The notes beneath the pieces were generated by a model. It was not told where the DNA came from and searched no databases. It saw nothing but the letters and a program-made list of their open reading frames with translations. The position numbers were made by a program, and so were the translations under genes. Shown piece after piece: positions 1 through 64,000 of a DNA stretch of 64,000 bases. This DNA comes from Bacteroidaceae bacterium (GTDB lineage: Bacteria; Bacteroidota; Bacteroidia; Bacteroidales; Bacteroidaceae). The stretch's first letter is position 1; every line of letters starts with the position of its first letter. Location of the stretch: contig JAGCPY010000086.1 in the NCBI GenBank assembly GCA_017965425.1, positions 1-64,000 of the forward strand, written 5' to 3'.

Positions 1-75
1 AGAGTATCCTTTCTGCTGAATATCTATTAATACAGTAGTTATTAACTCCTCTATCGTTGGTTTATCTGATTCCAT
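1..75 (-). CDS. 5' end of an unknown ORF leaving the left edge
   Basis: An ATG at 75 opens a frame without stops to position 1 (25 codons), beginning MESDKPTIEELITTVL and ending IQQKGYS. It has its own promoter 20-30 bp upstream and sits directly behind the point where tuf stops matching EF-Tu. The short acidic/helical N-terminus ending in a KGYS-like turn is reminiscent of the SAM-like N-terminal domain of tyrosine recombinases, but 25 residues cannot prove this. If it is an integrase, the left edge would be the end of an integrated element. Confidence 0.45.
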   Translation of the reverse strand, partial: MESDKPTIEELITTVLIDIQQKGYS

Positions 76-83
76 TTATTTTC

Positions 84-335
84 TTAAATAATGGCGCAAA
101 GGTACTGCTTTTTTACGATGCTACCAAGATATACCATAGCGGTGTTGATGGTGATACCGCGCTCTTTCTCTTCGGGAGCGTTGTCAATCTGATCAAAGCT
201 CTTAATCTCAGAGAGGCCCTGCTTAGCCAACACGGTGGTGATGGCGGCGGTCAGAGTTGTCTTACCGTGGTCAACGTGGCCAATAGTACCAATGTTGACA
301 TGAGGTTTGGTTCTTTCGAATTTTTCTTTAGCCAT
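84..335 (-). pseudogene. tuf: Elongation factor Tu, 5' fragment only
   Basis: Residues 1-65 are a textbook EF-Tu N-terminus: [20 protein letters not shown] followed by the P-loop GHVDHGKT (19-26) and the switch I region ending KERGITINT. After that the frame changes to unrelated sequence and stops 17-18 codons later, so switch II, most of the G domain and domains 2-3 are absent. EF-Tu is normally about 395 residues and delivers aminoacyl-tRNA to the ribosome as a GTPase. The gene follows tRNA-Tyr, tRNA-Gly and tRNA-Thr, its usual Bacteroidales position, so this is the expected locus and not a stray copy. Either an insertion has cut the gene, or the assembly joins two molecules here; a working tuf must exist elsewhere if the junction is real. 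Confidence 0.8.
96..127 (-). promoter_or_regulatory. Promoter of the left-edge ORF
   Basis: The minus strand reads TTGG (124-127), a 19-bp spacer, then TACCTTTGC (96-104), a good Bacteroidota -33/-7 pair. Transcription would start near 90 and reach the ATG at 75. It lies in the non-tuf segment next to the junction near 141. Confidence 0.6.
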
Positions 336-388
336 AGCTTAAATATTAGATATGAATGAATGAATAATCTTCATTGTTTGCTTAAGAG

Positions 389-460
<72 letters not shown>

Positions 461-481
461 AATAATCTGTCTCGAACTTAG

Positions 482-554
482 AGCGGAAGACGGGGCTCAA
501 ACCCGCGACCCCCAGCTTGGAAGGCTAGTGCTCTATCAACTGAGCTACTTCCGC
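482..554 (-). tRNA. tRNA-Gly (anticodon TCC)
   Basis: Acceptor GCGGAAG/CTTCCGC, anticodon loop CTTCCAA between CTAGC and GCTGG, T arm with GTTTGAGCC. No encoded CCA. It lies 21 bp upstream of tRNA-Thr. Confidence 0.95.
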
Positions 555-567
555 ATCTACATTTCGG

Positions 568-650
568 TGGGCAAAGATGGATTCGAACCACCGAAGGCGT
601 ACGCCAGCAGATTTACAGTCTGCCCCATTTGGCCACTCTGGAATTTGCCC
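568..650 (-). tRNA. tRNA-Tyr (anticodon GTA)
   Basis: Class II tRNA with a long variable arm. Acceptor GGGCAAA/TTTGCCC, anticodon stem GCAGA/TCTGC around loop CTGTAAA (GTA), T arm with GGTTCGAATCC. It is the first gene of the tRNA-Tyr/Gly/Thr/tuf unit. Confidence 0.95.
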
Positions 651-697
651 CTGTGCTTCAAATGTTTTACCACCTTCCACACTTCGTTTTTTCAGTG

Positions 698-770
698 CCT
701 TTGCAGCCGTTTGGACAGCAAACCATCTCGAAACGGCTGCAAAGGTAGATGTTATTTTCGGAACCGCAAA
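698..770 (-). promoter_or_regulatory. Promoter of the tRNA-Tyr-Gly-Thr-tuf unit, overlapped by a 15-bp dyad
   Basis: The minus strand has TTTG (767-770), a 19-bp spacer and TACCTTTGC (739-747). A perfect 15-bp inverted repeat, CCTTTGCAGCCGTTT at 698-712 and AAACGGCTGCAAAGG at 731-745, places one arm across the -7 box and start site and the other in the leader. It could be an operator or a leader hairpin. Confidence 0.7.
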
Positions 771-787
771 ATATTTTCACAACTTTT

Positions 788-1084
788 TTATCGGTCCTGT
801 CGTTTTTCCTTTGTTTTTTGCAGTTGCTTCAGCAAAGCATCCATGCAATTGTCGATTGCTTCTTCAAAAGTGTCGCAGACCTTCTCGGCGAACAGCTCGG
901 ATCCTGCATTGACGCGGATGGACACCTCTTTGTTCATGGCCGTCTCTGGTTTGACGACTTTCAATGACACCTCTACCTTTCTTATTTCATCGCTGAACTT
1001 TTCGAGCTTCTTCACTTTCTTGTGAATGAAGTCCTGCAGTTTCTCTGTAGGTTCAAATCGGATAGCCTGAATGTTCAATTCCAT
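788..1084 (-). CDS. hpf: Ribosome hibernation promoting factor, short form
   Basis: The 98-residue product starts MELNIQAIRFEPTEKLQDFI and has the small beta-alpha-beta fold pattern of the HPF/YfiA family, which binds the 30S decoding region and shuts down idle ribosomes. It has no C-terminal dimerisation domain, so it is the short type, with a charged KTKEKRQDR tail. It lies 38 bp after the recombinase gene, in the series rpsU-xerC-hpf-tRNAs-tuf, so a ribosome-silencing factor sits among translation genes. The ATG at 1084 is the only sensible start. Confidence 0.9.
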   Translation of the reverse strand: MELNIQAIRFEPTEKLQDFIHKKVKKLEKFSDEIRKVEVSLKVVKPETAMNKEVSIRVNAGSELFAEKVCDTFEEAIDNCMDALLKQLQKTKEKRQDR

Positions 1085-1122
1085 AGTTAACCTCCTTTTA
1101 ATTTAAGTGTTGGTATTCGTGT

Positions 1123-2040
1123 TTATGCCCTTGGATGGGCTTCGCTATACACTTTCTTGAGTTCCTCGAAAGTTGTGTGGGTGTAGATTTCTGTAGTTGA
1201 CAGTTTCTCATGACCCAGCAGTTCCTTGACAGATTCGAGGTTTGCACCGTGATTCAGCATCGAGGTGGCGAAGGTGTGTCTCAAGACGTGGGGGCTACGC
1301 TTTCGCTGTGTGGTAACCAGCCCCAGTTTTTCCTTAATCATCACTCGGACGGCGGCGGCTCCTATTCTCATGCCCTTTCTGCTGAGAAAGAAGGCCTGTT
1401 CGTCCCGGTTGATATCTGCGGCGAGAGCGGCACGTTCCTCCATATATATATATATAAGGTGTAGCAGTTCATCGCCAAAAGGCACAATCCTTTGTTTGTT
1501 TCCCTTACCCGTCACCTTGACGGTACGTGCGCTCACATTCACGTCACGGATGTCAAGATTCACCAACTCCCCCAGCCGCAGTCCAGTTTCGTAGAGCATG
1601 GCCACTATCAAGTGGTTTCGACGACCTTCAAAGCTGTCCTTGAACATACCTTCCGTGTCCAGCAGCCTATCCATTTCGTCCTCGCGGACGAAAGCAGGCA
1701 ACACACGTTCTTTCTTGGGAGCCGTAACGTTATGTGCGGGATCCTGTTCCACGAGCCCTCGTTGAAGGAGATGCTTGTAGCAGGATCTCAATGCCGAAAG
1801 GCGTCTTTGGACGGTTGTGGCTTTGTTGCCACGTTCCATCATCGAGAGCACCCACTCACGGATGACATCGGCATCTACGGTCTGCCAGGTAAGTGAATTG
1901 TCCAATCCCTTGAAAAACAACTCGAACGCCATCAAGTCGTCTCGATATTCCTCCACGGTTCTGGGCGAAGCATTCCGCTCATATCTGAGGTAGTCGAGAT
2001 AGGTTTCAGACAATGCCAAATCCTCTTTTTGTTGTTTCAC
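1123..2040 (-). CDS. xerC: Tyrosine recombinase, XerC type
   Basis: The 305-residue protein has an N-terminal SAM-like DNA-binding domain (about 10-95) and a C-terminal catalytic domain. The catalytic residues are visible: Arg in ETGLRLGEL, Lys in the GKGNKQRIVPF hairpin, His-x-x-Arg in SPHVLRHTFAT, the LGH box in ELLGHEKLSTT and the nucleophile Tyr in EIYTHTT. This is the size and layout of XerC/XerD, which resolve chromosome dimers at dif. The start is GTG. It sits between rpsU and hpf, as in other Bacteroidales. An uninterrupted AT dinucleotide run (about 1442-1456) lies inside the reading frame and encodes IYIYM. Confidence 0.88.
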   Translation of the reverse strand: MKQQKEDLALSETYLDYLRYERNASPRTVEEYRDDLMAFELFFKGLDNSLTWQTVDADVIREWVLSMMERGNKATTVQRRLSALRSCYKHLLQRGLVEQDPAHNVTAPKKERVLPAFVREDEMDRLLDTEGMFKDSFEGRRNHLIVAMLYETGLRLGELVNLDIRDVNVSARTVKVTGKGNKQRIVPFGDELLHLIYIYMEERAALAADINRDEQAFFLSRKGMRIGAAAVRVMIKEKLGLVTTQRKRSPHVLRHTFATSMLNHGANLESVKELLGHEKLSTTEIYTHTTFEELKKVYSEAHPRA

Positions 2041-2112
2041 CGAGGCGAAATTAGAGGTTTTTCTTCAGACTGCCAAATAAATTCAGCAAAAATTCATGAA
2101 ACACTTCTTTTT

Positions 2113-2304
2113 TTAGTCTTCGATACGGCGCAACTGCTGGACATAGACAGCGTGCTCCTTAGCCAGACGCTTCAGCACTGAAGGCTTGTCGAACTGCTGG
2201 CGACGACGGAGTTCTTTCACGACACCGGTCTTCTCGAATTTACGCTTGAACTTCTTAAGGGCGCGTTCGATGTTCTCGCCTTCCTTTACAGGTACTACAA
2301 TCAT
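2113..2304 (-). CDS. rpsU: 30S ribosomal protein S21
   Basis: This 63-residue, highly basic protein has the S21 pattern: MIVVPVKEGENIERALKKFK, then FEKTGVVKELRRRQQFDKPS. S21 joins the small subunit late, near the anti-Shine-Dalgarno region. It is the first gene of the rpsU-xerC-hpf-tRNA series. Its promoter is strong and there is a roughly 65-nt leader. Confidence 0.95.
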   Translation of the reverse strand: MIVVPVKEGENIERALKKFKRKFEKTGVVKELRRRQQFDKPSVLKRLAKEHAVYVQQLRRIED

Positions 2305-2370
2305 GTTGATTTTGTTTTGATTAAATTATTATTAAAAACACAATGCTCCGACGAATAGTCGAAAAGCGGG

Positions 2371-2402
2371 GCAAAAGTACGCATAAATTCCCGACTGACA
2401 AA
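2371..2402 (-). promoter_or_regulatory. rpsU promoter
   Basis: On the minus strand TTTG (2399-2402), 19-bp spacer, TACTTTTGC (2371-2379); a near-ideal Bacteroidota promoter about 65-70 bp before rpsU. Confidence 0.75.
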
Positions 2403-2495
2403 GAAAATGGACATTTTTTTGTTGAAAGAAACATGAATCCGTGTGCCTGCTGCAAATTCAAATGCTAAAAACGCCACATGTTTCGAATTTTTGCG

Positions 2496-2504
2496 TACCT
2501 TTGC
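2496..2504 (+). promoter_or_regulatory. nagB -7 element
   Basis: TACCTTTGC lies 44 bp before the nagB ATG, pointing away from the rpsU promoter. I see no clear -33 TTTG at the right distance. Confidence 0.6.
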
Positions 2505-2548
2505 AGCCAGAAAGTTTACAGATACGTTAACTAAACATTTTATCTATT

Positions 2549-3340
2549 ATGCGAGTAATCATTGAACCGAACTACGATCGGATGTCCCAGTGGGCAGCTG
2601 ATTACGTCATTAACAAGATTAACGCTGCCAACCCCACCGCAGAGAAACCTTTCGTCCTTGGCCTGCCGACTGGCAGCAGCCCTATTGGCATGTACCGTGC
2701 CCTCGTTGAGGCCAACAAAGCGGGTCGTGTCACCTTCAAGAACGTTCTCACTTTCAACATGGACGAGTATGTTGGTCTGCCTGAAAGCCATCCCGAAAGC
2801 TATCATAGCTTCATGGCCACCAATCTCTTTGATCACATTGACATCCCCCGCGAGAATATCCACATCCTGAATGGCAACGCCAAGGATCTCGCTGCTGAAT
2901 GCGCCCACTACGAGCAGATGATCCAGGAAACCGGTGGCATTGACCTCTTTATTGGCGGCATCGGCCCCGACGGTCACATCGCCTTCAACGAGCCGGGCAG
3001 CAGCCTGAAGAGCCGCACCCGTCAGAAGACCCTCACCACCGATACGCGCGTAGCCAACAGCCGCTTCTTCGGCGGACGTCCAGAAGATGTGCCTGCCACC
3101 GCACTCACAGTGGGTGTTGGCACTGTCATGGATGCTCGTGAAGTGCTCATACTCTGTAATGGACATGCCAAGAGCCGCGCTCTGCAAGCTGCCATCGAAG
3201 GTCCTGTCACCCACTGGTGGACCATCAGTGCCCTGCAGGAACATCCCCACGGCATCATCGTCTGCGATGAAGCTGCCACGGAGGAAATCAAGCACGGAAC
3301 CTACAAGTATTTCAAGGATATCGAAAAGGACAACCTCTAA
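2549..3340 (+). CDS. nagB: Glucosamine-6-phosphate deaminase
   Basis: This 263-residue enzyme converts glucosamine 6-phosphate to fructose 6-phosphate and ammonia, feeding amino sugars into glycolysis. The key residues fall at family positions: Asp72 in NMDEYVGL, and Asp141, His143 and Glu148 in [14 protein letters not shown]. The phosphate-binding loop LGLPTGSSP is at 37-45. Length matches the hexameric NagB enzymes and no extra domain is present. It is a single-gene unit with its own promoter, convergent with cysS across a repeat-rich spacer. The partner nagA is not in this window. Confidence 0.96.
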
Positions 3341-3380
3341 GCTGTCCATACTGCCACTATCTTTTGGCAGATGATGCTGG

Positions 3381-3640
3381 AAGGTGTACATCTTCAATAA
3401 AGAAGGTGTACACCTTTCTTATTGCAGATATACACCCTCCCACTCCAGTATTTTCCAAAACAGCCCTCACCTCCCTCACCACTCAAGTTAGAACGTTGAT
3501 TACAAGTAATTTATGTCCACTTAAAAGGGTGAGGAATAGGTGAGACTTTTTTTAAATCCCTCACCTATTCCTCACCCTTTTTTCACCCCATAACCATCAC
3601 ACCTTCAAACATCTACAGAAGAAAGTGAGGGAGTGAGGGA
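3381..3640. repeat. Dispersed palindromic element, copy A (nagB-cysS spacer)
   Basis: The 337-bp spacer 3341-3677 holds no gene. It contains a GTGTACA hairpin (3381-3395 against 3402-3416), outer arms rich in CCCTCACC (3464-3480) and GTGAGGGA (3625-3640), and between them a perfect 22-bp inverted repeat (3523-3544 and 3560-3581, 15-nt loop) running into six T. The last is a strong candidate bidirectional terminator for the convergent nagB and cysS. Related copies lie at 15723-16059 and 36571-36738. Confidence 0.75.
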
Positions 3641-3677
3641 TATTTTGAGAAAACTCATGATATAGGGGTTGATTTCA

Positions 3678-5186
3678 TTACTTATTCAGCGTCCATGTGG
3701 CACCGTCCTTCGTATCCTTGATCTCGAAACCGAGCGCCGTGAGTTCGTTACGAATCTTATCGCTGGTGGCCCAGTCTTTGTTGGCCTTGGCAATGGCGCG
3801 CTGTTCGAGCAGCATGTCCACGACGTGACCATAGGCTTCATCACGTGCAGCGGAAGTGCCGTTGGCAGAGGCCGTTGGAGGCAACAGCCCCAAGATGTCC
3901 TCCGTGAAGAGGTGCATGGTTTGCGAGAGTTCATCAAGGTCATCGGCAGTGATGGTTCCCTTGTGGTCTATAACGCGATTGATGGTGGAGGCGGCATCGA
4001 AAAGGTGGCTGATGACGAGGGGCGATGCCAAGTCGTCGTTCATGGCATCATAGCACTTCTGACGCAATTCCGATGCCACCTTGTGCGTCTGTTCGTCGCT
4101 CTCGGCGGCGGGGGTAATGCGCTTCAAGTCGGCAATGGCCGTCATCAAGCGCAGCAACCCCTTCTCGGCAGCTTGCAAAGCTTCATTGGAAAAATCGACC
4201 GTGGAACGGTAATGAGCCTGCAAGATGAAAAAGCGTACGGTCATGGGCGAGTAGGCCTGAGTCAGTTTCTCATGTGTTCCGTTGAAGAACTCATTGAGCG
4301 TGATGAAGTTGCCGAGGGACTTTCCCATCTTCTGCCCACCGATGGTGATCATGTTGCAGTGCATCCAGTACTTCACCATATCGTCGCCTTGAGAAGCCAC
4401 GGCCTGAGCTATCTCGCACTCATGGTGCGGGAAGACGAGATCCATGCCACCGCCGTGGATGTCAAAGTGATTGCCTAAGTATTTGCGTCCCATGGCGGTG
4501 CACTCGCAATGCCACCCGGGGAAGCCGTCGCTCCAAGGTGAAGGCCATCGCATGATGTGCTCGGGTTGGGCGCATTTCCAAAGGGCGAAATCGACTTGAT
4601 TGTGTTTCTCCCCCACTCCATCCAGCTCGCGGCTGTTGTTAATGACATCCGTCAGGTTGCGTCCAGAGAGCTTGCCATAGCGATGCTTCTCATTGTATTT
4701 CTCCACATCGAAATAGACGCTGCCCTGACTTTCGTAGGCATAGCCGTTAGCCAGAATTTCCTTAACGAGCTGAATCTGTTCGATGATATGTCCCGTGGCA
4801 TGTGGCTCAATGCTGGGTGGCAGGCAGTTGAGAGCGCGCATGGCATCGTGGAAGCGGTTGGTATAATACTGCGCCACCTCCATTGGCTCCAGCTGTTCCA
4901 GCCGCGCCTTCTTGGCAATCTTGTCTTCGCCCTCGTCTGCATCGTGCTCCAGATGCCCTACATCCGTGATATTGCGGACATAGCGCACCTTGTAGCCAAT
5001 ATGTTGCAGGTATCGGAACAGCAAGTCGAAGGTGATGGCGGGCCGGGCATGACCCAGATGGGCGTCGCCATAGACGGTTGGGCCGCAGACATACATACCC
5101 ACGCGGCCTTCAACAACGGGTTTGAACAGGACTTTAGTCCTACTCAATGTATTATATATCAGCAAGGGTTGATTACTCATTTTCAA
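3678..5186 (-). CDS. cysS: Cysteinyl-tRNA synthetase
   Basis: This 502-residue class I synthetase charges tRNA-Cys. The HIGH signature is HLGH (43-46), just after the zinc-binding Cys34 in [10 protein letters not shown]; other zinc ligands are in GWHCECTAM and FPHHECE. The KMSKS signature appears as KMGKS in [11 protein letters not shown], a change in the fourth residue. The C-terminal helical anticodon-binding region is complete. The ATG at 5186 could be replaced by the second Met two codons on. It lies 50 bp after ispG on the same strand and ends in the repeat-bearing spacer. Confidence 0.96.
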
Positions 5187-5237
5187 TATATATTAAATGG
5201 AAGGAATCAGTATTATTTACACATTCTTTTTACACTC

Positions 5238-6392
5238 TCACACCTTCTTGCCATCTTCTTCGATGATAGCCAGCAACCGCTCTACGGCTTCTTCCTGTGG
5301 TATGTTTTTCTCCACACATTCACGACCTCTATAGAGGCTTACCTTGCCGCGTGCAGCACCCACGTAGCCGTAGTCGGCGTCAGCCATCTCGCCCGGACCG
5401 TTGACGATACAGCCCATGATGCCTATCTTCAAGCCCTTCAAGTGGCTGGTGGCAGCCTTGATGCGCTGGATGGTCTGGGGTAGATCATAGAGAGTGCGGC
5501 CACATCCCGGACAAGAGATGTATTCGGTCTTGGTCTGCCGCAGACGTGCGGCCTGCAAGAGTGAATAGGCCACAGGAATCTCATTCTCTGGCGGTTCACT
5601 GAGCGAAACACGGATGGTATCGCCAATGCCGTCAATGAGCAAGGCACCAATGCCGACTGCGGACTTCAGACGCCCGTCCTCACCCTCGCCCGCCTCGGTG
5701 ACACCCAAATGCAGCGGAAAGGTCATGCCCTCGGCATCCATGGTATGGCAGAGAAGACGAACGCTCTCCACCATCACCACCGTGTTCGAGGCCTTGATGG
5801 AAACGACCACATTCATGAAATGCTCACGCACGCACACACGAAGGAATTCCATACAAGACTCGACAATGCCGGCAGGCGTGTCTCCATAGCGCGACATGAT
5901 GCGGTCGCTGAGCGAACCGTGGTTCACGCCTATACGTATGGCGGTTCCGTGTTCACGGCAGATGTTGAGGAAAGGGATAAGGCGGTCTTCAATCTTCTGA
6001 AGTTCGGCCGCATATTCTTCGTCGGTATATTCCAGCTTCTTGAACTGACGGGCAGCATCCACATAGTTGCCCGGATTGATGCGCACCTTCTCGCAGTAGC
6101 GAGCCGCCACATCGGCCACGGCTGGATTGAAATGTACGTCGGCCACAAGTGGCACATCGCAACCAGCGGCCCGCACCCGTTCACGAATGACCTTCATGTT
6201 CTCTGCCTCTCTCACGCCCTGTGTGGTCAATCGCACCAGCTCTCCACCGGCAGCCGCAATGGCCAGAATCTGTTGGACACAACCGTCGGTGTCCAAAGTG
6301 GACGTCGTACACATGGATTGCACACGCACAGGGTTTTCACCACCAATGCCGATATTTCCGACGCGTACTTCGTGGGTCTTTCTTCGTTGCAC
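5238..6392 (-). CDS. ispG: 4-hydroxy-3-methylbut-2-enyl diphosphate synthase, compact form
   Basis: IspG (GcpE) carries out the reductive ring opening of MEcPP to HMBPP in the methylerythritol-phosphate isoprenoid pathway. The N-terminal TIM barrel starts QRRKTHEVRVGNIGIGG, and the C-terminal 4Fe-4S domain has Cys in CPGCGRTLYD and GCIVNGPGE. The barrel end reads TEAGEGEDGRLKSAVGIG, the wording I associate with the long plant/Bacteroidota type, but the roughly 200-residue insert expected before the Fe-S domain is missing. The start is GTG; an in-frame TAA sits three codons upstream, so no longer start is possible. Confidence 0.93.
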   Translation of the reverse strand: MQRRKTHEVRVGNIGIGGENPVRVQSMCTTSTLDTDGCVQQILAIAAAGGELVRLTTQGVREAENMKVIRERVRAAGCDVPLVADVHFNPAVADVAARYCEKVRINPGNYVDAARQFKKLEYTDEEYAAELQKIEDRLIPFLNICREHGTAIRIGVNHGSLSDRIMSRYGDTPAGIVESCMEFLRVCVREHFMNVVVSIKASNTVVMVESVRLLCHTMDAEGMTFPLHLGVTEAGEGEDGRLKSAVGIGALLIDGIGDTIRVSLSEPPENEIPVAYSLLQAARLRQTKTEYISCPGCGRTLYDLPQTIQRIKAATSHLKGLKIGIMGCIVNGPGEMADADYGYVGAARGKVSLYRGRECVEKNIPQEEAVERLLAIIEEDGKKV

Positions 6393-6395
6393 TTT

Positions 6396-6515
6396 AGTTT
6401 AACGTTTAAGGTTTAAAGTATAATGTAGATTGCTTTGAGAATAAGTTTTAGTTTAGGTTTCTGTTATAGGAACATTAGATCTCCCATTAAACTTTAAGCC
6501 TTAAACTTTAAACTT
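6396..6515. repeat. AT-rich inverted repeat between purE and ispG
   Basis: Arms of the GTTTAAGGTTTAAAG type (about 6398-6420) and the TTTAAGCCTTAAACTTTAAA type (about 6487-6512) face each other across about 65 bp. A shorter relative (TTTAAGGTTTAAC) lies at 19360-19375 upstream of the SRPBCC gene. The right arm runs into the 3' end of purE, whose last codons (KYKFKV) are part of the repeat. Confidence 0.55.
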
Positions 6516-7004
6516 ATACTTCACTTCCGCCAGTTCCTGATTGGCCTTCACAATCTTCTGTGCCAGCCCCTTCTTATACTCACGCATCCGCTCTGCCAAC
6601 GCCTCATCCGAGAGAGCCAGCATTTCACAAGCCAATACGGCTGCGTTCTGGGCGCCGTTCACACCGACGGTAGCAACAGGTATGCCTGGTGGCATCTGTA
6701 CGATGGAAAACAGAGCATCCAAGCCGTCGAGCATCCCCTTAATAGGCACGCCGATGACAGGCAACGTCGTGTTGGCAGCGATGACACCCGGCAAAGCAGC
6801 TGCCATGCCGGCTGCAGCGATGATGACACGCAGCCCACGACCTTCTGCTTCGCAGGCAAAACGTTCGACCTCAGCAGGAGTGCGGTGAGCAGAGAGGGCA
6901 TTCAACTCGAACGGAACTTCCAACTCATCGAGGAATTTGGCAGCCTTTTCCATGACAGGAAGGTCACTGGTACTGCCCATGATAATGGAAACAAGTGGAG
7001 TCAT
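6501..7004 (-). CDS. purE: N5-carboxyaminoimidazole ribonucleotide mutase
   Basis: PurE class I rearranges N5-CAIR to CAIR in purine synthesis. From the ATG at 7004 the protein is 167 residues and begins MTPLVSIIMGSTSDLPVMEK. The substrate loops GSTSDLPVM, SAHRTP and AAGMAAALPGV are intact. A longer frame starts at 7064, but it runs back into the sulfatase 3' end and adds 20 unrelated residues, so the shorter start is preferred. It follows the sulfatase by 19 bp and precedes ispG. Confidence 0.93.
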   Translation of the reverse strand: MTPLVSIIMGSTSDLPVMEKAAKFLDELEVPFELNALSAHRTPAEVERFACEAEGRGLRVIIAAAGMAAALPGVIAANTTLPVIGVPIKGMLDGLDALFSIVQMPPGIPVATVGVNGAQNAAVLACEMLALSDEALAERMREYKKGLAQKIVKANQELAEVKYKFKV

Positions 7005-7023
7005 ATATCTGTCTTTTTTATCG

Positions 7024-8607
7024 TCAGCGCTGTGGATCATCGTACTGGATTTGGAGAGCTTCAAGACGGCGATGAAGTTGTTGCTGCAAGGCCTCCATAC
7101 CAGGCTGCCCGTATAAGTTATGTAGCTCGTGAGGATCGTTCTTCAAGTCGAAAAGTTCCCAGCTGTTGACATCGTGACCATAGAAGTGAATGAGCTTATA
7201 ACGGTCGGTACGCATACCGTAGTGACGACGCACGTCGTGCTCTGCCGGATACTCATAGTAGTGGTAGTAGATGGCATCACGCCACTGCTTGGGCGACGAC
7301 TTGCCACGCAACAATGGAAGCAAGGATACGCCTTGAATATCATCTGGAACAGGAACTCCTGCCAAGTCGAGAAAGGTTGGTGCATAGTCAATATTCTGAA
7401 CCATCTCGTCCACATCTCCACGCCGCTCATAGCCCTTTGGCAGATGCATGACAAGAGGCGTTGACAATGACTCCTCATACATGAAACGCTTGTCAAACCA
7501 GCCATGTTCTCCCATGTAGAAGCCTTGGTCAGAAGTATAGACGACCAGGGTGTTGTCAAGCAGCCCTTTCTTCTCCAGATAGTCGAGTACACGCCCAACT
7601 TCCTGATCCAAGGAGTGTACGACCTTGGCATAATCTCGCATATAACGTTGGTATTTCCATTCCAGAAGTTCGGCATCACGACTCCCCTCGACGCTACTCT
7701 TCGGCTGTCGGGGCAAAAAATTATAGCTTTTGCCCCACTTCTCATAGAAGGTGCGGGACATTGGCACATAGAAATCGTCATACTGCTGACGCTCACTCTT
7801 CGAAAGGCGACCAATCATCCCCTGATAGGAACGTGACAGTCGGGTAGCAGGCGTTTCCTTGTCACTGACGAACATCTTGGTGTCGTAAACAATGTCCATG
7901 TCTTTGCCAATCTCCATCTCGGTCTTCGCCGCGGCTTCACGGGTTGCATAGTCATCGTGAAAATTAGAAGGCAAAGCAAACGTTTTGTCTTCATAGAGCC
8001 GCAGATCTTCCAAAGCAGGCAGCCACGCACGATGGCAAGCCTTGTGATGGATGAAGAGAGCAAAAGGCTTGGTATGACGTTGTTCCATCCAAGTCAATGC
8101 CTTGTCCGTAATTAGACGGGTGACATAACCACTGTCCACCATTTGTTTGCCATCCATGTGAATGAATGACGGGTTGTAGTAATCGCCCTGCGCCGGCAGT
8201 ATCTCCCAATGGTCAAAGCCCGTCGGGGTTGAAACGAGATGCCACTTACCAATGAGCGCTGTTTCATAGCCTGCCGCCTGTAACAACTTAGGCATCGTCT
8301 GCTGAGAGCCATCGAAAATACCATGCTCATTATTGGTGAAGCCATTCTTGTGGCTGTGCTTACCTGTGAGCATACAAGCACGGGATGGACCCGACAAAGA
8401 GTTGGCCACATAACTATGCGTGAAGCGTACACCATCCCGAGCGATGCGATCGAGGTTCGGAGTCTCGACAAACCGAGTGTCATAACACGACATCATCTGC
8501 GCCGTGTGGTCGTCGGTCATGATGTAAACGATGTTTGGCCGGCTCACTTGTGCCATCAATGGCGTTTGTGCAGCCAGAAGGAGCATCCAAGAAGTTTCAC
8601 GCTTCAT
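7024..8607 (-). CDS. Secreted sulfatase, serine type
   Basis: The 527-residue protein has a signal peptide (MKRETSWMLLLAAQTPLMAQ) and the alkaline-phosphatase-like fold of family S1 sulfatases. The formylglycine motif is S72-G-P-S-R76 in NSLSGPSRACMLTGK, so Ser, not Cys, is modified and maturation needs an anaerobic sulfatase-maturing radical SAM enzyme, not seen here. Metal ligands are Asp32/Asp33 in MTDDHT and the Asp in YTSDQGFYMGEHG. The pattern resembles N-acetylglucosamine-6-sulfate or related glycan sulfatases, but the substrate cannot be fixed. It lies beside uronate catabolism genes and heads the sulfatase-purE-ispG-cysS run. Confidence 0.9.
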   Translation of the reverse strand: MKRETSWMLLLAAQTPLMAQVSRPNIVYIMTDDHTAQMMSCYDTRFVETPNLDRIARDGVRFTHSYVANSLSGPSRACMLTGKHSHKNGFTNNEHGIFDGSQQTMPKLLQAAGYETALIGKWHLVSTPTGFDHWEILPAQGDYYNPSFIHMDGKQMVDSGYVTRLITDKALTWMEQRHTKPFALFIHHKACHRAWLPALEDLRLYEDKTFALPSNFHDDYATREAAAKTEMEIGKDMDIVYDTKMFVSDKETPATRLSRSYQGMIGRLSKSERQQYDDFYVPMSRTFYEKWGKSYNFLPRQPKSSVEGSRDAELLEWKYQRYMRDYAKVVHSLDQEVGRVLDYLEKKGLLDNTLVVYTSDQGFYMGEHGWFDKRFMYEESLSTPLVMHLPKGYERRGDVDEMVQNIDYAPTFLDLAGVPVPDDIQGVSLLPLLRGKSSPKQWRDAIYYHYYEYPAEHDVRRHYGMRTDRYKLIHFYGHDVNSWELFDLKNDPHELHNLYGQPGMEALQQQLHRRLEALQIQYDDPQR

Positions 8608-8643
8608 AAAGAACGAATTACTATATCAATACCTGTTTTGGCG

Positions 8644-8652
8644 GCAAAGATA
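8644..8652 (-). promoter_or_regulatory. -7 element of the sulfatase-purE-ispG-cysS run
   Basis: The minus strand has TATCTTTGC 37 bp before the sulfatase ATG. A -33 box at the usual spacing is not clear. Confidence 0.55.
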
Positions 8653-8692
8653 AGCAAAAAAGTTGAAAAGCTTTTTCGACAAAGCAAAAAAC

Positions 8693-9511
8693 TTACATGG
8701 CGAACGCATTGAAGCCTCCGTCAACGACAGCGACTGTGCCTGTCACAAAGCGAGAAGCATCTGAAATGAGGTAGTGGATCGTGCCACACAGCTCTTCTGG
8801 CTGTCCCATCCGACCAAAAGGCGTCTGCCGAATCACATCCCGCCCACGTTGGGTATAAGAACCGTCAGGATTCGTCAGCAGCGAACGGTTCTGCTCTGTA
8901 ATGAAGAACCCTGGTGCAATCGCATTAACACGAATACCTTCACCAAACTTGCGCGCACATTCCGTCGCCATATAGGCCGTGAAATTAGAGATGCCGGCCT
9001 TGGCGGCGGCATAGCCGCACACACGCGTCATCGGACGAAAAGCGGCCATTGACGAGAAATTCACGATGACGCCACATCCCTGCTCTGCCATCGGACGGAG
9101 GAAGACCTGAGTGGGGATGACTGTACCCGTGAGATTCAAGTCGAGGACAGTCTTGAACTGTGCTGGATCAAGGTCAAAGAAGGTCTTGTCGGGTGGAATG
9201 GTTGCCCCTGGCATATTGCCTCCTGCAGCATTCAACAAAGCATCAACACGACCATAACGGGCAAGGATGTCGTCACAGTTCTGCTGGACACGTGCTATAT
9301 CAAGAACATCTGTTTCCAGAAAACAGGCTTCTCCTCCGTCTAGTCGGATGTCTGCCACAATGGTTTCTCCCACTTCGACCTTGCGGCCAAGTATGACTAC
9401 TTTTGCGCCTTCACCTGCCAAGTACTTGGCTATGGAACGACCCAAAACACCCGTGCCGCCGGTAATGACGACGACACGGGAGTTGATATTGAAAAGAGAT
9501 TCTTTATTCAT
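8693..9511 (-). CDS. SDR oxidoreductase, probable D-mannonate oxidoreductase
   Basis: The 272-residue short-chain dehydrogenase has the Rossmann motif TGGTGVLGRSIA (18-29), NAAGGN, the catalytic Ser in NFSSMAAF and YxxxK in YAAAKAGI, and ends DGGFNAFAM. Because the adjacent upstream gene is mannonate dehydratase, with only 3 bp between them, its likely reaction is the NAD(P)H-linked interconversion of D-fructuronate and D-mannonate, as done by SDR enzymes replacing UxuB in some Bacteroidota and Firmicutes. Together they would turn glucuronate-derived fructuronate into 2-keto-3-deoxygluconate. The specific substrate is inferred from context. Confidence 0.82.
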   Translation of the reverse strand: MNKESLFNINSRVVVITGGTGVLGRSIAKYLAGEGAKVVILGRKVEVGETIVADIRLDGGEACFLETDVLDIARVQQNCDDILARYGRVDALLNAAGGNMPGATIPPDKTFFDLDPAQFKTVLDLNLTGTVIPTQVFLRPMAEQGCGVIVNFSSMAAFRPMTRVCGYAAAKAGISNFTAYMATECARKFGEGIRVNAIAPGFFITEQNRSLLTNPDGSYTQRGRDVIRQTPFGRMGQPEELCGTIHYLISDASRFVTGTVAVVDGGFNAFAM

Positions 9512-9514
9512 TGT

Positions 9515-10723
9515 CTATGATTTATTAGTCTCATGAAGAATTGCAGCCAGCACGCCCTGCATCTGTGCAAGAGCGAACATACGGCCCAAGAAGGAATAGC
9601 CAGCGTTGTAGCCTCTGTCCTCATCTCCGAGCATCGTCTTTCCATGATCTACACGCATGGGCAGACATGGATTCTCCGACTCGAATATCTTGCACAATTC
9701 CACCAAGTCTGCACGTCCACCGAGATGACTGGCTTCGGTGAAATCGCCATTGGGGAAGATGTGACAGGAACGCAGATGGACGAAGCGGGTACGAGAAGCA
9801 AACTTTCGAGCCATTGCCACCACATCATTATAAGCCCCAGCACTCAGACTACCGGCGCAGAATGTCAGCCCATTATGTGGATTATCCACTGCATGAAGCA
9901 ACCATTCAATATCCTCCTGCGTACGTACTATGCGGGGCAAGCCTAAGATTTCAATAGGCGGATCATCGGGATGTACACACATATCGATGCCACACTCCTC
10001 GCAGACAGGCATAATCTCTGTCAGGAAGTACTTCATGTTTTCACGCAGTTGAGCCTTATCGATGCCTTTATAATTAGCTAACAATTGGTGGAAGAGTTCC
10101 AACGGATGCTCATCTCCCTCCTTGAAGTTACCACTGACAAAGCCTTGTGTCTTGATGACGATGTTCTCCACCAGCTGATGATCACGGTCAGGTGTCATGG
10201 ACTTTGCCAGTTCGTCTGCTTCCTTCAAGACATTGCGACCCTCGCCTACCCCGTTCGGAAAACGGAAAGCTGCCCATTCCTCCCTGGCTCCTGCACGTTT
10301 CAGCAGATAGATGTCGAAGTATGCAAATTCGGCATAGGAGAAATATAGATTCGACGTACCGTCTGCGTTGGGATGCATGAGGTCGGTACGAGCCCAATCC
10401 AGCACTGGCATGAAATTGTAGCAGACAATATGGATGTCCTCTGCGGCGAGGTTACGCAAGCTTTGTTTGTAGATTTCAATCTGCTCGTGACGGTTTGAGC
10501 CACCATACTTGATGGTCTCGGTGACCGGCAAGCTCTCGACAACGCTCCACCGCAATCCATTCGATTCGATGTATTCACGAAGTTCACGAATCTTCTCCTG
10601 CGTCCAGACTTCACCCAGTGGGACGTCATGCAAAGCGGTTACGATTCCCTGCACACCTATCTGCCGTAACATGGGCAGCGTGATGCGGTCGTTCTTCCCG
10701 AACCATCTCCAGGTAAACTCCAT
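9515..10723 (-). CDS. uxuA: Mannonate dehydratase
   Basis: UxuA removes water from D-mannonate to give 2-keto-3-deoxygluconate in the glucuronate pathway. The 402-residue protein starts MEFTWRWFGKNDRITLPMLR, typical of the family, and has the metal-site stretches MCVHPDDPP, FCAGSLSAG, VHLRSCH and RVDHGKTM in order. Its stop is 3 bp from the SDR start, so the two are surely co-transcribed. It follows the M16 protease by 37 bp. No transporter or uronate isomerase is in the window. Confidence 0.94.
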   Translation of the reverse strand: MEFTWRWFGKNDRITLPMLRQIGVQGIVTALHDVPLGEVWTQEKIRELREYIESNGLRWSVVESLPVTETIKYGGSNRHEQIEIYKQSLRNLAAEDIHIVCYNFMPVLDWARTDLMHPNADGTSNLYFSYAEFAYFDIYLLKRAGAREEWAAFRFPNGVGEGRNVLKEADELAKSMTPDRDHQLVENIVIKTQGFVSGNFKEGDEHPLELFHQLLANYKGIDKAQLRENMKYFLTEIMPVCEECGIDMCVHPDDPPIEILGLPRIVRTQEDIEWLLHAVDNPHNGLTFCAGSLSAGAYNDVVAMARKFASRTRFVHLRSCHIFPNGDFTEASHLGGRADLVELCKIFESENPCLPMRVDHGKTMLGDEDRGYNAGYSFLGRMFALAQMQGVLAAILHETNKS

Positions 10724-10760
10724 ATTATCTTTTCCTAAGTTTCCGTGCTTGAATGAATTA

Positions 10761-13586
10761 CTACTCTGGCTTCATGACCACACGGACGCGATTGCCATCG
10801 GCAAGGATGGTGGTGGCCATCTGCTTGATGTTGACTGTCGAAATGGCCTGAACAACCTGCTCATAGTTCTCGGCAGGGTCGTAGCCACGACGGTCGATGC
10901 TGCTAATACGCCCCATCCAGAAACCGTTCTCACGCTGGTTCTGAGCAAACGTCTTGAGCAAGTATTCCTTAGCTTTCTGCAAGCTTTCCTCACTGACGCC
11001 ATTCTCAGCAACATCCTCGAAGACTTGCTGTACGATTTGCAGACAGGTATCGGTCATTTCGGGTTTAAGCGGGAAAGCAGTCTGTAGAACATAGCGGGGA
11101 CGGTCGTCTGTACCACGAGTAATCATACCATTAGCAGATGTGGTGTAAGCGGCTCCAAGCTCTTCACGAATCTTCTTCAGGTAAAGCTCTCCGACGCAGG
11201 TTCCGAGGATGTCCATGAGAACATTGTTACGAACGGTCATCTGTGTGTCACCAGTCCACGCGCACACGATAAAGCTCTGCGGGGTTTCCATCTTCTTTGT
11301 ATAGATATTAGTGATGTCACCCGTGACAAAGTTCAGCCCCGGGTCAACGGCCTTATCTTTACGCTTGTTCTTGGGCAGGGTGGCCAAATACTGTGCAGAA
11401 AGGTCACGAATCTGCTGTTCGTCAATATTGCCAAGGAAGAGGAAGGTAAAGTCGCTGGCATCAGCAAAACGGTCAGCCCACATCTGCAGAATACGATCAT
11501 AATCCACCCTATCTACCTCTGCCTCTGTCAACGGCTGAATACGCGGATGATGGCCATAGAGGGTGGCTTGGATACTATCGCTAAGGCTCGACATGGGATT
11601 CAGAGCTTTATTCCGCAAGCTCTCACGCAGGCTCTGGAGGTAAGCGCTAACAGCCTCTTCATCCTTTTCGCGTGGCTGGAAAACCATGTAGATGAGCTCG
11701 AAGAGCGTTTGGATATCCTTCTTAGAGCTGAAGCCAGAGAAGTTTTCTTCGCGGATGTCAACATTTGAATTGCAGCTGACGTTCTTGCCAGCCAGTGCTT
11801 TCTGGAGCTCCGTAGTGGTGAAACCACCAAGCTTGCTGGCACCCATGATGCCGTCAAATGCTTCAAGGTTAATCCGTTCGCTGTCTGGATAACGTCCCAA
11901 TCCACCTTCACTCCAAGCCATCATGCGGATTTCATCATCCTTGAAGTCCGTCTGCTTCATGATGACACGCACACCGTTGGAGAGCGTCAACACCTTGGAG
12001 TCACAGGGGCCGGCCTTCTCCTTCTTGACCTTGCCAGGCGTGGGCAGGTTTTCAATAAGCGGTCCCGTCTTGACATTGTCCACCCAAGCCGTAAGCTGTT
12101 CTTGCTGAGCTGCATGGACAGCATTAAGCAATTGCTGCTCAGTAGGAATCTGGAGTCCTTCCTTATCAGGATTGAGAGCAAGGATGACGAGGTTGGTATC
12201 TGTGCGGTTAATGAATTGTTGGAAGGTCTGGTTGTAAGCCTCCACAGGAATCTGCGGCAATATGTTCTTTACCAACTGATACTCCACCTCGATTCCAGGG
12301 ATGGCTTCGTTGTTCAGGAACGAACGGTAGTATTCGCGAGCATAACGGATACTCTTCTGCTTCTCGCGATTGTTATAAAGCTGCTCCATGCCTGAGATTG
12401 CATTAAGTACGGCTCGGTCAATCTCACCCTTCGTGAAGCCAAACTGATCTGTGCGGTAAACTTCTGCCATGACAGCCTTGATGGCCTCTTCCACACGTCC
12501 TTCCTTCGGAACGATTTCAATATTGAAAGCACCTGTAACCTTGCTGGAGAGCAGGAAGTCGCCATCATCGACACTGGCCCCCTTGAAGGGACAGTCAGCC
12601 TTCAACGACAACTCTTCCAAACGCTGGTTAAGGACGTTGGTTGCAATGCGAATGATGTTCTCTGCCGCATAGACGCCAATGGTATTACGAATGCTGTCGG
12701 GGATAGCTGGATGCTTCAACGAAATCATAATCACTTGAGATGTCACCTCAGGATCTTTGTCGCTCACGACGATTGCCTCTGGGTTGTCAGGTACAGCATA
12801 AAATTCACGCTTGGCAACTGGTTGGTCAAGAGTGATAGGGCTGAAGAGGTTACGGATCTTGCCCTCGATCTTGTCAACGTCTATATCGCCAACGACAATG
12901 ATTCCCTGCAAATCAGGGCGATACCATTTATGATAGTAAGCGCGCAGGGTGTCGTGCGGGAAGTTGTCCACAACTTCCATCAGTCCGATGGGGAAGCGAC
13001 GACCATGACGGCCATTGGACATCAGCTTTTCAAGGTGACGAACCAGGATGCGGGTAAAGCCCGTATTGCGCATTCGCCATTCCTGATGAATGACACCACG
13101 CTCTTTATCTATCTCCTTGCCCGAAAGTGTCAGGTCATTAGCCCAATCGTGCAGGATGAGCAGACAAGAGTCTATGGCTCCTTCGCGCGCAGGTACATTA
13201 TCTATATTATAAACCGTCTCCTCGACGCTGGTGTAGGCATTCAACTGAGCGCCAAACTTCACGCCTATGCTCTCCAGATACTCAATGAGCGAACTGTCTG
13301 GGAAGTGCGTCGTGCCGTTAAAACACATGTGCTCCAAAAAGTGCGCCAAACCTCGCTGGCTCTCTTCCTCCTGAATGGAACCGACTTTCTGTGCGATGTA
13401 GAAGAACGCCTGATTGCGCGGTTCTTCATTGTGGCGGATGTAATACGTCAGTCCGTTGTCCAGATGCCCCACACGCACTTTGGGATCAACGGGCAACGGC
13501 TGCATCATTTGGCTCACGTCCTGTGCCTGTGCGGTGAACGCTGTCAGCGCGAGGGCAAGCGAAGCGAAAAATTTACGAATGTTCAT
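10761..13586 (-). CDS. M16 family zinc metalloprotease, periplasmic
   Basis: This double-repeat M16 (insulysin/pitrilysin-like) peptidase has a signal peptide MNIRKFFASLALALTAFTAQ and the inverted zinc motif HxxEH as HFLEH (82-86), with the following MCFNGTTHF. An inactive second half makes up the rest of the 941 residues, as in other 900-1000-residue Bacteroidota M16 proteins. I chose the ATG at 13586, which has AAGAAAG just before it; a TTG four codons upstream would be the alternative. It probably degrades peptides in the periplasm. The -7 TAACTTTGC is at 13629-13637. Confidence 0.9.
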   Translation of the reverse strand: MNIRKFFASLALALTAFTAQAQDVSQMMQPLPVDPKVRVGHLDNGLTYYIRHNEEPRNQAFFYIAQKVGSIQEEESQRGLAHFLEHMCFNGTTHFPDSSLIEYLESIGVKFGAQLNAYTSVEETVYNIDNVPAREGAIDSCLLILHDWANDLTLSGKEIDKERGVIHQEWRMRNTGFTRILVRHLEKLMSNGRHGRRFPIGLMEVVDNFPHDTLRAYYHKWYRPDLQGIIVVGDIDVDKIEGKIRNLFSPITLDQPVAKREFYAVPDNPEAIVVSDKDPEVTSQVIMISLKHPAIPDSIRNTIGVYAAENIIRIATNVLNQRLEELSLKADCPFKGASVDDGDFLLSSKVTGAFNIEIVPKEGRVEEAIKAVMAEVYRTDQFGFTKGEIDRAVLNAISGMEQLYNNREKQKSIRYAREYYRSFLNNEAIPGIEVEYQLVKNILPQIPVEAYNQTFQQFINRTDTNLVILALNPDKEGLQIPTEQQLLNAVHAAQQEQLTAWVDNVKTGPLIENLPTPGKVKKEKAGPCDSKVLTLSNGVRVIMKQTDFKDDEIRMMAWSEGGLGRYPDSERINLEAFDGIMGASKLGGFTTTELQKALAGKNVSCNSNVDIREENFSGFSSKKDIQTLFELIYMVFQPREKDEEAVSAYLQSLRESLRNKALNPMSSLSDSIQATLYGHHPRIQPLTEAEVDRVDYDRILQMWADRFADASDFTFLFLGNIDEQQIRDLSAQYLATLPKNKRKDKAVDPGLNFVTGDITNIYTKKMETPQSFIVCAWTGDTQMTVRNNVLMDILGTCVGELYLKKIREELGAAYTTSANGMITRGTDDRPRYVLQTAFPLKPEMTDTCLQIVQQVFEDVAENGVSEESLQKAKEYLLKTFAQNQRENGFWMGRISSIDRRGYDPAENYEQVVQAISTVNIKQMATTILADGNRVRVVMKPE

Positions 13587-13628
13587 CTTTCTTTTCAATT
13601 AAAGATTATATAATTACAGAATTTGGTT

Positions 13629-13637
13629 GCAAAGTTA
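13629..13637 (-). promoter_or_regulatory. M16 protease -7 element
   Basis: TAACTTTGC on the minus strand, 43 bp before the ATG; it may also serve uxuA and the SDR gene. No clear -33 box. Confidence 0.5.
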
Positions 13638-13724
13638 CAAATAAAGATGGTTCGTTGTGCGAAAACTTTCATCTTTTTGCTTCTCTATGTAATCAGAAAG
13701 CCAATGTGACCCTGCGGGAGGACG

Positions 13725-13773
13725 AAAAACACGAAAAGAAAACACGTTGACATCTGTTTGAGATGCCAACGTG
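13725..13773 (-). terminator. Terminator after pckA
   Basis: On the minus strand a 13-bp stem, CACGTTGGCATCT pairing with AGATGTCAACGTG (one G-T pair, 5-nt loop), is followed by TTTTCTTTTCGTG. It lies 25 bp after the pckA stop and before the M16 promoter. Confidence 0.85.
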
Positions 13774-13797
13774 CTGGAATGTGAATGTGAAAATCGA

Positions 13798-15420
13798 TCA
13801 GAGCTTCGGGCCAGCAGCGACGAGAGCCTTACCAGCTTCGTTGGTGGTATATTTGCCAAAGTTCTTGATGAAGCGAGCAGCAAGATCCTTAGCCTTCTCC
13901 TCCCAGATGCTGGCCTCGGCGTAGGTGTCGCGAGGATCGAGGATAGCGGGATTCACGTTGGGCAGTTCGGTGGGCACCTCAAAGTCGAAGAAAGGAATCT
14001 TCTTGGTGGGAGCCTTCAGGATGCTGCCGTCGAGGATAGCGTCGATGATACCGCGGGTGTCGGGGATGCTGATGCGCTTGCCCGTGCCGTTCCAGCCCGT
14101 GTTGACCAGATAAGCCTTAGCACCGCTCTTCTCCATACGCTTCACAAGCTCCTCGGCATACTTCGTAGGATGCAGTTCCAGGAATGCCTGGCCGAAGCAA
14201 GCGCTGAAGGTGGGCGTGGGCTCGGTGATGCCGCGCTCTGTACCGGCGAGCTTAGCGGTGAAGCCGCTGAGGAAGTAGTACTTCGTCTGCTCGGGAGTCA
14301 GGATGCTGACGGGAGGCAGTACACCGAATGCGTCGGCGCTGAGGAAGATGACGTTCTTAGCCTCGGGACCTGCACTCTTGCCGTTGACCTTCTTCACGAT
14401 CTTCTCGATATGCTCGATAGGATAGCTGACGCGGGTGTTCTCGGTCACGCTCTTGTCAGCGAAGTCGATCTTGCCGTCCTTGTCCACGGTGACGTTCTCG
14501 AGGAGAGCGTCGCGCTTGATGGCGCCGTAGATGTCGGGCTCGTTCTCCTTGCTGAGGTTGATGACCTTAGCGTAGCAGCCGCCTTCGAGGTTGAAGACGC
14601 CCTCGTCGTCCCATCCGTGCTCGTCGTCGCCGATGAGCAGACGCTTCGGGTCGGTAGAAAGGGTGGTCTTACCGGTGCCAGAGAGACCGAAGAAGATAGC
14701 GGTGTTCTTGCCTTCCATATCGGTGTTGGCGGAGCAGTGCATGGAAGCAATGCCCTGGAGAGGCAGGTAGTAGTTCTGCATGGAGAACATACCCTTCTTC
14801 ATCTCACCACCGTACCAGGTGTTGATGATCACCTGCTCGCGGCTCGTGGTGTTGAAAGCCACGCAAGTCTCGCTGTTCAGGCCGAGTTCCTTGTAATTCT
14901 CAACCTTAGCCTTGGAAGCGTTGTAGATGACGAAGTTGGGCTCGAAAGCTTCCAACTCAGCCTCGGTGGGCTGGATGAACATGTTCTTCACGAAGTGAGC
15001 CTGCCAAGCAACTTCAACGACGAAGCGAACAGACAGACGGGTAGCCTCGTTGGCACCGCAGAAAGCATCAACCACATACAGGTTCTTGCCAGAGAGCTCC
15101 TTGAGAGCAATCTCCTTCACCTTTGCCCAGACCTCTTCGCTCATGGGGTGGTTGTCGTTCTTGTAGCCCTCAGTGGTCCACCACACTTTGTCGTGGCTCT
15201 GAGCATCGTCAACGATGTACTTATCCTTGGGTGAACGACCAGTGTAGATACCAGTCATCACATTCACGGCACCGAGCTCGGTCTCCTGACCAACCTCGAA
15301 ACCTTCGAGACCTTCTTTTGTCTCCTCCTCGAACAGAAATTCATAAGAGGGATTGTGGGCAATCACGGTTGAACCTTTGATGCCATACTGCTCCAGAACG
15401 GAGCTGTCAAACTTTGCCAT
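13798..15420 (-). CDS. pckA: Phosphoenolpyruvate carboxykinase (ATP)
   Basis: PckA interconverts oxaloacetate and PEP with ATP/ADP. In succinate-producing Bacteroidales it usually runs in the carboxylating direction. The 540-residue protein has the kinase P-loop [10 protein letters not shown] (about 240), the metal-binding LIGDDEHGW, the PEPCK signature around NTSREQV and the R-rich [11 protein letters not shown] substrate region near the N-terminus. Length is that of the ATP-dependent family. It is a single-gene unit with a promoter at 15472-15480 and a strong terminator. Confidence 0.96.
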
Positions 15421-15471
15421 GGGAGTAAATGTATTTAATGGTTAAACTTAAAAAATACTTTTAGAAGCGGT

Positions 15472-15480
15472 GCAAAGTTA
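15472..15480 (-). promoter_or_regulatory. pckA -7 element
   Basis: TAACTTTGC on the minus strand, giving a leader of about 45 nt before the pckA ATG. No clear -33 TTTG. Confidence 0.6.
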
Positions 15481-15722
15481 GTGTTTTTTCCCGATGCAGA
15501 GAAGCGAAAGCGTCAAAAATTCACCTCGAAGCCCCAACTTTTATCTTTCCTTTGCAATTTTGCTACACCCGTTTTGCAAACTTCCTTTGTTCATACGTCC
15601 TGCTCCGGCACTTGCCAAGCCAACTTAAAAAGCTTTCACAAGCGACAGACACATCTTTCAAATGAGGAGGTTCACAACCATCACATTCATCAAAGAGACT
15701 TCATACTCTTCGTTTTCCATGC

Positions 15723-16059
15723 AAATCCCTCAATTCCTCACCTTTTGGGATAATATTCTGAAATGGAAGCACTTGCAGGTGAGGGATTGGTGAGGGATTG
15801 GTGAGGAATAGGTGAGGGATAGTGAGGGATAGTGAGGGAACGAGGTTTCTTGTTGATTAAAATCAATTCCTCACCATCCCTCACCCATCCCTCACCGAAT
15901 TCTCACCCATAAATCATTGAATGACAATATAATGAGACGAAAGGTGAGAGATTGAGGGGTTTGGGATCAAAAAAGCAATGTATAAAAGGTGCGATGAGCC
16001 TTGTCTTGACCATTAGTCTGGAACATGTACACCTTCGACGTGGAAGGTCTATACCCTTC
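15723..16059. repeat. Dispersed palindromic element, copy B (pckA-upp spacer)
   Basis: The spacer 15481-16147 has no gene. Terminal inverted repeats AATCCCTCAATTCCTCACC (15724-15742) and GGTGAGAGATTGAGGGG (15943-15959) enclose about six tandem GGTGAGGGAT units (15778-15840) and, inverted, four CCCTCACC-type units (15866-15908). The GTGTACACCTTC hairpin module follows at 16025-16059. I see nothing recognisable in 15481-15722 beyond the pckA promoter flank, nor in 16060-16147. Confidence 0.75.
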
Positions 16060-16147
16060 ACGGATCGACGATTCATGTCAGACGCTTGCTGTCCTGCCTG
16101 TTGGCTTTTTCTGTTGAGGACGAACGGCAGGAAAAATAGCCAGAACC

Positions 16148-16804
16148 TTATAGTTTCTCTCCGTAGCAGAGGTCGCCCGCATCTCCAAAACCGGGTACGA
16201 TATATTTGTTGGCATTCATGCCTGGGTCGATGGCGGCACACCAGACGGTGGCATCGTCGGGCAGGGTCTGGCGCAGGACTTCAAGTCCTTCGGGAGTGGC
16301 GATGACACAGGCAATGTGTACCTTCTTGGGTGTGCCAGTCTTGACGAGAGCTTCGTAACTGGCTGCCATAGAACCACCTGTTGCCAGCATGGGATCGACA
16401 ATGATGAGGGTCTTGCCTTTGCAGCTGGGAGCTGCCATGTATTCTGTGTGGATGCCGACCTCGGTATGTTCGCGGTTGGTGTACATGCGATAGGCAGACA
16501 CAAAACCGTTGGCGGCTTTGTCGAATACGTGGAGGAAGCCTTCGTGGAACGGCAATCCGGCACGCAGGACTGTGGCCACAAGCAGGTCGTCCTTGGGCAA
16601 GGGGATGTCGATGGTTCCAAGAGGCGTGGTGACGGTTTTGGCCTTATAGGTAAAGGTCTTGGAGATTTCAAAGGCCATCATCTCGCCAATGCGTTGGATA
16701 TTGTTGCGGAAGAGAAGGCGGTTTTTCTGATAAGTTTTGTCGCGCAGCTCAGCCATGTATTGGTTGAGGATGGTGTCCTGTTCTGCGAAGTTAATGATTG
16801 TCAT
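16148..16804 (-). CDS. upp: Uracil phosphoribosyltransferase
   Basis: Upp makes UMP from uracil and PRPP (pyrimidine salvage). The 218-residue protein has the PRPP loop IIVDPMLATGGSMAASYEAL, the base-binding GDAGDLCYG near the C-terminus (uracil flap) and the N-terminal helical region. It lies 50 bp downstream of a small lipoprotein gene on the same strand, and 3' of it is palindromic element copy B, whose hairpins could end the transcript. Confidence 0.95.
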   Translation of the reverse strand: MTIINFAEQDTILNQYMAELRDKTYQKNRLLFRNNIQRIGEMMAFEISKTFTYKAKTVTTPLGTIDIPLPKDDLLVATVLRAGLPFHEGFLHVFDKAANGFVSAYRMYTNREHTEVGIHTEYMAAPSCKGKTLIIVDPMLATGGSMAASYEALVKTGTPKKVHIACVIATPEGLEVLRQTLPDDATVWCAAIDPGMNANKYIVPGFGDAGDLCYGEKL

Positions 16805-16854
16805 AGCTTATAAGGTTTTAAGAGGTAAATTATTGAGGGGGGTGAGAGTTGCCT

Positions 16855-17463
16855 TTACCGACCGATGATAAGTTGATAGGAGTTGTAACTGACAGAGTAG
16901 CGGAAGAGAGAGCGTCCCCCTCCCTCGCTGATAACCATGCCCAGTTCATTGAGGTCGTAGATACGCTGGCACTTGGCACATTGAGCCCGAGCGCCAGAGA
17001 GGAGGTTGAGAGCACGGCTGACACTGAGGCCTTCATAGCAGTTGCTGCAGACCATGTCATAGCAAACCACCTGATTCGGGAAGCGGGAGGAAATCATGGA
17101 TGTGTGGCCAACGATGAAGCCGCCAACGCGTCCGAAGTTGAAATTCCCATAGTTCACTTCAGATGCCGTCAGATTGACTTGATGAGAAGTCTTGAGGTTC
17201 GTATAGGTGACGGTTGTTCCCTGCCTGACTGCCGTGCAGAACTCCCCCATCCCACCGAGGGCTGAATTGAGGACGGGGATATTGTTGGCGTTCTGGACGA
17301 CGAAACGAGCAGGCCAGGTATCATAAAGAGGTTCTGCCTTCGAACAGGAGAAGAAGAGGAGAGAAGAAATGAAAAGTGAAAAGTAAAAAATAAGACCCTC
17401 CCCCCTGGCCCTCCCTTTTAGGGAGGGGAGTAGAAAGTATTTGACTGGTAGTAATTTTTTCAC
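16855..17463 (-). CDS. Small lipoprotein of unknown function with two CxxC pairs
   Basis: I do not recognise a family. A hydrophobic stretch ends in LLFFSC, a good lipobox, so the mature protein would be anchored by that Cys. The mature part is about 150 residues, with CSNCYEG and CAKCQRIYDL forming two CxxC pairs (a possible zinc ribbon or Rieske-like centre), and ends YNSYQLIIGR. The start is unsure: the only in-frame candidate found is GTG at 17463, and the following residues (LLPSLKGRARGEG) are a translated copy of the CCCTCCC/GGGAGGG repeat. It lies between argH and upp. Confidence 0.7.
   Translation of the reverse strand: MKKLLPVKYFLLPSLKGRARGEGLIFYFSLFISSLLFFSCSKAEPLYDTWPARFVVQNANNIPVLNSALGGMGEFCTAVRQGTTVTYTNLKTSHQVNLTASEVNYGNFNFGRVGGFIVGHTSMISSRFPNQVVCYDMVCSNCYEGLSVSRALNLLSGARAQCAKCQRIYDLNELGMVISEGGGRSLFRYSVSYNSYQLIIGR
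17394..17430. repeat. CCCTCCC...GGGAGGG dispersed repeat, inside the lipoprotein 5' end
   Basis: On the minus strand CCCTCCCTAAAAGGGAGGG is followed by a G-rich tail ending GGGTCT. A diverged copy lies at 23331-23362 in the 5' end of the flippase gene. Both are translated as SLKGxxxGxG. Confidence 0.6.
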
Positions 17464-17502
17464 TTGCAGTAAAAAAGTGCATTCTGTTCATGAATGGTAT
17501 TT

Positions 17503-18867
17503 TCACCCCTCACAGCAAGGGAGTGTCTCTTCCCCTGCCATTCTTCTTTCTGCCTCTTCGACACGCTCGAAGGGGAAACCTTCAAGCAGGTGGTTCATGA
17601 GATCTGCGATGCGGTCGTTGCAGAGGTTGCCGATGCTACCGGGATGGGTGTGGTGCACTTCTTTAACGGGCGTGAACCGTCCTGCTTCGATATCGAGGCC
17701 TACCTGGCGATAGGCATCGCGGAAAGGAGTGCCATTGGCAGCCATGCGATTGACCTCCTCGACAGAGAACATGAGGTCGTAGCGCGAATCGTCGAGAATA
17801 TGTTCGTTCACGCGGATGCGCGAAATCATATAAGAGGTCATGCGCAGGCAGTCCTTGAGTTCATCAAAGGCTGGAAGGAAGACTTCCTTCAGGATTTGCA
17901 AGTCGCGGAAATAGCCGCTGGGCAGGTTGTTCATGATGAGCGTCACCTGCTGTGGCAGCGCCTGCAACTTGTTACACTTGGCCCGTGTCAGTTCGAAGAC
18001 ATCGGGGTTTTTCTTGTGTGGCATGATACTACTGCCGGTGGTGCATTCATCTGGTAGTTTCACGAAGGCGAAGTTCTGTGAGTTGAACAGGCAGGCATCG
18101 AAGGCCAGCTTGGCAATCGTGCCAGCGACAGAAGCGAGGGCGAAGCTGACGTTTCGCTCCATTTTGCCCCGTCCCATCTGTGCATAGACGACGTTGTAGT
18201 CCATCGAGTCGAAACCGAGGAGGTCTGTTGTCATCTGGCGGTCAAGCGGGAAGCTGGAGCCATAGCCAGCAGCAGATCCCAGCGGGTTGCGATTGACGAG
18301 ACGATAAGCCGCTTGAAGGAAAAGCATATCATCAGCCAGACTCTCGGCGTATGCCCCGAACCAAAGGCCGAAGCTGCTGGGCATGGCCACTTGCAGGTGG
18401 GTGTAGCCCGGCAAGAGGACATCCTTATGCGCTTCGCTCTGACGAAGGAGCTCGTCGAACAGCGTCTTTACCAACTCTACGACTTCACGGAGCTGGCGTC
18501 GCGTCCAGAGCTTGAGGTCGAGCAGCACCTGGTCATTGCGTGAACGTCCGCTATGAATCTTCTTTCCGATGTCGCCAAGACGTCGCGTGAGCAAGAGTTC
18601 CACTTCAGAATGCACATCTTCCACACCTTCTTCGATGCTGAATTTGCCTTTGTGAATGTCTTGTAAGATATTGCGCAATTCACGGTGAACTGCGGTCAGC
18701 TCATCGGCTGAGAGGAGTCCGATGGTCTGCAACATTTGTGTATGTGCCAGTGAACCGAGCACATCACTTTGAGCCAGATAGATATCCAGTTCTCGGTCTC
18801 GTCCGATGGTGAACCGTTCGATTTCATCGGTCGGGACAGTGTTCTTCTGCCAGAGTTTAGTAGCCAT
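17503..18867 (-). CDS. argH: Argininosuccinate lyase
   Basis: ArgH splits argininosuccinate into arginine and fumarate, the last arginine-synthesis step. The 454-residue protein has the fumarase-superfamily signature GSSIMPHKKNPD, HSGRSRNDQ, the TxxQ substrate loop GYTHLQVAMP and the DVEDVHSE-type region (EEGVEDVHSEVE). Its ATG overlaps the last 11 bp of the SRPBCC gene, so translation is probably coupled. Other arg genes are not in this window. Confidence 0.96.
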   Translation of the reverse strand: MATKLWQKNTVPTDEIERFTIGRDRELDIYLAQSDVLGSLAHTQMLQTIGLLSADELTAVHRELRNILQDIHKGKFSIEEGVEDVHSEVELLLTRRLGDIGKKIHSGRSRNDQVLLDLKLWTRRQLREVVELVKTLFDELLRQSEAHKDVLLPGYTHLQVAMPSSFGLWFGAYAESLADDMLFLQAAYRLVNRNPLGSAAGYGSSFPLDRQMTTDLLGFDSMDYNVVYAQMGRGKMERNVSFALASVAGTIAKLAFDACLFNSQNFAFVKLPDECTTGSSIMPHKKNPDVFELTRAKCNKLQALPQQVTLIMNNLPSGYFRDLQILKEVFLPAFDELKDCLRMTSYMISRIRVNEHILDDSRYDLMFSVEEVNRMAANGTPFRDAYRQVGLDIEAGRFTPVKEVHHTHPGSIGNLCNDRIADLMNHLLEGFPFERVEEAERRMAGEETLPCCEG

Positions 18868-19339
18868 AAGGAATCATTGCCAGCATATCTGCCAACTTTT
18901 CGACGCCTTCCTGCAGCGGCTTCTTGGCCATCTGCTTCATGAAGAAATTGAGTTCAGCGCCGATGGTGCACTTCATTTTGCTCTCGTATGGTGAGGTGGG
19001 CAGGATTTGAATCCAGAGATTAGCTTGTAGAGGAGCGCCTTCGACCAGGAACTTGATACACTTAGGCTCATCACGTTCAACAATGCGGAGCGTCACGTTT
19101 CCGACAGGTGAATGAGGGATGCTCACCGTGTCTGTGGTGAATTCCATCTGAGCAGCCAACTCCTGCATCTTTTCGAGTTTGTCTTCAGGCACTTGTCCAG
19201 ATGCCTTCAGTTGCTCAATGAATGCGGTGTCATTGACTCGCTCTTTGATGGTTGAAAGGTTATTGAGGTCGGAGAGCTTTTTGTACACCGCCGACTGTGG
19301 CGATTGCACTTGCTTGATGTTGCTTTCAAATTTAGTCAT
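18857..19339 (-). CDS. SRPBCC-like (START/polyketide cyclase-fold) protein
   Basis: The 160-residue protein starts MTKFESNIKQVQSPQSAVYK; the opening (Fxs....v..s.e.VY..Lsdl) and the long C-terminal helix (MKQMAKKPLQEGVEKLADML) are as in START-like hydrophobic-ligand-binding proteins of Bacteroidota. The ligand is unknown. Its end, PYGY followed by TAA, overlaps the argH start. It follows pyrE by 65 bp, an arrangement that suggests a pyrE-SRPBCC-argH operon. Confidence 0.8.
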   Translation of the reverse strand: MTKFESNIKQVQSPQSAVYKKLSDLNNLSTIKERVNDTAFIEQLKASGQVPEDKLEKMQELAAQMEFTTDTVSIPHSPVGNVTLRIVERDEPKCIKFLVEGAPLQANLWIQILPTSPYESKMKCTIGAELNFFMKQMAKKPLQEGVEKLADMLAMIPYGY

Positions 19340-19404
19340 ATATCCCAGCCTATTGCCTTAGTTTAAGGTTTAACGAATAAGGATGTAAAAAGAGGCGTGC
19401 ACAC

Positions 19405-20037
19405 TTATCCAATCCAATGCGCAGGATCACGCCGCCAGCTGTTGAGTAGTTCGATATCAGCTTCACAGATATATCCAATTCGGAGAGCTTCTTCGACGAC
19501 AGCCTCATAGTTGGTCAGCGTGACGAGCTGTACTTTAGCGTCTCGGAAAGCTTTCGTGGCGACATCGAATCCGTAGGTGTATGCCGCGACCATTCCGACG
19601 ACCTCGCATCCGTTGTTTCGGATGGCATCGACAGCTTTCAGGCTACTGCCCCCTGTGGAAATAAGGTCTTCCACGACGACGACCTTCATGCCAGGCTTGA
19701 GTTCCCCCTCGATGAGGTTCTCAAGTCCATGATCTTTGGGTTTGGAGCGCACATAGACAAAAGGTAATGCCAAAGTGTCAGCCACCAACGCCCCCTGGGC
19801 GATGGCTCCTGTTGCGACCCCCGCGATGGCTTCCACTTCAGGGAACCGCTCGAAGATAATGCGTGATATTTCTATTTTCACGAACGAGCGCAACTCAGGA
19901 TAAGAGAGCGTTTTTCGATTATCGCAATAGAAGGGTGATTTCCAGCCTGAAGCCCATGTGAAAGGGTTTGTGGGTTGTAACTTTATCGCTTTTACCTTTA
20001 GCAATTTGGATGCAAATATTTTCTCAAGTGTTTTCAT
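19405..20037 (-). CDS. pyrE: Orotate phosphoribosyltransferase
   Basis: PyrE joins orotate to PRPP giving OMP in pyrimidine synthesis. The 210-residue protein has the PRPP motif VVVVEDLISTGGS, the substrate stretch SPFYCDNRKTLSYP and the loop YVRSKPKDHGLENLIEG. It heads the run pyrE-SRPBCC-argH-lipoprotein-upp, so de novo and salvage pyrimidine enzymes are near each other. A -7 box is at 20100-20108. Confidence 0.95.
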   Translation of the reverse strand: MKTLEKIFASKLLKVKAIKLQPTNPFTWASGWKSPFYCDNRKTLSYPELRSFVKIEISRIIFERFPEVEAIAGVATGAIAQGALVADTLALPFVYVRSKPKDHGLENLIEGELKPGMKVVVVEDLISTGGSSLKAVDAIRNNGCEVVGMVAAYTYGFDVATKAFRDAKVQLVTLTNYEAVVEEALRIGYICEADIELLNSWRRDPAHWIG

Positions 20038-20099
20038 ATCTTATTTAATATTATTTGTTGTTTTCTCACTTATTTGAGATTCCGTTTCGTGTTTCGGGT

Positions 20100-20108
20100 G
20101 CAAAGATA
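20100..20108 (-). promoter_or_regulatory. pyrE -7 element
   Basis: TATCTTTGC on the minus strand, giving a leader of about 55 nt. A matching -33 box is weak. Confidence 0.55.
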
Positions 20109-20109
20109 G

Positions 20110-20752
20110 ATATTATTTGGGAGATAATCATTGAATCTGGATAAAAAAAGGTAGAAAAGGCTTTGAAAAGCATTAAAATCGGTGTTCAAGAAGGTTACAC
20201 TCCTGCCTTCAAGACATGAAAGCCCCCATTGTTTCGTCTCTTCAAAGCCATCATTTCTTGTTTCACTTGAAGACCGTATGCCCGTCTTACGTTGCACCTA
20301 TGTGGACCTCTTCACATCATAGGGAATTGCTGATAACATTACGAAGTCTGACAGCTGACAACCTAAAGACAGTTCTAAAGAGGCCGCCTTTTTCACGTTC
20401 TTCCATCCTCATCGAACCATTATTCCGTCATGAGGGAAGTGGAGGCTAAAAGCTTGCTTTTTCGATTTGCCTGATGTCAAATCGGCGTGAGCGACGTCGG
20501 GAAATCCCTTTTGCTGCCGACGTGGGCCAGCGGAAGGCCGTGAAAAATGTCAAAATTTTTTCTTTTCCCATTCGTTCTTGGTTCTCAGAGATTCACGGAG
20601 CGACCTCGGAGGGACCTCGGAGGGACTACGGAGAGAAATCCCTACCCATCTCTACCGTTTGTCAAAATTTATTACTATTGTGCTAAGCTCTGTTCATTAG
20701 CAAGCCTTGCGTCATTCGCATCAGACCAAACAGAAGCCGAAAGAAGGCTTAC
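20110..20752. other. Gene-free spacer with a short tandem repeat
   Basis: No convincing gene in either strand; the short frames lack ribosome sites and family features. At 20603-20635 there are three 11-bp units of the form ACCTCGGAGGG (two identical, the third diverged). The rest shows nothing I can name. Confidence 0.6.
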
Positions 20753-21607
20753 TTAACATTTGCTCCTGTTGGAATCGCATCGAAGGACGTATAAGGGGAT
20801 TTGTCCTAACTTAGCAGCCATTTCAGAGAAGGTGCTTTCGGCGGAGCCATAGATTTTGGATGTTCGTGAAAGGGTGTACATTTCGACAAGTGCATCCTGA
20901 ATGCCTTTATCATTATCTCGTGTGGCGGGCTGAGTTGAGGTGATGATTCGCTGTGTGCCATATCGCTGCCGCATTTGTTGTTTTGTTGCCTGGTCGTCGG
21001 TTGCGAGATAGATGAGCGTATCTGGCTGTTCCTGGAGCAGACGGTCGAGCGTGTCGAAGAAGAGCTGTATGGGGCTCTGGAGGATGCTTTGCTGATTGTC
21101 TGTCCTGCGGATGTGTACTCCAATGGTTGAGGCGGTGAATCTGGCGGTTTGTTGGTCGATTTGTTGTTGTAGAGCGGGAAGGGGCTGGAAGAGTTGAGCG
21201 AGCAGGGCATCGTCCCATGAGCAGAAATCGCGATAGGCAGTCATGAATGCATTTCCTTGTCGGAACCAGGCCTCATAGTCAAAGCCGTCTTTGTTGAGAT
21301 AGTAGATTTGTGGTGCGAGGATAATATGACGGTAGAGCAGTTTTTGTGCGAGTCGTGGCATCCATAGGTTGCTGAGCCGTGCTCGTGTATAGATTATTTT
21401 CTCGAGTCCTTGTGCGTCTCGGAGTTGGAAGGGGAGTGGGGTTTGGAGTGGCAGGAAGAGCTGATCGAAACGACATGGCATTCCCCACTGTGGCAACCAG
21501 AGGACTCGCAGTGGCTGTTGGATTTTGAGGGCTAAGGTGTATGCAGCAGCAGCGACTCTCATGCGATTGCCGAGGCCTCCTTCGAGTATAATGGTGTTTG
21601 TCTTCAT
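20753..21607 (-). CDS. Glycosyltransferase, fucosyltransferase-like (GT11/NodZ type)
   Basis: The 284-residue protein starts MKTNTIILEGGLGNRMRVAA, the nucleotide-sugar loop seen at the start of alpha-1,2/alpha-1,6-fucosyltransferases, and has GVHIRRTDN (HxRRxD), the GDP-fucose-binding motif of that superfamily. A later SESTFSEMAAKLG segment also fits. Donor and acceptor cannot be stated. A longer frame starts at 21697, but its first 30 residues are read from the 56-bp repeat array, so the ATG at 21607 is preferred. It is downstream of a flippase, implying surface polysaccharide assembly. Confidence 0.75.
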   Translation of the reverse strand: MKTNTIILEGGLGNRMRVAAAAYTLALKIQQPLRVLWLPQWGMPCRFDQLFLPLQTPLPFQLRDAQGLEKIIYTRARLSNLWMPRLAQKLLYRHIILAPQIYYLNKDGFDYEAWFRQGNAFMTAYRDFCSWDDALLAQLFQPLPALQQQIDQQTARFTASTIGVHIRRTDNQQSILQSPIQLFFDTLDRLLQEQPDTLIYLATDDQATKQQMRQRYGTQRIITSTQPATRDNDKGIQDALVEMYTLSRTSKIYGSAESTFSEMAAKLGQIPLYVLRCDSNRSKC

Positions 21608-21654
21608 TTGTGAGTTGAATTTTAAGGATGAACGATGAAGAATGTTTTTGGGGG

Positions 21655-21822
21655 CATCATTGCCTGTCATCTCTTGCGGGAAAACCGCATGGCACACTAT
21701 GTTTTTTTGGCATCATTGCCTGTCATCTCTTGCGGGAAAACCGCAAGACACACTATGTTTTTTCGGCTTCATTGCCTGTCATCTCTTGCGGGGAAACCGC
21801 AAGACACACTATGTTTTTGAAG
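21655..21822. repeat. Three tandem 56-bp hairpin repeats
   Basis: Units start at 21655, 21711 and 21767 (period 56). Each has CATCATTGCCTGTCATC or CTTCATTGCC..., then the hairpin TCTTGCGG-GGAAA/GAAAA-CCGCAAGA, then CACACTATG and a T run. A fourth, single copy is at 29305-29360. The third unit and the 29305 copy also share the following TTTGAAGGTARATYTRCTC flank. The period is not a multiple of three, so all plus-strand frames stay open by chance. Confidence 0.85.
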
Positions 21823-21832
21823 GTAGATTTAC

Positions 21833-23398
21833 TCAGGAATGGGCTTTAGAGAGGTATTGTAGGCTTTCGCGGAGTATCTTGGCTTTTACAGCCCATAAAG
21901 TGCCTAGATATAGAATGGCTGCGAGGAGGATTCGCAGAGAAAGGCGAAGGAAGGAGATGTTCATTGTATGTGTGAGCCACCAGGCGATGACGATGACGCC
22001 GAGTGCAAAGATGAAGAAGGGCAGGATGTCGATGAGGGCCTGTTGCCAAGTGAGTCCTATGAGGCGTTTTGCGCAGCCTTGCCAGACGAGCAGCCAAGCG
22101 ATGTTGAGGAGGACATAGAAGAGTACGATGGTGGTGAGGTTGTAACCGATGGCGTGGAGGGTGATGATGCCTCCCCAAACGAAGATGCAGTTGAGGAGTC
22201 CGATGGTCATATTGATGGTTGATTGTCCACGGGCGATGACGAGATTGGAGTAGAGTGTAACGACCGGTGAGAAGGCACCATAGATGCAGAGTAAGGAGAG
22301 CAGCTGTGCGGAGGCGTGCCATTTCTCGCCTACGAGGAGGACGATGAAGTCTTCGGCAATGAGGGCGAGTCCTAAGAGTGAGGGGAAGGAGACAAAGCAG
22401 GTGAAACGAAGGAGTTTGCGGAACGCTTTAATCAATTCAAAATTCACAATGCATAATTCACCATTAGACTGTGCTTGTTTGCTTGCGGAAGGTGATTGTG
22501 AATTGTGCAGATTGCTTTCCCTGAGTACGGGCTGTGCGACTGCTTGCACCATGCCTCCGATGGTGGCGATGGCTCTGTCGTCCCACTTGCGTGCATTGTC
22601 ATAAATTCCGGCGACGTGTCCTCCCGGGAAGAAGCGGTTGAGGAGTACGCCGAAGGCGTTGTTGTTGAATTGGAACGCGAGGCTGTTGACGAGGAGTTTG
22701 GATGAGAAACCAAACATTTGCCATGCAGGACGAAGATTGATGTGGAGTGTAGGTCTCCAGGGTGAGAAATACCAAGCAAAGGCAGTGACGGAGGCGACAT
22801 AGAGGAGGCTCTGAGTGACCAATCCCCAATATGCCAGTCCTGCTTTGGCGAGACAGACACCAGCCATGCCAGAAAGTGTGATGGAGGCCATCTGCATGAT
22901 GCCAGTTTGCTTGACCATGAGGTGCCCGAAAAGATAAGCCCGCTGGGCAGTGCCAAAGCTTGAAAAGACAAAGCTGAGGAAAGCGAAGCGCCCTAAGGGG
23001 CAGAGGACGGGGTCGTGGTAGAAGTCGGCAATGAGTGGTGCAGCAAGGAAGAGGACGACGTAGAGAAAGAGTCCAACAATGACGTTGAACCAGAAAACGG
23101 CATTGTACTCCTCATGTGTCGGCTCGTGTTTGTTGGCCAATGCCGCGGTGAAACCACTTTCCTGCAACACGCTGGCAATATTGGAAAAAATGACCAACGC
23201 GGCCACCTTGCCTGCGTCTTGGGGATTGATGATGTTAAGTATCCACACGCCGAAGGCGGCCTGCAAGAGCTGGACCATCCCATTGCTGAAACCTCCCCAC
23301 AAGAGCCCTTGAGCGGTTCGTTGTTTGAGAGACCCGTCCCCAGTCTTCCCTTTGAGGGAGGGATCGGAATGTGTTTGAGAGGGTGGTGCCTGTTTCAA
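21833..23398 (-). CDS. Polysaccharide flippase (Wzx/MATE-like)
   Basis: The 521-residue membrane protein has about 12-14 hydrophobic helices and the N-terminal [19 protein letters not shown] typical of Bacteroidota oligosaccharide flippases, which move lipid-linked glycans across the inner membrane. The start appears to be TTG at 23398, overlapping the gltX stop as TTGA. Two stretches look foreign: residues about 8-22 translate a CCCTCCC/GGGAGGG repeat, and residues about 295-323 translate an AATTCACAATG-type repeat between predicted helices. Both keep the frame. It is followed by the fucosyltransferase-like gene. Confidence 0.83.
22428..22515. repeat. AATTCACAATGCATAATTC-type repeat inside the flippase gene
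   Basis: A left arm (about 22436-22464) of AATTCACAATGCATAATTC type and a right arm GTGATTGTGAATTGTGC (about 22492-22508) make an imperfect inverted repeat within the coding frame. Composition and wording differ from the flanking membrane-helix codons. Confidence 0.6.
23331..23362. repeat. CCCTCCC...GGGA dispersed repeat, inside the flippase 5' end
   Basis: Diverged copy of the element at 17394-17430; minus strand CCCTCCCTCAAAGGGAAG followed by a G-rich tail ending GGGTCT. Confidence 0.6.
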
Positions 23399-24945
23399 TT
23401 CTGAGGAAGTGTGGCTATGGCATAATCCATTCTGCGCAGGACCTCGTCTTTACCAAGGAAGGCGGCAAGGCCGTACATGTCGGGGCCTTGACCTTCGCCG
23501 ACGAGACAGACTCGCCAGGCGTTCCAGGGTTTGATACCTGTCTGCTCCACCCACGGGTCAACAATGGCTTTCTGCCCCTCAACACTAAAGTCTTCAACGG
23601 TAGCCAGAACATCTCGCAATTGCTTCATCTCAGAGGCTGTTTCCGGTTTCCAGTTCTTTTTGATAAACTTATCTTCCTTGTTGAAGGTTTTCGGGGCGAC
23701 AAAGAAGAAACGGCAAAGAGGCCAGAGGTCTTGCACAAAGGAAACATTACGTTTTTTAGGACCATCCTTTGTCTGATATTCAATGACCTTGGACTTCATC
23801 ATGCCCACCACTTCTGCGGCTCGTTTCTCGGTTGTTTCTATGCCTTGTTCGGCCAACAACTTCACGAAAGCGGGTGCCCACTGGTCATCACTCAGTTTCA
23901 AAAGGTATTCACGATTGAACCATTGCCCTTTCACGTAATCAAAACGTGCTCCGTTCTTAGAGCATTTCTCGAGGTTGAATTTCTTCACCATTTCATCCAG
24001 TGACATGATTTCCTGATCGTCGCCTGGGTTCCAACCCAACAAAGCGAGGAAATTGATCACTGCTTCGGGAAGATATCCGCTTTCGCGATATCCACTGCTG
24101 ACTTCTCCCGTTTCAGGATTGTGCCATTCGAGAGGGAAGACGGGGAATCCGAGTCGGTCGCCATCACGTTTACTGAGCTTGCCCTTGCCGTCGGGCTTCA
24201 GGAGCAGAGGCAGATGTGCAAAGCGGGGCATCGAATCCTGCCAGCCGAAAGCACGATATAGCAGTACATGGAGCGGAGCAGATGGCAACCATTCTTCGCC
24301 TCGGATGACATGGGTGATTTCCATCAGATGGTCATCTACGATATTAGCGAGATGGTAGGTCGGAAGTCCATCAGCACTTTTCCACAGCACCTTGTCGTCA
24401 AGGATGGAGCTGTTGATACACACATCGCCACGTATGATGTCATCGACATGCACATCCTCCCCTGGCTCAATGAGGAAACGAACGACGTATGGATGACCTT
24501 CGGCTATCAAATGGTCAGTCTCTTCTTGGCCTAGGGTCAAAGAATTGCGCATCTGACCCCGTGTAGAGGCATCATATTGAAAATTAGCTACCGCTTCACG
24601 CTTGGCCGTCAGTTCCTCGGACGTGTCAAAAGCGATATATGCACGTCCTGCATCCAAGAGCTGTTGCACATATTTCTTGTAGATTTCCTTGCGCTCGCTT
24701 TGGCGGTAGGGGCCGTAGTCGCCGCCGAAGCTGACACCTTCGTCGAACTGGATTCCCAGCCAGCGAAAGGATTCAAGGATGTATTCCTCTGCCCCTGGCA
24801 CGAACCGAGTAGAGTCCGTATCTTCTATTCGGAAGATGAGTTGTCCACCATGTTGGCGGGCAAAAAGATAATTATAAAGAGCCGTGCGGACTCCACCAAT
24901 ATGCAGTGGACCTGTAGGGGAAGGTGCAAAACGAACGCGAACCAT
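23395..24945 (-). CDS. gltX: Glutamyl-tRNA synthetase
   Basis: This 516-residue class I synthetase charges tRNA-Glu. It starts [20 protein letters not shown], with HIGG as the HIGH motif, and has KLSKRDGD as the KMSKS motif; the C-terminal anticodon-binding helices are complete. An open frame extends upstream to 25029, but its extra 28 residues cover the promoter (TACCTTTGC at 24988-24996), so the ATG at 24945 is correct. Its TGA stop overlaps the flippase start, suggesting read-on transcription into the polysaccharide genes. Confidence 0.96.
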
Positions 24946-24987
24946 AGTTGTTGATGAAAAAAGATTGATGAATGATATATTTTGTGT

Positions 24988-24996
24988 GCAAAGGTA
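24988..24996 (-). promoter_or_regulatory. gltX -7 element
   Basis: TACCTTTGC on the minus strand, 42 bp before the gltX ATG. Confidence 0.6.
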
Positions 24997-25154
24997 GCAA
25001 TAAAACCACATACTAACACAGAAAATCACTTATTAAATCATCAAAAACAACCTTCAAGAAGAAAAAAACGAGCATTTCCGTAAGTATTTGTCGCCAAATA
25101 ACTATTTTTGTCACCGAATCAAACAGATTATCCACGTTCAAACATCCTTTACTC

Positions 25155-27266
25155 ATGAGCCGCTATAACAAACCTGTTGACTTGACCTGGCGCGACATAT
25201 TGGCGCAAGCAGCCGTCGTGGCTGTGGCTATCTTTATCATTGTCTGGTTTCTCCCTCGCGACGAACGCACCAATCTTCACATTGATGTAGGTCGCCCTTG
25301 GCTATATAGTCAATTCATTGCTCCGTTTGATTTTCCGATCTTCAAGACCGATGAACAATTGAAACAAGAGCGTGACAGCATCCGGAAGCTTTATGAGCCC
25401 TATTTTGAGCTACAGGAGGATACCGAATCTGAAGAACTGACCCATTTCCGGAACGACTTCCGTCCGATGACGGTAGAAGATCTTTCGCCCTCCTACCGCA
25501 TTTATATCGAAGAACGTTTGCACGCCATCTACGGACGTGGCATCATCAGTAACGCAGACCATCAAAGGCTTTTAGAAGACAGTTGTCGAGCTATTCGTAT
25601 CTTCCACGGCACTACAGCTCAAGCCAAGAGCGTTTCTGGTTTGCTCTCACAAAAAGCGGCATACGAATATCTGCTAGCAGGAACAGACAGTGCAGAACTC
25701 AGCCGTCCCAAGGTTGGAAGTCTAAATTTGAATCGTTATGTGCGACCCAACCTTGTGTTTGATGAAGCCAAGAGCATTGAACAATGGGAAGCATTGGAAA
25801 ACACGCTCTCTCCCAGTTCCGGCATGGTGCTGGCAGGGCAAAGCGTCATTGACCGAGGTGAAATCGTCAGCGAAAAGACATATCAGATTATGCAGAGCTA
25901 CGAACGAGCCTCTTCTGCGCGCAAGAACACGAGCAGGGAGAACCACCTTATCATCCTTGGGCAAACACTTTGTGTGGGCATTATCCTCATTTGTCTTGCT
26001 GTCTTCTTCAACCTGTTCCGAATGGACTATATCCGCAATGGACAGAGTATCACGCTACTCATCACATTGGTGCTTTCCTTCCCGCTGATGGCCTCCTTCC
26101 TGATTCGCCACACCATGTTATCGGTTTACATCATTCCATATACCATGTTGCCCATCTTTATTCGGGTATTCATGGATTCACGAACCGCCTTCATCACTCA
26201 CGTTGCGACGATAGCCCTTTGTTCTCTCTCGCTACGTTACCCCTTTGAATTTCTCTCCACGCAATGTGTCGCCGGACTGATTGCCATCTACAGTTTGCGA
26301 GAACTTTCCGAACGTTCCCAAATCATTCGTACAGCCATTTTGGTAACGGCCGTCACCCTGCTTTTCTTCTTGAGTATTGATCTCATGCACGGTCGTACGC
26401 CCTTGGGGGGTGACAGCATGACGACCATCGACTGGAGCTTGTACAAGCACATCATACTCAGTGGCGTCCTCTTGCTATTCGCCTATCCTTTCATGGCTTT
26501 GCTTGAACGCGTGTTTGGCTTTACCAGCAATGTAACTCTTGTAGAGCTTTCCAACATCAATCGCGACCTCTTGCGCCGTCTCTCTGAAGAAGCACCCGGC
26601 ACGTTTCAACATTCAATGCAGGTAGCTAATCTCGCAGCAGAAGCAGCCCGCAAGATTGGTGCCAAAATACAACTTGTCAGAACTGGTGCCCTCTATCATG
26701 ACATCGGCAAGTTACAGAATCCGGCATTCTTCACGGAAAATCAACTGGGAGGCATAAACCCACACCAAAAACTTGATGCACGTGAGAGTGCGCGTATTAT
26801 CATCAACCATGTCATCGATGGCGAACAAATGGCGGAGAAAGAGCATTTGCCAAGTGCTATTATTGACTTCATCTCCACTCACCACGGTCATGGTATCGTC
26901 AAATATTTCTATGTATCCTATAAGAACCAACACCCACGAGAAGATGTAGATCCAGCTCCATTTACCTACCCTGGACGTAATCCACAAACTTCCGAACAAG
27001 CCATTCTCATGATGGCAGATGCGGTGGAAGCTTCAGCACGTTCACTGAAGGAATATAATGAAGAGAGTATCGGTGAACTTGTTGATCGCATCATCGATGC
27101 ACAAGTCAATGACGGCATGTTCGTCGAGTCTCCTATCACCTTTTTAGACATCAAGACTGCCAAAGAAGTCTTCAAGGAAAAACTGATGACCATCTACCAC
27201 ACCCGAATCAGCTATCCCATGTTACATGAAACGAATGATTCTCAAAGTGGATCTACGTCAAAATAA
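25155..27266 (+). CDS. 7TM-HD domain phosphodiesterase (PgpH-like)
   Basis: The 703-residue protein has an N-terminal membrane anchor (about 15-35), an extracytoplasmic region (about 45-270) of the 7TMR-HDED type, a block of transmembrane helices (about 275-480) and a cytoplasmic HD domain with His in TFQHSMQ, HD in ALYHDIGK, STHHGHG and the late D in MADAVEAS. PgpH-type proteins hydrolyse c-di-AMP, so that is the likely activity, although the substrate is inferred. Its last 25 bp overlap the 3' end of priA on the other strand. No convincing promoter was found; an imperfect TATTTTTG lies at 25103-25110. Confidence 0.88.
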   Translation: MSRYNKPVDLTWRDILAQAAVVAVAIFIIVWFLPRDERTNLHIDVGRPWLYSQFIAPFDFPIFKTDEQLKQERDSIRKLYEPYFELQEDTESEELTHFRNDFRPMTVEDLSPSYRIYIEERLHAIYGRGIISNADHQRLLEDSCRAIRIFHGTTAQAKSVSGLLSQKAAYEYLLAGTDSAELSRPKVGSLNLNRYVRPNLVFDEAKSIEQWEALENTLSPSSGMVLAGQSVIDRGEIVSEKTYQIMQSYERASSARKNTSRENHLIILGQTLCVGIILICLAVFFNLFRMDYIRNGQSITLLITLVLSFPLMASFLIRHTMLSVYIIPYTMLPIFIRVFMDSRTAFITHVATIALCSLSLRYPFEFLSTQCVAGLIAIYSLRELSERSQIIRTAILVTAVTLLFFLSIDLMHGRTPLGGDSMTTIDWSLYKHIILSGVLLLFAYPFMALLERVFGFTSNVTLVELSNINRDLLRRLSEEAPGTFQHSMQVANLAAEAARKIGAKIQLVRTGALYHDIGKLQNPAFFTENQLGGINPHQKLDARESARIIINHVIDGEQMAEKEHLPSAIIDFISTHHGHGIVKYFYVSYKNQHPREDVDPAPFTYPGRNPQTSEQAILMMADAVEASARSLKEYNEESIGELVDRIIDAQVNDGMFVESPITFLDIKTAKEVFKEKLMTIYHTRISYPMLHETNDSQSGSTSK

Positions 27267-29248
27267 ATTTGCGAAGAAGTGTAGGTTTTTTGATTCTGCA
27301 ACTCTGCTTTCACTTGCCAAAGGAGCTGTCTGATTCGGGCAAGGGGAAGCGACGATTCCAGTTTCAACATGATGCGACGGATAAATAGACTTTGCACTCG
27401 TGCCACAGGAGGCTCATCAGGTCCAAGAACGCGTGTACCGAACAAGTTACGCAGACGTTGAGTGGCATCACGAGCAAGCATATCGACCACACTTGCATGG
27501 CGATGCTTCATGTAAACAAAAATGAGGCGGGTAAAGGGCGGATAAGTGAACTGTCGCCGCTGAAGCATCTGGTCTTGATACATGGCATCGAAATCATTAT
27601 CGACAATTTGATGAATGAGTGGCAACGTCACATCCATCGCTTGAAGAATGACGATTCCCCGTTGCTGGCGTCTGCCAGCACGTCCCGAGACCTGTGACAT
27701 CATCTGGAAGGAACGTTCAAAAGCCCTGAAATCGGGTTGATGGAGCATGGTATCTGCCGAAAGGATGCCCACAACGCTGACACGTTCAAAATCAAGTCCT
27801 TTCGTCACCATTTGTGTTCCTACAAGTATGTCGGTTTTTCCGCTGGAGAAATCATGAATGATGGATTCATACGCGTTGCGTGTTCGGGTCGTATCAAGAT
27901 CCATGCGGGCGATGCGGGCTTCTGGAAAAAAAGTACAGATGTCTTCCTCTATTCGTTCAGTGCCAAATCCATGAGGGCGCAATTGTTCGTTCTCGCAAGC
28001 CGGACAACGAGCAGGAATCTCTGCCGTGAAACCGCAATAGTGACAAGTCATTCGACCAGAGCGCGCATGTAAGGTGAGTGGCACATCGCAATGCGGGCAA
28101 TGAGGCACCCATCCACAAACAGGACATTGGATATGGGTGGCATAGCCACGGCGGTTTTGAAACAGGATTACCTGTTGTCCAGAGTCCAATGCACTACGCA
28201 TTCGCTCCAACAACTGAGGAGAGAATGGCCCAGTCATCATGCGCTTACGGCGTAGTTCCTTGACATCGACTATCTCAATCTCAGGCAACAGCACTTGCCC
28301 GAAACGTTCCTTCAAAGTGACGAGCCCATACTTACCCGTCCGTGCATTGTAATAGCTTTCCAATGATGGCGTCGCAGTTCCTAAAAGGACTCGGGCTTTG
28401 GCACGTGTGGCCATAAGAATAGCTACGTTACGGGCGTGATACCGAGGAGCCGGGTCTTGTTGTTTGAAGTTGACTTCATGCTCCTCGTCAACAATGACGA
28501 GTCCTAACCTCTGAAAAGGCAAGAAGACGGAAGAACGTACCCCGACAATTATATCATAAGGCTGGTCAGACAGCTGGCGATACCATACTTCCTCACGTTG
28601 TTTATCGGTGAACTTGCTATGGTAAACCCCCAATCGTTCCCCAAAGACTGCCCGCAAACGGTCTGTTAGTTGGCTGGTCAGTACAATTTCAGGAAGCAGA
28701 TAGAGCACCTGCTCGCCGTGGGCAATGGCTTCGGCAATGAGGTGTATGTATATTTCTGTCTTGCCGCTGGAGGTGACACCATGAAGCAGACAAACAGGTA
28801 ACCGCTGCCATGACTCCTTGATAGCCGTGAGTGCAGATAGCTGGGCGGGAGACAATACAGGGAAAGCATTCCTCACAGCAGATTCTTCTCTAATCCCTCC
28901 TAAATGAAATAAGCTACTGGTACGTAGCGTCTTCATCTTTGCCGGCAGTGCTGCTTTAAACACTTCACCTATCGTACACAGATAGTAATCGGCCATCCAT
29001 TGCCAAAGAGACAACTGGCTGGATAAAATGACAGGAGTATCGTCAAGAATTTCCACCACATCTTTCACTGTCACTCCAACAGGTTCCTGATCGTGGAGGC
29101 GGGCAATGACTCCTGTTGTGACTTTCTTATTGCCAAAGGGTACGACGACGCGGCACCCTGCCTGAGCTTGAGACTCCAAACTTGCAGGCAGGGCGTAGGT
29201 GAATAATCCCGGAAGAGGGACTGGAAGAATTACATCTACGAAAGTCAC
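27242..29248 (-). CDS. priA: Primosomal helicase PriA, short form
   Basis: PriA restarts stalled replication forks. The N-terminal 3'-DNA-binding domain (1-105) is present. Walker A is GVTSSGKT (157-164), Walker B VDEEHE, the zinc region has eight Cys (CPVCGWVPHCPHC and CHYC...CPAC), and the helicase C-lobe includes GTQMVTKGLDF and QVSGRAGR. Only about 30 residues separate the DNA-binding domain from the helicase LSPAQLSAL segment, where E. coli PriA has a winged-helix domain of about 70 residues, so that domain seems lost. Start is GTG at 29248. The total is 668 residues, shorter than the 730-820 usual for PriA. Confidence 0.92.
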   Translation of the reverse strand: MTFVDVILPVPLPGLFTYALPASLESQAQAGCRVVVPFGNKKVTTGVIARLHDQEPVGVTVKDVVEILDDTPVILSSQLSLWQWMADYYLCTIGEVFKAALPAKMKTLRTSSLFHLGGIREESAVRNAFPVLSPAQLSALTAIKESWQRLPVCLLHGVTSSGKTEIYIHLIAEAIAHGEQVLYLLPEIVLTSQLTDRLRAVFGERLGVYHSKFTDKQREEVWYRQLSDQPYDIIVGVRSSVFLPFQRLGLVIVDEEHEVNFKQQDPAPRYHARNVAILMATRAKARVLLGTATPSLESYYNARTGKYGLVTLKERFGQVLLPEIEIVDVKELRRKRMMTGPFSPQLLERMRSALDSGQQVILFQNRRGYATHIQCPVCGWVPHCPHCDVPLTLHARSGRMTCHYCGFTAEIPARCPACENEQLRPHGFGTERIEEDICTFFPEARIARMDLDTTRTRNAYESIIHDFSSGKTDILVGTQMVTKGLDFERVSVVGILSADTMLHQPDFRAFERSFQMMSQVSGRAGRRQQRGIVILQAMDVTLPLIHQIVDNDFDAMYQDQMLQRRQFTYPPFTRLIFVYMKHRHASVVDMLARDATQRLRNLFGTRVLGPDEPPVARVQSLFIRRIMLKLESSLPLARIRQLLWQVKAELQNQKTYTSSQIYFDVDPL

Positions 29249-29304
29249 ATGAAAAATAGGTTCACGAGATAGACTTTGAGTGTGTTCTATTCAACACTTT
29301 TCGG

Positions 29305-29385
29305 CATCATTGCCTCTAATCTCTTGCGGGGAAACCGCAAGACACCAAATGCGTTTGAAGGTAAATCTGCTCGAAAATAGCCTAA
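29305..29385. repeat. Single copy of the 56-bp hairpin repeat with its flank
   Basis: Matches the array at 21655-21822, with CTAATC in place of GTCATC, the same TCTTGCGG/CCGCAAGA hairpin, and the shared 3' flank TTTGAAGGTAAATCTGCTC. It lies between the barrel gene end and the priA start. Confidence 0.8.
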
Positions 29386-29407
29386 GATCAATACAAAGCT
29401 AATTCAC

Positions 29408-30034
29408 TTAGAAGAAATAGGCTGCACGAATCTGCCACGTCTTGTTTTTCCAATTTGAAACGACATCGTCGCTGACAGACTTCACGGTCACTTCACCCGT
29501 CTTGGTCAGCGGGAGGTTATAGTTGAAACCGACCTGGAGATGATCGAACAAAATGACACCTGCACCGAGATTGGCTGACAGGTGCTGAGCAGCTCCCTCA
29601 TACAATTCGTTGTAAACACCAGAAGTATTCGTGATGTCATTGAGGCTCCATTCACGATCACCGACATTAACGCTCCACTGCGGCCCAACAGCTGCATAGA
29701 GGGACAGCATTTTTATGAGGCTAATCTGATAACGAAGGTTGATGGGCACTTCAATGTAACGCAAATTCTGGCTGCTCTCGCCCATGTCGTTTTTCCTCTG
29801 ACTAAAAAGTACTGCGCCATCCACGCCAAGTCCCATTGCAAATTGGTACTTAGCTTTCAAACCGGCAAACCATCCAAGGCTATTCTCTGGATTAACCATT
29901 TTTTCCACCTCAGCTTTTGAGAAAGAACTGGGTGCGTTGATGTTCAGACCAGCTTCCACACCGAATTTCAGCTGTGCATCGGCTGCTACGTTCATGGCCA
30001 ATAATGCCATAGCAAGAGTAAAAAATCTTTTCAT
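29408..30034 (-). CDS. Outer-membrane beta-barrel protein (PorT-family-like)
   Basis: The protein has about 208 residues with signal peptide MKRFFTLAMALLAMNVAADA and alternating amphipathic strands such as LKFGVEAGLNIN, GLGVDGAVLF, LRYIEVPINLRYQI and HLQVGFNYNLPL, ending in aromatic AYFF. This is the pattern of the small 8-stranded barrels common in Bacteroidota. A start two codons upstream (30040) is possible. It is 36 bp downstream of gldN on the same strand, so it may belong to the T9SS transcript; a role in secretion is only suggested by position. Confidence 0.78.
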   Translation of the reverse strand: MKRFFTLAMALLAMNVAADAQLKFGVEAGLNINAPSSFSKAEVEKMVNPENSLGWFAGLKAKYQFAMGLGVDGAVLFSQRKNDMGESSQNLRYIEVPINLRYQISLIKMLSLYAAVGPQWSVNVGDREWSLNDITNTSGVYNELYEGAAQHLSANLGAGVILFDHLQVGFNYNLPLTKTGEVTVKSVSDDVVSNWKNKTWQIRAAYFF

Positions 30035-30070
30035 ACACATTTTCGTTTTAAGGGTTGATATTAAAGGTTC

Positions 30071-31243
30071 TTATCTGCGCTGGCGACGGGCTGAAACACG
30101 AGGTGCCGAGCTGCCACCACTGCTTTTAGGTTGTTTGGTCTTAGTTGAGGAAGAAGAACGTCGCGACGAACTGCTTTCGCTGCGTCGTGCTGAGGCTTTA
30201 GCCTTTTTTTCCACGACAGGCTCTTGGGCGACCTCTTCATTAGCAACTTGTGTGCTATCTGTTGTAGCAGAGGCTTTTGCCACTTTCGCTTTGGATGTTC
30301 TCTTGCTCTTCACCGCTTTTGCAAGCAACTCATCGGAATCCACTGAATCTTCAGGTAATTCCTTGTGCCAGATGCTTTTCTCGAAATCAGCCAGCTGCTG
30401 TTCAATGCGTGCCTGTTCGGCGTTCATGGCCGTGTCATTCTTGCAATAGTTGGAAAGGACGCGCCCCTGCATGTTGTTGGTTTTGTAGATCTTTCCTTCA
30501 TAGCGGTTAAGGGTGAAGTAGTCATCGGCAGTCATGTTGGTGACATTGTTCAAGTTAGACGCCATCAAAGGCAGACGCGAGAGATAGGAAGCTACATCAT
30601 CATATTTCATCCAGAATAGCGGGTATGGCGTAGCTGCCGCATCCACGTCATTGAAGTCGGTGCCACGCATGAGAACAGGACAGAGCGCAGTAACGCGTGT
30701 TTTATAAGTTGCTGAACGCTGATCGAAATAGCTGGATTCCTTGATGTAATAGCGTGTGACTTCAGGAGAAGGGATGTCACTTTCGGGGACAGTGATTTTG
30801 CCATCCTTTTCCTCATAATAAATAGAATAACGGTCAAGTAATTCCTTGACATCAGCCTTATCCTTTTCTTCGAAGGATTCGTTGCCGTCGAGCTTGTATT
30901 GATATGCAGGGATGCGACCAGAAAGCATGAGCCTGAAAAGATAGGTGAAGAGGTTCTGGTCCTTTCCATGTGGCTCCACCGGATAGTAGAGAGGTGCGTT
31001 GGCATCTTTCATGAGATCCAACTGACGGTAAATGTCTCGACGCCAGACGACATCCTCAGGCATCTCAGCCGATGTGGGAAACATCAGTGCAGCACGGTCG
31101 CTCTTTTTCTCAGCGGGCTTTTGTACAGTAGCACCCTTACCCTTCCCTGCCACCGTAGTGGGGGTTGTGCGTCGTTTAGCTGGTTGGGCTTGGAGATTGA
31201 CCCACACCGCCGCTAATATGAATAAAACAAGGAAACGTTTCAT
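30071..31243 (-). CDS. gldN: T9SS ring component GldN/PorN
   Basis: GldN forms, with the lipoprotein GldK, the periplasmic ring under the outer membrane in the type IX secretion system. The 390-residue protein has a signal peptide (MKRFLVLFILAAVWVNLQAQ), then the conserved core with DVVWRRDIYRQLDL, LFTYLFRLM and TRYYIKESSYFD. The last 90 or so residues are a Lys/Ser/Arg-rich low-complexity tail containing long Ser-Arg stretches, ending ARRQRR. It is the last gene of the porP-gldK-gldL-gldM-gldN order. Confidence 0.93.
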   Translation of the reverse strand: MKRFLVLFILAAVWVNLQAQPAKRRTTPTTVAGKGKGATVQKPAEKKSDRAALMFPTSAEMPEDVVWRRDIYRQLDLMKDANAPLYYPVEPHGKDQNLFTYLFRLMLSGRIPAYQYKLDGNESFEEKDKADVKELLDRYSIYYEEKDGKITVPESDIPSPEVTRYYIKESSYFDQRSATYKTRVTALCPVLMRGTDFNDVDAAATPYPLFWMKYDDVASYLSRLPLMASNLNNVTNMTADDYFTLNRYEGKIYKTNNMQGRVLSNYCKNDTAMNAEQARIEQQLADFEKSIWHKELPEDSVDSDELLAKAVKSKRTSKAKVAKASATTDSTQVANEEVAQEPVVEKKAKASARRSESSSSRRSSSSTKTKQPKSSGGSSAPRVSARRQRR

Positions 31244-31267
31244 AATCCATTCAACATTATTATAATA

Positions 31268-32833
31268 TCAATTGACCGTAACGTCCATGGCTCCGTCCAG
31301 CGTTCGTTCCACGCCATCAGGTCCGATGGCTCGTATGCGGGTGATGAAGAATCGTTTGCCACGTGCTAAACTACGGAACATGTTCTTTTGTCGGGTTGTG
31401 AACTCTGCGGAGTTACTGACTTCTGGAATAGCATTACCCATATTGTCATAGAACACCGTCTCGAATCCCTGAACCTTAAAGGGAATATTGAGCAGTCCAT
31501 CGTCCACCGCAGCCCCCAGTACATCGGCATTCATCAGGACTTGCTTTTGCAGTTTGCCACCCTTGAAACGGTTCTCGCCGCCTTGTCCGTCGGAATAGGC
31601 AATGAAAGCAGTCGGGTCAGGCAATTTACGCACACGGAAGGTGAACTTGCCCATCTCCTGAGTACGTCCTTCAGTATTGGCAGCCACGGTGATTACAGCC
31701 TCGCCACCCACGGCAGTCGGACGAGCGACATATTTGCCTTCACCTTTTGGAGTGAGGCCACCACCCGTCATCGACACTTGAAGCTTGTTAGCGGGCACTC
31801 CTGGCACACTGACCGACATGGGGTTGTCGTAGCCCGCATAGAGTACGTTCATCAAGTCTGCTGAGACCGTGGCCGAGGGAGCCACGACGGTGTATTTCTG
31901 TTCAAAGTTGCGTCGGACCAATTCTCCTTGGGCGTTCATCATCTCAATGTAGCCGACTAATGTGAAGTCACCTGTGCGTGAGCAGACGGTCTCATAGATG
32001 CCGCGGTCGCTCTGTATCTTCTGCCCTCCAATGTAAATTGTGGGGCGATTGGTGGTGTCCACGGCCGCCATCAGAATCTGTGCGGAGAACTTGCCACCTT
32101 GAACGACGGTTTGTGAGCTGGGTATCACGTATGCATTCAGTTCATTAACGTGTATATCCTTCATACCGATATTGGCGGCAAGGCCATGGAGCACTTCACC
32201 TTCGGCATAGCGCACATCACTCTGAATCTTAGTCAGCAAAGTCACGGCTGCAGCAGTAGGCATCGACTCAAACATGTATTCCTGCCAATTCTTGCCCAGT
32301 GTTCGGACGCTGGTGGGTATCTCGGTCGAGAGGTTACTGGCAATGATCCGTCGCTGGGCAGAATCCGTGACCATGCGGATGATGCGTTCGCGGTAGCTGT
32401 TGATACCTTTATAAAGCTGTTCGCCCCGACCTATACCGGGAGCCAGCATCACACTTGTAGCGGCTTCGAGGTCTTCGCGGTTTCGGATATTGCTTACATC
32501 GCCATCTTTGCCATCGCTCTGGCAGACGATGAGTTCTTTCAGTTCTTCCGCGAAGTTGAATAGAGAGTCAGACATCTTTCTCACGACCTGCGCTTTGTCA
32601 TACCACTCTTTCACCTTCTTCGGATTGGCCTTCATCTGCTCTTCGAAGTCATCATAGATGCCCTTGTTGACCTGCGTCGCATTAGAGGTGGTCGTCTGTA
32701 GGCTCTTGTCCACCAAGGAGAAGCCATTGAGTACGTCGCTCGACACATTCAGCGCGAGCATTGCCATGAGGACGACGTACATCAGATTGATCATCTTCTG
32801 ACGTGGAGAGACTGGTCTTTTCTTGACTGCCAT
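31268..32833 (-). CDS. gldM: T9SS motor component GldM/PorM
   Basis: GldM spans the periplasm and, with GldL, makes the proton-driven rotary motor of T9SS. The 521-residue protein has the diagnostic N-terminus MAVKKRPVSPRQKMINLMYV with one transmembrane helix (about 14-34) and then four periplasmic domains, including the Ig-like PSATVSADLMNVLYAGYDNP segment and the C-terminal DGVERTLDGAMDVTVN. It lies 38 bp after gldL and 24 bp before gldN. Confidence 0.95.
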   Translation of the reverse strand: MAVKKRPVSPRQKMINLMYVVLMAMLALNVSSDVLNGFSLVDKSLQTTTSNATQVNKGIYDDFEEQMKANPKKVKEWYDKAQVVRKMSDSLFNFAEELKELIVCQSDGKDGDVSNIRNREDLEAATSVMLAPGIGRGEQLYKGINSYRERIIRMVTDSAQRRIIASNLSTEIPTSVRTLGKNWQEYMFESMPTAAAVTLLTKIQSDVRYAEGEVLHGLAANIGMKDIHVNELNAYVIPSSQTVVQGGKFSAQILMAAVDTTNRPTIYIGGQKIQSDRGIYETVCSRTGDFTLVGYIEMMNAQGELVRRNFEQKYTVVAPSATVSADLMNVLYAGYDNPMSVSVPGVPANKLQVSMTGGGLTPKGEGKYVARPTAVGGEAVITVAANTEGRTQEMGKFTFRVRKLPDPTAFIAYSDGQGGENRFKGGKLQKQVLMNADVLGAAVDDGLLNIPFKVQGFETVFYDNMGNAIPEVSNSAEFTTRQKNMFRSLARGKRFFITRIRAIGPDGVERTLDGAMDVTVN

Positions 32834-32871
32834 ATTCTTAACGACTTATGAAACCTATGAGACTCCTGTAT

Positions 32872-33768
32872 TTATACCTGCGGTGCAGCCTTTGGCATAT
32901 TCACCGTCAGAGCCTCAATCATACGGGCATAGACACCATTGAGTTCCTCTATCTGCTTGGCCATCTTGCGGGTTTGATCGTTAATCTGATCAATGGTCCC
33001 CACTTGCTGACTGACACTCTTGAGTTGCATCTCATAGATGGTATTGATGCCAGTCAAGGTGCGGTTGAGATTGATCATTTCCTCGCTATCCTGTGTCATG
33101 CGGCCAGCCTGTTCACGCACCCGTCCCAGAACTTCCGTAAGTTGCTGCAACTGATCCACGTATGCCTCGATGGCATCTTCCACTTCGGGAGCATTGGCGG
33201 CTTGTGCATTTGTGAGCAGGCCTTGCGCTTCCTGCCCCAATGCCGCTGCATTGGCAGCCGCCTGTGCAGCCACCGCCAAGTTGGCAGCGTCCGCCGCAGA
33301 CAGACCCGGTCCGCCTGCTACGACTTGTCCAGATTCAACGCTGGCCATACCTTCCGTCTGAGAGCCGCCGATAACCACGGTACCACCTGCAGGCGCTCCA
33401 CCGCCGATGATGACAGTTCCGCCGCCACCGCCTCCTGCCACAATCGGTTGTGCATCGCCAGCCTCGGCGACGGCCTGTGCGGCGTTTTTCAGAGCTTCCA
33501 TTTCGTCAAGGGTTACAAATTCCTCGGCCAACTCGGTATCTTTCTTGGCATCGAAAGGACGGTCGAAACCGGCAATGAAGAACACGAAGACCTCCGTGCC
33601 CATGCCGATAAACAGCATGGCATTAGCGCCTGGAATATGGGTCAACTTGAAAAGCGTACCGAGAATCACCACGGCAGCGCCCCAGCTGTAGGCGTAGTTC
33701 ATGAATGTCTGCCCTGGCACGGAATCCATCCAGTGCTGCAAACGGGCTATCAGGCTGAATTTACTCAT
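32872..33768 (-). CDS. gldL: T9SS motor component GldL/PorL with a Gly/Ala-rich insert
   Basis: The 298-residue protein starts MSKFSLIARLQHWMDSVPGQ and has two transmembrane helices (about 26-42 and 49-68) with the membrane acidic residue in GMGTEVFVFF, as in the proton-conducting GldL stator. The cytoplasmic part contains an unusual low-complexity stretch (about 98-190) with repeated GGGG, VIIGGGAPAGG and long Ala runs, before a coiled-coil-like C-terminus. Its ATG overlaps the gldK stop by 4 bp (ATGA). Confidence 0.93.
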   Translation of the reverse strand: MSKFSLIARLQHWMDSVPGQTFMNYAYSWGAAVVILGTLFKLTHIPGANAMLFIGMGTEVFVFFIAGFDRPFDAKKDTELAEEFVTLDEMEALKNAAQAVAEAGDAQPIVAGGGGGGTVIIGGGAPAGGTVVIGGSQTEGMASVESGQVVAGGPGLSAADAANLAVAAQAAANAAALGQEAQGLLTNAQAANAPEVEDAIEAYVDQLQQLTEVLGRVREQAGRMTQDSEEMINLNRTLTGINTIYEMQLKSVSQQVGTIDQINDQTRKMAKQIEELNGVYARMIEALTVNMPKAAPQV

Positions 33769-35324
33769 TTCTTTCCTTTATTCTTTTGTCCACTTCCATC
33801 TCTTACCATACTGCGCACGCAGCGGAAGCCGATATAGGAGCGGGGTTGGTTCTGATATTCATAAGAGCGCCATGCAGAGCGAATCATCGACTCTGGATCT
33901 TTCCACGATCCGCCTCGCACGCTTTTCTTCTTCAAACGATAAGGGTCTTCCTTCGCTGCATTATAGCGTAATTCCGGATTCATGTCGCTCATGCTTTCCA
34001 CGCCAGCTTCTGTATAGACCGTGGATGTCCACTCTGCAACATTACCAGCCATGTCATAGAGGCCGTTGGAGTTGGCAGAAAAGATTCCGCATTTCGAGGT
34101 GATGAGGGAACCGTCTTTCGTGTAGTTACCACGATCGGGTTTAAAATTGGCATAGAAGCACCCCTTGTCGCTCTTCACGTCTTTGGATTCCCACGGAAAA
34201 GGATTCCCTTCCTTGCCACGAGCCGCATATTCCCATTCCACTTCAGTGGGCAAACGATAGGGCTGCACGTCACCGCCATTGCTGCCCAGTCCTTTCACCA
34301 GGAAATCCGTGCGCCAGCGGCAGAAGGCCATTGCCTGTTCCCATGTCACGCCGACCACGGGGTAGTCGTCGTAAGCAGGATTAGAAAAGTAGAGACGCAG
34401 ATAACGCTCATTCTCAGCATTCTGGAAATCATTGACCCAGCACGTCGTGTCGGGATAGATATTAACAATATAGGTGTTCAGGAAATCCCACGGCCCACTC
34501 AGGGGACGTGTGATGGTTTGGCGGACGATGTTGCCTTCATCATCGATGTAGGCCGTGTCTTTGCTGATCATCACTTCAGCATCGTCGGCCTCATGGTCGG
34601 TATTCAAGTCACGTTTTTCAAAAGAAGAAACGCCAATGCCGTTGTCAGTGACATTCTTGAGGCGGTGCTTGCGAAGTGCTGCGGCTGCATAGTCATAGAC
34701 CTCGTAACGATAATTCATCTGACTGGCATCCAACATCTTCGTGCCATCAACAGGGTGGACGATGTAAACACTTTCAATGGCACGTGCCTCATCCTCGGTG
34801 GCCTTGCGCCAAGGGATTGGTTTATTCCAGTTGAGGTATGGCGTGATGGGATTATCCTCCTTGTCCACCTCAATCTTGAAGCTCTCGTCGCCTCCAAAAG
34901 CCGGGTCAGCCAAGCGCTCACGGATGATGCTGTCACGAACCCAATACACAAACTGGCGGTACTTGGCATTGGATACCTCTGTCTGATCTATCCAGAAACC
35001 GTCCACGCTGATGTCGCGACTTGGAGCGCCAGCCCCCCACAATGTGTCTTCCTCTTCCAAGCCTACGCGCAGCGAACCTTTTTGCACGGCTACCATACCA
35101 TAAGGTGCCGGCTCACTGAATGAGACACCGCGCACACCCGTGATTTCACCGCCCGCCGCCATCGCATTGGACTTGGCACCCGCACACGACGTGAACGTCA
35201 GCGCGAACACAGAAAGAATGAGCACCGAACACAGCAACATCCGGAAGCCTCTCTGCGGCTTCCGAAACGTTTCCGTCAGATTTCTGAATATGTCCGTTGT
35301 CGTAAACATATCTTTTTCAACCAT
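33765..35324 (-). CDS. gldK: T9SS lipoprotein GldK/PorK
   Basis: GldK is the lipoprotein of the T9SS periplasmic ring. The 519-residue protein has a long N-region, then a membrane segment ending in the lipobox LTFTSCAGA (Cys47), and a formylglycine-generating-enzyme-like (SUMF1) domain: SVDGFWIDQTEVSNAKYRQF, VTWEQAMAFCRW, YRLPTEVEWEYAARG, NGLYDMAGNVAEW, RGGSWKD and GFRCVRS. It is not expected to be an active enzyme. It follows porP by 37 bp. Confidence 0.95.
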   Translation of the reverse strand: MVEKDMFTTTDIFRNLTETFRKPQRGFRMLLCSVLILSVFALTFTSCAGAKSNAMAAGGEITGVRGVSFSEPAPYGMVAVQKGSLRVGLEEEDTLWGAGAPSRDISVDGFWIDQTEVSNAKYRQFVYWVRDSIIRERLADPAFGGDESFKIEVDKEDNPITPYLNWNKPIPWRKATEDEARAIESVYIVHPVDGTKMLDASQMNYRYEVYDYAAAALRKHRLKNVTDNGIGVSSFEKRDLNTDHEADDAEVMISKDTAYIDDEGNIVRQTITRPLSGPWDFLNTYIVNIYPDTTCWVNDFQNAENERYLRLYFSNPAYDDYPVVGVTWEQAMAFCRWRTDFLVKGLGSNGGDVQPYRLPTEVEWEYAARGKEGNPFPWESKDVKSDKGCFYANFKPDRGNYTKDGSLITSKCGIFSANSNGLYDMAGNVAEWTSTVYTEAGVESMSDMNPELRYNAAKEDPYRLKKKSVRGGSWKDPESMIRSAWRSYEYQNQPRSYIGFRCVRSMVRDGSGQKNKGKK

Positions 35325-35361
35325 TCATTTTTATTTCTTCATTCTTATTCATTGATCTCTT

Positions 35362-36354
35362 TCACAATATCCTCACGCTTTGATGCCTGTTTTTACCCTT
35401 CTTGAAAAGGTTGAGTTCGGTCACATAGCCGATGCTAATCTCATGCGTTCCTTGCAGGGCACCGATGCCACTCGTGTAAATCTCATAACAGTAGCCCAGT
35501 TGGATGCCGTGGAAGTCACCACCGATGAGCACCGAGGCTGACACTGTCGGGCTGTAGCCCAAACCTGCATACATACGCCCTTTAGGACCATTGTAGAGTA
35601 AGCGTGCCGTCACGTCGGCCCTCCAGTTGGACAAATCCGAGCGGACGATAGCGGAGGTCTGCATCTTTAATAACGGATTCCTGAGCCGAATATTGTATCC
35701 GCCTGTTAAATAAAATGCCGCAGGCACTTCATACTCGTTCGCCTTCGTGTCGCCAAGTTCCACCAACGGCGAAAGGATATGCAACATCGAAAAGCCTGCA
35801 TACCAAGTCTGCGTGTCAAAGCGTAATCCTGCGTCCAGGTCGAAGGCCGTACCATTCGCCTCGGAGGATGGAAAAGCCGGGTCACCCGTCTCTATCACAT
35901 CCAACCTGGAACCGTCGAACGATTCCGTCAGCAGTCCTCCACGCACTCCAACACTCAGGCGTCCACCCCACAATTTCTGGTGGTAAGCATACTGTGCATA
36001 GAACTTCTTGTGCTCGAAAAGACCGATTTTGTCATTCACGAAACCGGCTCCAACACCGTGTGCCGGGCTTAACATCCACAGGGGGATGTCGGCTGTGATG
36101 ATCATGGTTGCAGGAGCGTGCTCATAGCCCATCATCTGCATCGCATAGCCTCCCTGAACGCTCAGTTGGCCATCTAATCCAGATGCCGCAGGATTATAAA
36201 ACGACTGCAACGACCAATAATGATTGAACGCCACATCATACTGAGCAGACGCCGATAAAGGCGACAGCCAGCATAATCCAATAATCGCCAACAGTTTATA
36301 ACAACTGCGGAAAATTGTTCTCTGTGAATGGATTTTCTTCAGAAAATAAGACAC
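35362..36354 (-). CDS. porP: T9SS outer-membrane protein PorP/SprF
   Basis: PorP/SprF-family proteins work with T9SS and with surface adhesin export. The product has a signal sequence ending LSASAQ followed by YDVAFNHYWSLQSFYNPAAS, the hallmark of the family, then repeated beta strands. An open frame reaches a TTG at 36375, but that codon lies inside the -7 box, so translation must begin later; GTG at 36354 is my choice (330 residues). It heads the porP-gldKLMN operon. Confidence 0.9.
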   Translation of the reverse strand: MSYFLKKIHSQRTIFRSCYKLLAIIGLCWLSPLSASAQYDVAFNHYWSLQSFYNPAASGLDGQLSVQGGYAMQMMGYEHAPATMIITADIPLWMLSPAHGVGAGFVNDKIGLFEHKKFYAQYAYHQKLWGGRLSVGVRGGLLTESFDGSRLDVIETGDPAFPSSEANGTAFDLDAGLRFDTQTWYAGFSMLHILSPLVELGDTKANEYEVPAAFYLTGGYNIRLRNPLLKMQTSAIVRSDLSNWRADVTARLLYNGPKGRMYAGLGYSPTVSASVLIGGDFHGIQLGYCYEIYTSGIGALQGTHEISIGYVTELNLFKKGKNRHQSVRIL

Positions 36355-36372
36355 AACTACTCCATTTGGCCA

Positions 36373-36404
36373 CAAATGTACGACATTTCGCAGACGTGCT
36401 CAAA
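36373..36404 (-). promoter_or_regulatory. Promoter of the porP-gldKLMN operon
   Basis: The minus strand has TTTG (36401-36404), a 20-bp spacer and TACATTTG (36373-36380). The start site would be near 36367, a short leader before the GTG at 36354. Confidence 0.75.
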
Positions 36405-36570
36405 TTTTCTTGCAAAATTAGCGTACTAAGGTGTTATATTTAATAATAATTAACTCAAATTTCAGCTGTTAATAACAACCACAAATGACAGGAATAACTC
36501 CGATTCTTTATGGAAACTCACGGCAGAAGTAACTGAAAATGTGAACATGCTTACAGGAGTTGTCAGGAAC

Positions 36571-36738
36571 GTGTACACCTTCCACGCATAAGGTGAACAC
36601 CTTCCTTGTCGATTGGCAAGAAACGGTTCACCAGCCCCTCTCATACATTGTGTTTTAGTCAAAAATCCCTCAATCCCTCACCTGCAATCATCTTTCTTTC
36701 AGAGAATTATCGCAATCGGTGAGAGATTGAGGTTTTTT
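36571..36738. repeat. Dispersed palindromic element, copy C (porP-regulator spacer)
   Basis: The roughly 400-bp spacer between the porP promoter and the end of the regulator gene has no gene. It holds the GTGTACACCTTCC hairpin module (36571-36605) and, at 36663-36682 and 36718-36734, terminal inverted repeats AATCCCTCAATCCCTCACC and GGTGAGAGATTGAGG around only 35 bp, then seven T. Read on the minus strand it is A-rich, hairpin, T-rich, like a terminator for the regulator gene. Confidence 0.75.
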
Positions 36739-36777
36739 TATAAAAAAACATGGGTGTGAGTTTACATCTTCTGTCAC

Positions 36778-39618
36778 TTACCGATTGGCAGCGGGGGTCG
36801 TACCATAAGTTTCCTTATAGAGACGGATGAAATGTGACAGGTCATAGAACCCGCATTGTTCTGCAATGTCCGCAAGCTTAGCCTCGGGATGTTCATGCAG
36901 CTGTTGATGAGCGAGATCCATACGCACCTTCATGATATACTTCTTGGGAGGCATTCCTGTGATGGCATTCATCTTTCTGCGTAATTGTGACGGAGTGATG
37001 TATAGCGCCGCCGCAATGCTCTCCACGTCACAAGATCCTTGCGGAATGAGCCGCACGACAGTCTCATGCATTCTTCGCAAGAAGTCTTCTGAGCTCGATT
37101 GGAAGGACGGCAACTTATTGTCCTCCATCGGAGAAGAAGGCAATTCCTCTGGAACGGGGGTGGCCACCAAAGCTTCTGGTGACGCTTCATATTTCTCACG
37201 GAACAGTCTTCTGAGCTCTAAAAGCTTCTTGACGCGGACATTCAGTTCCTCTGTGTTAAAAGGCTTGGTAAGATAGGCATCGGCACCAGCCTCCAAACCT
37301 CGGATGCGGTCTTCTTCCGTGGCCTTGGCCGTGATGACGATGAGGGGGATATGATTGGTGACAGGATCTTCGCGCATGGTTCGGCAAAGTTGCAAGCCAT
37401 CTGTATGCGGCATCATCAAATCGGTGATGATGAGATCGGGCAACAGCTCGCGTGCTTTCTGGATGCCTTCTTCTCCATCGCTGGCGAAGTGAACGTCGTA
37501 GCCATCCCCCAGTTGATGGCTGATGAGACGAGCCACGTCGGAATTGTCTTCGACAATCAAGAGGGAAACCCTGTTCCCTGGCTCACGATTGGTCTGTTGA
37601 CTCCCATTCTCGGACACGGCAGGAAGGGGTAATGAAGTGGGCTTCGCATAAGGTAGCTGAATCGTGAAAGTTGACCCCTTCTCGACTTGGCTCTTCACTT
37701 CTATTTTTCCGTGCAAGGCATCCACGATTTGCTTCACGAGTGCCAACCCGACGCCACTGCCCTGACCATAAGTTTCATCTGCTTGATAGAACGGCTCAAA
37801 AATATTGGGCAAGTCTGTGTCGGCAATGCCATGTCCGTGGTCGGTCACGTTCAGAACCACTTGTTTGGCTACGACATGCAACGTAATCCCAATCCGACCA
37901 CCTTGGGGCGAGAACTTGATGGCGTTTGAAAGCAAATTACCCACCACCTTCTCAACGTAGTCCTCAGTGAACTCTGCAGGAATCCCCTCTGGATCAGTTT
38001 CATAGTCTATGGAGATATCTTTCTGCCGCGCGACCTCGCGCTGTCTCTCCAATATCATGCCTACGTAAGCGGCGAGGTCTCCCTGAATCTGCTTCTGGGG
38101 ACCGATGGCCGACTTCACTTTAGAGATGTCCAACAGCTGATTGACCAATGCCAACAAATGCGTGCCCTGCCGCTCAATGGTTTCGCCTATTTCGCGGAAG
38201 TCGGCATTTTCTTGCAATTCCTTTCCCAAGCCCATGATGACGGTCAGAGGAGTGCGAAACTCATGCGTGACGTTGGTGAAGAACGACTCACGCACTTCCG
38301 TCAGTCGCCGCAAAGCATCGGCAGAACGTTTCTTTTGTCGGAAAGCGAACCAGAGCGAAGCGATAACGGCCGCCAACAACAACACGATCACCAGTGTCGT
38401 TGATATGAGAATGCGATTCAAACGGCGGCTTTCGGTATTTTCCTCCAGCAATTCGTCGTTATGGAACTCTGCATTGGCCTGGCTCATCAATTCCTTCAAC
38501 TGCTGAGCGTGAATGGTATCCGACATACGGATGTAGCGGTTCAGCACATCGAGGGCGCCATGTGGGTCAATAGGCCCCATGGCTTCAGCCAGCGTGCGCA
38601 GGTCATTCCATGCAGCATGGGTGTTGCCTACTTCTTCTTCCAGCCGAATGGCTTCACGCAACGCCTCCACTGCCTCTTCATGTCGCCCGATGTCAATAAG
38701 GTTCCAGCTCTTATATTCCAACGTCAACGCCAGTTGGTTGCGATCCAGCGGATTCTGGCTTTTCACGATAGCAATGGCTTCATCGGCCACTTGCAACCCC
38801 TGTTCATAATCTCCCTTACGATCAAAAGCATAGCTTAGCTGCGTCAAGTGGTTAGCCACGCCTGGTTGATAGTTAATCTTGCGAGCCACTTCCACCGCTT
38901 TTCTGCCATATTCAATCGCTTTATCCACCTCCAAGGCACTACAGAAAATTTCACAGGCAATGCCCAGCGTATTATGCAACTGCACACTGTCGCCCAGCAA
39001 TTCGTTGGTATCGATGGCTTTCAGCACAAGCGCTTTGGCTTCATCATATTTGCGGAGAGAATGATTGACCAGAGATAAATATAGGAACGCGCGTGAAAGC
39101 TGCAAGGTGTTCCCTGTATGCAAACACATACGCATGGCCTCACGACCTACTTCCACCGCTGCCATGTAATCACTGGTCTTGAAGAGGCAATAAGCTTTAT
39201 CACACAGCAAGGTTTCATGAACCTCATTATCCTCGTTAGTGATTATTTCAAGTGCTTTGTTGATATAGTTCAAGGCTTCTTTATAATAAGAATTGGTGGT
39301 CAAGTATCGTCCCGCCGCAAACCACACAGAAACATCCTGCTGCTTTGCAGATTGCCGACCGTCATGAGTCGGGGGTTCACCAAAGAACACTGTTTGCTGA
39401 CCACAGAGCTTCAGCACCTGCTCTCCAATCTGAAAGCGGGTGGTGCCTTTGCTGCTGTCATAGCATTCCAGCAGCGAATCTAACGTGGCTATGGGGTCGG
39501 GCGACTGGGCAAGAGCGGCAGGTGCATTCAGCAGCCAGATAATCATCAGCAGGCTCGAAGTCCAGCCCACAACGTTCCAATTGCGTTTCAACATAGAAAT
39601 AACGTCCATTTTGTTCAT
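36778..39618 (-). CDS. Hybrid two-component regulator: TPR sensor, kinase, receiver, AraC HTH
   Basis: One 946-residue protein combines a signal peptide (ends APAALAQ), a periplasmic TPR-like region (about 95-370), a transmembrane helix (about 403-426), a histidine kinase with H-box THEFRTPL (His near 452), NLLSNAIKFSP and GQGSGVGLAL, a receiver with Asp in ITDLMMPHTDG (near 734), and a C-terminal AraC-type DNA-binding domain. It resembles the HTCS regulators of Bacteroidota but with TPRs in place of the usual propeller sensor. The frame extends to 39723, but the -7 box TACTTTTG at 39651-39658 lies inside that extension, so the ATG at 39618 is used. Its targets are unknown; T9SS and the 39871-64000 cluster flank it. 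Confidence 0.92.
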   Translation of the reverse strand: MNKMDVISMLKRNWNVVGWTSSLLMIIWLLNAPAALAQSPDPIATLDSLLECYDSSKGTTRFQIGEQVLKLCGQQTVFFGEPPTHDGRQSAKQQDVSVWFAAGRYLTTNSYYKEALNYINKALEIITNEDNEVHETLLCDKAYCLFKTSDYMAAVEVGREAMRMCLHTGNTLQLSRAFLYLSLVNHSLRKYDEAKALVLKAIDTNELLGDSVQLHNTLGIACEIFCSALEVDKAIEYGRKAVEVARKINYQPGVANHLTQLSYAFDRKGDYEQGLQVADEAIAIVKSQNPLDRNQLALTLEYKSWNLIDIGRHEEAVEALREAIRLEEEVGNTHAAWNDLRTLAEAMGPIDPHGALDVLNRYIRMSDTIHAQQLKELMSQANAEFHNDELLEENTESRRLNRILISTTLVIVLLLAAVIASLWFAFRQKKRSADALRRLTEVRESFFTNVTHEFRTPLTVIMGLGKELQENADFREIGETIERQGTHLLALVNQLLDISKVKSAIGPQKQIQGDLAAYVGMILERQREVARQKDISIDYETDPEGIPAEFTEDYVEKVVGNLLSNAIKFSPQGGRIGITLHVVAKQVVLNVTDHGHGIADTDLPNIFEPFYQADETYGQGSGVGLALVKQIVDALHGKIEVKSQVEKGSTFTIQLPYAKPTSLPLPAVSENGSQQTNREPGNRVSLLIVEDNSDVARLISHQLGDGYDVHFASDGEEGIQKARELLPDLIITDLMMPHTDGLQLCRTMREDPVTNHIPLIVITAKATEEDRIRGLEAGADAYLTKPFNTEELNVRVKKLLELRRLFREKYEASPEALVATPVPEELPSSPMEDNKLPSFQSSSEDFLRRMHETVVRLIPQGSCDVESIAAALYITPSQLRRKMNAITGMPPKKYIMKVRMDLAHQQLHEHPEAKLADIAEQCGFYDLSHFIRLYKETYGTTPAANR

Positions 39619-39650
39619 TCGAAAGAACTGTTTAATGTGATTTGGCGCAC

Positions 39651-39658
39651 CAAAAGTA
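39651..39658 (-). promoter_or_regulatory. -7 element of the hybrid regulator
   Basis: TACTTTTG on the minus strand, 33 bp before the chosen ATG; divergent from the plus-strand promoter at 39767. Confidence 0.55.
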
Positions 39659-39766
39659 CAGAAAAAGTTGTAAATATTAACACGTTTTGAGCCCTTGAAA
39701 CACATAATGTTCAAAAAATACATATTTTTTTTTGATATTTACATACCATCGTATTCATTTTGGCCG

Positions 39767-39774
39767 TATCTTTG
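39767..39774 (+). promoter_or_regulatory. -7 element of the surface-protein cluster
   Basis: TATCTTTG about 97 bp before the ATG at 39871, giving a long leader of about 90 nt. No TTTG at the ideal -33 spacing. Confidence 0.55.
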
Positions 39775-39870
39775 TTGCGTCTTTCTCTTTTTAAGAGCTA
39801 AAAAAGGGCCTCAAACCTTTAAAAACGTCTAATAATTCCATCACATTTTAACATCTTAACTTTTGTTCGT

Positions 39871-42800
39871 ATGAAAAAAATCTTTTCTCTATTGGCGCTG
39901 GTGCTCACGTGCGTGGGCGTGAATGCGCAATGGTGGCAGGGTCTCGAACCGGACGAGTATGCGTACAATGACAATACCGTTGTCCACGCACAACTCACGA
40001 CGAATCTGGCCAGCACCGATCTGAACATCGCCGCGTTCATCGATGGAGCGTGCCGTGCATCGGCCTATCCTGAGAGGGATGAATCAGGGATGCCCAAAAT
40101 GTCAGAGAGCGGCAAGCCTGTATACATCTTCAACGTGCGAGGCAACTTGAACACGACACCTTCCGACGAAGGAAAGGAAATCAAATTCATGCTTTTTGAT
40201 CCGAACACGGGTTTTGAGTATGAACTTAACCAAAAGCTTACCTTCGATGGTGGAACACATGGCGGCAACATCTCTAACCCGACTATTAACTTTGAGCTGA
40301 CAGCACCTGTTGGCGGCTGGTCACTCAACTTAGTCGAAGTGGAAGTGGGCAAACGTTACAATCTTGCCAACTACCTGACGGTGGAACCTGCAGGAGCTCA
40401 ACTTCCTTCCAACTTGTGGTGGAAGGTGTTCATCGATCCCGATGGTGCGCAAGACATCAGTCCATACGTCCTTCATGAGGATTCTGTCGTGACGGGTGTG
40501 TCTCCTTATGATGGTTTGACGTTGCAACTGCTTTCTCCTGGCGATCCAACAGGTTCTATGGCGGCTGGCCTCTTGGCTGAATGTATCTTCAATGTCGTGC
40601 AATATGCCACGGGCATTGAGCTGATTGAGCCCACCACCATCACTGTGAAGAAAGATGACTTTGGTGCGATGAGTATGGCCATGCAGAGAGGAACAGCTTA
40701 TAAGCTGAATCCCGAAAACGCTGTTGACACAGTTGAATGGGAGGTCGAAGACGCAACCATCCTCCAGTGGAGTGAGCGTGGCTATTATATCCCCGTTAAG
40801 GGTGGTACAACGCGCATACGCCCGTACTTTACTGATAGAAATAACAACAAGGTCTATCCTGCCAACGACGCATGGATTACCGTCAACGTCATCGTGCCTG
40901 TGGAGAGCATCGACATCGACCTCTCCCTCTTCAACGGAAAGTTCTTGGCCAATATGGGTGATACCCACCTCTACGAGCGTCTGAAACGTTTAGTAAAGAT
41001 CACGCCTCAGGATGCAGACCAGACATACACAGTTGAAGTCGAAACGCCAGGAGCCGTGACCCTCATAGGTAACACCACTCTCCATGCAGTACAACAGGGC
41101 GTGTCTACTGTCAAGGTCATTGCCAAAGGTGGCGACGACGTGACGGGTGCTCCCCTCTCAGCATCGGTTGACATTAAAGTCTTGAGTCCCCTCATCTCTG
41201 CCCAGATTCAGCAACCTACCATTTATATTCCTCTCATAGATGGAGTTGCTCAGAACATCGACGGCTATGTGCGTGACAATGTGATCTTTGATCCGAGTGA
41301 CGGTTCGAATATGGGATTCTGCTCTTTCACCCAAGATGGTACCAATTCCATCACTGCCGAGGGCGCTGGCATTGATATGGCCGGCATAATGGGTACCTTT
41401 ACCGCAGTGGCTGCCGGCACCACCACCTTCACCATCGAACTCAAATGGCCGGACTATGACAATTGGGGTGTCAATGGTGACGAGTTGCAGTACTTGACAA
41501 CACCTTATACCTTTAAGATTGTGGTGACGGAGCAGTCTACGTTGATGGGCTTCAATGTGAGTGTGACCCCCGTTGCTGCCGGACAGACTGGCACACTGAC
41601 CCTGATTCCGCAGCCTGTTGGAGCAACCTTCGAACCGGAATCCATTGTTGTTAAGATTTACAATGGGTTGGAAGGAGTTTGGGCAAACCTGATTACTTCC
41701 ACGAAGAAGTCTGCCGCCGCAGACAAGATTGTCTATGAGTTTACCTCTGCGATTCCTGGACTTATCAGAGTCGCGGCAACCGACGTGGCAGGCGCTCGGT
41801 ATACCATCAACGATGGTGCCTATCTCGAATTCGAAGTAGGCAATCCGCTTCATCTCAGCACGGGATGGCAGTGGCGCAGTAACCCATACGGTGCCATCAA
41901 GGCAGCCGATTTCGAAAAGGTCTTCACCACAGCCGCCCTTGATGAAATCCGCACCAGCAACCAGCTGCTCTATAATGACCCGTCATGGGGATTCTACGGA
42001 ACACTCACCAACTCAAGAGGTATTCTGCAGGATCAGTGCTATAAGATCAAGATGAAGGCAGAGAGAGATACCGTGCTCTTTGCGGATCAAAACCTTGTCA
42101 ACGGCACCTTCTCTGAGACCGACGGTTCCTACTCCGTGGTTCTCAAGCCCGGATGGAACTGGATTGGCTCTCCTTACCTCTTCGACCATTCGTTGAGCGC
42201 CGCCATCGAGTCCAATGAAGGCTTGCTGTCTGGTACTGTAATCATTGGCAAGAACAGTCATGTCGAGCTCAACGAACTTGGCGTCTGGGAACCCAGTGGA
42301 ATGATCTTGAAGGCTGGAGAAGGCTATGTCATTAAGAACCTTTCCAATGCAGACGTTACCCTCAACTTCCGCAGCGAACTGAGCATGACTCCTCAAAACG
42401 AAGGTGCACAGAGTGGTGTGAAAGCCTTTGGACTGCGTGACAACGTCTGGGAATATGACCACTCTCGCTTCATGAACAACATGACGATGGTGGCCACGCT
42501 CGAAGGTATCGACCATCCTGAGCAGTACAGCATCGGCGCCTTCGTAGGCGAAGAGTGCCGTGGCGAAGGCTTTGTCTCGAACGGCAAGGCATTCATCACC
42601 GTACATTGTGATGCAGGTGAGTATGTGACCTTCAAGCTCTACAACCCCAGCACCAACGAGTACAGCAACATTCACGAAGGACTGCAAGCCCAGACTCGCG
42701 TGGGTTCGCTGAAAGCTCCTTTCCGCCTGCACACTGGCAATGGAGCCGATGGCATTCAGAACCTCAACGGCAACAGCAGTAATACAGAGAGCTATGACCT

Positions 42801-42888
42801 CAGCGGTCGTCGCATCAACAGCCAGCAGCGTGGCGTAAGCATTCGCCGCCAGGCCGACGGAACCATGCACAAGGTTATTGTGAAATAA
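39871..42888 (+). CDS. Secreted 1005-aa protein with T9SS-like C-terminal tail
   Basis: I do not recognise a named family. There is a signal peptide (MKKIFSLLALVLTCVGVNAQ) and a long series of Ig-like beta domains. A domain near the N-terminus (about 38-148, with LNIAAFIDGACRASAY and IKFMLFDPNTGFEYE) is repeated near the C-terminus (about 870-953, with YSIGAFVGEECRGEGF and VTFKLYNPSTNEYSN). The end, SYDLSGRRINSQQRGVSIRR followed by a basic VIVK, matches the short sorting tails of Prevotella-type T9SS cargo. It is probably exported by the T9SS. It is the first gene of the cluster and ends in a strong terminator. Confidence 0.8.
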   Translation: MKKIFSLLALVLTCVGVNAQWWQGLEPDEYAYNDNTVVHAQLTTNLASTDLNIAAFIDGACRASAYPERDESGMPKMSESGKPVYIFNVRGNLNTTPSDEGKEIKFMLFDPNTGFEYELNQKLTFDGGTHGGNISNPTINFELTAPVGGWSLNLVEVEVGKRYNLANYLTVEPAGAQLPSNLWWKVFIDPDGAQDISPYVLHEDSVVTGVSPYDGLTLQLLSPGDPTGSMAAGLLAECIFNVVQYATGIELIEPTTITVKKDDFGAMSMAMQRGTAYKLNPENAVDTVEWEVEDATILQWSERGYYIPVKGGTTRIRPYFTDRNNNKVYPANDAWITVNVIVPVESIDIDLSLFNGKFLANMGDTHLYERLKRLVKITPQDADQTYTVEVETPGAVTLIGNTTLHAVQQGVSTVKVIAKGGDDVTGAPLSASVDIKVLSPLISAQIQQPTIYIPLIDGVAQNIDGYVRDNVIFDPSDGSNMGFCSFTQDGTNSITAEGAGIDMAGIMGTFTAVAAGTTTFTIELKWPDYDNWGVNGDELQYLTTPYTFKIVVTEQSTLMGFNVSVTPVAAGQTGTLTLIPQPVGATFEPESIVVKIYNGLEGVWANLITSTKKSAAADKIVYEFTSAIPGLIRVAATDVAGARYTINDGAYLEFEVGNPLHLSTGWQWRSNPYGAIKAADFEKVFTTAALDEIRTSNQLLYNDPSWGFYGTLTNSRGILQDQCYKIKMKAERDTVLFADQNLVNGTFSETDGSYSVVLKPGWNWIGSPYLFDHSLSAAIESNEGLLSGTVIIGKNSHVELNELGVWEPSGMILKAGEGYVIKNLSNADVTLNFRSELSMTPQNEGAQSGVKAFGLRDNVWEYDHSRFMNNMTMVATLEGIDHPEQYSIGAFVGEECRGEGFVSNGKAFITVHCDAGEYVTFKLYNPSTNEYSNIHEGLQAQTRVGSLKAPFRLHTGNGADGIQNLNGNSSNTESYDLSGRRINSQQRGVSIRRQADGTMHKVIVK

Positions 42889-42900
42889 AATCCTCTTTGG

Positions 42901-42956
42901 AGTAAGGCTTCTGGGGTGATGACGCTATCTGCCCCAGAAACCCCAGAAGCCTTACT
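42901..42956 (+). terminator. Terminator after the first cluster gene
   Basis: A perfect 17-bp inverted repeat, AGTAAGGCTTCTGGGGT (42901-42917) and ACCCCAGAAGCCTTACT (42940-42956), with a 22-nt loop and followed by TATATTTATTATTT. It can work in both directions and may separate the first gene from the rest of the cluster. Confidence 0.8.
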
Positions 42957-43012
42957 TATATTTATTATTTAATTAAGGAACGCGCACACGCGCGATAACG
43001 ACATCCTGAAAC

Positions 43013-44818
43013 ATGAGCAGTCACCCTTTCAGAAAATATCTGATGGTTATTCTGACGCTGGCCGCAATGTCTGTTGACGTGGCGGCACAGTCGTTGTCTC
43101 TCAACACCATCTCCACCATCGCCAAGAGCGACCCCCTCGTTATCACGGGTGCCGTTGGAACACAGAACACTTACCGCTATTCCTCAGTGGGTACTGGCTA
43201 TGCGTCGCCCATGAGCAACAGCATCTATGCCAACCTGAACATTAGCGTCTATGGCATCTCCATGCCGTTCGCGCTTTACTTCACCAATGATGGGTTGGAT
43301 TGGAACTATCCCCATCTGACCTTCCACCTGACCCCCGCCTACAAGAACTGGCGTGGTCACTTCGGCCAAAGTACAATGGCCTTCAGTTCCTACGTCATGA
43401 ACACATCCTTCAATGGCGTTGGACTGGAATATAATTCCGAAAGGATTCGTGCAGGTGCCTTCTATGGTGTCCTGCGTAGTGCCGTCAACGACGATCCCAC
43501 CGATCCCTTTGCCCGTATGCCGCAGTACAAGCGGGTGGGCTGGGGCTTCAAGGCCGGCTACGGCACAGGTCGCAACTACATCGACGTCTACTTCCTCCGC
43601 GCATACGACCGTCCGAGTTCGATTGACGATACTTGGCGACGCTATATTTCCCCCCAGGAGAACATTGCCATCGGCGTGAAAGGTGCCTTGGCTCCCACCA
43701 AGTGGCTGTCTTTCACAGGTAATGTGGCTACCTCTCTCTTCTCCACCGATACCGATGCCCCCAAGCTCGACACTCTTGCCACCCCGGCGGCCAGTCGCTT
43801 CAGCAATGGCATCATGGACATCCGCTATTCGTCCATGGCCCGCTTTGCCGGTGATGTCAACGTCAACCTGACCTTCCCAGGCATATCCGGCTCCATCACC
43901 TACCGCATCGTACAGCCCGACTATACTTCACTCGGCACCTACTACATGGCCAACAACTACCACTCTTTGGGTGTGTCGTTGAATACCATGCTCTTCCGCA
44001 AAATCTCCCTAGCAGGTAACTTCTCAGGACAGTCGGACAACCTCACTGACCAGCAGATGTATACCACCAAAGGCTTCATCTATTCCGCGATGGCCTCTAC
44101 CCGCATTGGCAACCACTTCAATATCTCTGCCGGATACAACGGCTACACGCAGGTGCAGAGCGATGGCACGGCTCGCGTCAACGATACCATCAAGGTACAT
44201 CGTCGCACCTCCAGCTTCACCTGTACACCTTCCTACATGACCGACAACGAGACGCTGGCACACATGGCATCCATCTCCTTCAACTACACTTCCAATAAAG
44301 ACCTGAACAAGTTTGCCATTGGTGAAAGTGACGTGAAGACTACCGCCATCGGTGCCAACTATACCATGAGCGTCAAGCCTTGGAACACCGACTTCGGCAT
44401 CACATTGAGCAATCAGCAGTCTTTAGGTTACAAGACAAAATACGTCAGCCGCATCGCAACCTTCAACACCGGACACACCTTCTTCGAGGCAAACCCGTTG
44501 AATGTATCCGGCTCCATTTCCATGATATACAACGAGGTGGAACGACAGAGCAAGAGCCTGAATATCGGTGGCGACATCAGTGCCTCCTATACCTTGAAGC
44601 AATACCACGTCTTCACGACCTCCGCCTCCTTCTATAAATACGGCGACGTGAATCCTACGAAGTTGCGCAGCAACCTCGACCGCACCGACATTACCGTCAG
44701 TTTGAACTATGCCTACACCTTCAGCCTCTTTGCCATCAAGCGCAAGGACGATGCAAGCATCTACCAGAAGAAATGGCTCAAGAAAGCAACAGAAATCTCT
44801 GAAGGTTTCTCGGAGTGA
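43013..44818 (+). CDS. Putative outer-membrane beta-barrel protein of the surface cluster
   Basis: The 601-residue protein has a signal peptide (ending AAMSVDVAAQ) and throughout alternating strands with Tyr/Phe girdles and short turns, such as YANLNISVYGISMPFALYF, LTFHLTPAYKNWRGHFG, VGLEYNSERIRAGAFYG and ITVSLNYAYTFSLF. I count enough strands for a large barrel. No named family is recognised. It begins 56 bp after the terminator hairpin and ends 43 bp before the giant gene, so it may anchor or export its neighbours; that is inference. The C-terminus extends past the last strand by about 30 charged residues. Confidence 0.7.
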   Translation: MSSHPFRKYLMVILTLAAMSVDVAAQSLSLNTISTIAKSDPLVITGAVGTQNTYRYSSVGTGYASPMSNSIYANLNISVYGISMPFALYFTNDGLDWNYPHLTFHLTPAYKNWRGHFGQSTMAFSSYVMNTSFNGVGLEYNSERIRAGAFYGVLRSAVNDDPTDPFARMPQYKRVGWGFKAGYGTGRNYIDVYFLRAYDRPSSIDDTWRRYISPQENIAIGVKGALAPTKWLSFTGNVATSLFSTDTDAPKLDTLATPAASRFSNGIMDIRYSSMARFAGDVNVNLTFPGISGSITYRIVQPDYTSLGTYYMANNYHSLGVSLNTMLFRKISLAGNFSGQSDNLTDQQMYTTKGFIYSAMASTRIGNHFNISAGYNGYTQVQSDGTARVNDTIKVHRRTSSFTCTPSYMTDNETLAHMASISFNYTSNKDLNKFAIGESDVKTTAIGANYTMSVKPWNTDFGITLSNQQSLGYKTKYVSRIATFNTGHTFFEANPLNVSGSISMIYNEVERQSKSLNIGGDISASYTLKQYHVFTTSASFYKYGDVNPTKLRSNLDRTDITVSLNYAYTFSLFAIKRKDDASIYQKKWLKKATEISEGFSE

Positions 44819-44861
44819 GCAGATAATAAATGAATAATGAATCAAAGATATATATAAGGTT

Positions 44862-47800
44862 ATGATTACCGAAAAAGCCTATAAGTCCTATCAGACCCAT
44901 GAGTCCCATACGGCTCATAAGTCCCATAGCACCTTCCTGTTATTTCTCCTTTTCTCATTATTTAGTTTCTTTTCTGCTCCGCTCCGCGCTCAGGATGTGA
45001 CGGTGACGGTCACCCCGACCCAACCCATCCTGCCGCCGCAAGTGATGCTCTACATCACGGAGCCAGCCAACTATTTTAATATCTCCCTGACCAACACGGG
45101 TAAGGACATTGCCAATGTCTATCTGGTCATGCAGGTGGAGCAGGTCAACCCCAGCAGCGGACTCAGCATCACCACACCTGCCAACCGTCAGCCCAAGATG
45201 CCTATCGTGGTGCCAGCCAATGGTTCCCGCATCCTCGCTCCCGCTGAGGTACGTGGCCTCTTCAACCATATCCCGCTCAATGAAATCAAGGCACCGAACG
45301 ACCTCTTTGACAACTATACCAATGGTTCTTTCGGTCTTTTACCTGAGGGACAATATGAACTTCACTTCACGGCCTACCGTTGGGATCCTACCCTGCCTGA
45401 TCCTGTGGTAGCCAGTTCTCCTACAGGTGGTTTGGCCGTGTTCAATGTCTGTTATAAAGCACAGGCTCCTGAGTTCCTGACTCCTGCCGTTATCAGTCAG
45501 GATTTGATGGCCGTGGCCGAAATCGACCCCTTGGCACCTCAGTTCACTTGGAAAGCACCTGTTGTGGCCTGCAATCCCACGGTCTTGCAGTACACCTACT
45601 CCCTCCGCATTGTGGAGGTGTTGCCGAATCAGTTGCCGGACAACTCAATGGATCACAACCCTGTGGTTTATCAGGCGTCCAACCTTTCGACACCGATGTG
45701 CATGATACCCCAGACCGTCATCAAGCAGATGAAGGAAGGAACAACTTATGCTGCACAGGTGACTGCCGTCTCGGCCAATGTCAACAAGCAGATGCTCAAC
45801 TACGTCAGTATCGAGAACGACGGAAAGAGCACCTATAAGCTCTTCCGCCTCAAAGCCTCTGAAAAGCCGAAGGTCGTTCCCAATATCGATCAGGAACGTA
45901 AAAATGACGATGTTGATGAAGAGCTAAAAAAGAAAGAAGAGGAAGACAAGAATAAGGAAGATGAAGAAGGCTTCATCCGTTTCGGTAAATCCGAAGGTGT
46001 GGGTACAGAAGACAAGGACTCTCTCTTCACCTACCGTAATCCAGTCCTGCTGGCACCTTCCTTCGTTGAAGGTGGCGTGCGGCAAGTCTTCACCAACGAC
46101 CCGATTGAGGTCAAATGGGATCCCGTTTGGCATATCGGCGGTGCGGGTAAGAATCCCGACGATAACAAGTTTGAGTATGAAGTACGCCTCTATAAGGGCG
46201 ACGAGGAAGCCGACCGCGAGGAAACGATGAAGACCGAACCCATTTGGAAACTTCGTACCAAGGAGCTCACCACTACCATCGAATGGGAGGATATTGAGAA
46301 AAAAACCAAAGTCGGCGACTATCTCCTGCTCGAAGTCAAGCCCATCATCACCAAGGGTAAGAGCATCGCCTTCACAGAGGACGACAACATCAATGACTTT
46401 GGCCTCAACGAGCGATTGAGCAGGAAGTACTTCCAGTGCGAGGCCAGAGTGGAAATCAATGACAAGAACCCGACATCCAAGTCTGCACAGGATTTGAAGG
46501 GCAAGGTGGTAGCCATCGGCGAATACTTCCTCACCATCGACGACATCAAGGGTTCCGGTGATATGGGTTTCTCGGGCTCCGGTCGTGTGGAATGGAAGCC
46601 TTTCGGTGCCAGCATCATGGTCTGCGTGACCTTTGATAATCTGAAAATCAATAAGTCCGACATCGTTTATGAAGGCATCTGCGTGAGTGCCAAGGCACCT
46701 GAGATGTTGAGTAGTATGGCGGTCGTTGACAAACTCTTTAGTGACTGGGGTATTGACAACCTGATAGGAGAATCCGGCCTGCCTTATGCCGACAAGTTAC
46801 AGACCGAGGCCACTGGCAAGATCAAGAGCATTGCTGAGAAAGCCAACATCGGCGACTACTATGCAAAGATTCAGAAAGGCAAGGATCTCTTCAAGCTTCT
46901 CACCTCTGGCAAGATGGACAAGCTTTATATGCCTGTCAAGTTCCCGACGGAAGTTCTGCCCAGCAAGTTCGATGCGGTAGACCTTCAGATTGTGGAAATG
47001 AAGTTTGCTGCCACCTATGCTACCATGAACATCATGGGCGAGGCCATCATGCCCGAATGTGATGTCTTGAAGAGCAAAGTGCTCCTTTTTGGCGCGCCGC
47101 GCATCTGTATCTCCCCCAACAAGTTCTTACCAGACGATGGACAAATCGCCCTGTTAGGTGACTTCACCCTGACGCCCTCCGATATGGAGATAACTTTCAA
47201 GGCACCGAAGGATCCCATCACCCCCAAGGACGGTTGTTATATTTCATGGAATTCAACCGAGAAAGGTTCCAAGCTGGAGCTCCTCGGCATTGATGCCGAC
47301 ATGAAAGTCGAAGGAATGTACAAGGAGGTCAACGGTAAGCTCACCAACGATCTTGCCGTCATGAACCTCCGTGCATCCGTCGGCAGTTGGGACGATCTCC
47401 TTGTGGATAACATTTCGGTTGAGGACTTCCAACTCAAGGATCTTCCTGGATGGACTTTCCAGGCACAGGATGTGGTTTATGACCACTCTGACTACCGCAA
47501 CTCCGACAAGATGGGCGAGTTCCCTAGCGGTTACGACAAGAAGGAAAGCGAATGTGATAAAGATATCAATAAATGGCATGGTTTGCACATCGGCAAGGTG
47601 GGCGTGGCCTTCCCCAAGTCTCTGGAATTAGGCGATATCGATGAAGAACACAAGGACAAACGCCTCTGGGTCGGTGCCAAGGAGATGTTCATCGACAAGT
47701 CCGGCGTCACCGTCATCATAGGTGCCAATAATGTCTTCGAAGCCAAAGAAGGTACCCTCGGAGGTTGGGGCATCAGCCTCGATGAGGCCCACGTCCAGAT

Positions 47801-50800
47801 TATCCAGAACGACTTCGACAACTGCGGCTTCACGGGACAGATCAACGTGCCCATCCTTAAGCGGCAGAAAGGAAGCGAACATGAGGGTGAGTTCGGTAAT
47901 GTGAAATACACCTGCCAGATACGCGACCTCAGTAATCCTAAAAACGAGAAAGGCAAGAAAAACACCAAGGACAAACCTACCCGTTTATCGTATATCTTCC
48001 TTACCGAGCAGGTCGAACCCCTTGACTTCAGCTTCCTCGTGGCTCAGGCCGAACTGGATCCTGTTCAGACTTACTTCCTCGTCGATGCCTACGACGATGA
48101 CAAGAAACCCGGCGAGATCAAGACACAGATTGAACTGTGCCTCGGCGGTGATATCGGCATCGGCTTGATCGACAATGCCAACGCATGGCTGAAAGAGAAG
48201 ACCGAATCCCTGCCTTTGCAGCTGAAGATTCCAGAACTCCACTTCACGAAGATGCGATTCTCCAACGTGTCAGAGTCTGATGACTGGGTCATCAACGACA
48301 AACGCGTGGAAGATAAGCGCAAGGCACGCGATGAAAAGGCTCAGGCCATCCACGATGCGGCTCTGAAGATACTGGTCGAGGGCAAGGAATTCAATGTGGG
48401 TACCACGCAGGAGCCTTTCTACATCGACCTCGGCGAATGGTCATTCTCCTCTGCTCCGAAACACCTCGGTCCCTTCTCCTTCAACCTCACTGAGTTCAAG
48501 CCAAACTTTGAATCCAAGAACAAGAAAGTCACCTTGGAGGTCGGTGGCTCCATAGGGCTGTGCGAAGTGCTCGACGTGGGGGCTAAGGTCCTCATCAGCG
48601 CCAAAGTGGACATCCCGGACATCAAGAAACCGAAGACATGGTCCATCAGCGACGGCGACGTGGAGTTCAAGAAGTTGGAACTTGACCTTGACTGGACGGC
48701 CCTTCACTTCCATGGTGAACTCGAGGCTACCACAGAACCTGACAAGGGTTATTCTGGTGCGCTCGACATCGAGATCGTCGGTTTCTTCAAACTCGACTGC
48801 AAGGGCGGTTACTACGAACACAAGAAGGACGAGAAGGATAACAACGACCGCGACTTTGCCTGGGGTTACTTCATGGCCAGCATCGAGAGCGGTGCGGGCA
48901 TCCACGTCGATCCCGTGGTCATCAACCGCATTTCCGGTGGTTTCTTCTTCAACTGCCGGCCCACTAAAGGCAAGAACAAGTTCGATGGTGATCCCAAGGC
49001 CGCTTATGGCAATATCGGTGTGGCTTTCGGACTCGGGCTCAGCACCACGGCAGGCGAACAAGCTCTCAAGGCCGACCTCGATATGCTTGTCGTTTACGAC
49101 AGCTATAACAAATGCCTCTCCACCTTCATGCTAAATGGTAAGGTAGAGGCTGTCGGTGGCATGATTAAGGCGGAATGCTCACTGATCTACGAAAATGAGA
49201 AGAATACTGCCCACGAAACTGTCAACCGCTATCTCTGTCTGAACCTCACCGTGGAGGCGGGTATGGATTCCAATGCACTTCTTGATAAGGTCAAGGGCAT
49301 GAATGCTTCTTTGGAAAAGCTGCAAGGCAAGCTCGATGAGTTCCAAGGTGAGATTGACGGTGTCTACCAGAGGGTGAAGAACGCCTCGTCGGGCATGGGA
49401 GCCCTGTCGGGCGACTATGAAAACCCGAACAGCGACGGCACGGAAGTCAAAGAAAAGAACAAGGAACAGTCAAAAGAGTTTGAAGCCTCGGCTGGAAGCG
49501 TCAAGGTTTCGCTGGAATTCAAAGTCACCTGGGTCAAGGACAAAGTAGCGTACAAAACGCCTAAGTGGCATCTCTACCTCGGAGAACCTGACAAGGCTCA
49601 TCGCTGTACCTTCACCTACCTGAAGTTCAAGAGTCCCATCTGCTCCGTGGACATCGGTGCCGATGGTTACCTCTGCCTCGGCAATGAACTGCCCAACGGC
49701 GGTGCCCTACCTGATATTCCTGACAAGATTACCAAGTTCCTCGCAGGCGAGAAGAGCTCTACCACCGACATGGGTGCCGACTTGGGCAAGGCACAGCGCA
49801 GCCGCAAGGCTGCCGCCAAGGCCCTCCTCGATCCCAACAGCCTCAATGGCGGTGTCATGGTGGGCGCCAGCGCGTGGGGTTCCATCAATATTGACCTCGG
49901 CCTGCTCTATGGTTCTCTGGAAGCTATTGCCGGCTTCGATGCCGCTTTGGTCAACTATGGCGACATGGCCTACTGTATGAACAGCGGCAAGGCGATGGGT
50001 TACAAGGGTTGGTATGCGATGGGTCAGCTCTATGCTTACTTGGCAGCCGAACTCGGCGTACACATACACATCGGCAACTTCATCAACGAGAAGATCAGCA
50101 TCCTCGATGCCGGTATCGGCGGTGTTCTGGAGATGGGTCTTCCGAATCCCACTTGGATGGAAGGTTCTGCCCGCATCAAGATCAGCTTGCTCGGCGGTCT
50201 CTGCAAAATCAATAAGAAGTTCGACTTCTCGGCAGGTGACCACTGCGTACCGTTCAAGGGCAATGCCCTCGACGGCTTCGAGATGTTCCAAAGCGTCAGC
50301 CACGGTTCCGACAGCCTCTATCAGGCACTCCTGGATCCCACCTTCGCCATCTCTGTCGACGATGCCAAGCACATGACCTTCACCACCCAGTCCTCCATCG
50401 GCAGCCACTATCGCCTCCTTGATCCTTCTTGGGAGGCTGAACTGGCAGATAAGGACGAGACCACCGAAGAGGACATCGAGAAGGCGATGGCTCTCAACGC
50501 CAGCCGCACCTACGTCTTCGACATGGATCAGGACCTGAACTACTATGGCATGAAGAAAGGTGTCCGCCTCTTCGACCTTGGCACCGCAGCAACCGACCTC
50601 ATCAAGAATGGCAAGGGCACGAAAGACGAGTTGGACAAGGCCATGAGAACCAATACTTATTGGACTACTGCACAAAATGCCCAAGATGATAAACCGCTCT
50701 TTAAGAATCTGAGCGATTATGTGAGCAACATTATGTATGAGCGGAGCGGTACCGTTGCGGAAACGAGTATGATCATGAGTTCCCCGGAACTCAATTCTTC

Positions 50801-53800
50801 CGTAACAGACTACCTTGCGGACACATGGCAATCGCGCATTGATGAGGTGATTACCACCGGTACATTGACCGTCAAGGATGGCAAAAAGAACGTCCAGCTA
50901 ACGGCGCTGGAGTACAACCCCACGGAGGTGAATTGTAGCTTCCGTGAGCAAAAGGGTACTACCTTCCACCTGACGGGCATGAACCTCAAGCCTGGACATA
51001 GCTATGTCCTGTTCCTCATGGCCGATGCCTACGAGATTGACAATGGTCGTCGCGTCTGGTGTGAGTACATCAAGGATGGCAAGCCGAAACGCATCCACTG
51101 GCGGCAGACCAAGGCTTGGTTCTTCCGCGTCAAGAGCAATACTGAGGATAAAATTATCACCGACTCCCTGCGCGACCTCGAACCCTATATCGCTCTGGCA
51201 TATCCATCCTATAATGGTACCCGTGTGCTCGATAATCATGGCGAAGGTGACGTGAGAGCCTACTTCGATGACATCATGAAGCCCACCATCGCCCTCAACC
51301 GCGACATCCGGACTTCGCTGCCTGCCAACAAGATGAAGTGGGTGCTCGAAGGCTATACTGCCGCTGGCGACACCCTGAAGCCCCAGACCCGTAATGCCGT
51401 TTACCAACAAAATGGCAACTGCATCAACCTCGAGCCTTCATCGCCCTTCAAGCCTTTCGATGAATTCACCGCTGCCGCAAAAGGCAAATCGAATTACGAC
51501 TTCAGTCAAGAGAAGTACCGCCTGAAGCTGCTCTACACCTACCGGCACAAAGAACTGGTTACCGGTCAAAGGGCCAAGTTCATGAAAGACCCATATTATG
51601 ACCGGGGCGACAGCACTGTTGCACTCGTCGATATGCCCATCATCACCCTGCCTCACGACGTGACGCTCAATCGTGGCACCTTCACCGACTCTTGGAAGGT
51701 GGTGACCCAGAAAGAAAATACGGAATTGCTGGCTTACACCAAGCCCTTCGTCGGAGCCACGATGGACAGCATTCCCAACATCCTTTATGAGAGTGATTAC
51801 ACTTCGAAAGGGCTGACCGATGAGGACTTCGTCTTCAAGAACACAAAGTTCGAAAGTGCCAACTTGCCCTACCGACTCATCGACCCGTACATGTACTTCG
51901 CCTACCTCGGCAAGTGGGTATTCATCGGCGACCGCGAGATCGGCACATACGCCTTCGACAATACGCCTGTGAAGTTCGGCTCCGAGAGCCTCATCTACAA
52001 CTACAACGGCACCGTCGTCAACAGCGAATTCCTGAAGGTCGACAAGAAGAAGGGCGAGAAGAACAAGACGCTCTTAGAACTGCGTGATCAGATGTATTCC
52101 GTCTGGAACACCTGGAACTACAACGACGGCAACCATCCCAAGTATCCGTTGCCTTCCGTTGGCAGTACCATCGGTGGCGTCACTGCCAACAACCAGGATG
52201 GCAAGACCAGCACTGTGACACCGATCGACATCAACCATGTCTACACGGTGAAACTCGACTACTCCTACGTCTTTGAAGACTTGGTGAAAGACTATGTGGC
52301 GGTCTATAATGTGGCCGATCAGTTAAGCACTAAGCTGAGGTCAGCCTCCCGCGACGTCCTGAATAAGTTCTATAACAGAATGAACATTGAAAAGGGTTCG
52401 TGCAACAGCAAGCTCTTCAACACCAACTTCAACTATGATTTGAAGCAGTGGAACAATCTCCACCGTGGCCAGTATATTGAGATTGAGGATCGTGGCTACA
52501 ACGTCCGCGTGCCTTACTACCAGTTGCCGCTCATCTTCGGTGGATGCTTCGGCAGCGACAACGATGTGGCCGTCTATGGTGCACCCACCAGCAACCCACA
52601 GACGTTGGATAAGAGCTACCGTACCCTTGGTGCCTCCATCGGCGAGGACGACCTCTCCTCCGGCGACGGCGATCCCGAATATGCTCGCCTCAGCAAGCGG
52701 TGGGACACCCAGGCTTCCAACCTCCTCTTCTTCCGCCTCTGCGGTGCCACGAAAGGCGACAAGATTTATGGCTACGACAACTACCTCTTCAGCGTCTATA
52801 AAGAACTCTACGACAACAACTATCCCAGCAGCTACCATGTCAACTGGGATGACTTCCAGCGCAACAAGGCTCTGGAGCAGGTGACGCGCTTCAAGGCACG
52901 CATCTACCGTGTCGACGGCTATGATATTGACAAGGGTCTCTACGTGGTCACCGACAAGAACAAGGGACGCGGTGGCGGCCCGTGGGAAGAGTCTGTGAAC
53001 ATCGGCATGGAAACCAGTTACATCAAAAACCTTGCTGATATGTACAAGTCTGTGGAGGAGCAGGATGCTTACCGCGAGACCCACTACGACAAGCAGATAC
53101 CGCAGGTGCTTTGGTGCAATGACACCAAGACCCTCATCTTCCTGTGTACTTCACAGATATGGAAAGCAGGTGACAAGTATCCGTCTGGCGGAAAGGACAT
53201 GAAGGGAACCGTCACCTGGGTATACACCGAAGATCGGGTGAAGGACAAGAACTGGCGCAATTACACCATCATGCAGAATTGCACCAACGTCTATGTCAAC
53301 CAATCGTTCGGCTTGCGCACCTACGAAGGCACGGATGACCTGAAAGGTTTCTTCGAGGACTTCAAAAAGCTGACCACGGTCAAGAATGTGGGTGTCCTCA
53401 CCTCTGCCTCCACCAAGGACATGTCTTATATGTTCAAGGGCTGCGAGAAACTGACCGACGTTGATTTCGACAACAAATACTATACCACTTGGACAAAGAG
53501 CGTTACCTCCATGTCCCACATGTTCGATGGCTGCAAGAGTCTCAAGAAGCTCGATCTGACTCAGTTCAACACCTCCAAGGTCAGGGGCATGACGTCGATG
53601 TTCGAAGGCTGTGAGTCGCTGACCTCTGTAGACCTCAGCTCGTTCACAGGCGAGTCGCTTATGGGTACCAGCTACATGTTCTATGGCTGTAAGAATCTCA
53701 GCTCCATTGACATCAGTACGATAGGCGGCGTCGAATTGACCAGCAGTGTGTCCCGCATGTTTGAAGGCTGTACTGCCCTGCGCACCCTGCACATGGATAT

Positions 53801-56800
53801 CCTCGACCCACGTCAGATGACCGAATGGGAAATGCGCGATATGTTCAAGGGCGTGAGCAACCGCCTCACGTGCTACTATTATAGTGGCCTCCATCAGTAC
53901 ATCGTCAAGCAGATACCCGGCACGAAGAAGGCTGTGGCCGACCAGCGCGCCAAGGTGGTCTATGGCCGTTGCAGCAATGGCGACGAGGCACTCTTCTTCC
54001 TCTTCACGCCCAACAAGTTCAAGGTGGGTTACAGCTACACCATCACTCCGCAGTATGTGGATCTCGACGGTTCCATGAGCAATAGCGACATTTGGAATAA
54101 GAAGTATCCTGAGACCGAGTACAATGTCACCGTCAAGGGCGTATGGCAGGGCGATGATGTCACCAACACATGGGGCGCGCCCCAGTGGAGCACGGGAGCC
54201 AGCACCGTGAAGTATGTCTATATCGACAAAGCCTTCAGCTCTGCCAAGCCGGCGAGCACCTACAGTTGGTTCAAGAACTTCTCGAATGTGCGTGCGTTCC
54301 ATGGCCTATGCTACCTGAACACCGAATTGGTTACCGACATGAGCTACATGTTCCAAAACTGTTCGCAGGTGGAGCGTCTGGGGCTTGGTAATTTTGACTC
54401 AGGCGGTTTCCGTGTTGACACGAAATTCCAGGTGGCTAATGTCACCAAGATGACCAGCATGTTCCAGGGCTGCTCGAAGTTGGAAGAGTTGTCGATGTAC
54501 AAATGGGATGTCTCGAAGGTCACCACGACGTACAACATGTTCAATGGTTGCTCCAAGCTCACGTTCACCGATTATAGGACCAAATGGCCGCTCAATGATT
54601 TCAAGAATGTGACCGACATGAGCTACATGTTCGCTAACTGTAGCAGCTTAGAGAATACAGATCCTTTGTATGGACTCCGCATCGCGACCGACAAGGTCAC
54701 CGACATGAGCCGCATGTTCTCAGGCTGCTCGTCCATGAAGGTGATACCCTATTTCACCAGTACCGAGAAGGTGACCAAGATGAACGGCATGTTCAGTAGC
54801 TGTAGCAATCTCCAGAAAGCCGACTTCACCCCATATAAGACCGACAATCTGAAGCAGGTCGAGCGCATGTTCGATTACTGCTCTTCCATGGAGGAAATCA
54901 ACCTCGGAAACAACACGCTGAGTCAGGTGACGTCTGCCACGGACATGTTCAGAAACGTGAACAAGCCGAGCTATATCTACCTGCCAGGCGATGCCACGCG
55001 CATCATCAATGTCTGCTCGGCATCGACCTTCCCCAACCGCATCATCCTCTCACCGGCCTACGCCATCGTGCTGCGGTCAGGTTCCTATTTCGAGATGATG
55101 CTCTATGGCAAGCGTACCACGCTGAAGAGCGGCGACCGTTGCGACATCTATCCCTACGAGGGCTACACCGTCGAAAAAGTGCTGTCGAGTACCAACATCC
55201 AGAACAGCACCGACCGTCCGGAGTGGGAGAATTGGTATAGCATCTATCCGAAGATCAAGAAGATTGTCATCCATTCCTCCTTCAGCGACGTGCCCTTGCT
55301 CAATGCCAAAATGTATTTCGCCGATATGTCGGAGTTGACCGAAATAAAGGGCTTGGGCAATTTGGATGTGTCGAAGGCCAAGGATGTCAGTTACATGTTC
55401 AGCGGCTGTCCCAAGCTGGAAACCGTCGACGGCACCATCTATTTGACCAGCGCCACTAACGCAGCCAGTATGTTCTGGGGGTGCAAGAGTCTGAAGAAGA
55501 TACCTGTCAGCTTCAGCACTTCAGATGTCCTGATCAGAACGGACGGCATGTTCCAGGGCTGCTCCAGTGTTTCGGAGATTGGAAGCTCTTACAATTATCC
55601 TCGTCTGGGCAACGTGGAAAACATGTCCTATATGTTCTCCGGATGTTCCAATCTCTACAATTTGGCCATTTCACGCCTGAATACCTCGAAGGCAACCACC
55701 ATGGAAGGCATGTTCTCCGGTTGCAGCAGCCTCAGCGAAAGCTCGCTCAAGGGCATCAAGAGCTTCGATACCAAGAACGTGACCAGTATGGCCTATATGC
55801 TCAAGGGTACCCAGATGTCCGAGCTTGACCTCTCGACCTGGAATACCGGCGCGGTGACCAACATGAGTGGTATGTTTGCCGACTGCAGCCAGCTGCGCAA
55901 GGTTCAGTTGGGCAGCAACTGGACGCTGAGCAATCTGAAGAGCTACACCACCACAGCCGGCTTCTCCGGCGTGCATGACCTGGCTGTCCTGGTGCCTGCC
56001 GCCAAGCTCAGCAGCATTAAGTCGGCCTTTACCGACAAACAGGGCTTCAAGGTCGGCTCCACGGGACAGTTCTATGACGAGAATGTGAAGGGCACCGCAC
56101 AGGTTATTTGGACAAGGAGCAACAAGACCCTGACGTTCTACTATGGTATGCCTGTGGGCTCCACGTTCAACAACCTGACTGTCACCCAGAAGTGGACTGG
56201 TGATGATGTGCTCAGCAACTCGAACACGAAGGCCAAATGGATTGATGCTGTCAAGGGCGACGTGACCACCGTGACGTTCGACAAGACATTCAGTGAGGCC
56301 CGCCCGACAACCACGAAGGGCTGGTTCAATGGCTGCAAGAAGCTCACGACCATCAATGGCCTGGAGAACCTCTGCACGTGCTATTCTGTCACCGATATGT
56401 CCTACATGTTCAACGAGTGTGAGGGCTTGACAGAACTGTCGTTCGACAACAGTCGTCCGCTCTGGGGCACTTCCAAGGTCACCAACATGTCCAGCATGTT
56501 CAGCGGGTGCAAGAACCTGAAGAAACTCGTGCTGACACGCTTCAATACAGAGAAGGTGACCAATATGTTCAGCTTGTTCTATGACCTGCGTGGAATAGAG
56601 AAACTCGACGTGAGTATGTTCAATACGTCCTCCGTGACCACAGCCACCTACCTCTTCTATTACATGACCAACCTGCGCACCCTCATCGTCGGTTCCAACT
56701 TCACCTTCCCGAAGTTGTCGAGCACGGCTTATGCAGCGTTCAGCGGTGTCAAGAAGTGTGAGATAACGGCCACGTCTACGGTTATCAACAGCGTGAAATC

Positions 56801-58376
56801 CAGCATCAAGAGCAAGCTGGGCTTCATCGAGAAGACCGACGACACCAATGGCGACTTCGTGGCTTCAGACTCGAAGTCGGTGCAAGCCATCTGGACGAAG
56901 GACAACAAGACGCTGACGTTCTACTATGGTAAGCAATACAAGAAGGATGGTAAGTTCAATGGAAAGACCATCACCGAGGTGTGGAGCGTCCGCTCCGGCT
57001 ACACTCCTTGGCGTGATACCGTGAAGGGCATCATGACCACCGCCACGATTGATCCGTCGATGGCAGACTATGGTATGACCAGCTATTCCTATTGGTTCGC
57101 CGATTGTGCCAAGCTGACCACCATCAACGGCCTTACGAATCTGAAAACGAGCAGTTGCACGAGCTACAGCTATATGTTCTCAGGCTGTTCGGCCCTTACG
57201 ACCCTCGATGTCAGCAAGTTCATGACCGATTGGTCTCTATCGCAGTCTACGCGCATCAACCTGTCCGGCATGTTCTACAATTGCGAGTCGCTGAAATCAT
57301 TAGATGTCAGCCAGTGGACAGAGACCAAACGTGTGTCTAGCATGTCCTATATGTTCAAGGGCTGTAGCTCGTTGACGAAACTCGACATGAGCAAGTGGAA
57401 CACCCAGGAAGTCACAACCATGTGCAGTATGTTCAGCGGCTGTACAGATCTCACGAGCATCTCCTTCGGCAGCAGTTGGAATACCTCGAAGGTGACCGAC
57501 ATGAGCTATATGTTCATGGACTGCGAGAGCCTGAAGTACATTCCTGTCGAGTACCTGAACCCGCAGAGCGTGACCACCATGAGGGCGATGTTCAAGAACT
57601 GCTACGATTGGGCGGCATCCTTTGGACCGTATGCGCCTTGGAAGTGGAACGTCGAAAAGGTGAAAGACATGAGCGAAATGTTCTTCGAGTGCGAGAGCGT
57701 CACCTCGTTGAACCTGACCGAGTGGAAGACGTCGAGCGTGACCAATATGTCCAATATGTTTGCCTACTGTAAGAAGATTACAGACCGCAGCACAATCAGC
57801 CATTTACTTGATGTATCCAAACTCGATGTGTCGAAGGTGACGGATATGAGTGGAATGTTCAAAGGCTGCGGCGGCATCCGCGATCTGGACCTGAGCCAGT
57901 GGAACACCAACTCACTGACGAACATGAAGGAAATGTTCTACTACTGCTCCAAGCTGGAAACCATCGACCTCAGCCACTTCGACCTCTCCAAGGTCACCAA
58001 TATGTATCAGGCGTTCTATAACTGCACCAGCGCCAATACCGTCGACCTGCGAGTGTCCAAGGTTTGGAAGGCCAGTACGAAGAATTGTCTCAACTATGCC
58101 TTCAGCTATGTGAAGGGACATGTCCTCTTGAACCACAATGCCCAGATTACTGGCGAAAGCAAGTATGCCTGCTCAAACTACTCCAATCAATTCTTGATCA
58201 GAGACTGTGATTCGGGTACCTACAAGACCGACATGGTGAAGACATTGAAGAACCTTGGGTCCAAGACGTACAAAGCCCTCCCCAATGCTACCCAGGAATG
58301 GAAAGATAGAGATGGCAAGATTTGGTGGTACACCATCAATTCAAGAAATGGTGCGTACCAAACGGTATATGAATAA
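44862..58376 (+). CDS. Giant 4504-aa surface protein: scaffold fused to five BspA-type repeat modules
   Basis: A signal peptide (hydrophobic run ending APLRAQ) follows an odd His/Ser-rich N-region. Residues about 45-340 look like tandem Fn3/Ig-like domains with an ITEPANYFNISLTNTGKDI strand pair. Residues about 345-380 are a Lys/Glu-rich linker. Residues about 520-1400 are long repetitive beta sequence; 1480-1510 is coiled-coil-like; about 1650-1790 holds WYAMGQLYAYLAAELGVHI and LPNPTWMEGS, wording I recall from long hypothetical Bacteroidota proteins sometimes labelled TANFOR. From about 2744 to the end, five modules each carry a header and several DUF285 repeats of the MSYMFxGC type (about 35 in all). 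No T9SS tail is visible at the C-terminus. The stop overlaps the next frame. Confidence 0.85.
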   Translation: MITEKAYKSYQTHESHTAHKSHSTFLLFLLFSLFSFFSAPLRAQDVTVTVTPTQPILPPQVMLYITEPANYFNISLTNTGKDIANVYLVMQVEQVNPSSGLSITTPANRQPKMPIVVPANGSRILAPAEVRGLFNHIPLNEIKAPNDLFDNYTNGSFGLLPEGQYELHFTAYRWDPTLPDPVVASSPTGGLAVFNVCYKAQAPEFLTPAVISQDLMAVAEIDPLAPQFTWKAPVVACNPTVLQYTYSLRIVEVLPNQLPDNSMDHNPVVYQASNLSTPMCMIPQTVIKQMKEGTTYAAQVTAVSANVNKQMLNYVSIENDGKSTYKLFRLKASEKPKVVPNIDQERKNDDVDEELKKKEEEDKNKEDEEGFIRFGKSEGVGTEDKDSLFTYRNPVLLAPSFVEGGVRQVFTNDPIEVKWDPVWHIGGAGKNPDDNKFEYEVRLYKGDEEADREETMKTEPIWKLRTKELTTTIEWEDIEKKTKVGDYLLLEVKPIITKGKSIAFTEDDNINDFGLNERLSRKYFQCEARVEINDKNPTSKSAQDLKGKVVAIGEYFLTIDDIKGSGDMGFSGSGRVEWKPFGASIMVCVTFDNLKINKSDIVYEGICVSAKAPEMLSSMAVVDKLFSDWGIDNLIGESGLPYADKLQTEATGKIKSIAEKANIGDYYAKIQKGKDLFKLLTSGKMDKLYMPVKFPTEVLPSKFDAVDLQIVEMKFAATYATMNIMGEAIMPECDVLKSKVLLFGAPRICISPNKFLPDDGQIALLGDFTLTPSDMEITFKAPKDPITPKDGCYISWNSTEKGSKLELLGIDADMKVEGMYKEVNGKLTNDLAVMNLRASVGSWDDLLVDNISVEDFQLKDLPGWTFQAQDVVYDHSDYRNSDKMGEFPSGYDKKESECDKDINKWHGLHIGKVGVAFPKSLELGDIDEEHKDKRLWVGAKEMFIDKSGVTVIIGANNVFEAKEGTLGGWGISLDEAHVQIIQNDFDNCGFTGQINVPILKRQKGSEHEGEFGNVKYTCQIRDLSNPKNEKGKKNTKDKPTRLSYIFLTEQVEPLDFSFLVAQAELDPVQTYFLVDAYDDDKKPGEIKTQIELCLGGDIGIGLIDNANAWLKEKTESLPLQLKIPELHFTKMRFSNVSESDDWVINDKRVEDKRKARDEKAQAIHDAALKILVEGKEFNVGTTQEPFYIDLGEWSFSSAPKHLGPFSFNLTEFKPNFESKNKKVTLEVGGSIGLCEVLDVGAKVLISAKVDIPDIKKPKTWSISDGDVEFKKLELDLDWTALHFHGELEATTEPDKGYSGALDIEIVGFFKLDCKGGYYEHKKDEKDNNDRDFAWGYFMASIESGAGIHVDPVVINRISGGFFFNCRPTKGKNKFDGDPKAAYGNIGVAFGLGLSTTAGEQALKADLDMLVVYDSYNKCLSTFMLNGKVEAVGGMIKAECSLIYENEKNTAHETVNRYLCLNLTVEAGMDSNALLDKVKGMNASLEKLQGKLDEFQGEIDGVYQRVKNASSGMGALSGDYENPNSDGTEVKEKNKEQSKEFEASAGSVKVSLEFKVTWVKDKVAYKTPKWHLYLGEPDKAHRCTFTYLKFKSPICSVDIGADGYLCLGNELPNGGALPDIPDKITKFLAGEKSSTTDMGADLGKAQRSRKAAAKALLDPNSLNGGVMVGASAWGSINIDLGLLYGSLEAIAGFDAALVNYGDMAYCMNSGKAMGYKGWYAMGQLYAYLAAELGVHIHIGNFINEKISILDAGIGGVLEMGLPNPTWMEGSARIKISLLGGLCKINKKFDFSAGDHCVPFKGNALDGFEMFQSVSHGSDSLYQALLDPTFAISVDDAKHMTFTTQSSIGSHYRLLDPSWEAELADKDETTEEDIEKAMALNASRTYVFDMDQDLNYYGMKKGVRLFDLGTAATDLIKNGKGTKDELDKAMRTNTYWTTAQNAQDDKPLFKNLSDYVSNIMYERSGTVAETSMIMSSPELNSSVTDYLADTWQSRIDEVITTGTLTVKDGKKNVQLTALEYNPTEVNCSFREQKGTTFHLTGMNLKPGHSYVLFLMADAYEIDNGRRVWCEYIKDGKPKRIHWRQTKAWFFRVKSNTEDKIITDSLRDLEPYIALAYPSYNGTRVLDNHGEGDVRAYFDDIMKPTIALNRDIRTSLPANKMKWVLEGYTAAGDTLKPQTRNAVYQQNGNCINLEPSSPFKPFDEFTAAAKGKSNYDFSQEKYRLKLLYTYRHKELVTGQRAKFMKDPYYDRGDSTVALVDMPIITLPHDVTLNRGTFTDSWKVVTQKENTELLAYTKPFVGATMDSIPNILYESDYTSKGLTDEDFVFKNTKFESANLPYRLIDPYMYFAYLGKWVFIGDREIGTYAFDNTPVKFGSESLIYNYNGTVVNSEFLKVDKKKGEKNKTLLELRDQMYSVWNTWNYNDGNHPKYPLPSVGSTIGGVTANNQDGKTSTVTPIDINHVYTVKLDYSYVFEDLVKDYVAVYNVADQLSTKLRSASRDVLNKFYNRMNIEKGSCNSKLFNTNFNYDLKQWNNLHRGQYIEIEDRGYNVRVPYYQLPLIFGGCFGSDNDVAVYGAPTSNPQTLDKSYRTLGASIGEDDLSSGDGDPEYARLSKRWDTQASNLLFFRLCGATKGDKIYGYDNYLFSVYKELYDNNYPSSYHVNWDDFQRNKALEQVTRFKARIYRVDGYDIDKGLYVVTDKNKGRGGGPWEESVNIGMETSYIKNLADMYKSVEEQDAYRETHYDKQIPQVLWCNDTKTLIFLCTSQIWKAGDKYPSGGKDMKGTVTWVYTEDRVKDKNWRNYTIMQNCTNVYVNQSFGLRTYEGTDDLKGFFEDFKKLTTVKNVGVLTSASTKDMSYMFKGCEKLTDVDFDNKYYTTWTKSVTSMSHMFDGCKSLKKLDLTQFNTSKVRGMTSMFEGCESLTSVDLSSFTGESLMGTSYMFYGCKNLSSIDISTIGGVELTSSVSRMFEGCTALRTLHMDILDPRQMTEWEMRDMFKGVSNRLTCYYYSGLHQYIVKQIPGTKKAVADQRAKVVYGRCSNGDEALFFLFTPNKFKVGYSYTITPQYVDLDGSMSNSDIWNKKYPETEYNVTVKGVWQGDDVTNTWGAPQWSTGASTVKYVYIDKAFSSAKPASTYSWFKNFSNVRAFHGLCYLNTELVTDMSYMFQNCSQVERLGLGNFDSGGFRVDTKFQVANVTKMTSMFQGCSKLEELSMYKWDVSKVTTTYNMFNGCSKLTFTDYRTKWPLNDFKNVTDMSYMFANCSSLENTDPLYGLRIATDKVTDMSRMFSGCSSMKVIPYFTSTEKVTKMNGMFSSCSNLQKADFTPYKTDNLKQVERMFDYCSSMEEINLGNNTLSQVTSATDMFRNVNKPSYIYLPGDATRIINVCSASTFPNRIILSPAYAIVLRSGSYFEMMLYGKRTTLKSGDRCDIYPYEGYTVEKVLSSTNIQNSTDRPEWENWYSIYPKIKKIVIHSSFSDVPLLNAKMYFADMSELTEIKGLGNLDVSKAKDVSYMFSGCPKLETVDGTIYLTSATNAASMFWGCKSLKKIPVSFSTSDVLIRTDGMFQGCSSVSEIGSSYNYPRLGNVENMSYMFSGCSNLYNLAISRLNTSKATTMEGMFSGCSSLSESSLKGIKSFDTKNVTSMAYMLKGTQMSELDLSTWNTGAVTNMSGMFADCSQLRKVQLGSNWTLSNLKSYTTTAGFSGVHDLAVLVPAAKLSSIKSAFTDKQGFKVGSTGQFYDENVKGTAQVIWTRSNKTLTFYYGMPVGSTFNNLTVTQKWTGDDVLSNSNTKAKWIDAVKGDVTTVTFDKTFSEARPTTTKGWFNGCKKLTTINGLENLCTCYSVTDMSYMFNECEGLTELSFDNSRPLWGTSKVTNMSSMFSGCKNLKKLVLTRFNTEKVTNMFSLFYDLRGIEKLDVSMFNTSSVTTATYLFYYMTNLRTLIVGSNFTFPKLSSTAYAAFSGVKKCEITATSTVINSVKSSIKSKLGFIEKTDDTNGDFVASDSKSVQAIWTKDNKTLTFYYGKQYKKDGKFNGKTITEVWSVRSGYTPWRDTVKGIMTTATIDPSMADYGMTSYSYWFADCAKLTTINGLTNLKTSSCTSYSYMFSGCSALTTLDVSKFMTDWSLSQSTRINLSGMFYNCESLKSLDVSQWTETKRVSSMSYMFKGCSSLTKLDMSKWNTQEVTTMCSMFSGCTDLTSISFGSSWNTSKVTDMSYMFMDCESLKYIPVEYLNPQSVTTMRAMFKNCYDWAASFGPYAPWKWNVEKVKDMSEMFFECESVTSLNLTEWKTSSVTNMSNMFAYCKKITDRSTISHLLDVSKLDVSKVTDMSGMFKGCGGIRDLDLSQWNTNSLTNMKEMFYYCSKLETIDLSHFDLSKVTNMYQAFYNCTSANTVDLRVSKVWKASTKNCLNYAFSYVKGHVLLNHNAQITGESKYACSNYSNQFLIRDCDSGTYKTDMVKTLKNLGSKTYKALPNATQEWKDRDGKIWWYTINSRNGAYQTVYE
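44880..44931 (+). repeat. CATAAGTCCCATA-type repeat in the giant gene's 5' end
   Basis: Degenerate direct units of about 12 bp (ATAAGTCCTATCAG, CCCATGAGTCCCATA, CTCATAAGTCCCATAG) encode the His/Ser-rich KSYQTHESHTAHKSHS just before the signal peptide. The wording is that of a repeat usually seen between genes, so the true start may lie downstream or the repeat has been absorbed. Confidence 0.55.
53094..58373 (+). repeat. Five tandem DUF285 (BspA-type) modules inside the giant gene
   Basis: Module headers start near 53105 (VLWCNDTKTLIFLC), 53950 (VVYGRCSNGDEALFF), 55055 (IVLRSGSYFEMMLYG), 56100 (VIWTRSNKTLTFYYG) and 56885 (AIWTKDNKTLTFYYG). Each is followed by a beta-rich spacer with a W-rich strand pair and then roughly 4-11 repeats of about 24 residues: L-x-L-x-x-(W/F)-N-T-S-x-V-T-x-M-S-x-M-F-x-x-C. 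The repeats are diverged enough in DNA to be stable. Confidence 0.85.
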
Positions 58377-58395
58377 TAAAAGAAAGCATCTGTAT

Positions 58396-60687
58396 ATGAA
58401 ATGTAAATCCATATTGTTGAGCGCCCTCTTCCTGACCTGTGGCCTGACGGCCACGGCTCAGGTCGCAGACACCACGGGTATTAATCCTCATACAGCGGTC
58501 AAACAGCCACGGGTGTTGCCGCGCCTGACAACTAAAATCCACCTCCAGACACGCGCCTATGGCGACAGCATTGTGCTGCGCTGGGCCACCGAGGACTTCG
58601 TGTCCTACAACTATCTGGCCCGCCTCGGCGTCAACGTGCTGCGTGTGCCGCGTGGCATGGTGGGTGACACGTTGGATGTCCCCGAGTTCCGCATCGACAC
58701 GATGGCCTACGAGCTGCTGCCCCTCACCTTGGAACAGTTCCGCAAGAAGTATGCCCCCACCGACAGCAGCGCCTACATCGCAATGGGGTTGCTCTATGGT
58801 GATAAGGAGAACGTACACAAGGCGGGTGAAGGCTTCGCCTCTGAGACGCAGAACCGAAGCGACGATCAGGACATCTCCTACGGCTTCGCCATGTTGGTGG
58901 CCGACTGGCGCAAGGACCTGGCCACAGACATGGCTGTGCGCTTCACCGACAAGGATGTGGAACCCGGACGCATCTACGACTACTACGTCCAGCCCACGGT
59001 CTGGGAGAATGGCGGTAAGCTCATCTTTGAGCCGGGCGTGGCAGAGGGCGTGGCAAACGTGCCTTACGTGCCCGAACCTTACTTGCCCCACATGAAAGAC
59101 TCCGTCGCTTCCAATCACTCCGTGCAGTTAGGCTGGTGGGACGGTTTGCACTCCAGCTTTGAGGTGGAACGCCGACAATCGGCGGATCTGAAGGGACAGG
59201 CCGTCGACGACACCTGGCAACGCATCACCCGCAAGCCCTACGTGCCGATGGTGCAGCAGCCTGAGGGCGAGGACTACTGCCTTGTGGTCGACTCCGTGCC
59301 GCAGTTGGGACTCTGGAACTATCGCATTTTTGGTTACGATCCTTTCGGTGAACTGACGGAACCTGCCGAGCGAAGCATCATGGTCATGGACCTTGACCCG
59401 CCGACACCAGCCAACCTGAAGTACATCGTCATCGAGCGTCCCGACGACAACGACCTCATGTCAAAGGTCATCGCACACGTCGTCTGGGAGAAGGACTCCA
59501 TCGAAGAGGATATGGCTGGCTATCGCATCTTCTACAAGCCGATGCGCGACAACGGCAACGGATGGCAAGCCATGAACTTCGACCTCATCGCACCCCAGGA
59601 CACGTTGTTCTCCATCGACATGACGGGCAAGCGTACGGGTATGATGTATATCTCGGCCTACGACGAGACAGGCAACGAGTCGAAGTCCTTCATGCAGCAA
59701 ATCCGTCTGACGGACTATAAGGCTCCGGCCGTACCCGACAACTTCCGTGCCGAAGTGCGGAAGATCGACATCGAGACAGACACGGCTGTGCTGCGTACTA
59801 AGTGGGCTTACGTAGACCTCTACTGGCAGCCCAAGGCCGAAGACGATGATATCGACTACTTTGATATTGCCTTTGCCAACGACAGTACCCACGAGTTCCT
59901 CGTCCGCAACGAAGGTGGTATCCGCCAGTCTGCCTACACCGACTCCCTCTCGCTGAATGCCAACCAGAAGTATATCTATTACAAGGTGCGTGCGATCGAC
60001 CAGAGCACGAACATCGGTGATTGGAGCGATTGGATTCAGGTGGAACGTCCACACATGACACCGCCGACGCAGCCTCACTTGGGCGAGTCCAGTCACTCCA
60101 ATGAGCATGGTATGCACATGGAATGGGTCGTGGGAGCAGATGCCGACATGAAAGAACATGTCCTCTACCGCCGTCTCGGTGAGGATGGCGAGGAAGAGGT
60201 GCTTGCCCGCTACGATGCCGACTCGGTGAAAGCTCACAACAACATCATCATCGTCGACGACAATCCGCCCTACGTGCAACGCGGACGCTACTATTACTGG
60301 ATGTCGAGCGAGAACGCTTCGCCTTTCATCAGCCATAGCATGGCCGTGAGCTGGAAGCATCAGGGACCGCGTTTTATCGCTGTGGATACCAAGCTCGAAG
60401 GAACCTTCCGTAGCGACGAGAAAGCCGTCGCCCTAGGATGGGGACTTGATCCCACGTCCCTGCCCGAAGGCGACTGGTATTGGGCCATCTTCCGCAAGGC
60501 TCCCGGTTCCGACAAGTTCGTCTACTACATGTCTGCCGAGCAGAATGCCCGCACCTATACCGACCATAGCCTCAGCGCCGGTGAATCGGCATCGTATTAT
60601 ATCCGCCTGCAGTTCGAAGACGGACGGTTCAGTCCCAACTCGAACGAGGTCACCATCACCTATCAGGAACAACCCACAAATCCATGA
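58396..60687 (+). CDS. Secreted fibronectin type III protein
   Basis: From the ATG at 58396 the 763-residue protein has a clean signal peptide (MKCKSILLSALFLTCGLTA). A start at 58369 overlaps the giant gene stop as ATGAATAA and is possible; the longer frame from 58255 is read from the giant gene and is not used. At least three Fn3 domains are visible in the middle and C-terminal parts (strand pairs such as TPANLKYIVIERPDDND, VYYKVRAIDQS-type endings, and a final SYYIRLQFEDGRFSPNSNEV). No enzyme motif. It is translationally linked to the giant protein and to the next lipoprotein, so they probably act together at the surface. Confidence 0.8.
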   Translation: MKCKSILLSALFLTCGLTATAQVADTTGINPHTAVKQPRVLPRLTTKIHLQTRAYGDSIVLRWATEDFVSYNYLARLGVNVLRVPRGMVGDTLDVPEFRIDTMAYELLPLTLEQFRKKYAPTDSSAYIAMGLLYGDKENVHKAGEGFASETQNRSDDQDISYGFAMLVADWRKDLATDMAVRFTDKDVEPGRIYDYYVQPTVWENGGKLIFEPGVAEGVANVPYVPEPYLPHMKDSVASNHSVQLGWWDGLHSSFEVERRQSADLKGQAVDDTWQRITRKPYVPMVQQPEGEDYCLVVDSVPQLGLWNYRIFGYDPFGELTEPAERSIMVMDLDPPTPANLKYIVIERPDDNDLMSKVIAHVVWEKDSIEEDMAGYRIFYKPMRDNGNGWQAMNFDLIAPQDTLFSIDMTGKRTGMMYISAYDETGNESKSFMQQIRLTDYKAPAVPDNFRAEVRKIDIETDTAVLRTKWAYVDLYWQPKAEDDDIDYFDIAFANDSTHEFLVRNEGGIRQSAYTDSLSLNANQKYIYYKVRAIDQSTNIGDWSDWIQVERPHMTPPTQPHLGESSHSNEHGMHMEWVVGADADMKEHVLYRRLGEDGEEEVLARYDADSVKAHNNIIIVDDNPPYVQRGRYYYWMSSENASPFISHSMAVSWKHQGPRFIAVDTKLEGTFRSDEKAVALGWGLDPTSLPEGDWYWAIFRKAPGSDKFVYYMSAEQNARTYTDHSLSAGESASYYIRLQFEDGRFSPNSNEVTITYQEQPTNP

Positions 60688-61535
60688 GCCTCATGAGAAA
60701 ATTTGCTAAGACACTTCGCCTGCTTTGCTGCACCTCCCTTCTCGTGCAGCTCGCCAGTTGCGGCCTGCTCGACTTCGACGTCGATAGCGACTTCTCGAAG
60801 ATAGCCGCCGAAATGTCGCTCAACTACGATACCGTCCATGTGCTGGTCGGCGACACCGTGGACCTGCGACCGTCGTTTAAACCAGATACACTGAACCTGC
60901 GCGATGTCTATGTGTCAACGTCTGATACAGACGTGGTGGTGGTTGATATGCTGACGGGACGAATTTCTGCCGTCGGCGTGGGATGGGCCAAGCTCTATGT
61001 GCAGTCGGTGTCGGCGCGCTTGCAGGACAGCTGCACCGTCCATGTCATGGAGACGTGGGTGGACAAAACGGCCATCTATCCTTACGAAACGGTGTTCTAT
61101 GCCGAGGTAACCGTCAACGGGAAGTCCCTGACCGAGGCGGACATGGAGAACATCAAGGTGGGTGCCTTCGTGAACGACGAGCTTCGCTGCTTAGGCGAGT
61201 TCCTCAATATTCACGGAGTCGGACGAATGGTGTTCCGTGTGGGAGGCGAAGACACCTTTGGCAATATCTATCCGTCTGCGACGCAGGAAGACGAGAACGT
61301 CGATGAGGAGGACGAGGACGAATCCATTTTTGGCGACAAGGATGTCTTTGATGATGACGAAGAGGAGGAAGAGGAACAGGAGAACGTGTTCGTTCCCTCG
61401 GACAAACCGCTGCCCATCGTCTTCCGCTGCCACGACAGAAAGAGAATGAAGCTCTATGAGTGCGCTGTCAAACCCGTCTTTGATGGCGGAAGGCAAGGTG
61501 AGCCGTCGAAACCCTATAAAATAGTATTCAAGTAA
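60684..61535 (+). CDS. Lipoprotein with an Ig-like domain and an acidic run
   Basis: Its ATG overlaps the previous stop (ATGA). The N-terminus ends in LLVQLASCG, a lipobox, so the mature protein is lipid-anchored. Residues about 45-125 resemble a bacterial Ig-like (BIG2) domain (VLVGDTVDLRPSF, VYVSTSDTDVVVV, GRISAVGVGWAKLYV). Near 205-240 there is a run almost entirely of Asp and Glu, a candidate calcium- or polycation-binding segment. The last part returns to beta strands (YKIVFK end). Family unknown; 283 residues. Confidence 0.75.
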   Translation: MSLMRKFAKTLRLLCCTSLLVQLASCGLLDFDVDSDFSKIAAEMSLNYDTVHVLVGDTVDLRPSFKPDTLNLRDVYVSTSDTDVVVVDMLTGRISAVGVGWAKLYVQSVSARLQDSCTVHVMETWVDKTAIYPYETVFYAEVTVNGKSLTEADMENIKVGAFVNDELRCLGEFLNIHGVGRMVFRVGGEDTFGNIYPSATQEDENVDEEDEDESIFGDKDVFDDDEEEEEEQENVFVPSDKPLPIVFRCHDRKRMKLYECAVKPVFDGGRQGEPSKPYKIVFK

Positions 61536-61551
61536 CTTAAAATATACATCT

Positions 61552-64000
61552 ATGAATAATCATCATCAGAGAGGTTGGGGATGGATCCTCGTTTTATTCG
61601 CTATACTCTTGACGGGCTGTACCCTCTCGATGGAGGAATGGCAAGTGGCAGAGGAGGATAAAGGCTTCGACGAACCTGAGACCGTTGAGTATGAATACGG
61701 AACCCTCACCTATCAATACAAGGAGGGCGTACGTTCCATCACCGAGAATGTCCAGCAGTATATCATCCGTTACGAGAACCTGCCGGAAGAGCATATCATC
61801 CTCTATTTCATGGATAATACGCCCAAGGACTGGGTACCCCAGAAAGGGGATCTCCTGACGTCCATGTGTACGCTTACGCTGCCTTTCGGACTGAACCACC
61901 GTGTGACCTCTGTGGTCAAGGCCGATGGCATGTACAAGGTGGAGTGTGAACCTGCCACACGTGATGATATCTTTGAGGATCTTGTTTTTGAATTCGACGC
62001 AGATTATCATGTCCCTAACGTTGCTGCCTACGACAGTCTTGCCCTGGACAGCCTTGGCATCGATCCCAACGACCTCATAATGGAGGATTTCTCCATGATG
62101 GAGGAACACTATGGCCAAGGGGCCATGACGCGTGCCGGATACCATTCGAGACTTCGTTGGCGTGATACACCTGCGTTCCGGAAACTGCGGGAGGCTGGAC
62201 TCGTCAGCCTCGGAGGAACACGTGCGGGCGATGATGATGATGATAAACCTAAAACAACAGAAGATGATAAGGACGAGTCTCAGGTATTCTTCCTGAGTAA
62301 TCTCGGGATTACGGTGAACTTCGGGCAGAATGTCTCGCTCTCCCTGGGCGGATCCATCACCACGCATGAGGTAGAGCATGTGTGGATGCATGAGGACAAG
62401 AAGAAGGATTACAGGAAGCAGGTAACAACCACCAGTAACTATACTGATTATGATGTGGACGTCCGCTTGGGAGTCAGTAAGAATTTCGCCAAAGATCCAG
62501 AGAAGTGGAATCCCAAGGATCTTCAGGAAATGATGGGGATTCTGAAAGTAGTGAAAGATAATCTTTCGGGCTTGCCGAAAGAGCTGAAGCAACATAAAAA
62601 ACCTCTTACCTTTGTCAATATCCGTGCCCCGATACCTGGTACGGTGTTCTTCCTCGTTCTCAAATTAGAGGGAGGTGTCACGCTCGAAGGAGGAGCGCAT
62701 GGCTATTTCGAGGCCACTGTTCATGACCCTGTTACGAAATCAACGTATGTCTACGATAAGGGAAATGAAAGCAGCATACCCCGCAAAAATGCTTCCAAGG
62801 ATGAAAAGGACAAGAAGGGTATCGTCAAGGCGGGGTACACCGAGTTGAAAGATATGTCGCTGGTGGGCGACATGAAGCTTGAAGTATGGATTAGACCTGC
62901 CATTGGTGTTGAGCTGTCTGCAACAGGATTGGGTTGTGACTTGGGTTTCAAGGCATCGGTTGGCGCGAAGGCCAAGGTTGATATCGCATCGTTCACGGGT
63001 TCAAAAACGGTGGTGATGCCCTCCACACCGGATGGATTGGAATTCTACCTCTCAGGTGAATTGGCGGCAACTGCATACTGGTCTCCGGCAGGATTCAATC
63101 TCTTTGAAGCCAAATATACCTTCTGGAATCCTTATAAGAAATTGGGAGAGATTATCTTTTCGCCCGTCGTCAACAAGGGCAACGTGAATAGTTCCATTAA
63201 AGAGCTTGGCGACGACAAACGGAAATTCCACGTGGATTATAGTTTCAGCGAAACCTGGCTTGGTGTCCGGCCCATCAGCAAACATGTTTTCTTACCGCGA
63301 CTGAGGGTGTATCATGGGGCATTCACGGGGAAGTGCTTAGAGCTCAAGACTGGCGATGGCCTTACAGAACAAGAACTGGCGAAGCGCACCACCTATGAGT
63401 TCGACTTTGACGATGATGATCTGTTGAGCAAGGAGGCAACATATATCTGCGTGCCATGTATCTATGACTTCAATGATGACAGGACGTATGAATTCCGGGA
63501 TGCAGCCAAGGTCTTTGGCGACGGAGGACCCATCATCAAGTTCCTGGATTTCAAACAGCGGTACGGAACTACTGCAAGTATGTATTTGAGTCAAAAGACG
63601 GATCTTTTCTTTGATCAGGAAATAGTTGATCAGTATTACAAGGTATTCCGTGATCGATTCGGACTCAAGAAAGGCGATGAGAAGTACGTGAGATTCTTTG
63701 AGTTTGGCGCAAAGTACGAGGTCAAGAACATCAATTTGTATAAGAAGTGGGGACTGAAGGTGAAGATATGTGTACATTCTAGTGGCAGGACTCTGATAGA
63801 GAAAGATATAGATGTGGTCACCTATGATGAAGACACAGGTTCGGAAAATTCTAAAACTCCTGGTAAGAAAACAGCCGTCATCTCTTTTGTTACCAACTAT
63901 GACGATGATTTGGATGTGTATCTGACGCCCTATGTCTATGACATAAACGGTGAACGTACAGACTTCCCGACCACAGGACCAAAGTTCCTTGATGGCCATT
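61552..64000 (+). CDS. Large lipoprotein, 3' end beyond the window
   Basis: The frame opens MNNHHQRGWGWILVLFAILL and reaches the lipobox LLTGCT, then stays open for 816 codons to the window edge. It shows many beta strands (VFFLSNLGITVNFGQNVSL, TVFFLVLKLEGGVTLEGG) and an Asp-rich stretch (RAGDDDDDKPKTTEDDKDE). The section GGVTLEGGAHGYFE and the LGCDLGFKASVGAKAKVDIA strand series recall the giant protein's middle region, so a common origin is possible. It follows the previous gene by 16 bp, the end of one operon-like set. No family recognised. Confidence 0.8.
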   Translation, partial: MNNHHQRGWGWILVLFAILLTGCTLSMEEWQVAEEDKGFDEPETVEYEYGTLTYQYKEGVRSITENVQQYIIRYENLPEEHIILYFMDNTPKDWVPQKGDLLTSMCTLTLPFGLNHRVTSVVKADGMYKVECEPATRDDIFEDLVFEFDADYHVPNVAAYDSLALDSLGIDPNDLIMEDFSMMEEHYGQGAMTRAGYHSRLRWRDTPAFRKLREAGLVSLGGTRAGDDDDDKPKTTEDDKDESQVFFLSNLGITVNFGQNVSLSLGGSITTHEVEHVWMHEDKKKDYRKQVTTTSNYTDYDVDVRLGVSKNFAKDPEKWNPKDLQEMMGILKVVKDNLSGLPKELKQHKKPLTFVNIRAPIPGTVFFLVLKLEGGVTLEGGAHGYFEATVHDPVTKSTYVYDKGNESSIPRKNASKDEKDKKGIVKAGYTELKDMSLVGDMKLEVWIRPAIGVELSATGLGCDLGFKASVGAKAKVDIASFTGSKTVVMPSTPDGLEFYLSGELAATAYWSPAGFNLFEAKYTFWNPYKKLGEIIFSPVVNKGNVNSSIKELGDDKRKFHVDYSFSETWLGVRPISKHVFLPRLRVYHGAFTGKCLELKTGDGLTEQELAKRTTYEFDFDDDDLLSKEATYICVPCIYDFNDDRTYEFRDAAKVFGDGGPIIKFLDFKQRYGTTASMYLSQKTDLFFDQEIVDQYYKVFRDRFGLKKGDEKYVRFFEFGAKYEVKNINLYKKWGLKVKICVHSSGRTLIEKDIDVVTYDEDTGSENSKTPGKKTAVISFVTNYDDDLDVYLTPYVYDINGERTDFPTTGPKFLDGH

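Follow-up and report, generated by a model that had tools for sequence, protein, structure and literature searches.

A six-gene exported-protein cassette of Prevotellaceae built around a probable barrel and a giant TANFOR-related protein

Layout of the cassette

The window, i.e. the whole 64,000-nucleotide stretch of DNA that was analysed, carries six long open reading frames (ORFs) between positions 39871 and 64000, all in one direction in the ORF list of the sequence. The original prediction regarded them as a candidate undescribed surface apparatus of exported proteins, an interpretation that is partly supported here. The locus comprises the following features.

36778..39723, minus strand: TPR - histidine kinase - response regulator - AraC hybrid regulator, 981 aa (Pfam domains)
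39871..42888, plus strand: cargo protein, 1005 aa, probable type IX secretion system (T9SS) substrate (directly 5' of the barrel in 87/88 loci with room)
about 42751-42885, plus strand: putative short C-terminal sorting domain (CTD) of the cargo (motif order by eye)
42901..42956, plus strand: hairpin between the cargo and barrel genes, perfect 17-nt stem and 22-nt loop
43013..44818, plus strand: 601-aa protein, probable outer-membrane barrel and partner of the giant in the core (family alignments, one with 70 of 80 barrels)
44862..58376, plus strand: giant TANFOR-related protein, 4504 aa (directly 3' of the barrel in 92/92 loci with room)
44988..45863, plus strand: giant N-domain of TANFOR type with the region that follows (hhalign to TANFOR N-termini)
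46959..50531, plus strand: core of the giant, conserved over residues 700-1890 (region in which the giant profile also matches the distant L148_3, L152_4 and L053_2)
53415..58040, plus strand: tip with DUF285/PARCEL and BspA-type leucine-rich repeats (PF03382, E 2.2e-144; TIGR02167, E 7.1e-106)
58369..60687, plus strand: Fn3-type exported protein, core partner (ORF opens at 58255 or later; start ATG 58369 or 58396)
60684..61535, plus strand: lipoprotein A (lipoA), 283 aa (lipobox Cys invariant in 14 aligned rows)
61552..64000, plus strand: lipoprotein B (lipoB), 833 aa, ending at contig position 64053, beyond the window (Cys23 invariant in 8 aligned rows)

The predicted length of 4504 residues holds for ORF 44862-58376, as does the 4-nt frame overlap at 60684-60687. 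The other proposed overlap (58369-58376) depends on ATG 58369 being the start codon of the Fn3 gene; by eye, ATG 58396 is an equally good start and gives no overlap with the giant. Export of all six products is suggested by signal-peptide-like N-termini in the first four and a lipobox Cys in the last two, read by eye. Promoter and terminator scans remained at or below shuffle level.

Copies, synteny and co-occurrence

The genome of the window harbors three cassette copies, on contigs C85, C4 and C59, and the C4 copy displays all six genes in the same order. In 93 homologous loci, gene order is kept in most cases with room: cargo-barrel 87/88, barrel-giant 92/92, giant-Fn3 49/55 and Fn3-lipoA 15/16. 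Removing eight loci that repeat an already counted barrel leaves 85 distinct Prevotellaceae-type loci, with 80/81, 84/84, 45/51 and 13/13, respectively. Three of the six giant-Fn3 failures (L068, L133 and L141) have the giant split in two frames, two (L101 and L139) possess the Fn3 gene, ORF picking being at fault, and L124 combines a 500-aa giant with no Fn3 gene. With a second six-gene copy and synteny counts that exceed chance, the predicted co-directional cassette is confirmed as real and conserved.

Among 61 same-genus genomes, counting strong matches only and with limits set after the tables were seen, the giant is present in 13, the Fn3 protein in the identical 13, the barrel in 12 of those, lipoA in 14 and lipoB in 9; in these genomes, the full-length families are gained and lost together. 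At E<=1e-3, which also admits matches to partial stretches, Fn3 is found in 36, lipoA in 76, lipoB in 21 and the barrel in 21 of 101 genomes. Pairwise distances correlate between giant and Fn3 protein (rho 0.865), barrel and giant (0.724) and barrel and Fn3 protein (0.535), with 0/999 permutations as high, over 33 loci that include a few duplicates. Scattered orthologs with no co-occurrence, the outcome that would have spoken against a common apparatus, are excluded by these synteny and presence counts, and the loci, the same-genus genomes and the 395-genome counts given below agree on one conserved exported-protein unit. As six genes, the unit stands in Prevotellaceae; a search of 54 distant loci at E 1e-4 gave no homolog of cargo, lipoA or lipoB. 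As judged from these homology searches, barrel, giant and Fn3 protein, conserved neighbours that co-occur, form the phylum-wide core, and the remaining genes appear to be clade-specific.

The giant protein and its relationship to TANFOR

Most of the exported proteins had been regarded as of unknown family; the giant is not wholly so, being a divergent relative of TANFOR proteins. The curated TANFOR model, TIGR02542, gives no match in the genome of the window, nor for P0003 at E 0.5, and it matches in 8/296 genomes, always under its 67-bit cut-off. Because this direct search missed the genome of the window, intermediates were used. An alignment of 25 Prevotellaceae giant N-termini was compared by hhalign with seven N-termini from TIGR02542 matches below cut-off (27-38 bits against 67), yielding a probability of 99.6 and an E-value of 5.6e-24 over 273 columns; a profile of these seven N-termini matches 38/47 Prevotellaceae giants at E<=1e-3. 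Such profile similarity argues that the N-terminus of the giant is homologous to the TANFOR domain. Residues 43-1886 and 2012-2573 are also homologous to the 2401-residue C4 paralog. The only PDB profile match of the giant core is keratin (E 0.065), and a PDB sequence search with the C4 giant returned no convincing relative.

TANFOR (TIGR02542) proteins were described as polymorphic toxins by Jana, Salomon and Bosis in 2020 (PMC7073777), who left their export via T9SS as a hypothesis. Likenesses to the cassette include the homologous N-terminal domain, large exported proteins, T9SS-bearing hosts, and CTD-type cargo and Fn3 genes as neighbours. The main text of PMC7073777 does not contain the word "barrel". 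In contrast, the giant of the window is below TIGR02542 reach and carries a leucine-rich-repeat (LRR) tip instead of a recognised toxin, with no recognised immunity gene, and the cassette adds a barrel partner of about 600 residues and lipoproteins.

The barrel and its coincidence with TANFOR-type domains

At 601 residues, the barrel is not as large as had been suggested, and neither Pfam nor NCBIfam offers reliable support for its label. C-terminal Phe or Trp is the usual end of outer-membrane barrels; 32 of the 43 complete distant relatives end in Phe and 2 in Trp, and the label is kept because of these ends and of the sequence character. A PDB sequence search gave no convincing relative, and a match to HMUD2 below cut-off was rejected as chance.

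In 395 Bacteroidota genomes, the TANFOR-type N-domain is found at E<=1e-20 in 77/77 barrel genomes and in 12/318 others; this limit keeps 77/112 barrel genomes and 89/127 N-domain genomes, and the N-domain profile draws 18 of its 32 rows from barrel-found loci, which favours the overlap. The two 395-genome sets were taken as identical since their handles and totals agree. An N-domain lies within 20 kb of 85/97 strong barrels and within 3 kb of 67/97. At E<=1e-3, it is present in 94/112 barrel genomes. In both searches, only some first-look candidates were scored per genome (3 for the barrel and 6 for the N-domain), so absences may be misses.

The association extends to plasmids, of which four records matched and three were examined. 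An Emticicia plasmid encodes a SprB-repeat protein, a barrel, a TANFOR-type giant with a WHH nuclease and an SMI1/KNR4-family gene, i.e. a nuclease end with an immunity-type gene. A Runella plasmid carries a TPR protein and response regulator, a barrel, a giant, an Fn3 protein, a PKD protein with a lipoprotein-like N-terminus and an annotated T9SS cargo. Neither giant matches TIGR02542 at E 0.01.

The cargo gene and the T9SS

Of the six products, only that of the first gene resembles the predicted T9SS-type cargo. Its tail displays, by eye, the motif order of the short CTDs of P. intermedia reported in PMC11969387, and does not fit the standard model: TIGR04183 matches 17 of the 45 homologous tails scanned (out of about 98) at E<=0.1, that of the window not among them. 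A below-cut-off match of the cargo to RNA cyclase was rejected as chance. The T9SS component searched for, SprA/Sov, is present in the genome of the window at 2680 bits, over cut-off.

The sprB and sprF genes are neighbours. One may read the cassette as an ordinary T9SS adhesin locus, in which the giant would be a T9SS substrate via a non-standard signal and the barrel only a PorP/SprF-like anchor. The translocon and the CTD-type cargo preceding the barrel in 87/88 loci point this way, and so do the enrichment of T9SS substrates near TANFOR genes (PMC7073777) and the SprB-SprF and PG1035-PorP pairs, in which PorP-like barrels retain type B CTD proteins according to PMC9143113, and which likewise associate a surface protein with an outer-membrane barrel. 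However, the three giants scanned (window, Emticicia and Runella) match no NCBIfam CTD model, and none of the 70 barrels scanned, out of 80, matches a PorP/SprF or PorV model at E<=0.1, rendering this explanation unlikely. The NCBIfam library used presumably includes both of these models.

The hairpin that follows the cargo gene has partial counterparts: stems of at least 10 perfect pairs occur in 25 of 79 scored homologous cargo-barrel gaps (duplicates included), with mostly unrelated sequences.

The divergent regulator

The hybrid regulator gene is divergent from the cassette. Where 2.5 kb of room is available (51 loci), the two genes 5' of the cassette include a homolog (>500 residues aligned) in 18 cases, a raw count; 16 of these 18 are immediately adjacent, 11 being divergent and 7 co-directional. 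All six scored loci with a barrel at least 80% identical to that of the window (L068-L071, L074 and L075) show a divergent, adjacent regulator, as does L077; in L076 (barrel 68%) the regulator is absent. The TPR-AraC-type regulator possibly controls the cassette.

Hybrid regulators of this kind are common neighbours of glycan loci. The cassette might accordingly encode a complex that captures glycans or nutrients, its barrel acting as transporter and its exported proteins as the subunits that bind. In favour of this are the regulator, adjoining the cassette in part of the loci, the many carriers whose record titles name rumen or gut (best 80 of 128 loci), and a single weak carbohydrate-binding match, to CHB_HEX at E 0.0016, in the 54 giant ends. 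We consider it improbable, the least favoured of the alternatives, as the six window proteins lack, according to Pfam, any TonB-dependent receptor, SusD-like or carbohydrate-active module, and barrel relatives also occur in fresh-water, spring and soil lineages.

Fn3 protein and lipoproteins

Fn3 proteins are 770-810 residues long. Pfam supports the Fn3 label of the window protein weakly (E 0.018); the label gains from the family profile, which matches PDB chains with E-values from 6.4e-6 to 7.5e-4, including receptor tyrosine phosphatases and a chitinase A1 fragment, which we take to be Fn3 structures. No relative was found in the phage collection searched.

The two predicted lipoproteins, recognised by eye, are consistent with the invariant lipobox Cys of the aligned rows. 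LipoA has a Big_2-like domain scoring 22.7 bits against a cut-off of 22.8, and its profile also matches the cargo gene at 39913-40281 (E 7.4e-11), its C-terminal module being common to both proteins. A PDB sequence search with lipoB gave no convincing relative.

C-terminal ends of the giants

The giant of the window contains 29 repeat motifs over residues 2857-4358, including the tandem repeats of about 25 residues that are a DUF285/PARCEL feature (20 TIGR02167 stretches). These motifs are absent from the C4 paralog, whereas 13 further giant ORFs have at least three of them. The same repeat family occurs in the DUF285/PARCEL and BspA-type surface repeat proteins described in PMC2996958; here, in contrast, the repeats end a TANFOR-type giant within a multi-gene cassette. 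An adhesion-type role of the cassette is plausible, since two of the three giants of this genome carry LRR arrays towards their C-termini.

Across branches, C-terminal ends differ: some carry a nuclease domain or LRR arrays, others have helical-looking tails or end with the core. Of 29 candidate distant C-termini, 26 were used, the other three not being giants. An alternative to display is polymorphic-toxin delivery, in which the LRR array would be a receptor-binding or spacer region and the extreme C-terminus, or an unrecognised domain, would act on competitor bacteria. The TANFOR homology and the published proposal for TANFOR proteins (PMC7073777) are in line with it, as are toxin-bearing relatives near the same kind of barrel: the Emticicia plasmid described above and L151, with a Col-Pyo DNase. 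However, the last 500 residues of 54 Prevotellaceae giants (L068 being the first half of a split frame) contain no toxin family at E<=0.01, only LRR families or chance-level and unrecognised ends, and seven longer C-termini contain none at E<=0.05. Moreover, the gene following the giant in 49/55 loci, and in the window, where no immunity gene was found 3' of the giant, is a long Fn3 gene and not a small immunity-type gene. Toxin delivery by the Prevotellaceae cassettes is thus quite unlikely.

A proposed TANFOR-type display module

With a probability of roughly 0.55, the cassette is the Prevotellaceae version of a Bacteroidota-wide TANFOR-type display module, whose barrel exports or anchors the giant and whose giant C-terminus is an exchangeable tip. 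Its proteins would cross the inner membrane via Sec, and the barrel in the outer membrane would hold, and perhaps export, the giant by its TANFOR/core region. The long C-terminal part would project outward, its LRR array binding host, feed-particle or bacterial surfaces in the window, a nuclease occupying the same end in toxin-bearing relatives. The Fn3 protein may work with the giant as its scaffold or chaperone, the product of the first gene may be a T9SS-secreted partner, and lipoA and lipoB membrane-anchored accessory pieces, lipoA with its cargo-like module; the neighbouring regulator may switch the unit. This export route and the surface location are what we infer for the cassette proteins.

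Several observations count against the display module, the missing or sub-cut-off TIGR02542 matches given above among them. At E<=1e-3, 18 genomes with weak barrels are without N-domain and 33 N-domain genomes are without barrel; 8/38 distant barrels have no giant alongside in the stretch examined, some for contig reasons; and cargo distances follow those of the other families less well (0.42-0.50). The giant of the window has no recognised CTD. The published surface-lipoprotein export signals are C-X-K-(D/E)2-X as the C. canimorsus optimum and SDDDD in B. fragilis; lipoA and lipoB have acidic residues after the lipid Cys, mostly from about +5, and no canonical signal was clearly found at the usual position of their N-termini. 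In 35 of 58 Prevotellaceae giants, most of the C-terminal part is common to at least 10 others; the end is therefore not freely variable in this family.

A more far-reaching proposal, made tentatively, is that throughout Bacteroidota the barrel is dedicated to TANFOR-type giants as their outer-membrane conduit and anchor, in a two-partner-like export pathway separate from the main T9SS translocon. Exchangeable tips would then let the system carry toxins in some lineages and serve as an adhesin arm in Prevotellaceae. The barrel is a concrete, deletable candidate partner for TANFOR-type proteins, and because its strong matches coincide with the N-domain and it is usually next door, the TANFOR export question becomes directly testable. 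Within the literature searched, "undescribed" is apt for no more than the partnership of barrel and Fn3 protein, the giants without toxin and the accessory genes of Prevotellaceae. In Prevotellaceae, the same chassis carries giants without recognised toxin, some of them LRR-tipped, and the three or four cassette copies per genome observed in G000 and G043 suggest a repertoire of surface arms.

Layout of the Cassette

The original prediction placed six co-directional genes for exported proteins between positions 39871 and 64000, and ORF reading of the window finds all six there, on a single strand (+). They encode, in order, a probable T9SS substrate (the "cargo"), a probable outer-membrane barrel, a TANFOR-related protein of 4504 residues (the "giant"), an Fn3 protein, and lipoproteins A and B, the gene of the latter ending at contig position 64053. 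The intergenic spacing is tight from the barrel onward; an overlap claimed at 58369–58376 holds or not according to the start codon chosen. The cargo and barrel genes are separated by 124 nt, in which a sequence scan identified the following feature:

42901–42956: perfect hairpin with 17-nt arms, cargo–barrel gap

Stems of at least 10 perfect pairs occur in 25 of 79 scored homologous gaps, and the hairpin is perhaps an element uncoupling cargo expression. A divergent gene for a TPR-kinase-AraC hybrid regulator adjoins the cassette. Homologs of its full length occur beside 18 of 51 loci (raw count); other loci are bordered by TPR-AraC proteins devoid of the kinase (three scanned: L080, L097, L116). 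Elsewhere, the window harbors a 56-bp unit in three near-identical tandem copies (21653–21818, 95% matches) and an 11-bp unit, GGTGAGGGATT, in 5.8 copies (15778–15839).

Conservation of Gene Content and Order

Scanning genome contigs with the barrel alignment gave 128 loci, the best 80 of which were kept. These belong to MAGs of Bacteroidales, Bacteroidaceae, Prevotellaceae, and Prevotella, many from rumen or gut, and include L101 of the isolate Hallella seregens ATCC 51272. For 93 loci, the order of the genes was assessed, adjacency being counted where the contig gives room.

Adjacency of cassette genes in loci with room
Gene pair; 93 loci scored; repeated barrels removed (85 loci)
Cargo–barrel; 87/88; 80/81
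Barrel–giant (giant directly 3'); 92/92; 84/84
Giant–Fn3 gene; 49/55; 45/51
Fn3 gene–lipoprotein A; 15/16; 13/13
Lipoprotein A–lipoprotein B; 6/10 (the 4 exceptions are of the C59 type, see below); 4/8

The six giant–Fn3 failures comprise two ORF-picking artefacts, three two-frame giants, and one reduced cassette. The latter (L124) consists of cargo, barrel, a 500-aa giant, and lipoprotein A, without an Fn3 gene. Among 61 same-genus genomes, strong hits were obtained for the giant in 13, the Fn3 protein in the same 13, the barrel in 12, lipoprotein A in 14, and lipoprotein B in 9 (Fisher p for family co-occurrence, 4e-8 to 1.5e-13). Strong hits to these five families thus coincide, and the neighbour order is kept. 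The only genome with a giant and no barrel (G026) has giants that begin at contig edges, and another (G025) has a strong match to lipoprotein A and none to the other families. Inter-locus distances correlate best for giant/Fn3 (0.865) and barrel/giant (0.724), and those of the cargo correlate less well with the other families (0.42–0.50).

The window's genome carries two further copies. The first, on contig C4, has all six genes in identical order, with BLASTP identities to the window proteins of 59% (barrel), 36% (Fn3 protein), 33% (lipoprotein A), 25% (lipoprotein B), 43% over 1867 columns (giant), and 33% over the last third (cargo). Its giant is 2401 residues long, and a motif scan found no DUF285 motif in it. 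The third copy, on contig C59, has a giant of 4130 residues; downstream of lipoprotein A come a ~160-aa gene and one with a ~1050-aa frame, and the sole lipoprotein B match found is weak (E 2.6e-4). Loci L046–L048 and L050 display this second cassette type, with a ~160-aa gene after lipoprotein A, followed, if the stretch reaches far enough, by a gene for a longer exported protein in place of lipoprotein B (1077 aa in L046). The giants scanned from this type (L046, L048) carry LRR_4 arrays.

Kinship with TANFOR and Distribution in Bacteroidota

Three proteins matched by the giant profile carry matches to the TANFOR model TIGR02542 under its cut-off. The giant profile aligns with L146_9, L148_3, and L152_4 at the N-terminal end and, for the latter two, additionally over the giant's core (residues 700–1890). 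This model matches in 8 of 296 Bacteroidota genomes, always under cut-off, and a search of the window's genome gave no match. Aligning a profile of 25 Prevotellaceae N-termini with one built from 7 of the TIGR02542-matching N-termini yielded a probability of 99.6 (E 5.6e-24, 273 columns). The profile of those 7 N-termini detects 38 of 47 Prevotellaceae giants. Next to distant barrels it also detects many long ORFs, including the Emticicia (E 2.7e-51) and Runella (E 6.4e-48) giants, for which an NCBIfam scan gave no TIGR02542 match. At the level of sequence, both the conservation of the module and its relationship to TANFOR are established. T9SS substrates and Fn3 domains are reported near TANFOR genes in PMC7073777; the word "barrel" is absent from its main text, and no description of a barrel–TANFOR partnership was found among the open-licence papers listed.

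The barrel and a 32-row profile of the TANFOR-type N-domain were searched for in 395 Bacteroidota genomes. A limit of E<=1e-20 leaves 77 genomes with the barrel, every one of which also has the N-domain, together with 12 that have the N-domain without a strong barrel and 306 that have neither; this overlap is favoured to some degree because 18 of the 32 profile rows came from loci located via the barrel. At E<=1e-3, the figures, subject to the same bias, are 112 (barrel), 127 (N-domain), 94 (both), 18 (barrel only), 33 (N-domain only), and 250 (neither). Weak barrel matches are mostly short stretches in proteins of 800–950 residues. In genomes of family f63, ~905–935-aa proteins, usually one match per genome, have a ~80-residue stretch in common with the barrel and nothing else.

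An N-domain lies within 20 kb of 85 of 97 strong barrels, and within 3 kb of 67. Among 40 fetched flanks, 38 have a barrel ORF, with a giant in 30 and an Fn3 protein in 20 of these within three co-directional genes; the barrel–giant–Fn3 order occurs in 16. No homologs of the cargo or of lipoproteins A and B were found in the 54 distant loci searched. In the Runella plasmid neighbourhood, however, lie genes for an annotated T9SS cargo and for a PKD protein whose N-terminus resembles that of a lipoprotein. Barrel relatives are present on Emticicia, Runella, and Bergeyella plasmids (L227, L228, L229) typed as non-mobilizable; beside the Bergeyella one, the genes look split into many short ORFs. 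Runella sp. SP2 and Emticicia oligotrophica DSM 17448 are culturable carriers of environmental origin.

Putative Functions and the Tips of the Giants

The barrel would export and display the giant, the repeats of which may have an adhesive role, and the Fn3 protein and lipoproteins would play structural roles. The SprB–SprF and PG1035–PorP pairs (PMC9143113) are precedents that lend help to this reading. Scans of 70 barrels gave no match to a PorP/SprF or PorV model, and the terminal residue is Phe in 32 of the 43 distant barrels that are complete. SprA/Sov is encoded in the window's genome. The window cargo tail lacks a match to the T9SS CTD model TIGR04183, which 17 of 45 homologous tails do match; by eye, it fits the short CTDs of Prevotella intermedia (PMC11969387).

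Beyond residue 2850, the window giant carries DUF285/BspA-type repeats; three or more of these motifs are also present in each of 13 other giant ORFs. C59-type giants display LRR_4 arrays, and the C-terminal sequence looks helical by eye in the L041 and L080 giants. In 35 of 58 Prevotellaceae giants, at least half of the C-terminal part is common to at least 10 others. In the final 500 residues of 54 Prevotellaceae giants, Pfam recognises LRR families in a small number of cases and toxin families in none. A nuclease domain (Col-Pyo DNase, L151) was found in one of 26 distant C-termini. Emticicia plasmid pEMTOL03 encodes a SprB-repeat protein (CTD-like tail by eye, without a TIGR04183 match), a barrel, a TANFOR-type giant of 2719 residues ending with a WHH nuclease, and an SMI1/KNR4-family protein. 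This order resembles the cargo–barrel–giant order of the window, a nuclease occupying the place of the repeats in the window giant. Away from the three cassettes, contigs C60, C56, and C87 of the window's genome carry frames of 905, 1959, and 1694 residues with DUF285 repeats, a possible source pool for the giant's tip.
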